Source: Zygnema cylindricum
Taxonomy: Eukaryota > Streptophyta > Zygnematophyceae > Zygnematales > Zygnemataceae
Direction of reading: 5' to 3'
NCBI GenBank assembly: GCA_037447655.1
Contig: JBBHKE010001902.1
Location: forward strand, 9,756 to 71,755
DNA length: 62,000 nt
The position numbers and the translations under genes were made by a program. Within the stretch, counting starts at the first letter, position 1, and each line of letters starts with the position of its first letter. The notes beneath the pieces were generated by a model. The model searched no databases, was not told where the DNA came from, and saw nothing but the letters and a program-made list of their open reading frames with translations. Below are positions 1-62,000 of this stretch, one piece after another.

Positions 1-1137
1 ATGTCAAATATCACACAGTATAGTGCGGAGTGTGAAGCTAGACATGTAATATATTTTCTTCCTTCCTTGAATACAATGCTGAAGCGTTATGAAAATTCAT
101 GTGATTTCAGCGTGATGTGCTCTGGTTTTATTGCTTTTCTAAAACATATCAAGTTTAAAATTCTCATTATTTATATATATTAATGCTGAAAACTGAAACA
201 CTAATCGTGACTATCCTTATTCTCAGTTAGCCTTATGCGAGTTTAAACTATTACGCCATCGCATTAGGAATCAATCAAGAGTCAATTAAGTAAGAATGAG
301 TTAAGAGAAGTGTAATATTTAAGGATTGAGTTAATATGAGTTTATTTTATTGAGTGTTGAATTTGCCTCTATCTTGGACTATAAGATTTCAATGTGTTGT
401 AATGTTTGATTTAAGTTCAATTTCGCTACCGCATTATCAAATTTGAGCGTATTCCGATTGACTCTTATTCCTATCAGTGCTAATCACAAAGTCAAAAGTC
501 GTAATTATATATATTTATTACTCTTAAAATTTGAACTATACAAAATCTTTTCGTTATTTTGGTCTCGTGTAGTGCGACTTTAGTGTACTTAAAAGTATTG
601 CGAAGTCGTAACATAAGTTCCTTCCTTCTTTTATATAATGTACAGATCGAAGTGTGAGGCGTGATATGACACACTATAAACTGTATACAGTATAAGATTT
701 TTTTTATATGTAGTACAATACTGTAATATACTACCATGAGATAGACTTTTACTAGGCTTATTACCGATGTCCCAAGCGCGTATTCGCAGCGATTATCGAT
801 TGTACATGATGAAGAGTACCATCTTTTAAAGATTTTTAGGACTTTCTAAAGTAACCTCTTATGCGTTTGTACATATTCGTGGAATTTACAAAAAAGCGTC
901 TGCATGATTATGAAAATTGACGAATATTGTTTGTAGAAAAAAAGTCAAAATCCGTCTGAGTGGACGACTATGTCTTAGAGTGTTAATGATAATATCCAGC
1001 GACCATAAATTTTGACCTCGAGTGTAAAGCGATTTACTAATACTATTTTTCCTTACGTTATTGGAGCATTGTTTCATAGCGTCCGCTACACTAATTGGTA
1101 GTGTTGTGAATCGACAAGAAATTTATGGCGATAAATG
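1..1137. other. AT-rich DNA, no gene seen
   Basis: I see no coding exon, RNA gene or clear repeat. Open frames are short and of random composition. Confidence 0.5.
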
Positions 1138-1412
1138 ATATCGATAGACCCAGGTTATCAAGCGGTGAAAACCGATATATTGCTTGAGACCAATAAATTC
1201 CTTATCGATAAGCAAAAATATAGTGCAGCTAGATATTATACTTTAAAATATGATGTATTATATTATTAAGTGTATATAGCGTGGCACACCACGTATGCCA
1301 ATCTATTCTGTTTTTTGTATAACAAAAGTTAACTAGAGACAACTATCTGTATATCTATACAAAAGAAATATTACTACTATCTCTGATAGTTATCTATATT
1401 GGTGTATTTTGG
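1138..1412. repeat. Dispersed repeat, copy 1 (partner at 60.23-60.51 kb)
   Basis: This stretch aligns by eye, in the same orientation, with about 60,230-60,510. Shared landmarks in order are the GGTTATCAA-CGGTGA start, the ACAAATTCCTTATC box, a TATATTGTATTATATTA box, TGTATATAGCG(T/A)GGCA, TCTGTATAAC and a closing AGTTATC-TATTGGTGT. The sequence is rich in TATCGG/CCGATA-like half-sites. It has no coding capacity, so it is probably a non-autonomous transposon or part of one. The boundaries are approximate. Confidence 0.6.
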
Positions 1413-1954
1413 CATATAACATATGTATATTGTTGTTTGTTTCCTCAACGAGTGGCAGCTACGTGCCACATATGAATCCATATCAAGGAGAGATTATATC
1501 CACGATACTTTGATTCTCTTCGTGATGTTTAACTCATGTCATATTGATTGTTGCCATTGAGAAAACGGATGTTAGGCTTACCAAATATATAATTCAATTT
1601 TGAGAGAACTCAAATATATGCCTATCTCGTGATGCAGCATGTGATATCGTTAATGTGGATAAATCATGGTAGCCATAGGTGTAATCGCACGACATATGGG
1701 TCGACATGCATTTATCAATGGATCATTCGATTTAAAGGCTCCACCTAAACTTTTAGATTCCACCTTTGTTAAGTTTAGCTAACCATTCGGTTCGTGAGTG
1801 TTACACTATGGTTCTAAGTATTTACATCTCCTCTCCTCGGAAGGTAGCCTTTCATCCTGCATTCGGTTGTGTAATATACAACAACATCATTTTCATGCGA
1901 GTTATTACAGCTATCGATGCAACATCGTGTCACACACACTCATATAGTGCTCAA

Positions 1955-1957
<3 letters not shown>

Positions 1958-2014
<57 letters not shown>

Positions 2015-2027
2015 TATAAATATATAA

Positions 2028-2078
<51 letters not shown>
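1958..2078. repeat. (TA)n microsatellite with TATAAA interruptions
   Basis: About 120 bp of TA dinucleotide, interrupted at the centre by four ATATATAA units. It is fully self-complementary. Short YIYIYI open frames across it are translation artefacts. Confidence 0.95.
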
Positions 2079-2082
<4 letters not shown>

Positions 2083-3499
2083 CATAATACTTTGATAATT
2101 GCCCATTTGCCAAAATTGCGCAAATGCTGGTTTTTTATTCTCTAACATATTGCAAAAGAGTTCTCATTAGACGCACGCGTGAATCGATGCGTAAACTATT
2201 TTTACCTTTGAGGCTTCTCCTAATCACTTGCCAAGAATTGGACAACAACCAATGATTAGCCAAAAATCGTAGGCATATCATGAAGTCCTGAAACCTTGTT
2301 GTTTTACGTACTTGCATGTTGTGTAGGAAAGGGCTTTAGCAGTGCGTGTATTTTTCTGAGAGGCATATAACCATGGCTGTGTAATGACTATGGTTTAGGC
2401 TATATATAGTAGGAGCATAGAGCTTTTAATTTTGATTGGCTAAGATGCACAACAGAATAGTGGTAGAACTTGGTCTTTCAGGTTGTAAAAAGTGACATTT
2501 ACTTTGGTGCAAAAGAATTTTGCATAAAGATTTTTCATTTTGTATTTTGTTTTGTTCTTGCAAAATTGTCATTTTTGTATTGTTTTTATGCTGCCATTGC
2601 TTGTCTAGCTTTCGTGTTAAACTTTATTCATCTCAAAACCTAATAATTGAATTTAACTCAGAGTTTATGCGAGACATGCACAATTTCCCTTCAACCTTTT
2701 ACCTTGGATTTGTGGATTTTTGTGGCTTCTCATGTCCCCTCAAGGTTTCTTAGATCTTTGTCTTATAGCCTAGTTTGTCGTGTTATGCCCAAGTGACTAT
2801 TGCTCAGACTTTCTGATTCGTTGGTCGTTTTTGGAGTTGTTGACCGCAAACGAGTATCTCGGATTGGTTGATTTATGGACAACTTTCTTCATTTTGGTCA
2901 CTATAATCGATTATACAATGTGGAGGTCGAATCTCTATTCTCTCCAATTTCTTTGTCTCTATTCGTGGTTAGTGTTGAGAATCAGATTTTGACATATTTT
3001 GTTGTCTGTTTGGTTTACCAACATATCGGTTGGTCCGTCTTGTAATCTGTGCGAATCAACAATTTCACATCAATTCGATCGCAATATGTTGAGTTGACGA
3101 GTGCGAGTAAATTATTGAATCTTAACTTTTTCTATTTCATTTCGGTTTTTAACATGTCTTGTCGTGATTGATTTGCCCCTCTAGATATTATTGATATAAT
3201 GTTCATTTGCGGTTGTTTGGATGATTACTTCGGATTTGTTTAGTTATATTCATACACTTATTTCCTTAAAACACCTGTAAGAGATAATAATAGTCTGAGT
3301 AGTTAGCCAACCATCCACTTGACAACTTGACATCCTCTTTATCTCCTTAGTAACGTCATCCCTTGACTCATGAGTTGATAACAAACGTCATTATAAGCCC
3401 ATTTTTTTTGATTGAGTGTTGATCAATATAAAGGACAGTTAATGAACCTCATGGGGAGTGTTTTGACTACCGTGCAAATGGAATGTTTTTTTGTGCATC
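2079..3499. other. No recognisable gene or repeat
   Basis: AT-rich sequence up to the truncated end of the copia concatemer. Open frames of 60-77 codons show no domain signature. Confidence 0.45.
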
Positions 3500-3937
3500 G
3501 ATAGATTCGTTCGGTTTCACCTTGAAGGATGTATAGTCGGTATAAATGTGTTGTCCTTTATTTTGAAGACTCTTCTCAAAATGATTTTCAAGGGCTACCC
3601 AACAATCATGGGCGAATCTTCGGGTAAGAAATAAATCGTGAATCGAAGTGCTACACGATTGAAATAAACCGCCGACGGCGGAAAGATTTTTCTTCGTCCA
3701 TACGCGATAAGCTCTTCGATCAGAGGTAGGCATTTTGTCCACCCCTTTTACCACCTTCCAAAGCCGTTTCAATTTAAATTGACCTTTGATATATTTCTTC
3801 CACGATTGATAATTCGTCCCATTGAAGATGACGATCTTGCCGGACATAGATTCAACCGGTTCGTCCCCTTCACTCCAATCATCAAGATCAGAATCATCAT
3901 CGATGGGAAGTTTCCCCTTTCGAATCGACTCCCTCAT
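3500..3937 (-). pseudogene. Truncated copia gag, second copy
   Basis: This is the N-terminal part of a copia-type gag (retrotran_gag/UBN2-like): SGKIVIFNGTNYQSWKKYI followed by a W/L-rich helical region. Its reading frame is open across the site where the full-length copy carries a stop (CGA here, TGA at 9,069-9,071), so here LTRRFAHDCW is read through. The 3' half of gag, including the zinc knuckles, is missing. The last residues before the stop come from flanking DNA. Confidence 0.8.
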
Positions 3938-4332
3938 CTCTCCCTCATCTCTTCCTCATCTCCTTCTGTATCAACGACGCTTTGTGTTGGAATGGGATCT
4001 CCGAAAAATGGAGGTCTTGTGACACGGTTTGCATCGGAGATTCGTTGATCAACATAGCGAAAAAGACCATCCATCATATTTTGAAGACGATCTTCCATCG
4101 CGCCATCTTCCTCTTTTTTTTTCCCCTCATTCTCCTTCTTTTGTCCGACTGGATCGACCGGAACGGCTTCCTCAAAAGTTTTGCTGGTGAAAGCAAATGG
4201 AGTCTCTACTTCCGGATCCGACGATGATTCGGATTCAGTTGGATCCGGAGGATCCGGATCCGGAGGTCGAGGAATCATCGTAGAAGAAGAAGGCATCATG
4301 GGAGAAGGGGTATTTTTCTTCTTTCTCCCCAT
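3934..4332 (-). CDS. Copia upstream ORF1, second copy
   Basis: 132-residue acidic, proline- and lysine-rich ORF starting MGRKKKNTPSPMMPSSS, nearly identical to the ORF1 at 9,383-9,781. It ends with TGA overlapping the gag ATG by four bases (ATGA). The start is the first ATG after the primer-binding site, in the context GCCATGG. Function is unknown; see the full-length copy. Confidence 0.6.
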   Translation of the reverse strand: MGRKKKNTPSPMMPSSSTMIPRPPDPDPPDPTESESSSDPEVETPFAFTSKTFEEAVPVDPVGQKKENEGKKKEEDGAMEDRLQNMMDGLFRYVDQRISDANRVTRPPFFGDPIPTQSVVDTEGDEEEMRER

Positions 4333-4391
4333 GGCGGCCAAACTAGCCACCCTTCTACACCTCAATGGAGCACACAAGCTCCGATACCAAT

Positions 4392-4890
4392 TGAAAGGAT
4401 CTTAACAAATCAAAAGTGCAAAACAGCAGCGGAAGCACAAGAAGGTATTTTCCACACAAGAGAGGACAGTCCATAAAAGCCAATATATTTTATGAACGTT
4501 TTTCCCCTATACAGTGTATATTTTTCTTCCCACTACTCCAGTATATAGTATACATCAAGCGTCACGTCACTACTTCAAACAATAAACTAAAACAAACTTA
4601 TAGTGCGCACTAAATAAGACCAAACAAACAAATCAACACAAAAACTGCGTAGTACTAACGTACTACCGAAAGGTACACACAAAATAATATAACGACAAAA
4701 CTTACATACCAAACAATATTTGTACCTGGTCGTCGCAAAACCGAATCTACGTGAGACCCGGAATCTTCAAAACAACCTACAAAATATAAAAGCACAAATG
4801 CCAAGACAACACGCTTGACAACAAAAGACAAACTGAAACTATTCGGTCGCGCGACAAGCCGCGACAACCAATTACCAGTTTGACGCAACA
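4392..4890 (-). repeat. Copia 3' LTR
   Basis: 499 bp. On the minus strand it begins TGTTGCGTCAAAC just after the polypurine tract and ends in CTTTCA. It pairs with 9,841-10,333 at about 95-96% identity. Boundaries are set by the loss of similarity at GACGCAACA, the polypurine tract on one side, and the AT spacer plus primer-binding site on the other. Confidence 0.9.
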
Positions 4891-4900
4891 ATCCCCTTCT
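4891..4900 (-). other. Polypurine tract
   Basis: The minus strand reads AGAAGGGGAT immediately before the 3' LTR. It is the expected plus-strand DNA primer for reverse transcription. Confidence 0.8.
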
Positions 4901-4914
4901 CAAAATAGTAATCT

Positions 4915-6465
4915 TTACACCAAGCCTAATTTAGGTCTTCCTCTCAAGAGTACTTCATGAGTCGCAGCTTTTGTCAGCATATCCGCAGCTTTCTCCAACG
5001 TCGTAACGTACAAAAATTCAACCTCCTTCGCAGCGACCAAATCACGTACAAAGTGCCACTGAATCTTGATATGCTTTGTCCTTTTGTGGAATACAGGATT
5101 CTTGACCAACGCCATCGAGCTCATACTGTCTGAATTGATTTTCATACATCCAATAGCAATTTTTAATTCTCCAAGTAACTCCTTGATCCAAATTGACGCC
5201 TTAGAAGTATGACACGCGGCCATATATATTCTGCTTCGGTTGAACTTAATGCGACAGTTGGCTGGAGTCGCGAACTCCAAGAAATTGCAGCGCCAACAAA
5301 AACAAAAGCATAACCAGACGTTGACTTTCTTGTATCAAAATCGCCACCCCAATCTGCGTCACAATATCCCACGCACTCCAAAGATGTCCGTTCAGATCGA
5401 AATAATAAGCCAATCTCGATCGTACCTGCAAGGTAACGAAATATTCTTTTCACGGCCTCCTAATGATTTTTTTTAAGAGCCTGACAAAATCGGCTCACGA
5501 CAGAAACTGCGGCTGAAATATCCGGTCGCGTGGCAACACTTAAATACATTAAACTTCCAACGGCTTCACGATAGGGCACGTGGATAGTTTCCTCCTCAAA
5601 TTTGCGATATTGAAGTTTGGAATCTAGTGGTGTCAAAGCTGGCTTAGAATCCAACATAGCAAATTTTGTTAGTACTTCTTTACAATATTGCGCTTGCGAC
5701 AATTTAATATCCCCATTATCGTACCTCAAAACTTCCACTCCAAGAATGTATCGTACTTCCCTCAAATCTATGACTTTAAAATGTAGTCGCAGGTACTCGT
5801 TCAATTCTGCGATTCGCGTCAACTTGTCACATATCATCAAAAAATCATCCACATACACAGAAAATATAATTTGATCTTCCCCCTCACCTTTTACGTAAAC
5901 TCCAGAGTCTGAAACTGTCCTTACTAATCCAAATTCGGTAAGGATCTTGTGTAATCGTAAATACCATGTGGTGCTTGCTTTAGTCCGTACAAGGACTTTC
6001 GCAGCCGCCATACCTTCCCCTCCTTCGACACTACTCCTTCCGGAACCTTCATATAAACCTCCTCCTCTAAGTCACTATTCAAGATCGCCGTCTCTACGTC
6101 CATTTGGTGAATGTGCTTTTTGCCGGCAATGGCAATAGCAATAAGCATCCTCAATGAATCAAACTTAACTACCAGGCGTATGTCTCCGTATAATCTATCC
6201 CCTCCCTTTGTTGGAAGCCCTTGCAAACTAGTTGAGCCTTATGTTTTACTACTTCCCCCGATGCACCTGTTATGGTTTAAAAAATCCACTTTGCATCAAT
6301 AGCCTTTTTACCCTCCGGTAGGCTTACCTCCTCAAATGTTTGGTTGTCGATAATAGATTGAAGTTCTCTTTCCCATGCCGGTTTCCAATGCGTCTCCCAA
6401 TTGCATGATTTTCGTGCTTCCATATACGATTGCGGATCGCCCGGAATATTATCGCATAATGATTG
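4915..6465 (-). pseudogene. Copia reverse transcriptase and RNase H, broken
   Basis: RT motifs are in order: KHIHQMDVETAILN (6.15 kb), WRLRKSLYGLKQAP (about 6.0 kb) and the catalytic SVYVDDFLMI (about 5.85 kb). RNase H follows with GYCDADWGG, STSGYA and SSTEAEY, then the NSDSMSSMALVKNP end region and DMLTKA near 4.96 kb. Lesions: a TAG at 6,466-6,468, a stop within KWIF near 6,280, a frame change near the lost PVVKF motif, another just after GLKQAP (about 5,980), a TAG at 5,460-5,462, and a frame change after STEAEY (about 5,230). It was a single polyprotein with the integrase part upstream. Confidence 0.9.
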
Positions 6466-8496
6466 CTATAAGAGGAAATCATCCTCCCTCTCCCCCGAAA
6501 TAAAATAATAGGAATTTTCCACATTCCCCTTACCATCAAAAGAAAGACGAGCCGGTTTCTTACCCCTATTTTCTCGCATACTCCTCCTCGGCTCGAATTC
6601 TTTCTCCTCACTCGCCGGATTCTCTTCAATAATATTCGGTGCACTTGATTTAGAGGACGAAGATTTCCTCGTGTCCGAAGATATTCGGGAATTTTCGCTT
6701 CGCGAATCCCCACTAATGTTACCAAAATTTACATTCTCCTCAATTTTACCTTTCCCCCTCTTAACATTGGAGGTGGATTTCGGCTCAACTTCCGAATCCG
6801 AACCCTCTATGTCATTAAGATCACCAATTTCAAATTCTTCATGGAAGTCAAGATTCAAATGTGGCTTAGCTGATCGAGTGATTGTGGATAATAAGTCCTC
6901 GTGAAAATCCACATTCCTCGATTCCTCAATGATATTTCGAATCGGATCATAAACTCGATAAAGACTTCTTTTCTCGCTATATCCAAGGAAATAACCACTC
7001 CAACTCCTTGATGCAAACTTACCCTTCCTCTTTTGTGCTTGAATATAAACCGACGCACGACATCCCCAAATCCGAATGTGGTGTAGGGTAGGCTTTCGCC
7101 CATACCACAACTCATACGGAGTTTTATCACCCGAAACCGATGTAATCCTCCGATTGCAAATATAATTCGCCGTTAAAATTGCATCGCCCCATAAATGAAT
7201 ACTCCTCCCGGATCCGTGTACCATGGATCGTACCATTTCTTGAAGCGTACGATTTTTCCTCTCGGCAATGCCATTAGATTCCGGTGAGTAAGATGCGGTA
7301 TATTGGTGAGAAATTCCCCACTCTTTACAAAAAGGATCAAAAGCAAGAAATTCCCCTCCATTATCCGATCTTATAGATTTTAATTTTCTCTCACATTGCC
7401 TCTCGGCCATTACATGCCATTCTTGAAAACGTAAAAATGCTTCAAATTTGTGTTTAAGTAATATTACCCATGTGAATCGAGAAAAGTCGTCCACCACCAC
7501 CATAATATATTTGTTTCCTCCAATCGTCTCCGGTTTAGCGTCCCCACATAAATTAATATGCACAAGATCAAGCGGATGCTTAGATCGATGCATTGGATCC
7601 TTACCCGGATGTGGCTTTCGGATTTGTCTTCCTTTACTACATCCCTCGCACCCGTTAATTTTCTCTCTCGACCCCAAGTCTAATCCCCTTACGCTCCCAT
7701 TTTTAATCATTCGTCGTAAACTCGCCTCGGATGTGTGACACATCCGGTGGTGCCATAATGTCAAATCGCCCTTTAAATCAGATATTTGTGAAATAATACC
7801 GGCGGAAATTGGGGAGGATTTAGGCCGACGCCAAAATAACCGACTGTGCATAAATTCTGTGACCTCCCCTTCGCCGATTTGTACACCATTTGGTCGTACA
7901 ATTTTAATTGTTGAATCTCCGTACGAAAGTACGCTGCAACCTTTTCGTTGGATTTGAGGTACGCTGAGAAGGTTCACCGAACCTTCAGGTAAATAAAATA
8001 CATCTGTCAGTTCGACCTGCGTCAATTTTTCAACGTCGCTTGAGTCCAAAATAGGCAAATCTAGTCGTACAGTACCCACTGTACCGATTGAAATTATCTG
8101 TCCACTTGCGACAGTAACTTTTTTCGGTACCGTGAGTTGTTGAAGATCATTAAAAAGTGACGCGTCCGTACATACGTGATGCGACGCTCCGGAATCGATT
8201 ATCCAGTCTTTTTCTTGTCCTGTAGTACCTGCCAATAAATCGCGCGACAGGTTAAGGACCGAAAATATCTGCGGTCCTTCACCTTCTCCTTCAAAATACT
8301 CGTCACCAAAAAAAATGTCCTCCCCCCCTTCCATGGCGGCCTCCGCGACCACCACGGCCGCCGAGACGACAGCCGCCGCGACCAGTGTATCGGCCGCCGC
8401 CATCTCCTCTACCGCCGCCGCCTCTATTGCCGGCGCTTCCATTATTTGGAATAACTTTGGGGGCTTATATGGCCCCATTTCCCGCAAAAATGGCAT
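6466..8496 (-). pseudogene. Copia protease-integrase segment of pol
   Basis: 676-codon open frame. The aspartic protease active site reads WIIDSGASHHVC. The GAG-pre-integrase zinc finger follows (LWHHRMCHTS, then CEGCSKG), then the integrase core with RSDNGGEF and NGIAERKNRTL, and a C-terminal GYFLGYSEKRSLYRVYDP box. The first catalytic Asp of the DDE triad, expected in a VHxDLCG context, reads VHINLCG, so it is Asn, which should abolish strand transfer. The first 60 residues are alanine/glutamate-rich linker out of frame with the gag zinc knuckle. The segment ends at a TAG. Confidence 0.93.
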
Positions 8497-9386
8497 TGGC
8501 CCTCCTTATCCGGACAAGAGGCCGCCATATGACCAAGTTTGATGCACTGAAAGCATGCAATATTGGTCAGATCCGAATAACTGGGCTGGGAGGGAGATTT
8601 CCCGGACCTTTCGTTTCCTCTTCCACCTCTTCCTCTCGGATTTCCTCCTCTTCTACCTCCTCTTCCCCGAAAATAATTTAGATCGGGCGTTTCCGGTGTC
8701 GTCGTATTGAGGGAACCGGTCGGCTGAGTTCCCCTCGACGAGCTAGGACGATTTGCTTCGGTAGATTTGAGGAATGTAATAATTGAATCCAAAGTATTCG
8801 AATCCCTTGATAAGAGAATATCCCTTAAATGTATCATTTTCTCCGGTAGAGCATGGGTAAAGACTGATGCCTTATCATTTTCCTCAATAAATTTTCCCAT
8901 ATTTGCGAGTTGCTCGATAATGATATTAAATATTTTTGCAGCCTCATTGATAGATTCGTTCGGTTTCACCTTGAAGGATGTATAGTCGGTATAAATGTGT
9001 TGCCCTTTATTTTGAAGACTCTTCTCAAAATGATTTTCAAGGGCTACCCAACAATCATGGGCGAATCTTCAAGTAAGAAATGAATCGTGAATCGAAGTGC
9101 TACACGATTGAAATAAACCGCCGACGGCGGAAAGATTTTTCTTCGTCCATACGCGATAAGCTCTTCGATCAGAGGTAGGCATTTTGTCCACCCCTTTTAC
9201 CACCTTCCAAAGCCGTTTCAATTTAAATTGACCTTTGATATATTTCTTCCACGATTGATAATTCGTCCCATTGAAGATGACGATCTTGCCGGACAAAGAT
9301 TCAACTGGTTCGTCTCCTTCACTCCAATCATCAAGATCAGAATCATCATCGATGGGAAGTTTCCCCTTTCGAATCGACTCCCTCAT
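8442..9386 (-). pseudogene. Copia gag with in-frame stop
   Basis: The start ATG at 9,386 overlaps the ORF1 stop as ATGA. The capsid-like domain includes NYQSWKKYIKGQFKLKRLW, and a Gly/Arg-rich stretch precedes the zinc knuckles. The first knuckle, CFQCIKLGHMAASC, is intact CX2CX4HX4C. The second has lost its last Cys (CHFCGKWGHISPQS). A TGA at 9,069-9,071 splits the frame; the truncated second copy has CGA there. The 3' end overlaps the pol frame by 55 bp in another register. Confidence 0.88.
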
Positions 9387-9781
9387 CTCTCCCTCATCTC
9401 TTCCTCATCTCCTTCTGTATCAACGACGCTTTGTGTTGGAATGGGATCTCCGAAAAATGGAGGTCTTGTGACACGGTTTGCATCGGAGATTCGTTGATCA
9501 ACATAGCGAAAAAGACCATCCATCATATTTTGAAGACGATCTTCCATCGCGCCATCTTCCTCTTTTTTTTTCCCCTCATTCTCCTTCTTTTGTCCGACTG
9601 GATCGACCGGAACGGCTTCCTCAAAAGTTTTGCTGGTGAAAGCAAATGGAGTCTCTACTTCCGGATCCGACGATGATTCGGATTCAGATGGATCCGGAGG
9701 ATCCGGATCCTGAGGTCGAGGAATCATTGTAGAAGAAGAAGGCATCATGGGAGAAGGGGTATTTTTCTTCTTTCTCCCCAT
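9383..9781 (-). CDS. Copia upstream ORF1, unknown function
   Basis: 132 codons, starting MGRKKKNTPSP. It is a low-complexity acidic protein with DPDPPDP and SESESSSDPE runs, a charged KKENEGKKKEEDG segment, and a C-terminal part (MEDRLQNMMDGLFRYVDQRI) that could form an amphipathic helix. It begins 46 bp inside the primer-binding site, the usual place for gag in copia elements, but its frame ends with a TGA overlapping the ATG of the capsid-like gag. Either it is a separate small ORF, or an old frameshift split an N-terminal gag extension. The copy at 3,934-4,332 has the same arrangement. Confidence 0.65.
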   Translation of the reverse strand: MGRKKKNTPSPMMPSSSTMIPRPQDPDPPDPSESESSSDPEVETPFAFTSKTFEEAVPVDPVGQKKENEGKKKEEDGAMEDRLQNMMDGLFRYVDQRISDANRVTRPPFFGDPIPTQSVVDTEGDEEEMRER

Positions 9782-9826
9782 GGCGGCCAAACTAGCCACC
9801 CTTCTACACCTCAATGGAGCACACAA

Positions 9827-9838
9827 GCTCCGATACCA
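9827..9838 (-). other. tRNA-iMet primer-binding site
   Basis: The minus strand reads TGGTATCGGAGC, two bases inside the 5' LTR. Plant copia elements carry TGGTATCAGAGC, complementary to the 3' end of initiator-Met tRNA. The single difference still allows a G-U pair. Confidence 0.85.
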
Positions 9839-9840
9839 AT

Positions 9841-10333
9841 TGAAAGGATCTTAACACAATCAAAAGTGCAAAACAGCAGCGGAAGCACAAGAAGGTATTT
9901 TCCACACAAGAGAAGACAGTCCATAAAAGCCAATATATTTTATGAACGTTTTTCCCCTATACAGTGTATATGTTTATTCCCACTTCTCCAGTAAATAGTA
10001 TACATCAAGCGTCACGTCACTACTTCAAACAATAAACTAAAACAAACTTATAGTGCGCACTAAATAAGACCAAACAAACAAATCAACACAAAAACTACGT
10101 AGTACTAACCTACTACCGAAAGGTAAACACAAAATCAAATAACGACAAACCTTACATACCAAACAATATTTGTACCTGGTCGTCGCGAAACCGAATCTAC
10201 GCGAGACCGGGAATCTTCAAAACAACCTACAAAATATAAAAGGACAAATGCCAAGACCACACGACAAAAGACAAACTGAAACTATTCGGTCGCGCGACAA
10301 GCCGCGACGACCGATTACCATTTTGACGCAACA
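9841..10333 (-). repeat. Copia 5' LTR
   Basis: 493 bp, TGTTGCG to CTTTCA on the minus strand. It differs from the 3' LTR by scattered substitutions and a small indel near 10,260. Beyond 10,333 the sequence becomes unrelated. Confidence 0.9.
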
Positions 10334-12453
10334 GATGGAAAATTTAACCTCTTTCAAAATCATAGATAAAAGAATCCACATTTGCAGAAATATTGAGGAA
10401 AAGATTTGGGCGTCGAAAAAGAAATTGCCAATATTTTTTATGCACCCCAAAATTTTGACAAACAATTGTTCACCTTGCAGAATAGGACAGCCTATATTCT
10501 GATCACGAATTCAGTGATAATGGGAAAAACGCAGTACGGTTTTCTAGCAAATATTCGAAAGTCCGAAAATAGTACTAATCTTAAGATTCCTAGTCCAATC
10601 CTCCCATATGCCTTTTTGCAAGTTTACAAAGTTTTTAGCCGATAAAAAGGAAAATTACGAAACAAAACCTAGGAAAAAAACCCATAGGAATTCTACAACT
10701 TCTAAAAACGAGCGCTTTATTTCAAAGGCAGCCAGCATATCCAAAAACGTTAGTGGTAGTGAAGATTAGAAACTCCAGCACTAAATTTCTAGTGAATGTA
10801 AATTTAAAGAATCAGGTCACACTCAAACTGATTCCACCTTCATAGCATGGTAGATCCTTTTGATAAACTAATTATCTGCTTTATTAAACCAAACAAAACT
10901 AGAAAAGCGATCTAGTTTTGCACGTGTACATGAATCATATTGGAACTAGATAAAGTAAAACTTTTAATTTTTACTAAGTTTGAACAAAATGTGCCCATGT
11001 TACCCAAAGAAATTTTATGCATGTGGAGAAAAATTGAATACTTTCAAGATTGTGTTGTTTGATTTTTCTTTCATGTTCAAAAGGAAATTTTTCCAGTATT
11101 TGTATTCAATGTGAACCATTAATGGAGTAGAAATTTTAAAACATGAGCTCTTTGTAGAACTATAGACAGTTCATTCAATTTTTAGTTATTCGATATTTGT
11201 ATTAATATTTGATGAAATAAACTGATGCAGTCCACGTCCGTAAATAATGTTGTTAACTCTATTTTGTTATTTTTGGTCAAAAAAAGTCGCGACCGAATTA
11301 CTGGTATTAACAATAATAACGACTAGCGGTATACCTTCAGCTAACAGCGTATAAATAATCATATAGTATAGAGATTGTTGAGCTGAGGTGCAAAATGGTT
11401 TGGAACAGAAAAAAATTGGAAATATAAAATTCCTAAATTGGAAGGCATTAAAGACTCCAGTGCCAAATAAAAGAAGGAGAAATAAATAGTTAAAGCATAA
11501 TATGATAACATTCATCCTCCAAATCAACGTCCAAATTCAACTGATTTTTCGATTTTATGATTCGCCTACAATTTCCAAAACATACCAATTGTCTATCAAA
11601 TAGACACATTCAATAGACACATGCCAAAACATATTGTTTCCTGGTTACTTAAATGTTTACCAATCTTTTTCGAAATGCAGTGGCTATGTTGACTTCAAAG
11701 TTTAAACCTTAACCAACACAGTAATCCTTTAAGATTTTCCTGGCCGCAACTCAAATTGAATTTGTTACATGTATTTTTTTAGCTTTCGCGATTTCACTTC
11801 CAGAGTTGGGTTTTAGAGCCAAACCTTCGCACGTCAATTTATTTCAAGCACAAACCTCAATGTTATTTATTTTGAAATTAGCAAGTCCATGTTTAATTTG
11901 TGGGAAGTCATTCCCGTTTGTTAGTGAATAATTCTTGACATTCAATCCATATGTTTTGAAATTTCACCAAATTTATCAAGGGCCATAGCCAACCTTACGG
12001 CTAATAATTGGGACAAGAATAAAAAATACTCTCCATTAGACAAACCGGACATATATTTCCTTCGAAGATGGAGCAAGAATTTCTTTCTAAATCTTGATTT
12101 TTTTCAATCCACAAAGCAACGGAAGTGAAGAATAGTTTCAAGTAATATGTGCACTCCCACATTCCGAGATATTGCCATTTGCTTTACGCATTAAAAAAAT
12201 ATAGCAAACTTCCCACGCATGTTTAAGGGTTATATTGAACAGGTCATAAATATAAAAGCGTAAGTGAATATGAATTTAAAACTATTTTTTGCATTTTAGG
12301 CAAATAAAGATGTCTCATTAAATAGAATAGAAATAACAGTATTATGCGTTTTTCACAATTGAATGCTTCATCGACCAAAAATTATCGGCATGCAAAAAGG
12401 CATCGCTATTAACATCAAATTAGTCCATAGCAAGCACGAAAAACGATAAGAAA
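10334..12453. other. 3' flank of the LRR gene, nothing recognisable
   Basis: AT-rich sequence between the copia element and the LRR gene stop codon. I see no coding exon. No canonical AATAAA lies in the first 150 bp after the LRR stop on the minus strand. Confidence 0.45.
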
Positions 12454-12808
12454 CTAAACTTTATCGTTATTGCCTTGGTTAAGACCTTCGTTTTTGGTGT
12501 ATAACTTGTCAAACGAGGACATACATTTGCAAAGGAACTTGCTCGCTTGATTGTCGTATCCTTCATTGCATGAGCATGTAGGTGATAATCCGCTCGTGTC
12601 ATTGGAGCAAATACCGCCTCCCCCACAAGGTCCTCCTACTTGGGTCGCATTGCAAAACGCGTCACATTCGCTTTTACTTCGTTGATATGTGGAATCGCAC
12701 CGGGATGGGAGGTTTGAGCCAAACAGGCAATTGGCACTCAACTCTTCACAGTTTGGGTGCTCATAGCCTTTGATAATTGGCCCGGTGAGGTAGTTGCTTG
12801 AAACACCA
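12454..12808 (-). CDS. Terminal exon: last half LRR plus cysteine-rich EGF-like tail and stop
   Basis: The acceptor is AG at 12,809-12,810, with a TACTAAC branch point at 12,845-12,851. The first base completes the split codon as TT|T (Phe). The exon then reads GVSSNYLTGPI, the start of a last LRR, followed by GYEHPNCEELSANC, a C-terminal cap. The tail has paired cysteines: CDAFC, GGPCGGGGIC, TCSCNEGYDN and LCKC. The CGGGGIC, CSC and GY spacing fits an EGF-like fold. Two Asn-X-Ser/Thr sites (NAT, NDT) suit secretion. The frame ends at TAG (12,454-12,456) after 117 residues with no hydrophobic segment. The stop directly upstream in frame (TGA) shows that the exon cannot extend further 5'. Confidence 0.72.
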
Positions 12809-13854
12809 CTTCACATATGGTCCACGCTCGTGAAATAAAAATAAGTTAGTATTCCATAAAAACACATCTTAAAAATGGAAAAGTTTATAAAGGCATGAAC
12901 TTTGATACATAAACAACAAATTATTGAAAGGTGGTGTACAATAAACTGCTCATATCATAGAGAAGACCACAAAATTTAGGCTTTGCTTTTAGTACGTGTC
13001 TTCTAACCAAGAAGTTTAACTCAAGATGTGCTTGACAAACATACATATCCACTACAGATGAAATACACATATTCCAGTGAGACTAATTGATGTATAAGAT
13101 CATTGTAGTGGATCTATATATAGTGTGTAGCCTAAATTCTTGACATTATGTGGACATTCTTGATATATGTCGCTTATATAAAAATCCCAACACTTGTGAT
13201 GTAACTCTAGAAATGTGAAGATTTAAATATTAAAATTACTATCGTTTCTATCTAAGTTTTATGTTGTGTTTAATTTTATTGTTATTTAACTATTCGTTCT
13301 ATATTATCTTTCATGCTTTTATATATTTATTCATTCATAAATTTCTACATATTTTATTTCTAGAATTGATTATTACACGTCATTTATTATTACTTATTAT
13401 TAATTTAATGTTAGTTTATAATGTTTGTCAGCCATTTTTTTAATCTGATAATTTTCGGTTTATAGATTCTCCGTTCTTTTACTTCTATATTTGTTTCAAA
13501 ATTTTTATTTGATGTTTAAAAAATATTGATTACTCAAATTATCTACCATTATTCAAATATTGTATTATATTCTATTATTGTTACCATTATTGTTTATTAA
13601 AATTTATGGATTGGCTGTTTGTGTATATTATAATTATAACTATTATTATTATTAATATTATTATTATTATTACTATTGCTGTTATGACTGTGATTATTAT
13701 ATTATAACATATAATAATTTTAATTTATTTATTATTATTCTACTCATTGATTACTTTTTTTGTTTTCTAAGTTACTATCATACATCAAAATATTGGTTGG
13801 TAAAATATTTGGTTTATGATTTTCTCTGTCCACATCCACCATTCTGTGCAGAGT

Positions 13855-14990
13855 TATTCAGGCTTGAATTCTTCATTCTTGAGAATCTCACATTAAAGCT
13901 CCTAAGCCATCACTGAATAGGCACTTTTGCTTACATCCCTGGTCGTTTATATCAGAGACAGACCTTGAAACTTAGAACAGACCAAGTTCCGATGCACAAG
14001 AATCAACTTGCAAATTCTTAGTCTAGATAGAAAAATACAACAAAAAAAAACAAAGTTTATAATAAGGTTTTCTGACTGAATAAACAAACAAAACACAATA
14101 GTTGTGCTTATTTGACCAAGTGGAAAACTGTACTTTAATCCTAACAGACTCTACAATTGACAAGCCACCAATCAATGATTCTACTTTACATTACTTCCTG
14201 GACACGAAACGCAGTATTTATTACACAAGTCAATCAACGCCCGGTACACGTGCGTGGACCGTGTCTTGTTTCTCATGCCAGAGTATCATGCCCGTTTATC
14301 ATGCTCGAATATCATGCCCGTTCCAAACGGATCACCCGCACCTTTTACTTTTCCGTATCTACCGTACTTTTAATTTGTGCATCGTGTCACTATTTCCGGT
14401 CGAACACGTCCGTACATCTGGACATATCGGACACATCGGTCGACGTCGCTGTTTAAATTTACGCGATCGGTGTCGGTGTGGTCGTGATCGTGGTCGCTGT
14501 ATTGGTCGCTATCAGGTATACAACAACATCGAATAAGTCGCCCTTCCGTACTACAGTTGGAGGTCGTCCGTATTGCAGACAGAAAAAAACGAAGACAGAC
14601 ACAGCGCCTATATAAAGGTTTCCTGGGAAGGTGACCAAAAGGTCTAAAATTTATAGATAAAGATGGGCTACTTGAGATTGTAATTGACACATAGATTCAC
14701 TCCCCGACAATATTGTTAGATTATTGTGGTACAGTTCACAAATCCATGTAACTATTCCGTCCATTGGATGGAATCAAATTGGTGGTCGTGCTGTCATTTC
14801 TCATAGTGGTCCATTCCGCAAAGTAGGTTATTATATTACATCCAGTTACTTTTACCTTTGGGCGTCCATAGTAAAACGTACAGACATTCGTATACTTCCT
14901 TTTGTCACACTAATTTTCCTAGGAGCATTCACAAAATATCTAAGTCCTAACTTATCTCTCACTATATAAAGCTAGGAGTTACCATCCATT
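13855..14990 (-). repeat. 3' LTR of the decayed copia, with an extra internal segment
   Basis: It aligns with 19.15-19.95 kb in two blocks. Between them, about 14,203-14,660 has no good counterpart in the other LTR. That segment is GC-richer than its surroundings (CGGTCGACGTCGCTG, GGTCGTGATCGTGGTCGCTG) and contains TATATAAAGG at 14,608. It is either an insertion here or a deletion in the 5' LTR. Ends are approximate. Confidence 0.6.
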
Positions 14991-15389
14991 TCTCTTTTAA
15001 CTCTTAGGTTGCTTTAATCTTGAGTCCACTTCTTTCTCTGTAGAAGATTAGTTGTAGACATGCTGGGGTTTGACATCATCGGCTATCACATTTACATCGG
15101 TATATGTGAAATTTATCACTCGGCTTGAATTTTCTCTGTAACAGAGCTGAGTCTTATATCTATGTAATTACTCTTAAAGTGACATTCAGAGTTTGGTGCT
15201 ATACCAATTGCTACCTAATTGTCGCAAAACAAAATCTGAGGTCCAGATTGCACGTCCTATTTCCTGTAAAAACGCTTTTACAAACAGATTTTCTTTTACA
15301 GCAAGACTCACAACAACGTATTTTGATTCCATAACAACGTATTCTGATTCCATAGTTAACTGAGTTGCAACTTTTTATATTTTGCTCCC

Positions 15390-18330
15390 CCAGCAACATG
15401 CTCCAACACCAACCTTCAACAAGGATCCGAAATTTCATCATCACCATAACTAGCATCACTCCAAGGACCAATAGATACTTCAACATCTTGAGATCCCGTC
15501 AAATATCTCACTACTCTCTTTGCATTTTGCCAATCAACTTTCCATCGAATTTGTAGACTTTGACTTAGAATTCCCATTGCTACTCAGGTGTCAGGTCTCG
15601 TACAGTTCGTAAAGTATATGACACTTTCGACTACCTCTCTGTACGGCATTAAACCTAAGGAAATGAACATTTCATCTTTTGACCATATTTTTCCCCGGAT
15701 ACGCTTTGTATTATCAAACTTCTTTGCTAATTTCATTTTTGAAACTAGAGGAGTGTATAACCATTAGCTTGGGAAAAATCAAGCCTTTCGAGCATGTTTC
15801 TAATTGTTTTTTCTTGTGTGAGTCTGATATTATTAGCCTCCCTATCACTTTCCACAGGAATACCTAAGCTATACCTAGGTTCACCAATATCTTTCGTGTC
15901 AAAAGAATTGTTTAATGCTGCTTTAAATTTAAAAGTTTTGTCCTTTGGCTTGCTAATTATAATTCAACTGCATACACAACCGTATAAATAACATTGCTCC
16001 TATCATTAGGGCATAAAACATGCTCTCAATTTATCTAAGCTTAATCTAACACATCCTAGACTAGTCAAAAACTGATCAAGTTTCGGATTCCACTGCCTAG
16101 AGCCTGTGATAGACATCATAAAGATTGAATGAGTCGACATACTAAGTTCTCTTTCCATTTTCTGTAAATCTCACCAGTTGTTTAATGTAAACTTCTTCCC
16201 ACTGGCTATATAGAGAAGCGATCTTTAAGTCCATTTGGTGAACCTCCATACATTCAGGTGCTACGATGCTAAAAATAATTCTCACTGAGGAAAACCATAC
16301 ATTTGAAAAAAGGCCTCATCTCAATTCCATCTTCCGTTTGCCAGTAATCGTGCTTTATATCTGTTAAGAGTATAATTTGGAGAAATTTTTAGTTTGAACA
16401 CCCACTTATTTCAATTTTATTTCAACCTTTGGGCAACTCGACTACTTCCTAAGTTGGTGCTCATATAATAGAAGACATTTCTTCATGCACAGCTTCTTCC
16501 CATCCATCTCGTTGGTTGCATGTCACAGCTTCAGTTAAGGTTAACAGCTCTCTTATTTAAGCTAAGAAGGTAAATACGAGATTGATCTATTTTTTCTTCT
16601 GCAAACTCCAGAAAAATCTGAGGGTAAATTTAAACCCGGTAGCCATTCTCCCCTGTCTATTTCTGGTAATGTTTCTTGTTTGACTCCTGGGGTATCCTTT
16701 CCGGTTTCTATTTCTGATTGAAATTTATGACGCTTGGGTATGTATCAGATTCTAGTAGAGTTCTGCTGTATTGCTTCGTGTTTGACTCCTTCTAAGCTAT
16801 TTCTATTTTTCATTCAAATGTATCATAGGTTGGCTTAGGTACATATTTGTCCGATCCAATTACAGCATATGTTTAAGATTTATCCTATTTTTCATCTTTG
16901 ATCTCTGTGAAAACATCTTATACCATCTACTGCCTTTCCTTTTTCTTTTATTATGCACATTCCTGAATACATAATCGTAGATTCTATAACATTTAGCCTG
17001 TTCAGTACATCCCACTAATATCCGTGAAATTCCTTTAAAATTTAATTTCCATATTTTGGGTAATTTTCTAGACTGAACAACTTCGTGCCAAAAACTTTTA
17101 AGTGACTTACTATGAGTTTTTTCCCAGTCCAGGTTTCAAATAGAGTATTATTTTCTGATTGCCTTTGTATTTACTCTATAATTAATGTATGCCACACAGT
17201 TTAGTGCCTCCACCCAGAAATTATTTTCCAACCCTATGTCGGCTAGCATACTTCGAGCACAATCAGGTAGAGTGCGGTTAAGTCTCTTACGTACTCCATT
17301 TTGCTTGAGAATATACGGTACCAAGAGATGACAAGGGATTCCTTCTTTCTTTAGGTATTTCAAGAATTCGTTAGACACATGCTCTTTATCAGACCTTACT
17401 TGCAGTATAGGTCGCCCCTATCTCATTGAATAATGAAAGTAACTCAATTTTAGATTTTATGAAATAGACCCTTGTACACCTGGATCAATTATCTGTAATA
17501 GTCATTATGTATGTAATAGTCATTATATATCTTTTTCCACGGAGTGATTTTATCCATGTAGGTCCCCAAACATGAAGGTGGACTAATTCCAAAATCCTAT
17601 TGGCTTTGGTAACACATTCTTTTGGAAAGGGTTGCCTATGAATTTTACCTAAAACACACCCATCCAACATATTTGTGCTTTCCTTTTTCAAATAACTGAT
17701 TGTTTTTACCATTCACTTTTTCATCATGCTATCAAGTTTATCAAAAATTAATGGGTCTTATCGTTTTATGCCATACTTCATGATCATATAAAGCACCAGT
17801 GTACAATCCAAAAATCTAGCTTTTAAAGCCCATTTTCAAACGATACATGTTGTTTTCTCTCTTCAATCCTTTGGCTGCTACTAAAGCTGTGTAAAACAAG
17901 ATTTTGGCAAAGCTAAGGGCATACAAGACATCTTCTATCATCCTAGTGATTTCCTGTTTATTGATATTGAGCATAAGTTTTACTTCGATTTTGGCTGAAA
18001 AGATTTCACTTGTGCCGTTTCCACATTAGATCCTGGTCTGTTTGATCATCTTGAAAGTTACAAAACCAATTCCGATCTTTACACATATGAGCTAAAGCTC
18101 TCGGTCCAACTCCACTTGTTGTGTTGGACATACATGAAATGAATTCTGAAAAGGTTGTTACTTCCATCATTTCGTTTTACGTCTCACTGATGTGGAGCTC
18201 TTGTTTTGGGATTGGTTTGCCTTTTGGATTCCCTCTTTTGTTGTCGAGGGTTGATACCATCCTTTTTTATTTTGGACATTCCTTTTTTCAATGTCCCGGC
18301 TTGTGGCAGTATGAACACAGATTGGCATCA
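15390..18330 (-). pseudogene. Copia gag-pol remnants (zinc knuckle, integrase, RT, RNase H)
   Basis: In minus-strand order: a zinc knuckle at about 18.3 kb (CSYCHKPGH, then a stop, then KKEC); a GAG-pre-integrase segment with LDGCVLGKIHRQPFP at 17.65 kb; integrase ELVHLHVWGP at 17.58 kb and RKRLNRTLPDCARSMLADI at 17.26 kb, where NGVRKRLN replaces NGxxERxN; an RT segment with EVHQMDLKIASLY near 16.23 kb; and an RNase H remnant WSDASYGDDE near 15.46 kb. Many stops and frame changes are present, so it cannot be functional. Confidence 0.78.
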
Positions 18331-19149
18331 GTTACAGTTTTGTTTTTCCCACCACTGCGTTCGTTGCCTTGTGAGTTAGCATTCATGACTGTTTTTTAAA
18401 TTGGAAGTAAGAGCTTGAGTGATTAATCTGTCACTCATAAGCTTAAAGTTTAATTATTTTAATAAAATTAGACTGAGTGCATATGCCAATTTCCAATTAC
18501 TTAGAGCTATAATCTGCATTTGCTGCATCACAGTTTTATTGTCTCAATGCAGACAAATAATCACCTAAAATACTTATTCAGCAATAGGGTAGAAACTCTA
18601 GCTTTTGTTACAACAAGGTAACAAGTAAAAATTTACTTGTTGCTACAGCTTTTGTAAACACACTCTGAAATCCATTGACGTACTCTACCATAAAACCTCC
18701 TGCTGTATTTTACCGTAAAGTTTGGCCAGGCACTCTAATTATCAATGTGGGATATTTGATATATATCTACTGATCTTTACAAACGTCCGATGCCTCAAGT
18801 TTAGATACATATCTTCTAATTGTTACAAATGTTCGATGCCTTAGCAAACCTGAGCAAAGATATAATAGGGTAATTTGGCACACATTGCGTGAGTATATTT
18901 TGAGCTCCAATATTCTTTTCAATTCCAAGATGAAATCGTAGAAGAGGATTTGTTGTTTTAGGAGGACTCCTTATGCTTTATCTTTGGCTGAAGGTTTTCC
19001 GAAGGCATTCACAAAGATGACTGTGTTCAAAGAGCTAACTTGGGTATCGTTCTTGGATCCGTTAATGATCTGTCGATAATGTCCATCAATCCCTTTTATT
19101 CCAGGTAACTAGTGATTAATACTCCGCAAATTAGATGTCTCTTTCCGTC

Positions 19150-19945
19150 ATATGCAGGCAGTTTAGGGCGTGGGATCATAATCTAGACGAGAACCTCACA
19201 GATAAGCTTCTTTAGCCACCTGCCTAAATAAGCACTTTCTGCCTACCTCCTCGGTTGGTCTATATCAAAAAAAGGCAGTGCAACTTATAACAAACCAAGT
19301 TCTGATGTACAAAGACCCCACATGCAAATTCCTAGTCTAGATAGGAAAATATTATGAAAAGGTCTAAAAGAACCTAAACTTCGAACAAATCAAGATTCCG
19401 ATGCAGAATAATCTGGAAAATTCCTAGTCCGGATGAAAAATGTCAAAACAGGGTCTAAAAATGGTTTTCGTCTGAATAAATAAACAAGATACATCTGTTG
19501 TGCTGATTTACAGTACATAAAACTGTACTTTAGCAGTACAACTTATAAGCGCTTAATCTAGTTTATGATTCTAGTTTACATTTTTCCTGAATAAACGTAG
19601 AATACATTACATGAACAGTTATTTTGGTGGTTGAAGTCTACTTGAGACTGTTACTAAGACAGAGATTGACTACCCCAACAATATTATCACGTAAAGTACC
19701 GTTCACAAATTGTAGCAACTATTTCTTCCGCTGGATAGAATCAAATCATCGGTGGTGCTGTCCTTTCTCATAATGGTCTATCTCAAAAAGTATGTATACT
19801 ACATCCATATGCTTGTACATTTGAGCATCCATAAGTACAACGTACAACATTGTATACTTCTTGCTATCACACTAATTTTACCAAAAGCATATATTTTTAG
19901 TCTTAACTTGTTCTCTCAAAGTATAGAGTTAGAAGCCTATCCAAT
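19150..19945 (-). repeat. 5' LTR of the decayed copia
   Basis: Diverged partner of 13.86-14.99 kb, same orientation, lacking the 14.2-14.66 kb segment. I could not find a clear primer-binding site beside it. Confidence 0.6.
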
Positions 19946-20153
19946 AGTTATCATTTTGTGGTTTTTTTTTCAAGATGTTCAACATATTGATGATTTTCTT
20001 GTTAAATGCATGGATATAGTTTAAAATACTATCAAAAAAAAGAAAGACTTATCATTTAAATACGATTCAAAATGTACAGTAAAATTGAAAGGTAAAGATA
20101 GAAAACCGAAAACGAGTTTCACAAAACTAACACTGGCAAATTGTTATTCTATG

Positions 20154-20176
<23 letters not shown>
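20154..20176. repeat. (AT)n microsatellite
   Basis: A short uninterrupted TA run inside the last intron. Confidence 0.9.
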
Positions 20177-20184
<8 letters not shown>

Positions 20185-20495
20185 TAAATATTATTTTCAT
20201 ATAATTTTTCAAACTGGAAAAAAAGTAAAATTATACAACAGAAGCTTTATCTTTCAATTTTTTTTTCTCCTCGAATATAACCTCTCAAACAAATGAAATT
20301 TAGAGAACTATTTATGTCCTATCACAGCACCTTTTCGTCCAACCTTACACTCAATTCCTCACATGAATAAACACTCCAAAAAAAAAAAAAAAAAAAAAAA
20401 CGCAACAAAATGACTTTCTAAAACTATAGCGACAAAACATAAACATTTCAAATACACTGTTAATATGCAACATAGCCATAGGTCATGTGTCTCAC

Positions 20496-20567
20496 AAATC
20501 ATAAAGGGATGTCAGTTGACCGATGGACGATGGAATGCTTCCACTCAACTGGTTGTCACTTAGATCT
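20496..20567 (-). CDS. LRR exon 18 (72 nt)
   Basis: One LRR: DLSDNQLSGSIPSSIGQL then TSLYD and the split Leu (TT|). The acceptor is CCTAG and the donor is GTGAGAC. It is the last LRR exon before the long copia-filled intron. The first codon base is A, giving Leu (TTA) with the preceding exon. Confidence 0.85.
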
Positions 20568-22630
20568 CTAGGATACCAAACATTCACACTCAAGCACCAA
20601 CACCCCACCCATATTAATGTGAATTCTTGATGAATACATTCAAAGAGTTTTTATTTAGAGTAAGACTTAAAACAAGAAGAATAAAAATTGGAATTGAATT
20701 TTTGTTTTAACTCATACAATTAACAATTAAATTTGTTTTTCTCCGCAAACCGCACCTTCAGCACCCTCCCCTCTTTTAGCTTTTTCCTGCGTTTTTTTGC
20801 TCGATTTTCCATTTAGAATGTTTATATAGGAAAAGTTCGCAATAACGTGTATTGAACAAAATCAATTTGCGACCCTTGAAATATAAAAAAAATCTTAAAT
20901 TTGGATCAAAATAAAAATAATGTCAAGTTTTATAACAAACGGTATTTCTTTGTTTCATCACTCCCTACTACATACAAATGCCCACAAATTATGAATACAT
21001 ATGCATTTCTACTTCCTATCTCTCGCCACCCTCTTTGCTTTCAGTACTTTGCTTCATGCATGTTATTGCATTGAAAATGGTTAGAAAGAAAAAGGACCCA
21101 AAAGAACAAAAAAAAATAGCCAAACGAATTAAAATTTACAAAAAGAATTTTAAACCTATAGGCTTTTGTAAGAATTCTCCGCATCCCACCACCCTCTCCC
21201 CTTCCTCTATGACGAAAAAAGAAAAACTCGCAAAACGAAACACTCACCCTACTCGCTAAAAATAAAAAAGAAACATATACAATGATTTAATACGGTGTTT
21301 CTATACAACATCATTTCAATCACGAGTCTTTTCCCCCTTTCCCACTTTTTTTCCCCCATTTTCAGTTACCGTTCTATATTTAAACTTCAAAAGATATAAA
21401 TAAAAAAACATATAAAAAAGTTAAGTTTCCAAATAGGAAAACACCTTATCTTTTATAATCAAAAACCTTAAGTATTGCTGATAAAAGATCAAAAGAGAAA
21501 ATTCATTTTGTTTCTCCACATTAAAATTCACAATGTGATTAAAGATCTACAAGTTTTCATTAACAATGTTTTTTTAATATAAAACTACTTATTATAACTA
21601 ATAATCATTATTATTATTGTTTTTTTCGTAGCTACTTCTATTATATAATCAAATTACTAATCAGAAGTAATTGTTATTGTGGTTATTTTGTTATTAATTT
21701 GTATTTATTTGCATAGGTTTTGCACTCAATATCGTTAATTATTATTATTATTCTAAATTTTTATTGATATTACTAATTGTACTTATTAATTTTATTAACA
21801 TTTCACAATATTTATCAATTTTTTGTTAGTTTCAATAAATTTCATTTGTAGGCAACTTTACTTCTACATTACTCACATTTTCATCTGGTGCTGGTTGGTT
21901 TTTCTTTGAAATATTTATTTTTGAGTATCATTTTTACTGATCAATTTTATTTATTATTATATATTATTTATCATTCGTTATTCATATTATTTTTTCTAAT
22001 TTGTTTATGATCGTTCAGTTTTCATTATTTATTATTAAGAACCATTTGTCAACCATTGAATATTTTTTGTTGACATCTATTATAATCAAGGATTTTTTTG
22101 CTAGTTTTGGTTCTTTATTATTTAGAACCATTTGTCAACTATTGGTTTTTTGTTGACATCTATTATTATTATCGTATTATAATCACTATTTATTTAATAT
22201 TTGAATTAGTTTCTTCCTATTATTAATTGCTTAATGTATGTTACTTTTTAAACGTAATATTAATTATTTACAGTTTTTTAATATTAATACTATTACTATT
22301 TATTATTATCGTAATCTAATTATATTTTTCCTAAAATTGTTCTGATTGGTAATACGATTAATTTTCCTGTTATTAAAACAATTACTATTGTCGTCTTGCA
22401 TTCATCTTTGCCATGCAAAAGATCGATTTGGACATTTTCTGTTTCAAGAGCAAAAACTTGAAAATGTTGAAATTTCGTGAAGTAATTGATCTAGTTTTAT
22501 ATGGTTTCAGAAAGAAGTGATTGGAAATCAGTACAAAACGCTTCTTTCGAAAGCAATTAAAAAAAAATAAAAAATTGCTGAAACATAAAAAACTATAAAC
22601 TGTTTTGAAGAATCCAACACTAGCAAAAAA
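20568..22630 (-). other. Intron between LRR exons 17 and 18
   Basis: AT-rich, with long TTATTA-type low-complexity DNA at about 21.55-22.38 kb, including a local duplication of AGAACCATTTGTCAAC at about 22.04 and 22.12 kb. No coding exon seen. Confidence 0.55.
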
Positions 22631-22646
22631 ATCCTTACCGCATATC

Positions 22647-22698
22647 GACCCCCATCCCCACCCCCACCCCTACTCCCACCCCCACCCCTACCCCTAAA
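22647..22698 (-). other. G-rich intronic block (potential G-quadruplex on the sense strand)
   Basis: The plus strand has runs of CCCC separated by one or two bases, so the pre-mRNA strand carries eight or more GGG(G) runs about 230 nt downstream of the exon 17 donor. A shorter equivalent sits at 24,323-24,355 downstream of exon 16. Confidence 0.6.
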
Positions 22699-22932
22699 GG
22701 CAACCTCATAACAAATCATTTACAAAAATATCTATATCTTATAAGAATACTCCTCTACTTTAACCCCTCTTCCTTGCATATATTACTCTCTTTCAAATGA
22801 TCCAAAAATAAAATGCAAGAAGTATTACGAACAAATTATTACTTTAATCTAATATGTGGTGTCTTTTTTTTACAACAATAATTTAGAGGACACTTTTTAT
22901 GCATAACTTAACCATAGTGTCATGTGTCTTAC

Positions 22933-23004
22933 AAGGATTGGAGGGATGTGAGTTGACCGATAGACAATGGAATGCCTCCACTCAACTGGTTGTAATCCAG
23001 CGTC
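22933..23004 (-). CDS. LRR exon 17 (72 nt)
   Basis: Encodes TLDYNQLSGGIPLSIGQL, then TSLQS and the split Leu. The acceptor is TCTCAG and the donor GTAAGAC. The first base is G (TT|G, Leu). Two core residues depart from the consensus (G for S, L for S). It is the tandem sister of exon 16. Confidence 0.85.
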
Positions 23005-24299
23005 CTGAGACATTAATTAGGCACACCCACCATCAATACCCTCCTCTCCCCCCCCCCACAAAGTGCCTTTTGATCAGTATGTGGTACAAAATTGTACACT
23101 TACAAAAAACTGAATGCGTTTTACCAGCAAACATATGTATATATAGTATATATGTTTAATGTACACTATATATACATACATTACATACATATGGTTCTAA
23201 ACATAATTGTATCTATATCGTGAAATTGATTATTTGTTATAGTTGATAGATTTGATCTGCAATTCCATTTGTTTGCACACACACTTTCTCCTCTGAACAC
23301 CACACCAATTGATAGCATGTACTGAACAAAAACAATCTCCAAAAATTTAGAATAAAAATATATATCTTAAGTTTGGATGTGAAAAAACCTAATATGTCGT
23401 AATCATGTTTTCAAGCAAAAGGTACTTGATCGTGTAATCACTCCCCCTATATATAACTTAGCACAAGAATATTAAACATATTTGTATTTTACGGAAACAC
23501 TTTTGCCACCCTTTTTTTTGCCTTTGGTGCATTGTCTCACATAGACTATTCTAACTCAACTGATTATAAAACAAAAAAACAGAAAAAATGATAAACAAGT
23601 TAAAAACGAAATAAATACTTATTGGCGGAATAAAAGTAAAAATAAAAAATAGATTTCACACCATATGGCCTTTGCCACCTCTCCCTCTCTTCTACCCTTC
23701 AAGAGCAAGATAACACTTCCCGGAGCCAATTGAGTAAAATAACCCTTTTCAAAAAATAGAATGAACCATACACAATTGTAACAATTCAAAGTTTTCACAC
23801 CACATCAATATCAACGACAAATCCCCTCCTCACAAATCATCCTCCCATCACATCACTCAGTTTTCTATAATGAAGATAAAAGAAAACATTTATGAGAAAG
23901 TCTAAGATCAAAAGGAAAACACAACTTTTACAGCCATCAAAACCTCAAATATTGTTGACAAAAAAAAATGCTTTTGTTCCATTCTTTTGGAAATTCAGAA
24001 GTTTTTTTTAAAGATCAATATGTTTTTATTAAAAATTATAATTAGAGATTTTCATTGTTAATATTAATTAAAATAAGTGAATATAGTTGTTGTCTCGTTA
24101 TTTCCCTCTTTACCTTTCTCTCTCACACCCTCTCCCTCTCTCACCCTTAAACTCTCTTTTCCTGTCCCTCTTCTTCTCTCTCTTTTAAGAATCCAACATT
24201 AATGAATCCTTACCGCATAACAACATTTTTGTTACATTATTCAAAAAAATTGTAAAAAAAAGAATTTTAACACGACAAAGACTAATTTTGATCCTCTAG

Positions 24300-25980
24300 T
24301 TCAAATCCGTCCCCCTCACTTCGACCCACACCCCCACCCCTACCCCTACCCTTAAACCTTAAGGTAACCCCTTAACAAATCATTCACAAAGATATCTATA
24401 TCTTATAAAAATGCTGCTCTTCCTTAACCTCTCTTCCTCGCATATATTATTCTCTTTCAAATGATCAAAATAAACATGCAAGAAGTATTGCGAACAAATT
24501 ATTACTTTAATCTGCTATGTGGTGTCTTTTTTTTTTACAACAATAATTTAGAGGACACTTTTTATCCATAACTTAACCATAGTGTCATGTGTCTTACAAG
24601 AATTGGAGGGATGTGAGTTGACCGATGGACGATGGAATGCTTCCACTCAACTGGTTGCCAGATAGGTCTCTGTGACATTAAATAGGCACAAACCACCAAC
24701 AGGACCTCCTCTCCCCCCCCCCACAAAGTGCCTTTTGATCAGTATGTGGTACAAAATTGTACACTTACAAAAAACTGAATGCGTTTTACCAGCAAACATA
24801 TGTATATATAGTATATATGTTTAATGTACACTATACATACATACATTACATACATATTGTTCTAAACATAATTGTATCTATATCGTGAAATTGATTATTT
24901 GTTATAGTTGATAGATTTGATCTGAAATTCCATTTGTTTGCACACACTCTCTCTCCTTTGAATACCACACCCCACCCTCCAATTCGGTATTTTCTACGTT
25001 CCATCACTCGCATTTTTATATATATAGTAACATGGAGTAAACAAAAACAATCTCCAAAAATTTAGAATATAAATACATATCCTAATTTTGGATGTGAAAA
25101 AAACCTAATATGTCGTAATCAAGTCAAATTTTAAGCAAAAAAGTACTTGATTTTGTAATCACTCCTATATATAATTATGTATAAGAATATTAAATATATT
25201 TGTATTTTACGGAAAAACTCTTACCACCCTGTTTTTTGCCTTTGATACATTGTTTCACATAGATTAATCTTATCTCAACTGATTATAAAACAAAAAATAA
25301 AAAAAAATGATAAACAAATAAAAAACGAAACAATTACTACTTATTGGCGGAATTAAAGTAGAAATAAAAAATAGATTTCACACCATATGGCCTTTGCCAC
25401 CTCTCCCTCTCTTCTACCCTTCAAGAGCAAGATAACACGTCCCAGAGCCAATTAAGTAAAATAACACTTCCAGAAAAATAGAACGAATCATACACAATTG
25501 TAACAATTCAAAGTTTTCATACCACATCAATATCAGCAACAAACCCCCTCCTCACAACTCATCCTCTCATCACATCACTCAGTTTTCTATAATGAAGATA
25601 AAAAAAGATGTATATGAGAAAGTCTAAGATCAAAATGAAAACACAACTTTTACAGCCATCAAAATCTCAAAAACTGTTGACAAAAAAGAAAAAAAATGCT
25701 TTTGTTCCATTTTCATTAGAAATTTATATTATTTTTTAAAGATATGTATGTATTTACTAAAACTTATAATTAGCGATTTTCATTGTTTATATTAATTAAA
25801 ATAAGTGAGTATATTGCTGTCTCGTTATTACCCTCTCTCCCGCTCACTCCTGCTCCCTCTTCCTCTCGATGTCTTTTTTTCCCACTCCCTTTCCCTCTCT
25901 CACCTCAAACTCTCTCTTTTCTTCTCTCTTTCCCTTTTCCTGTCCCTCCCCCTCTACATTAACAAAAAATCCTTACCACA
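24300..25980 (-). repeat. Tandem duplication unit 2 (LRR exon 16 cassette)
   Basis: Partner of 22,630-24,240. It is collinear, with small indels and an extra C/T-rich tail at 25.83-25.96 kb. Confidence 0.85.
24598..24669 (-). CDS. LRR exon 16 (72 nt)
   Basis: Encodes DLSGNQLSGSIPSSIGQL, then TSLQF and the split Leu. The acceptor is GTCACAG and the donor GTAAGAC. It matches the consensus core exactly and differs from its sister exon 17 mainly at the exposed positions. Confidence 0.87.
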
Positions 25981-26544
25981 TTATACCTGCGAATCTATTA
26001 CTGAGGTGAATGACTCGTGTAGTGTAGCGTGCAAATTGTGGTGTACAATGAGCTAAAGGGTGAGCGGCATTGTAGTGTCGACCAAGATTATTTTTGCGGC
26101 TAGTTGTTGATTCTTGCTCCACTCGTACAAATTCTAATCTTAGCAAATTTAAGCGATTTTGCCACAACGCCCTCGGATCTCACCACCTTACAACTTTTGC
26201 CTAAAACAATGTCAATTATTCAGACGGATCCTACATGACCGCCGCTCATCACGGTGGAAGTTATTCGGACGGGTTTGTAAGAACGTTGCCTAAAACTCTG
26301 GCAATTGAATAACCGGTTTTGCAAGAACGCCGCCAAATCTTGTGGAAATTAGTCAGTCGACCAACAGTATGCTCAAGACATAAAGCATCTTCACTTCACC
26401 TTTTCACAACATTCTTCAACATTCCTCTTCTTCTCCTCCCCCGGAATCCTCTATTTTTTGTTTTTGCGCTGCGGATTGGGGTAACCAACCCGATGACAGT
26501 CGGTCTATTTTGGGTGTGTGTTTTTTTTTGGTGGAGGAATTTTC
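25981..26544 (-). other. Unique intron segment
   Basis: GC-richer than neighbouring introns, with no LRR cassette and no domain seen. It borders the start of the large segmental duplication at about 26.55 kb. Confidence 0.45.
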
Positions 26545-27159
26545 TCACAGTCTTCTTGAAAATAAGCTACTATTGTATTCTGAGACCTCGGCTACGGGAA
26601 CCGCCATTTGGTTTAGTCGCCTGAACGCCGATATTCTGCCACAATTGGCCAACTTGCCTAATGCTTCACCAAGCGCGACCATTATGTAAAAAAAATATCT
26701 GTAACGCCACTCGTCGTGACTAGCCATGCTTTAATAGCGAGGGGGTATTGAAAATCTATTGAAGCTTTGTCTAAACTTACATCTGCCTTTCCTCTTTTAA
26801 GTTCAAACGAGGTACATCTAGAATTTCGTTGAGCCTTGTGTACCTCTTTTAGTAAATTTGTATGTATCTTTGGTCTTGCGGCGGATTCTTATCGGAGTTT
26901 AAATGAATTTTAATTCCGTTTACCAGAACTAGTTTTTCCTTCATCAGTTATACCTAAAATTAGCTTTATGTCAAAACCGCATTTGCATTTTTCAGGTTTT
27001 GTTTTTGTAGTCTTTTTTGTTTCGATGTAGATTATCAAAATTTAAGGCAAATACTCATTGACAAAAAGCTTTGTATTTTTTTATCGTCAATCATCTATAT
27101 ATATTATCAACTATTATCATTATTGTCAATATTATTTTCAACTAAACAACAAATCGTAA

Positions 27160-27880
27160 AGATCCCAAAACCTTAGAATCCTAAAAACCTTGAAAGTTCT
27201 AAAAGCACTAACAGCTCAAAATAAATTATAAGCCTTTAAAACTTTAAAACCACAACGCGGTAAAATCTTGACCATCTTATACCCTTAGAACCTTTTGAGC
27301 CCAAAAAACACTGCAAACTTTAGAAACTTGAGAAACCATCAAACGTTAGAACAATTAGAAATTGAATGACTTTACAAAACTAAATACCCACAAAACCCTA
27401 ATAATTGTAACAATTGTAAAAACCACATAACTATAAAACTTATCAAACCAAAATACTCAATAAACCCTGCAAAGCCTTCAAACCTTGCATCTCTTAAAAC
27501 CATAAATATTCCTCTGATCCTAAAAACGTTAAACAACATGAAAACCCTCTTAACTCATAAAAAATTACAAGACTTACATATGTCCAAAATCCGTTAGAAC
27601 CCTTCAAACCCTGGAAACCTAAAAAACTTTACAAAACATAAACACCGTAAAACCCTCAAAGCCACACAAAACATTGAAATTGCAAAAACCATAAAAATCC
27701 TAAAAACGATAAAAATCACATAAATTCAGGAACTTGTATAAATCTAAAAACCCCGTAAAAGATTGAAACTCTAAATATCCTCAAACCCTAAAAACCTTCT
27801 AAACAATAAAACCATAAAACCATAAAAATCGATAAACCAGAAAAATCCTAAAAACCATAAAAAATAAAACCTTCAAAACC
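27160..27880. repeat. Degenerate CCCTAAA-like tract
   Basis: About 700 bp made almost entirely of imperfect A-rich units such as AACCCTAAAAACC, CCTTGAAA and CCATAAAA, always with the C-run on the plus strand. It resembles a decayed plant telomere-type repeat (CCCTAAA) without perfect tandem runs. It is paired with 40,545-41,240. Confidence 0.7.
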
Positions 27881-28220
27881 CTCCCTATTTATAACCGAGG
27901 AGCGTGCTATAGTCTTGCGTCTCAAAAGTGTTGTTTGACCTTCATCACTCTACGTTTCCCTCTAAGAAACCCAATTTTTTCCTCTTCAATATTTATAATT
28001 ATAAAATTTGTAATTATTATTATTATAATCATAATCATTAACTATTATTTAAAAAATATATATATTATTTAAAAAAATATATTACTTGTATTTATTGTTG
28101 TTCTCTTTAACAATTTCGCGCTCTTGCTTCACATAGGATATTTCTTTTGAAATAATTATGCCATACCAATTAGGAGCACACTTTCGATGTGCAACATAGG
28201 AATTGTGTCTTGTATCTTAC

Positions 28221-28292
28221 AATTTTTTGAGTGATGTCAGCTGACCGATGGACGAAGGAATAGTTCCACTCAATTGGTTCCAAGATAAATCC
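28221..28292 (-). CDS. LRR exon 15 (72 nt)
   Basis: Encodes DLSWNQLSGTIPSSIGQL, then TSLKK and the split Leu. The acceptor is GTCAAAG and the donor GTAAGAT. It is the copy A partner of exon 6 (41,558). Of the six amino-acid differences between the pair, five fall at exposed beta-strand positions (D/H, S/F, W/E, K/Q, K/T). Confidence 0.85.
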
Positions 28293-28500
28293 CTTTGACA
28301 CCAAACATTCCCACCCCAACATCTCCCCTCTTCACAAAAGTGTCTCTCAGAATATGGTACAAGTTATAAACTAAATAATTGAGAATGCTACTTCACCAAA
28401 CAAATCTAAAGGTTTTATAACCACCATCACAATTGATAAAAAATGAGAAATAATGTTCAATATTAATTACTCAACAAAGCCATAGTATTATGTGTCTTTC

Positions 28501-28572
28501 AAGGTAGAAAGGTTTGTCAATTGACCGATAGAGGATGGAATGCTTCCACTCAACTGGTTGTACCTTAGATAT
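28501..28572 (-). CDS. LRR exon 14 (72 nt) with non-canonical GA donor
   Basis: Encodes YLRYNQLSGSIPSSIGQL, then TNLST and the split Leu. The acceptor ATATCTAAGG context has AG as expected (GTCACAG). The donor position reads GA (CTT|GAAAGAC) where every other exon has GT. The exon may be skipped, which would keep the frame. It lies only 208 nt upstream of exon 15. Its copy B partner survives only as an 18-bp stub at 41,843. Confidence 0.65.
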
Positions 28573-29654
28573 CTGTGACACCAAACATTCACACCCCGTC
28601 AACACTCACCCACTCTCTCCTCGTCACCTGTGGTACAAAGCCATATACTGAAAAAAACGTTTGAGTGTGAATTCTTAATAAATAAATCTAAAAGGTTTCA
28701 TACGAATTCATTCCCAAATCCACCACCACCTATTGTTCTCTATCATAATACTTGATTTTCCATTATTGACATTGTTTTTCAAACACAAAAAGAAAGTAAA
28801 AATGATCAAAATTTGCGCTAGGAAGATACAACTTAAAACATAAGAGCCTCGAATATAGGCGAAAATATATTAAAAGATATCCTAGATTTCAATCTCCAAT
28901 TTTTCATATACATATTTTTTTGTCATTATTATCATTATTCGTTGTTATGATTATTTTCATTAAATCAATAATTTTATCATCATTTTTATTTCTAACTCAT
29001 AGCATAAGTCTCTTTTGGAAACCTCTCCTTTAAAAACCAGTTTTTCCCCACCTCCCTTTCCTCCTTGCCCCTCCCTCTCTATCCCTTTTGCTCCAGCGGC
29101 CAATTATACTAAAACATCCATAAAACCCCATAACACCCTCAAAACCCTCCCTCCACCCTTTCCCCTCCTTCCTCTATCCCGAGGAGAATGCAATCAGTTT
29201 AGATCTCATGGGGCCCCGTCAAGCCTCCATCACGACACACTCCCTCCGCAAAAAACCCTTTTAATATTATTAATCATTATAGTTTTTTTTATTAAATGTG
29301 ATTATTTTTACAACTAATAAGAATTAGTAGTACCTATTAGCAATAGTAATTATTATGGGCTCTAATTTCATGACACTAATAAAAAATATTAGATTTTATA
29401 TATAAATATCTTTCATTATTAGTCTTCCCTCGTAATTATTACTTCAATATTATTAATGACCATTTATTAATTACAATCTTTTTAGTATTATCTATTAATG
29501 TTTATTATTATCTTGTATTTGTTATTATTAACAATAAATTATTATTATTTTTTATTGATTTGTCGTTACTATTTCTTTATTATTTGTTATTATATTATAT
29601 TAACTTATTGCTGATTTTTAGTACTCAACAAAGCCATGGGGTCAAGTGTCCTAC

Positions 29655-29726
29655 AAGTAAGCGAGCGATGTCAGTTGACCAATGGACGATGGAATGCTTC
29701 TACTCAACTGGTTGGTTTGTAGATCT
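29655..29726 (-). CDS. LRR exon 13 (72 nt)
   Basis: Encodes DLQTNQLSRSIPSSIGQL, then TSLAY and the split Leu. The acceptor is GTCACAG and the donor GTAGGAC. An Arg replaces the conserved Gly of LSG. Copy B has lost this exon in a deletion. Confidence 0.82.
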
Positions 29727-29929
29727 CTGTGACACCGACCAGTCACCCCACCAACACCCACCCCCAAATGTTGTCTCCTGACTAGTATACGGTACTCTTT
29801 AAAAACTAAAAAAACGATAGTGTGCGAATTCTTAGCAAACAGATAGAAGGGGGGTTCTATCCACCATCATACTCCAAATAACACTAAAATAAACCTACAA
29901 AAGAAGAAAAAATAAAACGCTAAAACCAT

Positions 29930-30215
29930 ATCCTTGAAAAAATACTAAAAATTCAGAAACGATAAAACCCTCAAAACCTTAGAAATGTTTTAATATCCTC
30001 ATGCGCTAATAACTGTAAAAAAATTTAAAATATAACCAGTTAGAAACCCAAAAACAAATCTATAAAAAACAAATCATAAAACCATAAATAATATAAAAAC
30101 ATATACACCCTTAAAACTCTAAAAACGCTAAAAACCTTATGAAGAAATCCAAAAAACCAACAAACAAAAATACCTTAAAAACCATTAAAAAAAAAATCTC
30201 AAAAACCTCCCTCCA
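29930..30215. repeat. Degenerate CCCTAAA-like tract
   Basis: Imperfect AAACCCTCAAAACC-type units in the intron between exons 12 and 13. Same orientation as the other tracts. Confidence 0.6.
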
Positions 30216-30507
30216 CGTGGTTCCACCTCCCTTTACAACATAGCCTCCCGATTTTGTAGACATTGCCTAGCCTCTATACTTATAGGACTCTATCCAACCG
30301 TCCCCTCTCAAAATTATGAACTTATATCGCTATTTTTTTGTAACATTGAATGTTATTTATTATTTTTAGAAAATATCATTATTATTTTTTTCCCTCCCTT
30401 ACTTCACATAAATCATCTTATTCCAAATGATTAAAAAGTTTCTTAAGTCACACCATTTAAGAGCACACTTTTGATGCACAGCATAGGTACCGTGTCACGT
30501 GTCTTAC

Positions 30508-30579
30508 AAGGATTGAAGAGATGCCAATTGACCGATGGACGATGGAATGCTTCCACTCAAATTGTTTTGAGATAGATCT
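30508..30579 (-). CDS. LRR exon 12 (72 nt)
   Basis: Encodes DLSQNNLSGSIPSSIGQL, then ASLQS and the split Leu. The acceptor is ATCACAG, with a TACTAAC branch point at 30,630-30,636. The donor is GTAAGAC. The copy B partner is exon 5 (42,051). The pair differs at nine codons, six of them synonymous, a sign of constraint on the encoded repeat. Confidence 0.87.
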
Positions 30580-31389
30580 CTGTGATTCCGAACATCAACA
30601 TCAACACCCACTTCCCAAAGTTTCTGCTAGTTAGTATTCGGTAAAGTCTATAGGTTCAAGAAATGTTCTTAGTATATACATTTAGTACATTTTGATCCAC
30701 TGTAACACTTCAAAAAATGATGACTATTATATTTGATATCATGTTTTTTCATTGTTAGGTTGAAACTTTTAACACAATGTCCACACAAAACCATATTTGC
30801 TTGCATATCTCTCCGCCCCCATGCCCGCCCCCATTTATTCTCGCACTGAAAAAAAAAGTCAAATAAAACATTCAAAATTAAAAAGAAAACAAGAAATATA
30901 CACACAGGACATTTTCATTCTTATTTATGAATATTTGTTACTTAACATTTTTTTTGTTTTTTTACTAATTTTACTATTGTTTACTATAATGTTGTATTTA
31001 TTAACAATCATTATCGTTTTATTATTATTTTATAATTACTTGTTATTTACTTTTTAATTGTTATTCTTATTTATTATTTATTATTTACAATTATTTGATA
31101 TTTATTCTCAATCAGTTGTTATTTAATCTATTTTTATTGATTATTATTACTTTTTTTTTTTTTTATATCGTTACATTATTATATTATTATTTTATTATAC
31201 TATTTTATTATTTTATTACTATTGATTATTATTGTTTAGGAATATGATTATCATTATTATTTAATTACATTTATTTGTTATTATTATTGTGCTAGTATTC
31301 AATAGTATTTATTGCTGATTATTACTTGCTCAACATTGCTATTGTTGATTATTATTTACTCAACATTGCTAAAGTGTTTTGTGGCTTAC

Positions 31390-31430
31390 AGTTGTTGGAG
31401 GGATGTTAATCAATTAGTTGTAGGTAATAG
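31390..31430 (-). pseudogene. Decayed LRR exon remnant
   Basis: After a CTTAC donor-side box the plus strand reads AGTTGTTGGAGGGATG, as in intact cassettes, then degenerates. The rest of the exon and its acceptor are gone. The equivalent remnant in copy B is at about 42,907, so the decay predates the large duplication. Confidence 0.55.
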
Positions 31431-31743
31431 ATATAGATAGTGGTTTACACTCTCATATATAATATAACATAAATTACACATTATAGCAATCCCTCAATGC
31501 TTCTAACTTTTACAATATTTATTCCTTCTGTTTATTATTAAATATTACCAGTTTTTTATAGTACCAATCATAAAATCTGAACTTTTTACTTTTAGTTAAT
31601 TTTTAATACTATTTATAACTTATTATTATATATTTATTATAATAATAAAACTATAACAATTTACTATTTATCTACTATCATTCATGATGTACATGGTAAT
31701 CATGTGACTTGATGGGCGACAAAGCCATGATATCATGTGTTAC

Positions 31744-31848
31744 AAATATTGGAGGGATCTTAATTGACCAATGGACCATGGAATACTTCCAATCAACTGG
31801 TTGCCATGTGGTGTAAGTTCGAACATCGGTGGGCTATCAGATAGACTC
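31744..31848 (-). CDS. Long LRR exon 11 (105 nt, 11-residue insertion)
   Basis: Reads SLSDSPPMFELTPHG followed by NQLIGSIPWSIGQL, RSLQY and the split Leu. The insertion lies between LS(x) and the conserved Asn of LxLxxN, at the edge of the concave face. It is a multiple of three and has no stop. The acceptor is GTCCCAG and the donor GTAACAC. The same insertion, with several amino-acid differences, is in exon 4, so it has stayed open in both copies. Confidence 0.8.
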
Positions 31849-32354
31849 CTGGGACACCAAACGTTTACACCCCATCAAACACCAACACCCCAAAGTGTTT
31901 CCTAGTTAGTGAATGTTACAAGTTCAGTCTAAAAAAACTGGAGTGAGGAAACTTTTAGCATACACATGTGAAGGTTTTGTATCCACTATTACACTTCAGA
32001 GAAAAAAATGACCAGTTTTCATTAAATCACGCCAAAAAAAGAAAATAAAAAAACCACCCTTTTCCTCTTGCTCCTCTCTCTCCTCCTCTATTTTCCTCCC
32101 TTTCTCTTCCTCTCAGCCTCGATGACCCTCACCTGGGCATTAAAACCCAAAAGCCCTTCAAACCCCCTAAAAGAATCATCCTCAAAATCCCTCTTTCACA
32201 ATTACCCTCTTCTTCCCGCTACCCTTTTATGAGCACGCCATGTTCCTCCGTCTCAACGAGTCGCATGCCACCATTTTTATATCTCTACCCCTAAAAAATC
32301 TCCCTTTTCCCGCTCAATATTACCAGTTATCATTATTGTTATCATTATTATCTT

Positions 32355-32930
32355 TAATTCCAAAACTTAAAAACCAACAAAAACCTAAAGAACCTAAAAC
32401 CGTAGATTCCTACTCTATAAACCTTTAAAACCCTAAAAACAGAAACCCTAAAAATTCTATAAACGATTAAAAACCTTAGAAACGTTAAAACGCCATAAAC
32501 TTAAGAAAATTTAAAATCCCTCAAAAAATTAGAACACTTGAAAACCCTAAGTACCTTGAATTCCCTACTGTAAAAACGAAAAAAAAACCCAAAAGAGCCA
32601 TATAACGTAAAAACTAAAAAAAATCCCATCAATCCTACTAGCCGTAAAAGCCACAAAACAACAAAAAACCTTGAAACCGTACAATCCTCAAAAACATGAA
32701 AATCCAAAAAATATAAAAACTTTAAAAACCTGAAATAATCTAAAAACCCTTAAACCCTTTGAAACTCTTAAAACTAAAACAATCCTACAATTTCTACGAA
32801 TCCGAAAACCCTAAAATCCTCAAAACCATAAAAACCATTAAAAATATGTAAACCCTAATCTAAAAGCCCTAAAACCTTGAAAATATTCGAAACCATAAAC
32901 ACCATTAAAAAACAAAAACCCTGGAAACCC
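32355..32930. repeat. Degenerate CCCTAAA-like tract
   Basis: Imperfect AAAACCCTAAAAAC units in the intron between exons 10 and 11. Partner tract at 43,935-44,530. Confidence 0.7.
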
Positions 32931-33265
32931 TCCCTCTCTCTATACCCAAGGAGCACGCCATAGCCCACGTCTCCGTAGGCGTTATTTGGCCTCCATTGGT
33001 ATACGTCTCTCAATAAAGAAACATATTTTTCTCCATCTTATAACAATGAATTAACAATACATTAATTTATATCCTTTTAAAAATTGTATCATCGTTAATA
33101 ATTATTTTTAATTGCAATTGTAATAAATATTAGTAATTATTTACTATTATCAATTATTTGCTTCACATAGAATATTTATTTTCAAATCGTCCAAAAAAAT
33201 TTCAAGCCTTAAAATCTGGAGCATACTTTTAAAACGCAACATAGCTTTAGTGTCATGTGTCTTAC

Positions 33266-33337
33266 AAGTATTGGAGGGATTTCAGTTGACCGATGGACGA
33301 TGGAATGCTTCCACTCAACTGGTTTTCAAAAAGATCT
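33266..33337 (-). CDS. LRR exon 10 (72 nt)
   Basis: Encodes DLFENQLSGSIPSSIGQL, then KSLQY and the split Leu. The acceptor is GTCACAG and the donor GTAAGAC. The copy B partner is exon 3, from which it differs at five codons. Confidence 0.87.
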
Positions 33338-34399
33338 CTGTGACACCGAATAATAATACCCCACCAATACCAACCCTCAAAAGTATCTCCTTGTCAGTGT
33401 GGTACAAAGTCATGCGATGAATAAAAGTTGATTGAATGTTAGTAATGCATCTATAGAGTTTTTATCTACTATCGAATCCATCTCCTACCCCATCCTACTA
33501 TTTCTCCATCACATCATTTACTTTTACATCCTTACATTTCTTTAAATGTATGATAAAACATATAGAACATAAAACGATCAAGTTTACTCTCCAATTTTTC
33601 CTTATGAAAGGTGGAAAAAACATCTGAGCTGGTTACCTACTTATAAATCCACAGCTCTCAGATGATCGTCTCCTCTACGGGGGCATAATTGAATAAAAAA
33701 TGAATAACCAATTACAAACGATTTTTTTTTAAAGTGCTCGTAAGTCATGTTAAAAGTCTTGCGCAAAAAAATAAATGATTTGAAAAAGACCATCATGTCT
33801 ATAATATAAATAACCCAAACCTGCAACATTTTTTTATGGTTTTGTTTTCGGTTTAATTCTATTTTTAGAGCTTTGCTTGATAACAACTATAACACCACTA
33901 AGTATGTTTGCCAATTGTACAATAAAATAATAAAGTTTTTCATTCCATGTGGTTGTCAGTGTTTTTTTGTAATTTTTCCCCTACGATCTAAATTTTTTTG
34001 TATTTCTTTCACAATTGCGTTTCCAAATTTGTATTTTCTCACGATTTTCCAAGGAAATTAATCAATATTAGCTTTTCAAGGAGCTATTGTATGTATTACT
34101 TAGACAAGGATTATCATTTTTAGTTGGGGCACATAACACGGCTATTCTACAATACATAATTTTTCTACATAATTTTTACATAATTTTTAATTTTTCTTAT
34201 CATTTGTTTTACAATTTTAATTTTTCTTTAAAATATTAGTATCATTTCTTACTTTCGACAAACTTTTTTTTTAATTATTTTTATTAATTAACTTTATTAT
34301 TCTTATTATAGTAAATTTTATTGAAACTATTAGAATGGTTTGCCCCTCAAGATCACCCTATAGATCTTCTACCTTAAAAACTCTCTCCCCCTAAAATTT

Positions 34400-35100
34400 C
34401 CTCCATGCCTCGACAACCCTCCTCTGGCTTTCCAAAAAACCACAAAACTACCATAACAAATGATAGGGGCCGTTTCAAAAAAAATGCACAGAACCCTATA
34501 TATAAATCCCCCTCCCACCATCCCCCCACCCTCCCCCCACCCTCCCCCCACCCTCTTCACATCCTTCTTCTAACCTCCAACAGCACGTCGTATCCCCTTG
34601 TCTAAACGGGCCCCGTGAACCCTCCACCGTTACATTCATAGGTTTTATTAGTTTGATAAATTATTATTAATATAATTGATTTTCTTCCTTTGATTCGCAT
34701 AGAAAATTTATTTTCAAAAAAAAAAAAATGGTAAGCCGCACCACCACAGAGCACATTTTTCATGCGCAACATAGCCAGAGTGTCATCTGTCTTACAAGTG
34801 TTGGAGGGATATCAGTTGACCGATGGACGATGGAATGCTTCCACTCAACTGGTTGTGAGATAGATCTCTGTGACATCACACGCTCCCCAACCCTCCCCCC
34901 AATGTGTCTTCTAGTTAGTATGTGGTACGAGTTATACATTTAGAAAAAAATAAGTTCAAATTCTACGTACATAAACGTTGTGGGTCTTTATCCACCATCA
35001 ACATATTTTTTATGTAACTACTGTTTTATTAATAGAAATAAACTTTGCGCACGCAAAATCCATTCAAAAACACCCTTGTTTTCTCTCCCTCACACCCCCC
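34400..35100 (-). repeat. Local tandem duplication, unit 1
   Basis: About 730-bp unit with LRR exon 9, repeated at 35,110-35,830 with about 97% identity. It includes the C-rich 11-bp tandem (CCACCCTCCCC-type) at 34,507-34,556 and the exon cassette. Confidence 0.75.
34796..34867 (-). CDS. LRR exon 9 (72 nt)
   Basis: Encodes DLSHNQLSGSIPSSIGQL, then ISLQH and the split Leu. The acceptor is GTCACAG, with a TACTAAC branch point at 34,914-34,920. The donor is GTAAGAC. It is nearly identical to exon 8 and close to exon 2. Confidence 0.87.
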
Positions 35101-35182
35101 TCGGCTTTCAAAAATCATACACAGAACCCTATATATAAATCCCCCTCCCACCCTCCCCCCACCCTCCCCCCACCCTCTTCAC

Positions 35183-35192
35183 NNNNNNNNNN
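35183..35192. other. Assembly gap (10 N)
   Basis: Ten N between a CCCCACCC tandem and an A run. Copy number here is uncertain. Confidence 0.99.
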
Positions 35193-35524
35193 AAAAAAAA
35201 AAAAATTTATTTACAACGTATCCCCTTGTCTAGACGGGCCCCGTGAACCCTCCATCGTTAAATCCCCCCTCAGAAAAAACTTTTTTTTCTCCATTCAATA
35301 TTATGAATATTATTGTAATCATTATTATCAAGTACCTATTAGTATTACAAATGATTATTTACATTCATAGGTTTTATTAGTTTGAGAAATTATTAGTAAT
35401 ATAATTGATTTACCTCCTTTGATTCGCATAGAACATTTATTTAAAAAAAAAAAAAAATGGTAAGCCGTACCACCTCAGAGCACACTTTTTATACGCAACA
35501 TAGCCAGAGTGTCATCTGTCTTAC

Positions 35525-35596
35525 AAGTGTTGGAGGGATATCAGTTGACCGATGGACGATGGAATGCGTCCACTCAACTGGTTGTGAGATAGATCT
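35525..35596 (-). CDS. LRR exon 8 (72 nt)
   Basis: Encodes DLSHNQLSGRIPSSIGQL, then ISLQH and the split Leu. A single base change against exon 9 turns Ser to Arg. TACTAAC branch point at 35,643-35,649. The donor is GTAAGAC. Confidence 0.82.
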
Positions 35597-36487
35597 CTGT
35601 GACATCACACGCTCCCCAACCCTCCCCCCAATGTGTCTTCTAGTTAGTATGTGGTACGAGTTATACATTTAGAAAAAAATAAGTTCAAATTCTACGTACA
35701 TAAACGTTGTGGGTCTTTATCCACCATCAACATATTTTTTATGTAACTACTGTTTTAGTTAATAGAATTACATTGTGCGCACGCAAAATCCATTCAAAAA
35801 CACCCTTGTTTTCCCTCCCTAACACCCCCCTCGGCATCCCTCTCTCCCAAAGAAAAAACACAATAATATATAGAAAATACAACCTAAAAACAAATATACA
35901 ACATCGATTGCTTTCACATCATACACCTTTTGTCACAATCCTCCACCTCTTTTTTCCTTCATCACAAAAAGATAATAGTTTGCAAAACCAGAAAAAACCC
36001 ACAAAAAAATAAACGGAAAAATACACAGACAATAAATGTAATGTTTCCACACCATATTTATTTCTATCACATTCCCCTCCCCCGTCTTCCTTCACATGTC
36101 ACTTAATTTTCCGTAATTATTATTTCTAAGACAAAATAAAAAAACAAACAAAAAAATCAGCTATACAAACGTAATGCATCATAACAGAAAAAAAACCTTC
36201 AAACATCAAAAGGTTTTCGTTTCCTATTCTACCAATTACAAATTAAGAAATTCCCTCGAACACACACAACCAATGAGTATAAGTAGTTATTATTTATAAC
36301 GAAAAATTAACACATTACTGTTAGGTTAATCCTACTTCCCTCCAAAAACACGCCACTACCCTCCAAAATGATTTCTCTCTTTTACATTACAAATAATATT
36401 TATATTCAATGTATTAAAACATTTTCGCTTAATACTAATTTCGAGCACAATGTACGCGCAACATGGTCGTAGTCCCATGTGTCTTAC

Positions 36488-36559
36488 AAGGTCTCAAGGG
36501 ATGTGAGTTGACCGATGGACGATGGAATGCTGCCACTCAACTGGTTGTGAGATAGGGAT
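36488..36559 (-). CDS. LRR exon 7 (72 nt)
   Basis: Encodes SLSHNQLSGSIPSSIGQL, then TSLET and the split Leu. The acceptor is GTCACAG and the donor GTAAGAC. It lies just outside the large duplication and has no copy B partner in the window. Confidence 0.86.
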
Positions 36560-36639
36560 CTGTGACACAAAAAATTACACTCCGCCGACATAACCACCAA
36601 GTGCACAAGTTAACTTTTCGCTAAAAACTGAGCATATAT

Positions 36640-37400
36640 CTTTTCCTCTCCTCCCATTTAGTTTACCTCTCCCCTCCCTTCCTCTATACCCCTTTTTTTC
36701 AATCTGTCTCAATGACTCCCATTGGCCTTTAAGACCCTCACATTTTTTTTAGAGGACTTTAGATAAAAAACTCGTTGTCTTTGTCCCTCTCCCGCTTCTC
36801 TCTCTCTCCTACCCTCCCTCCTTCCCCTCCCACTTCCCCTACTCCCGCCCCCTCTTAGTCTCCATCTCCTACTTATCTCCCTCCATCTTCCCCCCTCTCT
36901 CTTCCTCGCCCTCTCTCCTTTTCCCTCTTCCTTTTCCTCTCTCTCCCTTTACCTCTCCCTTTTCCTCTCGCTCTACCTCCCCCTCTACCTCTCCCTCACC
37001 TCTTCCTCGCTCCGTTGTACGTTCTCTTTTTCATTGGCTCTCTCTCTCTCTCTCGATCTCTCCTACTCATTATTCCTTTTAGGCTCTCTCGATCACTTTC
37101 CTTCTCTCTCTACAGACCGAGCTCGCTATTGTTCTCTCGCTCGTTGCCCCTCCCTCTTCCCACCTATCTCTTTCTTTGTTTTTCCCCTAATTTTGACTCC
37201 ATCTCACAGTTTGCATTTCTCACTCTTTATTATCCCCATTTTTTTGTCGCCTCAATCACTTTTCTTCTTACTCTTTCTTACCCTCTTTTTACACGAATCC
37301 CTCTCTCATCACCCCTCCCTCGCACTCTCCTTCCCACTCTTTCTCTCTCTTTACTTCTCTTCCCCCATATACTCCCTTTGGAAAAGAGAACCTTGAGTGT
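36640..37400. repeat. Pyrimidine-rich tract
   Basis: About 760 bp of mostly C and T on the plus strand (CTCTCTCC and CCCTCC units), purine-rich in the gene's sense strand. Leu/Ser-rich frames across it are composition artefacts. Confidence 0.8.
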
Positions 37401-37439
37401 GAGTTGCTCAGATTTTGGTATGGGTTAAGGTAAGCATCT

Positions 37440-37760
37440 AGGCAGTGGAATCTAAAATTTGATGTGTTTTTGAGAAATCTCGGATTGTTGTATATGTATA
37501 GGATCTACTACTGAGGTAATCTACAATGGAAATCAAAAAAGTAAAGAGAGCACTCAAGACCAGGTTCGAAATGACAGACTTGGGAGAAGCAAAGTACATC
37601 TTAGAAATAAAAGTAAAAATAAATGGAAAGAAAAAATGTAATCAAAATGACCCAAAAGAGGCAATAGGAAACATGTTAGAAAGATTTGAAATGGTAAATG
37701 TTAAAAGGAGTGCTAAACAAGAGTTGGGAAAAAACAGCAACAGGAGCAAGCATTAAACAG
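37440..37760 (+). pseudogene. Copia RT fragment, third family
   Basis: The frame from 37,526 reads EIKKVKRALKTRFEMTDLGE, AKYILEIKV and NMLERFEMVN, the C-terminal end of a copia reverse transcriptase (FxMxDLGEAxYILGI and MLxRFxM motifs). It is antisense to the LRR gene, inside the intron between exons 6 and 7. Upstream RT and downstream RNase H are missing. Confidence 0.75.
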
Positions 37761-37765
37761 CAGCA

Positions 37766-37963
37766 AGCATTATAGTGGAAGATAGCATTATAGTGGAAGA
37801 TAACATTAGAGTGGAAAAGAGTGGAAGACAGAATTATAGTGGAAGATAACATTAGAGTGGAAAAGAGTGGAAGATAGAATTATAGTGGAAGATAACATTA
37901 GAGTGGAAAAGAGTGGAAGACAGAATTATAGTGGAAGATAACATTAGAGTGGAAAAATGTAAG
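37766..37963. repeat. 46-bp tandem repeat, about four units
   Basis: The ATTATAGTGGAAGATAAC start recurs at 37,787, 37,833, 37,879 and 37,925, exactly 46 bp apart. A shorter half unit lies upstream. Confidence 0.93.
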
Positions 37964-38783
37964 ACAGGGGAGCAAGAATTTAGGTCAAACATTCTTTATC
38001 GCCAGATTGTTTGCAGTCTAGTCTACTAATGAACTGTAGAAGACCCGATTAGCTGCAACAGTAGGAGTTTCTAGTAGGTTTTTATAAAATCGTACATAAT
38101 TAAATTGGGATGCAGCTGAAAGAGTCTTATAGATACTTACCTGATTCTTAGAAACAAAAGCGAAAAAAATAATACCATACATTCTTTACCGCCAGATTGT
38201 TGGAAGTATAATCTACTTTATGAACTGAAAAAAAAAATTGCACTAATGTAGATTACTTAATAGACTTATAAATCGGTCAAAGTTTCATAGTCAAATCTCA
38301 AACATGTTCATACTTATGACCTTTCAAACAGGTCCAAAAATGCACACACAGTGAACTTGTAAAAGCTATACTAAAAGTGTCTAAGTCATCACTTATACTA
38401 ATACACTTATCCAATTGCGCCCTTTTATCTACTCATATCACTTCTTATCCAATCAACTACCCTGCGTCGCTAAGTCTGAATTACCACGTCTGTTCTACCA
38501 TTATAAACAGGTGCTATGCATATATACGACCAAAAACCAATTCATTACAATGAGACACTAAACTACAATATACACACTTGTAAAAGTTATTCTAAAATTG
38601 TTTAAAATCTTAATTTACACTAATACACTATCTAACTGCCCTCTTATCTAATCAAATCTCTTCTTATCCAATTAGATCTGTATAGAGTACTTAATAGTAC
38701 TATACATTGCTACGGCCGTACTACCATGTGTACACGGCCGAACTACCATTATGAAGAGTACCTGTATCCGGCCAAGGTTGAAC

Positions 38784-39004
38784 TACACCGCCAATCGTTA
38801 TTAGCGTTGTGTACGCTAATTCCGTCCCGCTTTTTTTTTTTTTTATTCTCATATAGAATTATCCACACTATTTAAAAAAAACCCTAATTCCTAATTAGAA
38901 TAGATGAATTCTTCGAAAATTTTCAAATTCCCAATTAGCGTAAACCACGCTAATTATTCGTATATGCTAAAAAAACTTACACGCTAATAACGATTGGCGG
39001 TGTA
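38784..39004. mobile_element. MITE with perfect 23-bp terminal inverted repeats
   Basis: 221 bp. The left end starts TACACCGCCAATCGTTATTA and the right end is its exact reverse complement, ending GGCGGTGTA. Ends in TA suggest TA target duplication, as for Tc1/mariner-type MITEs. No coding capacity. It carries internal GCTAATT half-sites. Confidence 0.88.
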
Positions 39005-39948
39005 CCATATGTACACAGCCGAACTACCTTCATGAACAAATCCGACAAATCCTACACCTTTATACGGCCAGAAACCAATTTATCACCATGAGGCACTTAA
39101 GGACAATACACGCACTATTATCTAATGCGTAACAGATAACGGATGTTCTAATGAAAACATTCCATCGACCACCTGTACGATTGCATTCTCTTCCACCAAA
39201 GTTGAGAATATTGTCGGCACTTCGACCACGAAAACCGCTATTTGGTTTAGTCGCCTCCACGACGATATTGTGCTACGATAGTCCAACTTGCGTAATACTT
39301 CACCAAGCCCGACCAGTATCTCAAATTCATATCTGTAACTCCGATTTGTGTGACTAGCCATGCTTTAATCGAGAGGGTAAATTGAGTATATTTTCAAGCC
39401 TGGTATAAATTGACATCTATCTTTTAAGTTTAAACGCAGGTTGGTGCATCTAGAATTTTGTTCACAGTTTGTATATCTAAATTTTCGTTAAGTGTTGTGT
39501 ACCTCTTTTACTTAATTTGTGTCTACCTCTGGTCACGTAGTAGGTTCTTATCGGAAACTAAAAGAATCTTGACTCCTTTTCCTGGAACTAGCTCTACCTT
39601 CATCAGCTATACCTAGAAATAACCTTTTCTCAAAACCGCCTTTGCACAAACTCATTGACGAAAACCTTCTTGTCTTCTTTATTTGCCACTCATCCACATA
39701 TCTTTTGTTCCTTTTGGCCTCTTGTTTGTTTTCGGCCTTTCCTGATCTTTTGTTTTTTCTTTACTTTGGCCTTTTATGGCCTCTCCATCGTTGTAATTAT
39801 TGAGAAGTATCATTTCTAATGTTCATTACAATTATCAGCTATTTCCTTGCTTTGTTTCACATAGAATATTCGTTTCCGAATGATTAAAAAAAAAAATTAA
39901 GACATCCCTATGTAGAGCACACTCTTGATCCGCAACATCGCTGTAGTG

Positions 39949-40030
39949 TCATTAATTCTTTGAGGAATGTCATTTGACTATTGAAATTTTGAATGCTTCC
40001 ACTACACTGGTTGCCAAATAGATATATATG
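39949..40030 (-). pseudogene. Decayed LRR exon
   Basis: The minus strand still shows GGCAACCAGTGTAGTGGAAG and GTCAAATGACATTCCTC, but the core has substitutions, the frame is lost and the GTAAGAC donor is gone (ATTAATGAC instead). Confidence 0.65.
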
Positions 40031-40544
40031 ATAGCGAATACTCACACTTCACCCCCCAATGTGTTCTAGTGAGTAAGCAGTATAAGTTACAGCTGAAAAA
40101 AGTTGAGTGTGAAAATTCTTAGGAAACACATATCTAAGGTTTCTACCCACAATCACACTATCACGCTATAAACATTTTCTTTTGAATCATACCTGGAAAA
40201 TAAAATCTGAAAAAATCTCCTTATCCTCTTGCTCCTCTCTCTACTTTTCCTCTCCCTCCCATTTTTTCCATCTCTCTCATTGCTTTGACGACCCTCTTCT
40301 AGTATTTAAAACCCAAAAAAAAACCATAAATATTTCCTAAAATAATCAACCTCAAAACTCCCCTTCGACCTTTCCTCCCTCATTTCCACTACCCGTTATG
40401 AGCACACCAATTCCTTCTGTCTCAACGGGCCTCTGTTGGGCCTCTATCGCTATACCTCACTCCAGAAAGCATTTTCTCTCCATTTTTTATTACTAATACC
40501 ATATCATCATTAATGACATTGTCATTTTCAATTAAACATAGAAA

Positions 40545-41240
40545 TCTACAAACCGCATAGACCATAAAACCATAAAACCCCAAAAACCCTTGAAAGCCTT
40601 AAAAGCACTAACAACCCGAAAAGATTTATAAGCCTTTTAAAAATCTAAAACCACAATGCGTTAAAATCTTTACCCACTTATACCCTCAAACCCTTAAAGC
40701 CCTAGAAACACTACAAACCTAACAACTTGAGAAACCATTGTAAATTAAAACAATTAGAAATTGGAGTAACGATAAACACTTAAAATACCCAAAAAGTCCT
40801 AATAATCGAAACAATTTTATTAAACCGAAATACACCACAAACCCTGCAAAGCCTTAAAACATTGAAATTCTTAAAACCGTAAAAACTCCTTTTATCCTAA
40901 AAACTATAAAAAAATTGAAAACTCTTTTAACTCATAAAAAATTGCAAGATATGTCTAAAACCCCGTAGAACCCTTGAAACTTTGGAAACCCTAAAAGCAT
41001 TACAAAACCTTAACACCGTAAAACCTTCAAACCCACAAAATACCTCGAGAAAACAAAAACCATAAAAATCCTAAAAACGCTAAAAATCACATAAAATAAA
41101 AAATCACCGTAAAAGCTTGAAACTCTAAAAATCTTCAAACCCTAAAAACTTTCTAAACCATAAAACCATAAAAACATAAAATTGACAAACCAAAAAAATC
41201 CTAAAAACTATAAAAAAATAAAACCCTCAAAACCCGCCCT
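40545..41240. repeat. Degenerate CCCTAAA-like tract
   Basis: Copy B partner of 27,160-27,880, same orientation. Confidence 0.7.
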
Positions 41241-41557
41241 CCTTATAACCGAGCATGCTATAGTCTTCCGTCTTGAAGAGTTGTTTGACCTTCATCACTC
41301 TACGTTTCACGCTAATAAAACCCTTTTTTTCCTCTTTCAATATTTATAAGTATAAAATTTTATTTAATGTTATTATAATCATAATCACTATTATTTATAT
41401 AACTATTATTTTAAATAATTAGATTTTTAAGTATCTATTGTTATTATCTTTAGTAATTTCGCGCTCTTTCTTCACATATGATATTTCTTTTGAAATAATT
41501 AGGCCATAGCAATTGCACACTTTTGATGTGCAACATAGGCATTGTCTTGTATCTCAC

Positions 41558-41629
41558 AATGTTTGGAGGGATGTCAGTTGACCGATGGACGAAGGAATAC
41601 TTCCACTCAATTGGTTCTCAAATAAATGT
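41558..41629 (-). CDS. LRR exon 6 (72 nt)
   Basis: Encodes HLFENQLSGSIPSSIGQL, then TSLQT and the split Leu. The acceptor is GTCAAAG, with a TACTAAC branch point at 41,687-41,693. The donor is GTGAGAT. Partner of exon 15. Confidence 0.85.
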
Positions 41630-41842
41630 CTTTGACACAAAACATTCACACCCCAACATTTCCCCTCCTCCCAAAATTGTCACCTAGTTAGTATGCGATA
41701 CAAGTTATAAACTAAAGTAATTGAGACCGTTCCTTCAACGAACAAATCTAAAGGGTTTGTACCCACAATCACAATTGAGAAAAAGTGATAAATATTTTTC
41801 AATATTCATTACTCAGATATGCCATGGTGTCATGTATCTTAC

Positions 41843-41860
41843 AAGGTAGAAAGGGCTGTC
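41843..41860 (-). pseudogene. Truncated LRR exon stub (18 bp plus donor)
   Basis: AAGGTAGAAAGGGCTGTC follows a CTTAC donor box and matches the 3' end of exon 14. It then joins sequence equivalent to 30,316 in copy A. The deletion breakpoint lies inside the exon. Here the donor is the normal GT. Confidence 0.75.
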
Positions 41861-42050
41861 TTTCTCAAAAGTATAAACTTTTATTGTTATTTTTTTGGAA
41901 CACTGAATGGTATTTATTGTTTTAGTAAATATTATTATTAATTATTGCTTCACATAGAGCATCTTATTCCAAATGGTTAAAAAGTTTCTTAAGTTATACA
42001 AGTTAGGAGCACACATTTGATGCACAAAGGTACAATGTGACGTGTATTAC

Positions 42051-42122
42051 AAGGATTGAAGGGATGTAAGCTGGCCGATGGACGATGGAATGCTTTCACT
42101 CAAATTATTATGAGATAAATCT
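42051..42122 (-). CDS. LRR exon 5 (72 nt)
   Basis: Encodes DLSHNNLSESIPSSIGQL, then TSLQS and the split Leu. The acceptor is GTCACAG, with a TACTAAC branch point at 42,178-42,184. The donor is GTAATAC. A Glu replaces the conserved Gly of LSG. Partner of exon 12. Confidence 0.85.
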
Positions 42123-42906
42123 CTGTGACACCAAACATTCACACCGCATCAACATCCACTTCCCAAAGTGTCTACTAGTTAGTATGCGGTAAGGCTCATA
42201 GGTTTAAGAAACGATTGAGTTCAAATTCTTAATAAATGCATTTAGTGTATTTTTGTCCACAATCACACTTCAAAAAAAAATGATGATTATTATATTTGAT
42301 ATCATGCTTTTGCATTGTTAGGTTGAAACTTTGCACACACAAGATCCACACAAAACCATATTTGCTTGTATATCTCTCCGCCCCAATGCCCGCCCTCCCC
42401 CTTTTTCCCGCATTGAAAAGAAAAAGTCAAATATAACATTCGAAATTAAAAGATAAATAAAAGAACACATTTACGACATCCATTGTTTACACACCACACG
42501 GCTACTTCATTCTTATTTAAACCTTTTTTATTTTTTTTTCTAGTTTTGCTATTGTTCACTATTAACTAATATTTATTAATAATCATTATCGTTTCATTGT
42601 TACTTTACAATCACGTGCTATTTACTTTTTACTTGTTATTTTTATTAAGTATTTATTGTTTACTATTATTTGGTATTTAGTATCAATCATTTGTTATTTA
42701 TTCTATTTTTATTCATTAGTATTTGTTGTTTTTTACTCTTATTTCATTATATTACTTAATTATTTTATTATTTTATTATTATTGTTTATTTTGTTATGAT
42801 TATTATTATTATTTAATTATATTTATTAGTTATTCTTTTGCTATATTCATTAGAATTTATCGTTGATAAATAGTTAATCAACATAGTTGTAGTGCTTTGT
42901 GGCTTA

Positions 42907-42945
42907 AGTTGTTGAAGAGATGTTAATCGATTAATTGTAGTAAAT
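42907..42945 (-). pseudogene. Decayed LRR exon remnant, copy B
   Basis: AGTTGTTGAAGAGATGTTAA after GGCTTA matches the remnant at 31,390. Confidence 0.5.
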
Positions 42946-43316
42946 AGAAATAGTGGACTACACTCTCATACATAATACATATAAATTATACATTAGAGCA
43001 TTAGTTTATGTTTTTAAGTCATCACCGATTATTACTTTTACCCTTTATGCTTCTAACTATTACATTATATATTCCTACTGCTTATTGTTAAACACTACTT
43101 GTTTTTAATGTTAAACACTACTTGTTTTTTATTGTACCAGTCATAAAACTTCAATATTTTATATCTACAAAATCTTTAATACTGTTTATAAGTGATTTTT
43201 ATATATTTATTATAATAAGAATATGCAACAATCTACTATTATTTACTATCATTCATTACTAACATGTTCATTGTGTTACTTGATATGCAACAAAGCCATG
43301 ATATCATGTGTCTTAC

Positions 43317-43421
43317 AAATATTGGAGGGAACTCAGTTGACCAATGGACCATGGAATACTTCCACTCAATTGGTTACCATATGGTATAGATTCAAACTTT
43401 GATGGGCTATCAGATAGACTC
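43317..43421 (-). CDS. Long LRR exon 4 (105 nt, 11-residue insertion)
   Basis: Reads SLSDSPSKFESIPYG followed by NQLSGSIPWSIGQL, SSLQY and the split Leu. The acceptor is GTCCCAG and the donor GTAAGAC. Its insertion aligns without gaps with that of exon 11, and SP, FE and the P before H/Y-G are kept. The IPWSIG Trp is shared by this pair only. Confidence 0.82.
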
Positions 43422-43934
43422 CTGGGACACCAAACGTTCACACCCCATCAACAGCCACCCCCCAAAGTGTTTCCCAATTAGTGAATGTTACGCTTCCGAC
43501 TAGAAAAACTTGAGTGAGAAAACTTTTAGCAAACGCATGTACAGGTTTTGTATCCACTGTCACACTTCAGAGAAATTGACAGAAAAAACGATGAACAGTT
43601 GATATTAGATCACGCCAAAAAAATAAAGCCACCCCTTTCCTCTTGCTCCTCTCTCTCTTCCTCTCCATTTTCCTAACCTTTCACTTCCTCTCAGCCTCAA
43701 TGACCCTCGCCTGGGCATTAAAACCCAAAAACCCTTCAAAACCCCTAAATAAATTATCCTCAAAATCCTTTTCCACGATTACCCTCTTCCTCCTGCTACT
43801 CTTTTATGAGCATGCCATATTCCTCAGTATCAACGAGCCTTATGTCGCCACCATTTTCATACCTCTACCCCTAAAAAATCTCTTTTTTCCCCCCTTTAAT
43901 ATCACCAAATATCATAATTATCATCATTGCTATC

Positions 43935-44530
43935 TTTAATTCCAAAACCTAAAAACCAGCAAAACCCTAAAAAACCTAAAACCATTCCTAAAAATCGTAA
44001 ATACACTAAAAACAAAAAACTCTATAAACCTTTAATTCCCTAAAAACACAAACCCTAAGAATACATTATCGCTTAAAAATCTTAGAAGCGTTAAATTGCT
44101 GCAAACTTCAGAAGATTTAAAAGCCCTCAAAAAATTAGAACACGAAAACCCTAAATTCCTTGAATTCCCTACTGTAAAAACAAAGAAAAACCTAAGCCAT
44201 ATAACGTAAAAACTTGAACAAATCTACAAATCCAACAAGCCCTACAAACCGTAAAACCCATATAACAACAAAAAACCTTGAAACCGTACAATCCTCCAAA
44301 TCATGAACATCCAAAAATCATAAAAATTTTAAAGATCTCAAAGAACCTTAAAATCCCTAAACCTTTTGAAACTTTTAAAACTAAAAAATCCTACAATTTC
44401 TACAAATCCGAAAAACCCTAAAACCCTTCAACCATAAAAAACTTTAAAATTATAAAAACCCTAATCTACAATTCCTAAGACCTTGAAAACCTTCGAAACC
44501 ATAAAAAAAAAAAACCTTCGAAACCCTCCC
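43935..44530. repeat. Degenerate CCCTAAA-like tract
   Basis: Copy B partner of 32,355-32,930. Confidence 0.7.
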
Positions 44531-44869
44531 TCTCTCTATACCCAAGGATCAAGCCATAGCCCCCATCTCAGTGGGCGTTGTTTGGCCTCCATTGCTAAAC
44601 GTCTCTCAACAAAAAAACCTTTTTTACCCCATATTACAACAATAAACTATTGTTTTATTATTTTATAAATCATTAATATGCATAATTGCTAATTATTGTT
44701 TTTAACTGCAATTGTAATAAATATTAGTAATTATTTAATATTATCAATTACTTCATGCCTTTGCTTCACATAGAACACATCTTTTCAAATCGTCCAAAGA
44801 ATTTTCAAGCCTTAAAAATTTGGAGCACACTTTTGAAACGCAACATAGCTTTGGTGTCATGTGTTTTAC

Positions 44870-44941
44870 AAGTATTGGAGGGATGTGAGTTGACCGATGG
44901 ACGATGGAATGCTGCCACTCAACTGGTTGTCAAATAGATCT
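44870..44941 (-). CDS. LRR exon 3 (72 nt)
   Basis: Encodes DLFDNQLSGSIPSSIGQL, then TSLQY and the split Leu. The acceptor is GTCACAG and the donor GTAAAAC. Partner of exon 10. Confidence 0.87.
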
Positions 44942-46468
44942 CTGTGACACCGAATATTAACACCCCACCAATACCAGCCCTCAAAAGATGTATTAACACC
45001 CCACGAATAGCAACCCTCCTTGTCACTGTGGTACAAAGTCATGCGATAAATAAAAAGTTGATTGCGAATTTTTAGTAATACATCTGTAGAGTTTTTTTGC
45101 TATCTTGAATCCATCTCCTACCCTCCATTCCATCTTTTCTTCCATCATATCATTTACTTTTCCATCACTAACATTTCTTTAAATGTATAACAAAATCATG
45201 TAGCACAAAAGAAAGATCAATTTTACTCTCCAATTTTTACTTCTGAAAAGGTACGAAAAAACCATCTGAACCATCTGAGCTGGTTACCTATTTCTCAATC
45301 CACGGCTCTCGGATGATCGTCCCTTCTACCGAAGCATAAGTCAATAAAAAATGAGCAACCAATTTTAACCGCAAATTTTTTTGACTTCTCGTAAGTCATG
45401 CAAATTTTTTTGCGCAAAAAAAAGATGATTTGAAAAAAACCTTCATGTCGCAAACCTACAGCATTTTATGTGGTTTTTTTTCCGTTTTAATTCTATTTAT
45501 AAAGCTTTTTTTTATAATAACTATAGCACCACTAAGTATGCTTGCCAATTGTTCAATACAAAAGTAAATTTTCTAATTCAATATGGTTTTATTTGTGTTA
45601 TATTTTTTTGTATTTTTTTCACAATTGCGTTTCCAAATTTGTATTTCCGGTTCTCGATATTTTCATAGAAATTAGACAATATAGGATTTTCAAGGAGCTA
45701 TTGTATGCATTAATTAGGTAAGGATTATGATTTTTAGATGGGGCACAGAACACGGCAGTTTTTACAATACATAAATTTTCTTATCATTTGTTTCACAATT
45801 ATATTTGTTCTTAAAGATACTAGTATCATTTGTTGCTACTCTTATTTTCAATAAATTTTTTTTTAATGAATAATTTTTATTAATAGCCTTTATTATTCTT
45901 ATTATAGTAGATTCTATTAAAACTACTAAAATTATTTGCCCCTGAAGAGCACCCCAGAGATCTTCTACCTTAAAAATACTCCCCCTAAAATTTCCTTCTT
46001 GCCTCGACAACGCCCCTCTAGCTTTCCAAACAACCACAAAACTACCAAAATAAATGATAGGGGTCGTCTAAAATAACACGCACAAAAACCCTACATCTAG
46101 ACCCTCCCCCCACACTCCCCCCACCCTCACATCCTTCTTCTAACCTCCACAAGCACGCCGTAGCCCTTGTGTAGACGGGCCCGATCAACCGTCCATCTTT
46201 AAACCCCCGTTTAGAAAAAACTTTTTTTTCTCCATTCAATATTATGAATGTTATTGTAGTCGTTATTATCAAGTAACTATTATTATTACAAATTATTAGT
46301 TACATTTATAATTTATATTAGTTTGAGAAATTTTCATAAACAAAATTCATTTTCCTCCTTTGATTCGCATAGAACATTTATTTTCAAAAAGAAAAAAAGG
46401 TAAGCCGTACCACCTCAGAGCACAACTTTTCATACGCCGCAACATAGCCAGCGTATCATCTGTCTTAC

Positions 46469-46540
46469 AAGTGTTGGAGGGATATCAGTTGACCGATGGA
46501 CGATGGAATACTTCCACTCAACTGGTTGTAAGATAGATCT
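46469..46540 (-). CDS. LRR exon 2 (72 nt)
   Basis: Encodes DLSYNQLSGSIPSSIGQL, then ISLQH and the split Leu. The acceptor is GTCACAG, with a TACTAAC branch point at 46,587-46,593. The donor is GTAAGAC. Partner of exons 8 and 9; the Ile in ISLQH is unique to this trio. Confidence 0.87.
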
Positions 46541-47479
46541 CTGTGACACCGCACGCTCCCCAACCCTCCACTCCAAGTGTCTTCCAGTTAGTATGTGGTA
46601 CAAGTTATACATTTAGAAAAAAATAAGTTTAAATTCTCATAAATGCAGTGGGTCTTTATCCACCATCAACATTACATTTATATAACTACTATTAAATTCT
46701 ATTTTTAGTTAACAAAATGGAACTTTGCGCACGCAAAATCCATTCAAACATCAAAAGGTAAACTTTCGTTCCCTATCCTACCATTTACAAATTCAGAAAT
46801 TTTCTCAACCACGCACAACCAGTGACTATAAATAGTTATTATTTATAACCAAAAATTTAACATATTATTGTTAAGTGTAAAGATAATCCTACTTCCCTCC
46901 AAGAACACGCCATTACTCTCTCTCTAGAACAGTCTCCCTTTCGCTCCCCCTTGCCTAAAAAAATACTTTTCCCCTCCTTCCCCTCCCCTTTTCTCACTCT
47001 TCCTCTCCCAACTTTGACTCAACGACCCCAGGCTGGCCTTTAAACCCCTATGAAACCCCAAAAAAAACCATAAAAACCCGAAGGGGAAACCACCATAAAT
47101 ATAGCCTGCCTCCATCTTTTTTCCCCTCCCTCTCTCTACTCCTCACAAGCACCGCACAACACTCCATTTCTACATGCCGGAATGAATATCATGATGAATG
47201 TAATTAATCAATTTATTACTGATCGTGTTTACTTTTTTATATTTTTAGCATCTTTTTCGTTATTTTTATGAGATATTATTTGCTTAAATTCAAAAGTACA
47301 AGTTTTAACTAATAAAACTTATGAAAATCAGTTTACAATTATATGATATATATTTTTGGTCCTAAGAACATTAATATTAAAGATGCATAGTAATTGCTAC
47401 AATTGTTTTTTAACAAGTTATTCTTAGAGCTTATTTTATTATGATTAATTCTTTTGAATAATATTGATATAAATACGAT

Positions 47480-48133
47480 TGTTCCTATTCTCTCTCCTAA
47501 TCTCGCTCCTTCCCTCTTTCTCTCTCAACCTCACTCTATTTTTTTTCCTATCTCCATCTCTCCATCTCCCTCTAATCACTCCGCCCCGTGTCTCTCCCTC
47601 CATTCCTCTTTCTCACTCTCTGTACTTCTCACGATCACTGTCTTTCCCATTCTCTTACCCTACCCATCCTTTTTCCTCTCCTTAACCTGTCCCACTTTCC
47701 TCTCCATCTCCCTCTCCCTCTCCTTTTCCATCTCATTTTACCCTCTCACGTCCTTTGGCTCTCCCTCTCCCTCTCCCCATCCTTTTGCTTTTCCCTCTAC
47801 CTCTCCCTCTCTCCCTACACATCAACCTGCCGCTTTTCCTCCTTGATCCTCTCCCACTCCCTTGCCCTCACTCTTTACCACTCCGTGTTCCTCACCCTCA
47901 CTCTCTCTTGCTCAATCATCCTCTCCGTCTCCTTCCCTTTTTCTCCCAATCTCCCGCTCTCAATCCCCTTTCCTCTCTCTATCCACTTACCTCTCCTTCT
48001 CCCTCTCCACTCCCTCTCCCGCTCCCACTCCCTCTCCTGATCTCTCTCACTCTCCCACTCCCTCTCCCCTTCTCTCTCCTTTTTCCTATCCACCTTCCTC
48101 CCCTTCCCCCTCTCCCCCCCTCCCCCCCCCCCC
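47480..48133. repeat. Long CCCTCTCC-type pyrimidine tract
   Basis: About 650 bp almost free of purines on the plus strand, running into the 154-N gap. All long Leu/Pro/Ser frames here are artefacts. Confidence 0.9.
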
Positions 48134-48287
48134 NNNNNNNNNNNNNNNNNNNNNNNNNNNNNNNNNNNNNNNNNNNNNNNNNNNNNNNNNNNNNNNNNNN
48201 NNNNNNNNNNNNNNNNNNNNNNNNNNNNNNNNNNNNNNNNNNNNNNNNNNNNNNNNNNNNNNNNNNNNNNNNNNNNNNNNNNNNNNN
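48134..48287. other. Assembly gap (154 N)
   Basis: Unsequenced stretch at the end of the pyrimidine tract. Confidence 0.99.
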
Positions 48288-48944
48288 AATGGGAACCAAA
48301 TCTCGAGCTTCTACAGACCACATTTAAAACCGAAGCTTGTAGCTAGAGTTACAATGGTTTAAGATTTAAAAACAGCCTAAAGGGAAAGGAAAAGGGTTTT
48401 AACTGCCAGTTACTACCTAGTTACAAGCTTAAGCTAAAGAGTTACAGATCTTTTGAGTATTAAAGAGAGTGAAATGTTTTCAGCTCTATAAAAACATTAA
48501 AGCGGACAGAACTTAACCGGCTTTCTTCTGGGAGCATTTTTAGATGTAAGGGCATAAGAAATGGCGTAACGCTTAGCCTAGTATATTGGCTAAAATTTAC
48601 ACCAGACATCTTCGAGCTCTAAACCAAGGGTAACGAGTGTGCATGTAGAGGAGCCGGAAAAGGAGACAAAAATTATGTTACGAAAAAATTTAAGAGAAAC
48701 TAATGACAAGAAGTTGACCTGATTATTGTTCAAAAATAAAGTGGGGAACATGGAAAATTCACATCATTACATTTTGACGCCTAAAAAATAATATTTTGTA
48801 GTAATCACTGTACGAGACTCACTCTTACCTGTGATACGCAATTGGACATCAAATCTCAACGTTTATGCAATCACGAAGAAAAACGGATTCCAATGTGAGA
48901 GAAGAGGATTAAATCTAATATTCACAGGCGGACCTATGAGAAAG

Positions 48945-50290
48945 TAAGCTTGTCGAAGGGAAAGAAAGCTATAGACCCAAAACGGGTATTGGCAACAAAA
49001 ATGAGTGCATTTGACAAGGTTGTGAAACATAAGGCACACGTCGTTTGTAAAGGCTTCTAGAAAAAACACGAGTATGACTATATCGAAAGATATGCACCGG
49101 TGGTGAAATTCAAATTTTAGAGAATGATTGTTGCAATTGTCGTAGCTGGGAGAAAACATGTCCACCAGATGGACGTAGAGACAACGTTTTTAAACAGAGA
49201 TATAGAGGAGGAGGTTTATATAAAATAATAGAAAGGTGTGGTTTCACGAGAAGGGAAACGATGGCGTTACCGAAAGTCTTATTTTGGACTGGAGCAAGCG
49301 CCACAAACATCGTTCTTTCGCTTGCATAAAAGTGTTAACTTGTAGGGACGATTTGAGTGTTTCGAATTTAAATAAAGAAGGAGAGCAACATGTACTAACT
49401 TTTGTTTATGTGGACGAATACATGATGATTTCGAATAGCTTTGAGAAACTTGACGAATTGAAGGGTTTTTCACGCCTTTATTTTAAAGTAACGGATCTTG
49501 GGGACGTCACTTACATTTTTGGGATAGAGGTGATTCGTCACACAAACGGTGACGTTAAAACTCTTCAGCGCAATACTTATAGAAGGGTTAACCCAGTTTG
49601 CTAAGTTTGAAGCGGAACCTATTTCTACGTCGTTGGATCTCAAAATGCAATAACAGAAATGTGAGGAGGAAGAGACAGTCGATGTGATATATCGGGAGGC
49701 AATCGGAAGCTTAATATACTTGAACGTGGGAACTCGGTCAGATACCTCGACGGTCGTATCTGTTGTGGGTCGATAGTGCCACGCATCGGAGAAGTTTCCT
49801 TAGGAGACTGTGAAAAGGATACTTCGCTATTGGGCTGGAAGTGTTGATATGGATTAGTTTTTAAATCAAAAATAGTATTATTGGAGTGAGTTAGATTTGT
49901 GATGCAAATTGGAACGACGACTTTGACTCTTCAAAGTCAACATCTGGCAACGCGATTGTATTTGGATTTGGCGGGGCGTCAGTTTCTTAGAATTCACACC
50001 TCTAGCCAACCGTGGCCCAGCAGTGGCCCAAATGTGACCCAACTGTGTTCCAAATGAGGCAAAATTTACGGTGACGTGTCATACATCTAAGTTGTGGAAA
50101 ATCCATTTTTTCTCAATTGCATAAACAATCGTATACAATGGCATTTCGTGCATGATTTGATCGCAGCAAAGGAAGTTAAATTTTTGTACGTGTCGACGTT
50201 GTAGGAATCTACGGAGTGCAATAGCGTATCACGCTTTGCTGTGAGGGAGACCCAAATTAGGGTTGTTCTGATTTGAAGCCGATTCGCATA
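48945..50290 (+). pseudogene. Decayed copia RT-RNase H fragment, related to the 4.4-10.3 kb family
   Basis: The plus strand shows FDKVVKHKAHVVCKGF, then RKHVHQMDVETTFLNRDIEE, VVSREGKRWRYRKSYFGLEQ, a VDEYMMI region in place of VDDFLMI, DANWNDDFDSSKSTSGNA (RNase H) and the conserved RPKLGL end near 50.26 kb. Stops and frame changes are frequent. A purine-rich CAGAGGGGGA near 50.29 kb may be its polypurine tract. It is antisense to the LRR gene. Confidence 0.82.
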
Positions 50291-50454
50291 CAGAGGGGGA
50301 ATGGTGGGTTACATAGTGGAATCAAGCGTCTAATTGTTTGGCGCTTTGTCAGACTCGCGGGAATGTATTGAGTTTGTTGTGGAGATTGGTGTTTCAGTTC
50401 GCGTTTGTCCTATTTGTACCGTACTGATTGCGATGATGTTTTAAGTTGCCTAGG

Positions 50455-50636
50455 TACACCTTGAATCGTTATTAGCGTAGAAGTTTTTTTAGCGTATAGT
50501 AATAATTACCGTTATTAATGCTAATTGGGAATTTGGAATTAGGGTTTTTATATAGTATGGATAATTCAATTTGAGAATTTGAAAAAAAAGGGTACCTTAA
50601 ATAGCATTCAATGCGCTAATAACGATTCACCGTGTA
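50455..50636. mobile_element. MITE, same family as 38.8 kb
   Basis: 182 bp. The left end TACACCTTGAATCGTTATTA and the right end AACGATTCACCGTGTA are near-perfect inverted repeats, with TA at both ends. The interior contains AATTAGGGTTTTTATATAG. Non-coding. Confidence 0.85.
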
Positions 50637-51112
50637 CTTGTTTCGGTAATAGTACCTTAGGTAGAATCGTTGGCGTCCATTGATTGGTGTCCATTTGCGT
50701 GTTCAATGTACTTTTTGACAATGTTGTCAAGAGTTCGAATTTAAACTAAGTGTTTAAGATGTATTGAGAGACAGTTAAAAATATTATTATTATAAGAAAA
50801 CTTTCCAATGAAATATGTTGAATCTTGTAAGACTATTTTCTTGGATATGTGGTGAAATCTATCCTTCCACATATGTAAAAATGCATCTTCTTCGTGTTTT
50901 CGATCCATTATTGCCACTGTTATCATCATAATTGTCATTATTATTATTATTATTATTAGTAATTATTATTTTTGTATTTTATTATTAAAATTCTTTATTT
51001 CCCGTTGTTCCACAAATAATTTTTTTGTTAATTGATTAAGAAAAAAAATTAACTATACCCATTTAAAGCACACTTTTGATGCCCAACATAGCCATAGTGC
51101 CATGTGTCTTAC

Positions 51113-51184
51113 AAGTATTGGAGGGATGTGAGTTGACCGATGGATGATGGAATGCTTCCACTCAAATGGTTGTCACCTAGATCT
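51113..51184 (-). CDS. LRR exon 1 (first visible, 72 nt)
   Basis: Encodes DLGDNHLSGSIPSSIGQL, then TSLQY and the split Leu. The acceptor is GTCACAG, so at least one exon lies further upstream. The donor is GTAAGAC. It is the most 5' LRR exon I can find. His replaces the usual Gln of NQL. Confidence 0.86.
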
Positions 51185-51879
51185 CTGTGACACAACATTC
51201 ACAAAAGACCAAGTCTCACCTCAAAGTGTCTCTAGTCAATGTGCGGTACAAAGTTAGACACGGAAAAAAAATGAGTGTGATTTCTTAGCAAACACATACA
51301 AAGGGTTTTGATCCACCATTACTTTCAAAAACATGATGAACATTATTTTCTATAGTAATTTTGTTTTGATTGATTGATAAGACTTTTGCACACACAACAT
51401 CGACCAAAAATTGCATTTGCATACATACCTCTTCCCCTATCCCCCCAATCCCGCTCCCCTCGAAAAAAAAAATTAGACGAGGAATGAAAGAGAACAAAAG
51501 TAAAATTAAAGGCGGGTGAAAAATCAATTTTACAACATCCATTCTTTCACATCTAAGAGCTTTTGTCAAACTTTCTCATCCCCTCCACCCCGTGCCACAT
51601 TGTTAAAAATGTAAACTTATACGAAACCAATTGTAAGGAAAACCCCCACAAAAATATAAATGGAAATTTTACAATTGATAAATGTGGTGTTTCCATAGCA
51701 TATGGATTTCCATCATTTCACGCAACTGTCTATAATTAGATCTTAAATAGAAGTAAACAAGAAGAAATCCAAAACATCATACACCTAAAAAATAACCTCC
51801 TATACCAAACAAGAAAATATCATAAGGCAAAATTACTTTTGCTCCAGTTTCTACCATTTGCAAATTAAGATGTTACTCC

Positions 51880-52560
51880 TCCCTTCCCACACACCCCCAT
51901 CAACCCACCGCTGTAATTTTTCACAATTTTAGTATAATTGTTTTTTAATTTTCTTGATTTGCTTTTCCATCATTTTTTGCACATGAGTTGCATCCACCCT
52001 CCCAAAGTTCACTCACAATGTTGTCAACTTTGTGAGGTCACCAATCTCGGGCGCTATGCTCCCCCCCCATCCATAGTTGGTGAGATTTCTGCATCTCCAC
52101 CCCATACGTCGTTAAACAAGATACCTACGATCTCTTTCCCCCCCTCTTTGTATCTCACTGCTTGTACTTATATTTCAAGTGGAACGAGTTCCCTCACTCT
52201 CAGCCCCCCATCCCCCTACTTGTATATAAATAAAATCTTTAGACCCCCCTCTCATTGGTTGTTGACATCATTGCCTTCCATCTTGACCCTCCCCCCACCA
52301 TCTTGTACATGCCAAGGAGAAATTTTCAGTCTCTTTACTTTTGTTTCCCCTCTTTCCTCCTTTTTCCATCCTTTTGTCTCCTCCCATTCAATCCTAACCC
52401 TTTTAGATATTTACACCCATCCGGTTGGGTCGTTGAGAAAGTTCCCTCATTTTCCCTCCCCTCCAACCCTTCCTCTCCCCCCTCCCCTGTCCCCTCTCCC
52501 TCTCCTAACAAGTCCTCCCCCATTGCCCTCCTCCATCCCACCTCCCCATTTCTTGATTGA
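51880..52560. repeat. Pyrimidine-rich tract
   Basis: C/T-rich plus strand with CCCCTCC runs. A 239-codon plus-strand frame across it is Ser/Pro/Leu-rich without domain features. Confidence 0.7.
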
Positions 52561-53394
52561 TTACAGGATGAAAGGCCAAAAGTGTTATTTTACATTACAA
52601 ATACGATTCTACCCGAGTGATATCGGGAGTCAATATATCAAAATAATGGTGCGGTAATTTCAAGGGTTGTGGCCTTCAGCTATTGACATTTCGAAACCAA
52701 ACATAAGGTGTGCACGTAAAGCATCTTAGCTCCAACCAAAACAAGAAAATCTTTAGCCCTTTGGCAAGGTAAAGAGTTGCACCGACAAATACAAAATGTG
52801 ACTCTAGTTATAAAACCACAAAAGAAAAACCTTGCAAATATCATAATACAATGAACAAGAGCAAAAATTACGATAACAAACCATAACATAAAACTACAGA
52901 TATCATAATACCATAATCAAGTGTGAAAAACATACTCCAATGCTAAATAAATGTAAGAAAAATTTGAAAGAACTCCCACCAAAGTACGAACCAAATGTAC
53001 CGAAGGTTCTAATTTTTGAAAACAAACAATTTTGACCAATTTGGGGTCACGTTCGAGATTTTGTATGGACACATGTGCACGCCACAAACCTCTTTCGGAA
53101 AAAAACGTTTTGATTTTAACAAGTTTTTTCTTTGGTTCAACTCGTCGGCTACACAACGAGACCAAAGCTTAACACAAGTCAACACGAAGAATAGGGGTGG
53201 ACCGAAAAAATGCACATCTTTCACATTTTAGGTGTTGTGCAATGGAACGGTTTATAACAAAAAATAATATGCCGGAGAAATTCTTTTCACTTGCATCTTC
53301 GTCTTGGCTACCAGACACAACAATAATTGCAGTTTTTGGGTTTTTTTACGTCAACACGACCAAAAACATCAACTGATGGACAAACCCTCTCAAA
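52561..53394. other. Non-repetitive stretch, no exon recognised
   Basis: Overlapping short frames on both strands, none with an LRR N-terminal cap that I can defend. The missing second exon could lie here. Confidence 0.4.
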
Positions 53395-54620
53395 TAACCT
53401 TGAAAGCCTTAAAATCCCGAAAACTAAAAATAAGAAATAAAACCCTGAAAAGCCTGAAAACCCAGACTACCCTAAAGACCATAGACATGTAAAACAATGA
53501 AACACTGAAAACAATAATAACCCAAAAAATCCAAGAAGCCTAACAGCGTTAATAACCCTAAGTACCCTTAAAACCATAAGAGCCGCAAAACCCTTAAAGA
53601 ACATTTAAAAAATAAAAATTTGAAAAACCCTAAAAACATTAAAATCGTAATGGCCATAAAAACCTCATAACCCTAAAAATCCTAAAAACCTTGCAAACCC
53701 CTGAAATCCTTCAATTTTAAAAAGACCTTCAAAATTAAAAGACACTGAAATAGAAATCCTAAGACACTGAAAAACCTGAAATCTCTAACAACCCCAGAAA
53801 CCCTAAAAATCCAACAAATCTAAATACAATAAAAAACCTAAAAGCTTGGAAAACTGAAAAAATCCTAAAACCCGGAAACCTTTGAAAACCTAAAACCGTA
53901 AATCTTCATGATCACTTAGATCACTGAAAATTATAATAACTCTAGATGCCTTAAACCTAAAAATACTAATAAACCTCAAAACTCTAAAAACCCTAAAAAA
54001 CTTAGGTACTTTTCAAATCATAAAAATAATAAATCCTTAGAAAACCCCAAATATCCTACAAACACTTAAAACCCTAATAAGCGAAAAACCTCAGCACTAA
54101 ACACCCCAAAAAAACCCAAAAATACCCAAAAACCCAAGAAACCTTAACACCCTAAAACCCCAGAAAACCAAGAACGTAAGTTCCCTAAAATTCTTCAAAC
54201 CATTGAAACTAAAAAAAACTCATAAAACCTACAAAATCCTTAAATACATAAAAACCATAAAGCCTCTAAATCCTAAAATTCCTAAAAACACTGACAGCCT
54301 CGAGCTTTCAAACTCTTTAAAACTCTAAAAATCATCAAAATATCAAATTTCGCAAACCCAAAACTGAAAATAACAATGAAAACCTTCAAACCCGTACAAC
54401 TCTTATGACACTAAAGATTTTAAGAAGATCAGAAACCTTAGAAACCCTCAATAGACTTAAACCTCAAGGACCCCTATAGCCCAAAAAAAAATAGAATCCT
54501 TAAACCCTAGAAATCATACCGCACTAAAAACACCTAAAATCTGTAGAACCTAAAAAACCCTGAAAACCTTAAAACCCATAAAAACGCTAAAAGGCCCTCA
54601 AAACCATAAAATCCACAAAC
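53395..54620. repeat. Longest degenerate CCCTAAA-like tract
   Basis: About 1.2 kb of imperfect CCTAAAAAC and CCTGAAAAC units, all with C on the plus strand. This one is outside the duplicated exon blocks. Confidence 0.75.
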
Positions 54621-55171
54621 ACGAATATACAAACATTGGTTCTTTCAAAAAATTTAAAGGTTTTTCAATATACAACATCGCTGCCAGTTGAAGGATCTAA
54701 ATAAAAGTAGATCATAGAAAGTCGGTTTGGAGAGAGTAGTTTGAGTGAGTTACAGACAGTGGAGTGGGAATATGAGTTTGCCACGTGCTAGTATATGACC
54801 GGATAGATAAATATCCATAAGACAAGACTCGGCAGGATCCAAGCATCGGTGTGCAGGCATCTAACGAATGAGCATAAAATGCGAGTTTCAGTGCGAAATT
54901 CAGTGAGCATTTATCGCAGCAGGGATTGCACAATCACTCACACTTTATACACACGACCGGAATTGTCGCATGTGAAATTATATGAATCACATGTGATTTC
55001 GGGGAAGCTCCCCTCCATGGCCGCCTTCACCGCCTCCAGAGCCGACTCTGCCGCAGTCGTACGGACACACACGTGTCAGAGGATCGAATCTGACATGCTA
55101 GCACGTGTGAAGACATGGAATGCAAAGAGAAGGGAGGAGTAAAAGGAGGTAAAACGGAGGGAAAAACGTAC

Positions 55172-55268
55172 GATCTGCCGCCCACATTTCTCCAATGTAA
55201 TCTCCCATTACGAATGCCACGTGGCATGCTAACATCAGCGCTATGGCAGTAATCGTGGCGGCCGCCAT
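55172..55268 (-). CDS. Candidate first exon with signal peptide (unproven)
   Basis: The minus-strand ATG at 55,268, in the strong context GCCATGG, opens MAAATITAIALMLACHVAFV, a good hydrophobic signal-peptide core, then MGDYIGEMWAADR. A GTACGT donor follows at 55,171. TATAAGG lies 66 bp upstream of the ATG, which fits a short leader. It points towards the LRR array, 4 kb away. Against it: this donor leaves phase 1, so another exon must convert to phase 2, and a plus-strand frame (55,243-55,578, 111 codons) overlaps. The link to the LRR gene is inference. Confidence 0.3.
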
Positions 55269-55333
55269 GGCTACGAACTCTCCGCGTCACACGGACAGAA
55301 AAGGTTTTATGACAAAAGCCAGCGCAGCAATCT

Positions 55334-55340
55334 CCTTATA
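55334..55340 (-). promoter_or_regulatory. Possible TATA box
   Basis: Minus-strand TATAAGG upstream of the candidate first exon, in a region richer in GC and CpG than the surroundings. Confidence 0.3.
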
Positions 55341-55699
55341 CAATCTTCTTACGCAGAGAATTAGGGTTTTGACTTTGGAGAGCCCTCACGTTTCATTTGG
55401 TTCAAATCTCACGCCGTACAGCCGTACAGCCGTTTTCGACGGGTATTTAACCGTTACATATACTTTTGCCGTTACTTTCGCCATTTCTAATCAAAAAAAC
55501 CGTTTTTTATCGAAAACAGGTCACTTGGAGAACAACAGCCCGTCACTGAAACTTTTTACATTTTTTGAGGTCCAATGAAAACGTAGATCGCTAAGCTTCT
55601 CCCGTAAGTTTGGAAATATGTGACATTTTGTCACGTTCCTACCTTTTAAGTGGCGTCGTGTCTCCAAGCGAAACTGACGTAATAGAAGTTTAAGTGTAT

Positions 55700-55965
55700 C
55701 CAAATTCCAAAGTCGTTTGGGCGACGAAATTGTGGAGGAAACTGAATACAAAGAAAGGTGCGTTTTGTTCAAAGCCGTTTCGGCGACGAAACTGTGAACG
55801 GGACTGGTAACAAAAAGCTCACGTTTTGTCCGAAGTACAATAATTTCACCGACGAAACTGTGAGTACAACTGGGAACAGGGATAGGTTTCTGTGTAAAAG
55901 AGCTGCTTAGATGCTAAACTGTGGACGTCACTGAACACATAGAAAGGTTTATGTGTCTACAGTCG
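55700..55965. repeat. Degenerate tandem repeat, about 59-66 bp period
   Basis: The box GCGACGAAACTGTG recurs at 55,721, 55,783, about 55,849 and (decayed) about 55,908. Each is followed by an AACTG-AACA segment and a GGTTT/TGTG or CGTTTTGT segment. Confidence 0.75.
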
Positions 55966-56504
55966 TTTTCAATGTTTACGTGGCGTCAAATAACTCGCTC
56001 TTGGAAAGGTATACATGTGGAGCAGCGTTCCATCGTTAAACCTGTTCGCACATGCGCAGCTCATAAAGTTCGAACGGAATTCAAATAAGTGCGACCGACA
56101 AAATTTTCGAAATCTGCCACTTTTCGCTGACCGTAAGCTATGTCACTTCGTGGCAAGCCTTTTTTTTGTTTCCTGCTTTATACGTGTCACTACTTCCTCG
56201 TTGCGTATTCTCAGGCTCTTTGCTGTATAACTCATGCCACGTGGCATTCCTTAGGTGGCCACTCGACCCATATCTTCGTTCAGTTAGCATCCAAAACGTT
56301 CTCTCTTACTCGAGGAATGTGTAGCAATATGTCAAACTAGAATAAGGGAGTGACAACAAAAACATGCCAAGAATAATGGATGAGATGGACACACAATTTT
56401 CTTGGCACATTGTTACTGCTATACTAAAGAGATAAAAAAAAGGATGAATAGATGGAGTCGTTCTGTATGAAGATCGCAACTCGACAAAGAGGGTGTATAG
56501 AAAA

Positions 56505-57000
56505 TGAGAATTGCAAATTATAAATTAGGAAATTGGAGATAAGAAATTGGAAATTGGAAGCTAGGAAGTAAAAGGGAATGGAACATGGCATATGCGACAT
56601 AGAACATTCAGAAATTAGACAATTTTCGCCGGACGGTTTGCATTGGACATTAAACATTGAACAGCGGACACAGGAAATTGGAAATTTAACAATAATGATT
56701 GGAAATTGAACATTAAAAATTGGACATTGGCCATCAGTTATTAGAATTGGAAACTGGAAATTGAACAATGGAAGCTTTTTATTGGCCATTGGACGTTGGG
56801 CATTGGACATGTTGGACATTCAACATTGTACACTTGATATTTGACATTGAAAAATTGAAATTGGAAACTGGATACTCGATAATGGACATTGGACATTTGA
56901 ATTTAGACACTGCAAATTTGAAAATTGACATTTAACACTAAAAAACTTGACAATGGAAATCGAGCGATGGCCATTAGAAATTGGAAATTGGAAATTGCAG
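56505..57000. repeat. Minisatellite of ATTGGAAATTGGACATTGG type
   Basis: Roughly 500 bp of imperfect 7-10-bp units (AAATTGG, ACATTGG, AACATTG). The Phe/Pro/Ile-rich minus-strand frame over it is an artefact. Confidence 0.85.
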
Positions 57001-57047
57001 AAAATGGAGAACAGTAGAGGGATAAGGAGAGAGGGGAGGTAGGGGAG

Positions 57048-57127
57048 AAATAGAGAGAGAGAGAGAGGGAAGAGAGAGATAGAGTGTCAGAGAGGGGGGG
57101 ATAGAACCAGAGAAGAGAGAGAGAGCG

Positions 57128-57187
<60 letters not shown>

Positions 57188-57210
57188 GAGAGAGAGAGAG
57201 AGAGACAGGG
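57048..57210. repeat. (GA)n microsatellite
   Basis: Long GAGAGA runs with a few interruptions. Confidence 0.95.
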
Positions 57211-57554
57211 TTAGAATACAACCAAAAAAATGGGGCATTAATTTTTCATTCTAAAAGTGTGCCTCCGGGTGCCAATTTTTTTCATTTGTTTTCTCTTTTT
57301 GCAGTTCTCTAAATTTTTTTGCCATTATTTTGTTTTTATTATTTTTTTTTTTCAATCCTGTATTTATTTTTTGACTTTATAAGGTTTATTTTTGTTTTTT
57401 CGTGTTTTGTTTGCCTATTTAATTTATTTTACTGTCATTTTGAGGTTTTCTTTACTTATTTTGACGTTAGATATCTTTTTGTTGTTTTGAGGTATTTTTA
57501 TTTAATCTTCGGGATTTTTAAATTATCTTTCTAACGATTATTTAATTATGTATG

Positions 57555-57556
57555 AT

Positions 57557-57599
<43 letters not shown>
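57555..57599. repeat. (TTTA)n microsatellite
   Basis: About eleven uninterrupted TTTA units. Confidence 0.95.
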
Positions 57600-57600
<1 letters not shown>

Positions 57601-57639
57601 TTATTCATTTAGTTATTTATTTATATAAATATTTTTTTT

Positions 57640-58170
57640 TTAAGAATGAAGAATGGTATTGGAGAGTATTGGAGGAATAGAAATTGATTTTGGGGGAGGT
57701 AGAGGGAGAGGGAGCGATGGAGAGAGAGAGAGAGGTTGGGAGAGGGAGAGAGCGTGAGAGAGTGAGGGGTGTTGAGGAAGAGAAAGAGACGATGGAGAGA
57801 GAGAGAGAGGTTGGGAGAGGGAGAGAGCGTGAGAGAGTGAGAGGTGTTGAGGAAGAGAAAGAGAGAGAGAGAGAGAGGGGGAGAGATGTAGAGGTAGTGG
57901 GAGAGGAAGAGGAGAGACAAAGGGAAGGGGAAAGGAGGGCAAAGCGGGAAGAGAGGGAGGGAGGAGTGTAGGCGTTGGGCGAGGGTGAGGGAAAAGGGAA
58001 GGGGGAGGGGGAGGGGGAGGGCGGGTAAAGAAGGGGGAGGGGAAGGGTGAGGGAGGGACGAGGGGAAGGGAAGGGAGTGAGAGGAGGGTAGAGAAAAAAA
58101 GGAGGGAGAGAGGGGGAGGGATAGAAGGAGGATGGGAAAGCGTAGGGGGAGCTCACTATCCCTTTCCCTC
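57640..58170. repeat. Purine-rich block with 75-bp tandem duplication and G-quadruplex motif
   Basis: Almost pure G/A on the plus strand. A 75-bp unit starting GATGGAGAGAGAG is repeated at 57,716 and 57,791. At 57,996-58,024 there are at least five G-runs of 3-5 separated by single A residues, a strong G-quadruplex pattern. Confidence 0.88.
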
Positions 58171-58569
58171 CCTCTCTCACTCTGTCTAATGAGGAAGAGA
58201 GAAAAGTGGACCAAAAAAGGTGTAAAATATAGCTTGAAGAGGGGGAAGATAGAAAAACCAAAATTGGTTTGAGGGGTGCAATAGAGAAAAGCAAAAGAGG
58301 TGTGAGATAGATGTGGGAAAGGCGTAAGAGAGGAAAGGTAAACAAAAAAGGTGTGGTATTTGTTATTCAAGTTTCTTACTTTTATGCTTATTGAAGATAT
58401 TCTACTAGGAATTTACATTTCCTCACTACATCTCGTCTCGTGTTTGTCACTAAACCGAAAGAGGGATTTGCCCAATTGTTATGGGTGGCTTTTTTAACCG
58501 TTTGGGTGTCCGTGACACCTCCATATAGCAATCTTGTTTCTCTTACTTCTCTTTAAATAATATTGTTTT

Positions 58570-58985
58570 TTCACACTAGATTTGGGTGGCTATTCGGGCT
58601 ATTCCGAGGACTTTTTATAATATTTGGGCTTTGATGGATCGTTATCTCAAGAGGTTGTCAGTTTGGGTTGATGTGCCCATTCCTCTCAATACAGAGCAGG
58701 AAAATTGTTCTTTGGTGCTTATGCCTTCCCTGACCCTAATTTCGGAGAGTCGCTGTTAGCTACGCCCATCGTTTTCACTTTTCGTTAAAAAACCTTTTAA
58801 TTAACTACTGCATTTAAACTTGCCCTTGGGCTCCCTCATCCGTCGTTGCTCGACTCTCTTGTTTGCTCGTGTAGTTGTGCTTCCGAGAACGTTGGCATAT
58901 ATTTCCTTCGTTGTGCTGGTGGCAAGAAGGTCGTTCATGCACATGATATTTTTTGCAACATTATTGTGTTCTCAAAGAGGTCTTA
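58570..58985 (+). pseudogene. Possible non-LTR-type retroelement C-terminal remnant
   Basis: The frame at 58,816-58,985 reads KLALGLPHPSLLDSL, then CSCSCASENVGIYFLRCAGG and KKVVHAHD. The LGLPxP, CxC, GxxxxxC and HxH order resembles the Cys/His motif found C-terminal to some retroelement reverse transcriptases. A preceding open piece (58.58-58.75 kb) has no recognisable motif. The assignment is tentative. Confidence 0.28.
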
Positions 58986-59216
58986 ATATTCAACGATAGG
59001 TTTCACATGTTATTGTTACTCGGCGTATTGATATTGTTTTAGTTGATGGTATCGGTCGTATTTCTAGAGACATATCGCCCAAGTTTTTGTTGGTTACACA
59101 TATACTCATTGGAATTTGTTATATCAATATAAATGTTTATAGCAAAGGATAGTGGAACCATCCGAAAAACGAATTGGAGCAGTACACCGTGGTTCAATAA
59201 TAATGTTCATAAATAC

Positions 59217-59369
59217 TACACCATGAATCGTAATTAGAGTTATGTACGCTAATTCCGTCACCCCAAATTTTGACTCTATCACTATAAATAGAGTACATTA
59301 TTCTAAATTAATCTTTACGTTATTTATGGTACTTTTTGAATGAGCGTTAATAACTCTAATACAGTGTCG
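59217..59369. mobile_element. Degenerate MITE of the TACACC-TGAATCGT family
   Basis: The left end TACACCATGAATCGTAATTA fits the family. The right end is decayed (AACTCTAATACAGTGTCG). Internal TACGCTAATTCCGTC is shared with the 38.8 kb copy. Confidence 0.55.
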
Positions 59370-60107
59370 TTTTAAATAGTGTGGCATACGATTGGTGTCC
59401 GACCGTGCAAAATTGTACTTTATTAAGTAAAAAAGTACAAATAATGATTTAGTACAGGTCGTTTTCATGTAACTGCGTTTTAACAAACCGCGTAATGCAA
59501 ACGTCATAACGACGTGAAACTGTACGTTTTGTCAGATTTTGTATTGGTACTTAGTTTACAGTGGATATATCCAGCGCCCAAATTTAGGCCCAAATTACAG
59601 TTATTGAGAAATTAGAGCAAAATTCCTTTTTGAAAGAGTTATATCACACAAATTAGAGTTCATAGCTCAAATTTTTTTCTATTTTTTTATTCTAATTTTT
59701 TCTTTACTCTAATTATGATTCACGATGTACTTTTGTTGCCCTTAAATTACGACAATTTGAACTTAAAGTGTAACTAATACATTTTATTTCTTTTACGCTA
59801 AACAAGGTACACTTTAATTCGTGTCAATAACTCTAATTCAAGAATTTTTTAAATATTGTGACGTACGATGTGTGTACTAGTTATTTCTCACCACTGTAAT
59901 GATAAAGTATTCAATAACGTTGTCGACACGGGAAAGTGAGTGGAATCAGCACAAGAAAGCACACTCGAATTTGATTCCTACTAATAAAAACAAGGGAAAA
60001 TAGTGTGATCTTGGTCTCAAGTATTCAAACGTCGATTATGTGAACATTGGCTATAACATCTACACTATGAGAACGTGTATCCAAAATAGCAGCGTTTTTA
60101 TCGATAA

Positions 60108-60620
60108 CCGATATGTACCTTTTATTACCTACCGATAATTGATATACAGGTTACGATTTGTATGTGTACTTTTACTAGTGTTGTGTGTCTTTTACTAGTG
60201 TTGTGTATCAACCACGTCGGGATAAAACCAATGCCGATAGTTATCGGTTATCAAACGGTGAGGTGTCTCGATTTATCGTTGCAAGACCCACAAATTCCTT
60301 ATCAACGATAAGTAGAAAAGATTATAAAACGCTATGTAATACTACTTTATAATATATTGTATTATATTACTGACTGTATATAGCGAGGCATGCAGCATAT
60401 GGCAACTTGTTCAGTAATCTGTATAACGGGGGTTCAGTACGGACAACTATCCGTATAATTGTGGATTAATTGTCGCCGATAGTTATCGGTATTGGTGTTA
60501 TAGCGATGAAAAAACCGATAATATCGGTTTTTCATCGCGATAACACGTGTACTAATATTTCGTGCCAATACATTCATTATAGGTAGGCCAAAAAATGGTG
60601 CATATCGGTTATCAACAATA
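60108..60620. repeat. CCGATA/TATCGG-rich dispersed repeat, copy 2
   Basis: It contains the partner of 1,138-1,412 (about 60,230-60,510) flanked by many TATCGG and CCGATA half-sites on both sides, which make it strongly self-complementary (for example AACCGATAATATCGGTTT near 60,510). Confidence 0.65.
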
Positions 60621-61004
60621 CCCTACCGATACACAACACTAACTTTTTCATATTACATACTACTGTATCATTCCGTACTTCAACATACGGGGTGGATTGT
60701 GACAACAATTTAAGAACCACCATCCCCCCCCTTTCTGATTGTGATTCCTGCATTCCCCCCAAAAAATATCGACAACAATCCTTATATTTCGGTAATTGTA
60801 TGCATCGAGATCAGAAATTTAACGGTACATAACATTACAAATTAGTGTTAGATGTGTAGATTAGCATTTAATGTTTTGCTGGCGTTTGGCCATTGAACAA
60901 AAAATAGAGTTAATAACACATATTGACTCTTTACACTAATTATTTATTCCTAATACCAATTTAAGGTGTTTTGTAATTTTTGTATTTTCCGTTTGAAAGT
61001 ACAC

Positions 61005-61207
61005 TACACCTTGAATCGTTATTAGCATATAGAAATTATTAGTGTAAAGAAAAAATTAGCGTCATTCATTCTAATTTAGTGCCAGGAGATGTGGCAGATT
61101 ATGGTCCACGTCCTTAAATAGTGTAATTTGTTATATTTAAGGTATAAATGTCAAAATTTTGGGGTGCCGATATAGCGTACATAAGGCTAATAACGATTCA
61201 CGGTGTA
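61005..61207. mobile_element. MITE, same family
   Basis: 203 bp. TACACCTTGAATCGTTATTA on the left, AATAACGATTCACGGTGTA on the right, TA at both ends. Non-coding. Confidence 0.85.
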
Positions 61208-61397
61208 CTGTTTAGTAACGTATATGGATAACATCATATTTCATCACAAGGGCGCCTGTAAAAAGATTTTCCACCAGTCGGAACAAGTTCCCACAAATTT
61301 TTTAGGAGACAAAACATTTGCGATCTTAAATTTTTGTCGTCTTCCAATTTTTTTTCTATCCACATGCTACTCCGAAGAACTAAATTTCTAGTGCTGT

Positions 61398-61620
61398 GTA
61401 TCGGTAAGGATTTGCCGATAACCGATATGGACCTTTTTTCGGGTACCCGATAATCGATATATTGTTACGATATATCGCTATCGGCATTATCGCCGATAAA
61501 TAGCCGATATTTATCGGTTTTATCGGCGATAACACCGATATCGACAACTATCGGCGATATATGTACGGACCGTACATATAAATGTACGGCCAGTACACTG
61601 AACTGTACGTTTTACACCCC
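61398..61620. repeat. CCGATA/TATCGG-rich palindromic block, copy 3
   Basis: Dense TATCGG, CCGATA and CGATAT motifs in both orientations, followed by GTACGGACCGTAC and GTACGGCCAGTAC. It has high potential for cruciform folding. Probably the end of a transposon whose remainder is missing or outside the window. Confidence 0.6.
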
Positions 61621-62000
61621 GGACGCGCCGCTGACCCCCTTTCCCCCGATTTCGGTAAAAAATCGCGATATTTCCATCATTATTTTTAATTTAAGGGGGT
61701 TTTACTTCGTTTTACACCCTCCCATACCCGTCCAGAATGTCTTTTTGACTGTTATTTTCTTTTTGCAATGTTAATTACCCCCTCGTATAACTTCTATTGT
61801 TTGTATACATTGGTTTTTATTTTATTTGCATTTTCAGTCCATTTTAGAAAAGATCCGAGATAAAATCGGGCAAAATAAAAACATAAGATGAAATTTGGAC
61901 GATTATGAGCTTTTCAAAATTCAAAATCTGAAAATTATAAAAATTCTAACCTATCAAATATCAATGTCCAGAAATCTTCAATGCCATATTTCTTAAAATT
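61621..62000. other. No feature recognised
   Basis: AT-rich DNA to the end of the window. Confidence 0.4.

Follow-up and report, generated by a model that had tools for sequence, protein, structure and literature searches.

Does an array of 18 single-LRR exons, dispersed over 31 kb of Zygnema cylindricum DNA, belong to a real gene, and how has so uniform a set of exons come to vary? We analyzed the window, that is, the whole stretch of 62,000 nucleotides of contig JBBHKE010001902.1 in which the array lies on the minus strand (51184–20496).

Gene model and predicted protein

The array forms the middle portion of a larger gene, modeled on the minus strand from 55268 to 12454 (43 kb, 21 exons, 639 aa). 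A signal-peptide-like exon and a cysteine-cap exon precede the 18 LRR exons, and a Cys-rich, weakly EGF-like last exon containing the stop codon follows them. The 21 exons join into one open frame from the ATG (context GCCATGG) to the stop, and the introns end in AG in 20 of 20 cases and start with GT in 19. The length of the predicted protein is 615–639 aa. Within the window, exon 2 of the model and the last exon are each present a single time. The parts of the model are listed in the order of transcription, and exons are named below by number, coordinate or both.

55334–55340, minus: putative TATA-like box TATAAGG seen in the sequence, ~65 nt upstream of the ATG
55172–55268, minus: exon 1 of the model, ATG and signal-peptide-like N-terminus (MAAATITAIALMLACHVAFVMG...), judged by eye
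54942–55047, minus: exon 2 of the model, N-terminal cap with two Cys (...CDSYNFTCDNSGRVYKV), phase 2 end
51113–51184, minus: LRR exon 1, 72 nt
46469–46540, minus: LRR exon 2, 72 nt, block B
44870–44941, minus: LRR exon 3, 72 nt, block B
43317–43421, minus: LRR exon 4, 105 nt, block B, 11-residue insert before the conserved Asn
42051–42122, minus: LRR exon 5, 72 nt, block B
41558–41629, minus: LRR exon 6, 72 nt, block B
36488–36559, minus: LRR exon 7, 72 nt
35525–35596, minus: LRR exon 8, 72 nt, tandem twin of exon 9
34796–34867, minus: LRR exon 9, 72 nt
33266–33337, minus: LRR exon 10, 72 nt, block A
31744–31848, minus: LRR exon 11, 105 nt, block A
30508–30579, minus: LRR exon 12, 72 nt, block A
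29655–29726, minus: LRR exon 13, 72 nt, block A, without counterpart in block B
28501–28572, minus: LRR exon 14, 72 nt, donor GA instead of GT
28221–28292, minus: LRR exon 15, 72 nt, block A
24598–24669, minus: LRR exon 16, 72 nt, tandem twin of exon 17
22933–23004, minus: LRR exon 17, 72 nt
20496–20567, minus: LRR exon 18, 72 nt
13881–19935, minus: old Copia-type element within the last intron, terminal direct repeats 73–76% identical with pol fragments between them
12454–12808, minus: last exon, completing the LRR domain and adding a Cys-rich cap, an EGF-like region and the stop TAG

All 18 LRR exon bodies are open and in phase 2/2, 16 of them 72 nt long and two 105 nt (43421–43317 and 31848–31744), and all join in frame. 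Each opens on the third base of a split codon and closes with TT of the following one; of the 19 junctions, the first has Val encoded by the split codon, the last has Phe, and the 17 between them have Leu. These counts and the joined frame agree with the sequence-only reading, which had described just such an array. That reading had also taken the splice sites to be intact throughout, which holds for 17 of the 18 exons and fails for exon 14 with its GA donor. The introns that it called AT-rich lie in a gene region of 25–42% GC (measured over 20–55 kb in bins of 1 kb), but the remainder of the window is similar, at 25–47%.

A protein profile gave 42.4–54.0 bits for all 18 exons, whereas 20 shuffled versions of the window (bases permuted inside 500-nt blocks) reached 5.4 bits at most, and a DNA profile gave E-values of 4.9e-24 to 3.2e-15 for LRR exons; since the two were trained on 18 and 15 of these same 18 exons, respectively, the scores arise partly by construction. 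The transcript strand is richer in G than in C in 33 of the 35 1-kb bins between 20 and 55 kb, and this G excess ends at 55 kb, at the predicted start of the gene. Low-complexity repeats account for part of this strand skew. An Rfam scan returned no match at the gathering score, and a tRNA search found none.

The exons are read in the register xLxxNxLxGxIPxxIGxLxxLxx, and their position table fits LxxLxLxxNxLxGxIP, the plant-type LRR consensus. A Pfam scan of the 615-aa model matched LRR_1 in 15 stretches (225 bits) and contained neither a kinase domain nor ROC-COR domains. GSO1 was the best-scoring PDB match and, together with LRR_1, upholds the plant-like type proposed from the DNA. By eye, the N-terminus resembles a signal peptide and no transmembrane segment is seen after it, with the stop following the Cys-rich region and no hydrophobic stretch there; a signal peptide and the lack of a membrane anchor are the features sought in a secreted LRR protein that would work like PGIP or Slit. 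Support for the proposed EGF-like tail is weaker: six Cys show EGF-like spacing by eye, but PF00008 scores 14.1 bits, below its cut-off of 21.5. Modeled alone, the last exon reached a mean pLDDT of 44.9, too poor for use.

Prokaryotic relatives were sought in a genome collection with six peptide patterns, a type of scan that detects close relatives only. Among the 35 stretches found there was one relative, a Chloroflexota protein, which we rejected: the likeness is confined to the LRRs, their consensus is another one, and a ROC-COR-like region is seen by eye. In viral contigs, scanned with the same restriction to close relatives, 2, 1 and 14 stretches fit the patterns, with no relative among them.

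As far as the sequence can show, the locus is a real and intact gene. It is predicted to encode ~17 LRRs, one per interchangeable exon, in a product that probably is secreted and serves in recognition or adhesion.

Duplication and loss of LRR exons

Exons have been duplicated and lost at this locus without a break in the frame. The evidence lies in two duplicated blocks and in the remains of exons.

26585–35798, no strand: block A of a segmental duplication
39219–46748, no strand: block B of the duplication, aligned pieces 72–86% identical to block A
41843–41860, minus: 18-nt stub of a lost LRR exon, the counterpart of exon 14 (28572), donor GT retained
39954–40025, minus: decayed nineteenth LRR exon, frame open, AG and GT both lost

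The exon losses differ between the two block copies. The decayed copy (40025–39954) is recovered by nhmmer with an E-value of 1.3e-8 and scores 8.1 bits in the protein profile scan. Read-through at the GA donor of exon 14 (28572–28501) hits a stop within four codons, and the donor suggests that this exon is probably skipped in splicing. The blocks with their differing losses, the decayed copy and the stub support the repeated exon gain and loss that had been suspected. All 18 exons are symmetric and the duplicated blocks keep the frame through their losses, as expected of the modular, frame-neutral exons that had been proposed.

The similarity of the units is concentrated on and near the exons. 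Among 11 representative units, identity falls from 0.77–0.84 within 20 nt of the exon to ~0.2–0.5 past 160 nt, with an exon mean of 0.83. In seven exon pairs, picked for equal exon length, there are no indels in 537 nt of exon versus 35 events in 2100 nt of flank. The most similar units are exons 8 and 9 (35596 and 34867), at 95.8% identity. Seven other unit pairs diverge by 7–18% in their flanks, and the seven duplicate pairs of the selection test below by 4–18%; the divergence figures relied on are those from flanks of 150 nt. Flanks of 250 nt overrun some unit ends, and intron divergence is overstated in that comparison.

Two assembly gaps bear on the array, one of 10 N at 35183–35192, between exons 8 and 9, and one of 154 N at 48134–48287. 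As the first separates units of 95.8% identity, one of these two may be an allelic copy that the assembler set beside the other. That part of the array is an artefact of this kind, with the units of two alleles or collapsed repeats set in tandem, is nevertheless improbable, given the flank divergence of the seven other pairs and the different losses carried by blocks A and B.

Change at scaffold and predicted binding-face positions

The LRR scaffold is conserved, while substitution at the binding-face positions is close to neutral. Over all pairs of 16 of the 18 exons, with both 105-nt exons left out, pN/pS was 0.19 outside the x positions of xxLxLxx and 1.21 at these five positions, which we take from LRR structure to be exposed; they were set in the script that ran the test, yet after the translations had been seen, and the choice was therefore not blind. 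In seven duplicate pairs, nonsynonymous changes amount to 16.5 in 80.8 sites at the x positions versus 10 in 280.3 sites at the others (Fisher p = 7.6e-6). This test excluded codons 1–4 of the 105-nt pair, and the pair 35596/46540 was omitted against double counting of one event. In the pN/pS comparison of these pairs, the non-x positions give 0.036 versus 0.180. At the exposed positions the nonsynonymous value of 0.204 is not significantly above neutral (synonymous 0.159, p = 0.57), and near-neutral change is the sole selection claim that we make for them.

Positive selection was considered for the pair 23004/24669, in which 13 of 72 exon sites differ compared to 39 of 498 intron sites (Fisher p = 0.008), and was rejected. 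Ten of the 19 binding-face nucleotides of this pair differ (binomial p = 1.5e-7). The same binomial test on eight pairs also raised 28292/41629 (7/19, p = 0.012), and the other six gave p values of 0.53 or more. Among the 1343 ungapped windows of 13 nt in the 1.5-kb block there are further patches with 9–10 mismatches (near 24001, and at 23037–23041 in the intron adjoining the exon). Such patches elsewhere in the block and the six unraised pairs make the binomial p untrustworthy.

Interpretation and comparison with known systems

We favor, with a probability of roughly 0.6, a single long eukaryotic gene of exchangeable phase-2 exons that turn over by recombination; its product would be a plant-type LRR protein, secreted or on the cell surface, in which the scaffold is kept while the concave face varies. 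We propose that unequal recombination between homologous introns would duplicate single exons and multi-exon blocks, and that deletion or splice-site mutation would take exons out, the frame surviving each event. Selection would hold the LRR scaffold and leave the concave-face residues free to vary, so that the gene may keep trying binding surfaces of varied length and chemistry. The gene would be one that is transcribed, with a product that is secreted, binds a ligand and acts in recognition, whether immune or in cell–cell or matrix adhesion; immunity itself is a tentative assignment, possible rather than probable.

A former gene in decay, whose exon bodies persist at a locus no longer expressed or needed, could also explain the GA donor of exon 14, the loss of both splice sites at 40025, the 18-nt stub and the presence of an old Copia element inside the last intron. 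With one donor dead and one exon decayed, slow gene death is conceivable, yet we consider it unlikely: the frames of all 18 exons are open, the start, caps and stop are all there, the exons lost are ones whose absence preserves the frame, and the non-x positions are constrained overall (pN/pS 0.19) and in duplicate pairs with 4–18% flank difference. It is improbable, too, that splicing joins the exons of the array in many different ways, one locus yielding a repertoire of binding surfaces. The symmetry of all 18 exons, their like splice signals and the long introns would suit such a generator of isoforms, and the available part of a study of brown-algal ROCO genes reports alternative splicing as a precedent (PMC11378527). 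Simple duplication, however, predicts symmetric exons equally well, and a permutation test revealed no exon-specific pairing of flanking intron sequence. Dscam-like pairing was rejected, since own pairs were not better than cross pairs (p = 0.31, 0.06 and 0.74 for 40, 60 and 150 nt). At 40 nt the values were -18.1 kcal/mol for own, -17.8 for cross and -14.8 for shuffled flanks; that own and cross pairing both exceed the shuffled level is put down to composition and shared ancestry.

The favored gene of exchangeable exons still shows, in its duplicate blocks, mutated donor, relic and stub, how LRR exons have arisen and been lost, and illustrates in real sequence why symmetric phase-2 exons let such genes tolerate change. 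A bolder version, which we hold to be quite unlikely, is that single-LRR exons continually arise and die at one locus and so renew the repertoire of a secreted recognition protein. Individuals would then differ in their exon sets, perhaps spliced in different combinations; this would mirror, at the level of exons, how gene clusters evolve in plant receptor families, and the protein would be an extracellular LRR-EGF one with no tie to kinase or ROCO. If individuals do vary in exon number, the locus would offer a compact natural test of exon turnover versus gene turnover as the source of recognition diversity.

We compared the locus to other modular LRR genes. Slit is a secreted LRR-EGF protein with animal-type LRR caps and many EGF domains. 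Its LRR exons are likewise modular, as the accessible portion of one account has it (PMC6642158), whereas the protein predicted here has plant-type LRRs and a single weak EGF-like region. The Tetrahymena LRR genes share uniform tandem exons and phase-2 introns, and ectopic recombination has been proposed for them, but their exons are 90 bp compared to 72 and 105 nt here (PMC6564038, as excerpted). For the brown-algal LRR-ROCO genes, the same partial source as above describes 72-bp phase-2 exons of one LRR each, exon shuffling and variable concave-face sites (PMC11378527); the model here lacks their ROC-COR domains. Going by that published description, the exon registers also differ, LxxLxxLxxLxLxxNxL in brown algae versus one starting xLxxNxL here, and Saccharina japonica has 15 non-ROCO sequences with 72-bp LRR exons, most of them with LRR motifs only (PMC11378527). 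The rice LRR-kinases share the exon layout. In the available sections of the report, they have 72-nt phase-2 exons of one LRR each, their introns split the first Leu of xxLxLxx (or the residue there), and exon duplication is proposed as the origin (PMC3050792). The combination had been put forward as one not known from earlier descriptions; these rice exons, split at the same position, the brown-algal arrays and the modular Slit exons leave this unsupported, as far as the cited parts of those papers go. The model here differs from the rice kinases in having no kinase domain and, by eye, no transmembrane segment, and, relative to the portion of that report cited, in its Cys-rich EGF-like end and in 18 LRR exons that span 31 kb, where duplications can be traced and dead exons are seen. 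The layout of the exons, in itself, was already known for plant receptor genes.

The gene and its LRR exon array

Minus-strand LRR exons were located in the window by a splice-aware scan together with a DNA profile. Between 51184 and 20496 we found 18 LRR exon bodies, 72 nt long in 16 cases and 105 nt in two, and all are phase 2/2, as the sequence-only reading had stated; the first base is the third of a split codon and the last two are the TT of the next codon. In protein space the exons reach 42.4–54.0 bits, whereas 20 shuffled windows gave no score above 5.4 bits, therefore the array is not a chance pattern. Splice sites had been described as intact, which holds for 17 of the 18 exons, where both AG and GT are present. 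The exception is exon 28572 (28572-28501; exons are named by their transcript-side start), whose donor is GA and where read-through meets a stop within four codons. Its LRR body is intact and a 208-nt intron adjoins it, providing a natural test of exon skipping in RNA data. A 19th LRR copy at 40025-39954 still has an open frame and has lost both splice sites.

The gene extends beyond the array, which was all that the coordinates of the sequence-only reading covered, and three further exons were added:
55268-55172, minus strand: exon 1, with an ATG in GCCATGG context and a hydrophobic N-terminus, signal-peptide-like by eye
55047-54942, minus strand: exon 2, a two-cysteine cap, ending in phase 2
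12808-12454, minus strand: last exon, starting in phase 2; the LRR domain closes with GVSSNYLTGPI, then comes a cysteine-rich region before the TAG stop codon

With a phase 1 junction between exons 1 and 2, a single open frame crosses the 21 exons (639 aa, or 615 aa without exon 28572). Putative signals are a TATA-like box at 55340-55334 and the first AATAAA past the stop codon, at 11871, ~580 nt on. On the transcript strand, 33 of the 35 1-kb bins between 20 and 55 kb have more G than C, and the two exceptions (49-51 kb) contain plus-strand Copia fragments. The skew ends at 55 kb, the start of the model, and the next four bins (55-59 kb) have values of -0.01 to -0.71. This offers a hint, and only a hint, of transcription of the gene model, as low-complexity repeats add to the skew. 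Judged by its sequence, the locus is a genuine and apparently functional gene.

Exon gain and loss

Self-comparison revealed several rounds of duplication in the array, including a segmental duplication whose two copies each hold one of the 105-nt exons:
26585-35798: block A, copy of block B
31848-31744, minus strand: 105-nt LRR exon in block A
39219-46748: block B, copy of block A
43421-43317, minus strand: 105-nt LRR exon in block B

Aligned pieces of the blocks are 72–86% identical, and each block holds pieces absent from the other. Block B lacks ~1.8 kb covering exon 29726 and most of exon 28572, of which only the last 18 nt are left; this stub, at 41860-41843, retains a GT donor. The missing stretch was therefore lost from block B by deletion, and the GA donor of block A is probably derived. 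Block B retains the decayed exon 40025, and no counterpart of this stretch was found in block A by self-comparison. In both 105-nt exons an insert of 11 residues separates LxLxx from the conserved Asn; since these exons are copies of each other, the insert predates the block duplication.

Two tandem duplications of units (an LRR exon with its flanking intron sequence), 24669/23004 at 86% identity and 35596/34867 at 95.8%, look younger because their divergence is lower. An assembly gap of 10 N (35183-35192) lies between units 35596 and 34867, the most similar LRR units, and these may instead be two alleles. A second gap, of 154 N, is at 48134-48287. A tree of intron flanks recovered six duplicate pairs and a trio with 46540 (support 0.89 to 1.00). 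Because all LRR exons are symmetric, the frame stays open through every gain and loss. The blocks, tandem pairs, stub and decayed exon thus bear out the repeated in-frame gain and loss proposed from sequence alone, and the birth and death of exons can be read from this gene.

The 60 nt past the donor of the 18 LRR exons are fairly alike between units, e.g. GTAAGACACATGACAC, with similarities of 0.77, 0.72 and 0.63 per successive 20 nt among 11 representative units. By eye, the 3' splice sites look G/T-rich, without a clear pyrimidine tract. The second intron holds ~1.2 kb (53400-54650) of degenerate repeats, TTTTTAGGG-like when read on the transcript strand, which by eye we take to resemble the plant-type telomere motif. 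Copia-type elements lie in and around the gene:
3467-10333, minus strand: LTR retrotransposon of Copia type with several separate ORFs for gag and pol, then a second LTR-gag piece
13881-19935, minus strand: Copia-type element within the last intron, old and broken, terminal direct repeats 73–76% identical
49236-50261, plus strand, opposite to the gene: Copia reverse transcriptase and RNase H-like fragments in the first LRR intron, found by tblastn (Pfam RVT_2 29.2 bits, just below the cut-off of 31.6)

In the first of these, 3496-4890 and 8945-10333 are 97.3% identical, therefore the element is tandem or recombined.

Predicted protein and its binding face

Only LRR families passed Pfam cut-offs in the 615-aa model, and the scan found no kinase, ROC or COR domain; as modelled, the gene is neither an LRR receptor kinase nor an LRR-ROCO. 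Among the best 60 of 394 matches, solved ectodomains of plant LRR receptors score highest, led by GSO1. Six cysteines in the last exon show EGF-like spacing by eye (Pfam EGF 14.1 bits, below the cut-off of 21.5), and no hydrophobic stretch was seen by eye downstream of the signal region. The proposal of a plant-like extracellular protein with an EGF-like tail is thus upheld for the LRR type and, by eye, the signal-like N-terminus, with the tail scoring under the cut-off.

At the five x positions of xxLxLxx pN/pS is 1.21, against 0.19 outside (16 of the 18 exons). Across seven duplicate pairs, nonsynonymous differences number 16.5 at 80.8 exposed sites and 10 at 280.3 sites elsewhere (Fisher p 7.6e-6). 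Together these point to a constrained scaffold and a predicted binding face that is free to vary, without a significant excess of nonsynonymous over synonymous change at exposed positions (p 0.57) that would speak for positive selection. The predicted product is best read as a secreted recognition or adhesion protein, for which an immune role is plausible.

Comparison with known LRR exon systems

We found no close relatives in viral contigs or prokaryote genomes. The sequence-only reading knew of no description of the combination, and our searches of open-licence literature, which takes in few subscription papers, turned up no account, outside animals, of a secreted LRR-EGF exon array; the layout itself is known. 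Modular LRR exons are described for human NLR genes, with Slit also named (PMC6642158), Tetrahymena has arrays of 90-bp phase-2 LRR exons (PMC6564038), and brown algae have LRR receptor kinases of independent origin (PMC8307928). Brown-algal ROCO genes carry 72-bp phase-2 LRR exons, which are alternatively spliced and show positive selection at concave sites; exons of this kind also occur in 15 non-ROCO sequences of Saccharina japonica, most of which have LRR motifs only (PMC11378527). The exon register stated for ROCO is unlike that seen here. Rice LRR-kinase genes of complex structure mostly have 72-nucleotide phase 2 units of one LRR each, with introns that interrupt xxLxLxx at its first Leu or the equivalent residue (PMC3050792), an exon layout identical, as far as described there, to that of the Zygnema gene. 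The layout places this gene among the known one-LRR-per-exon genes, and its register is plant-type.
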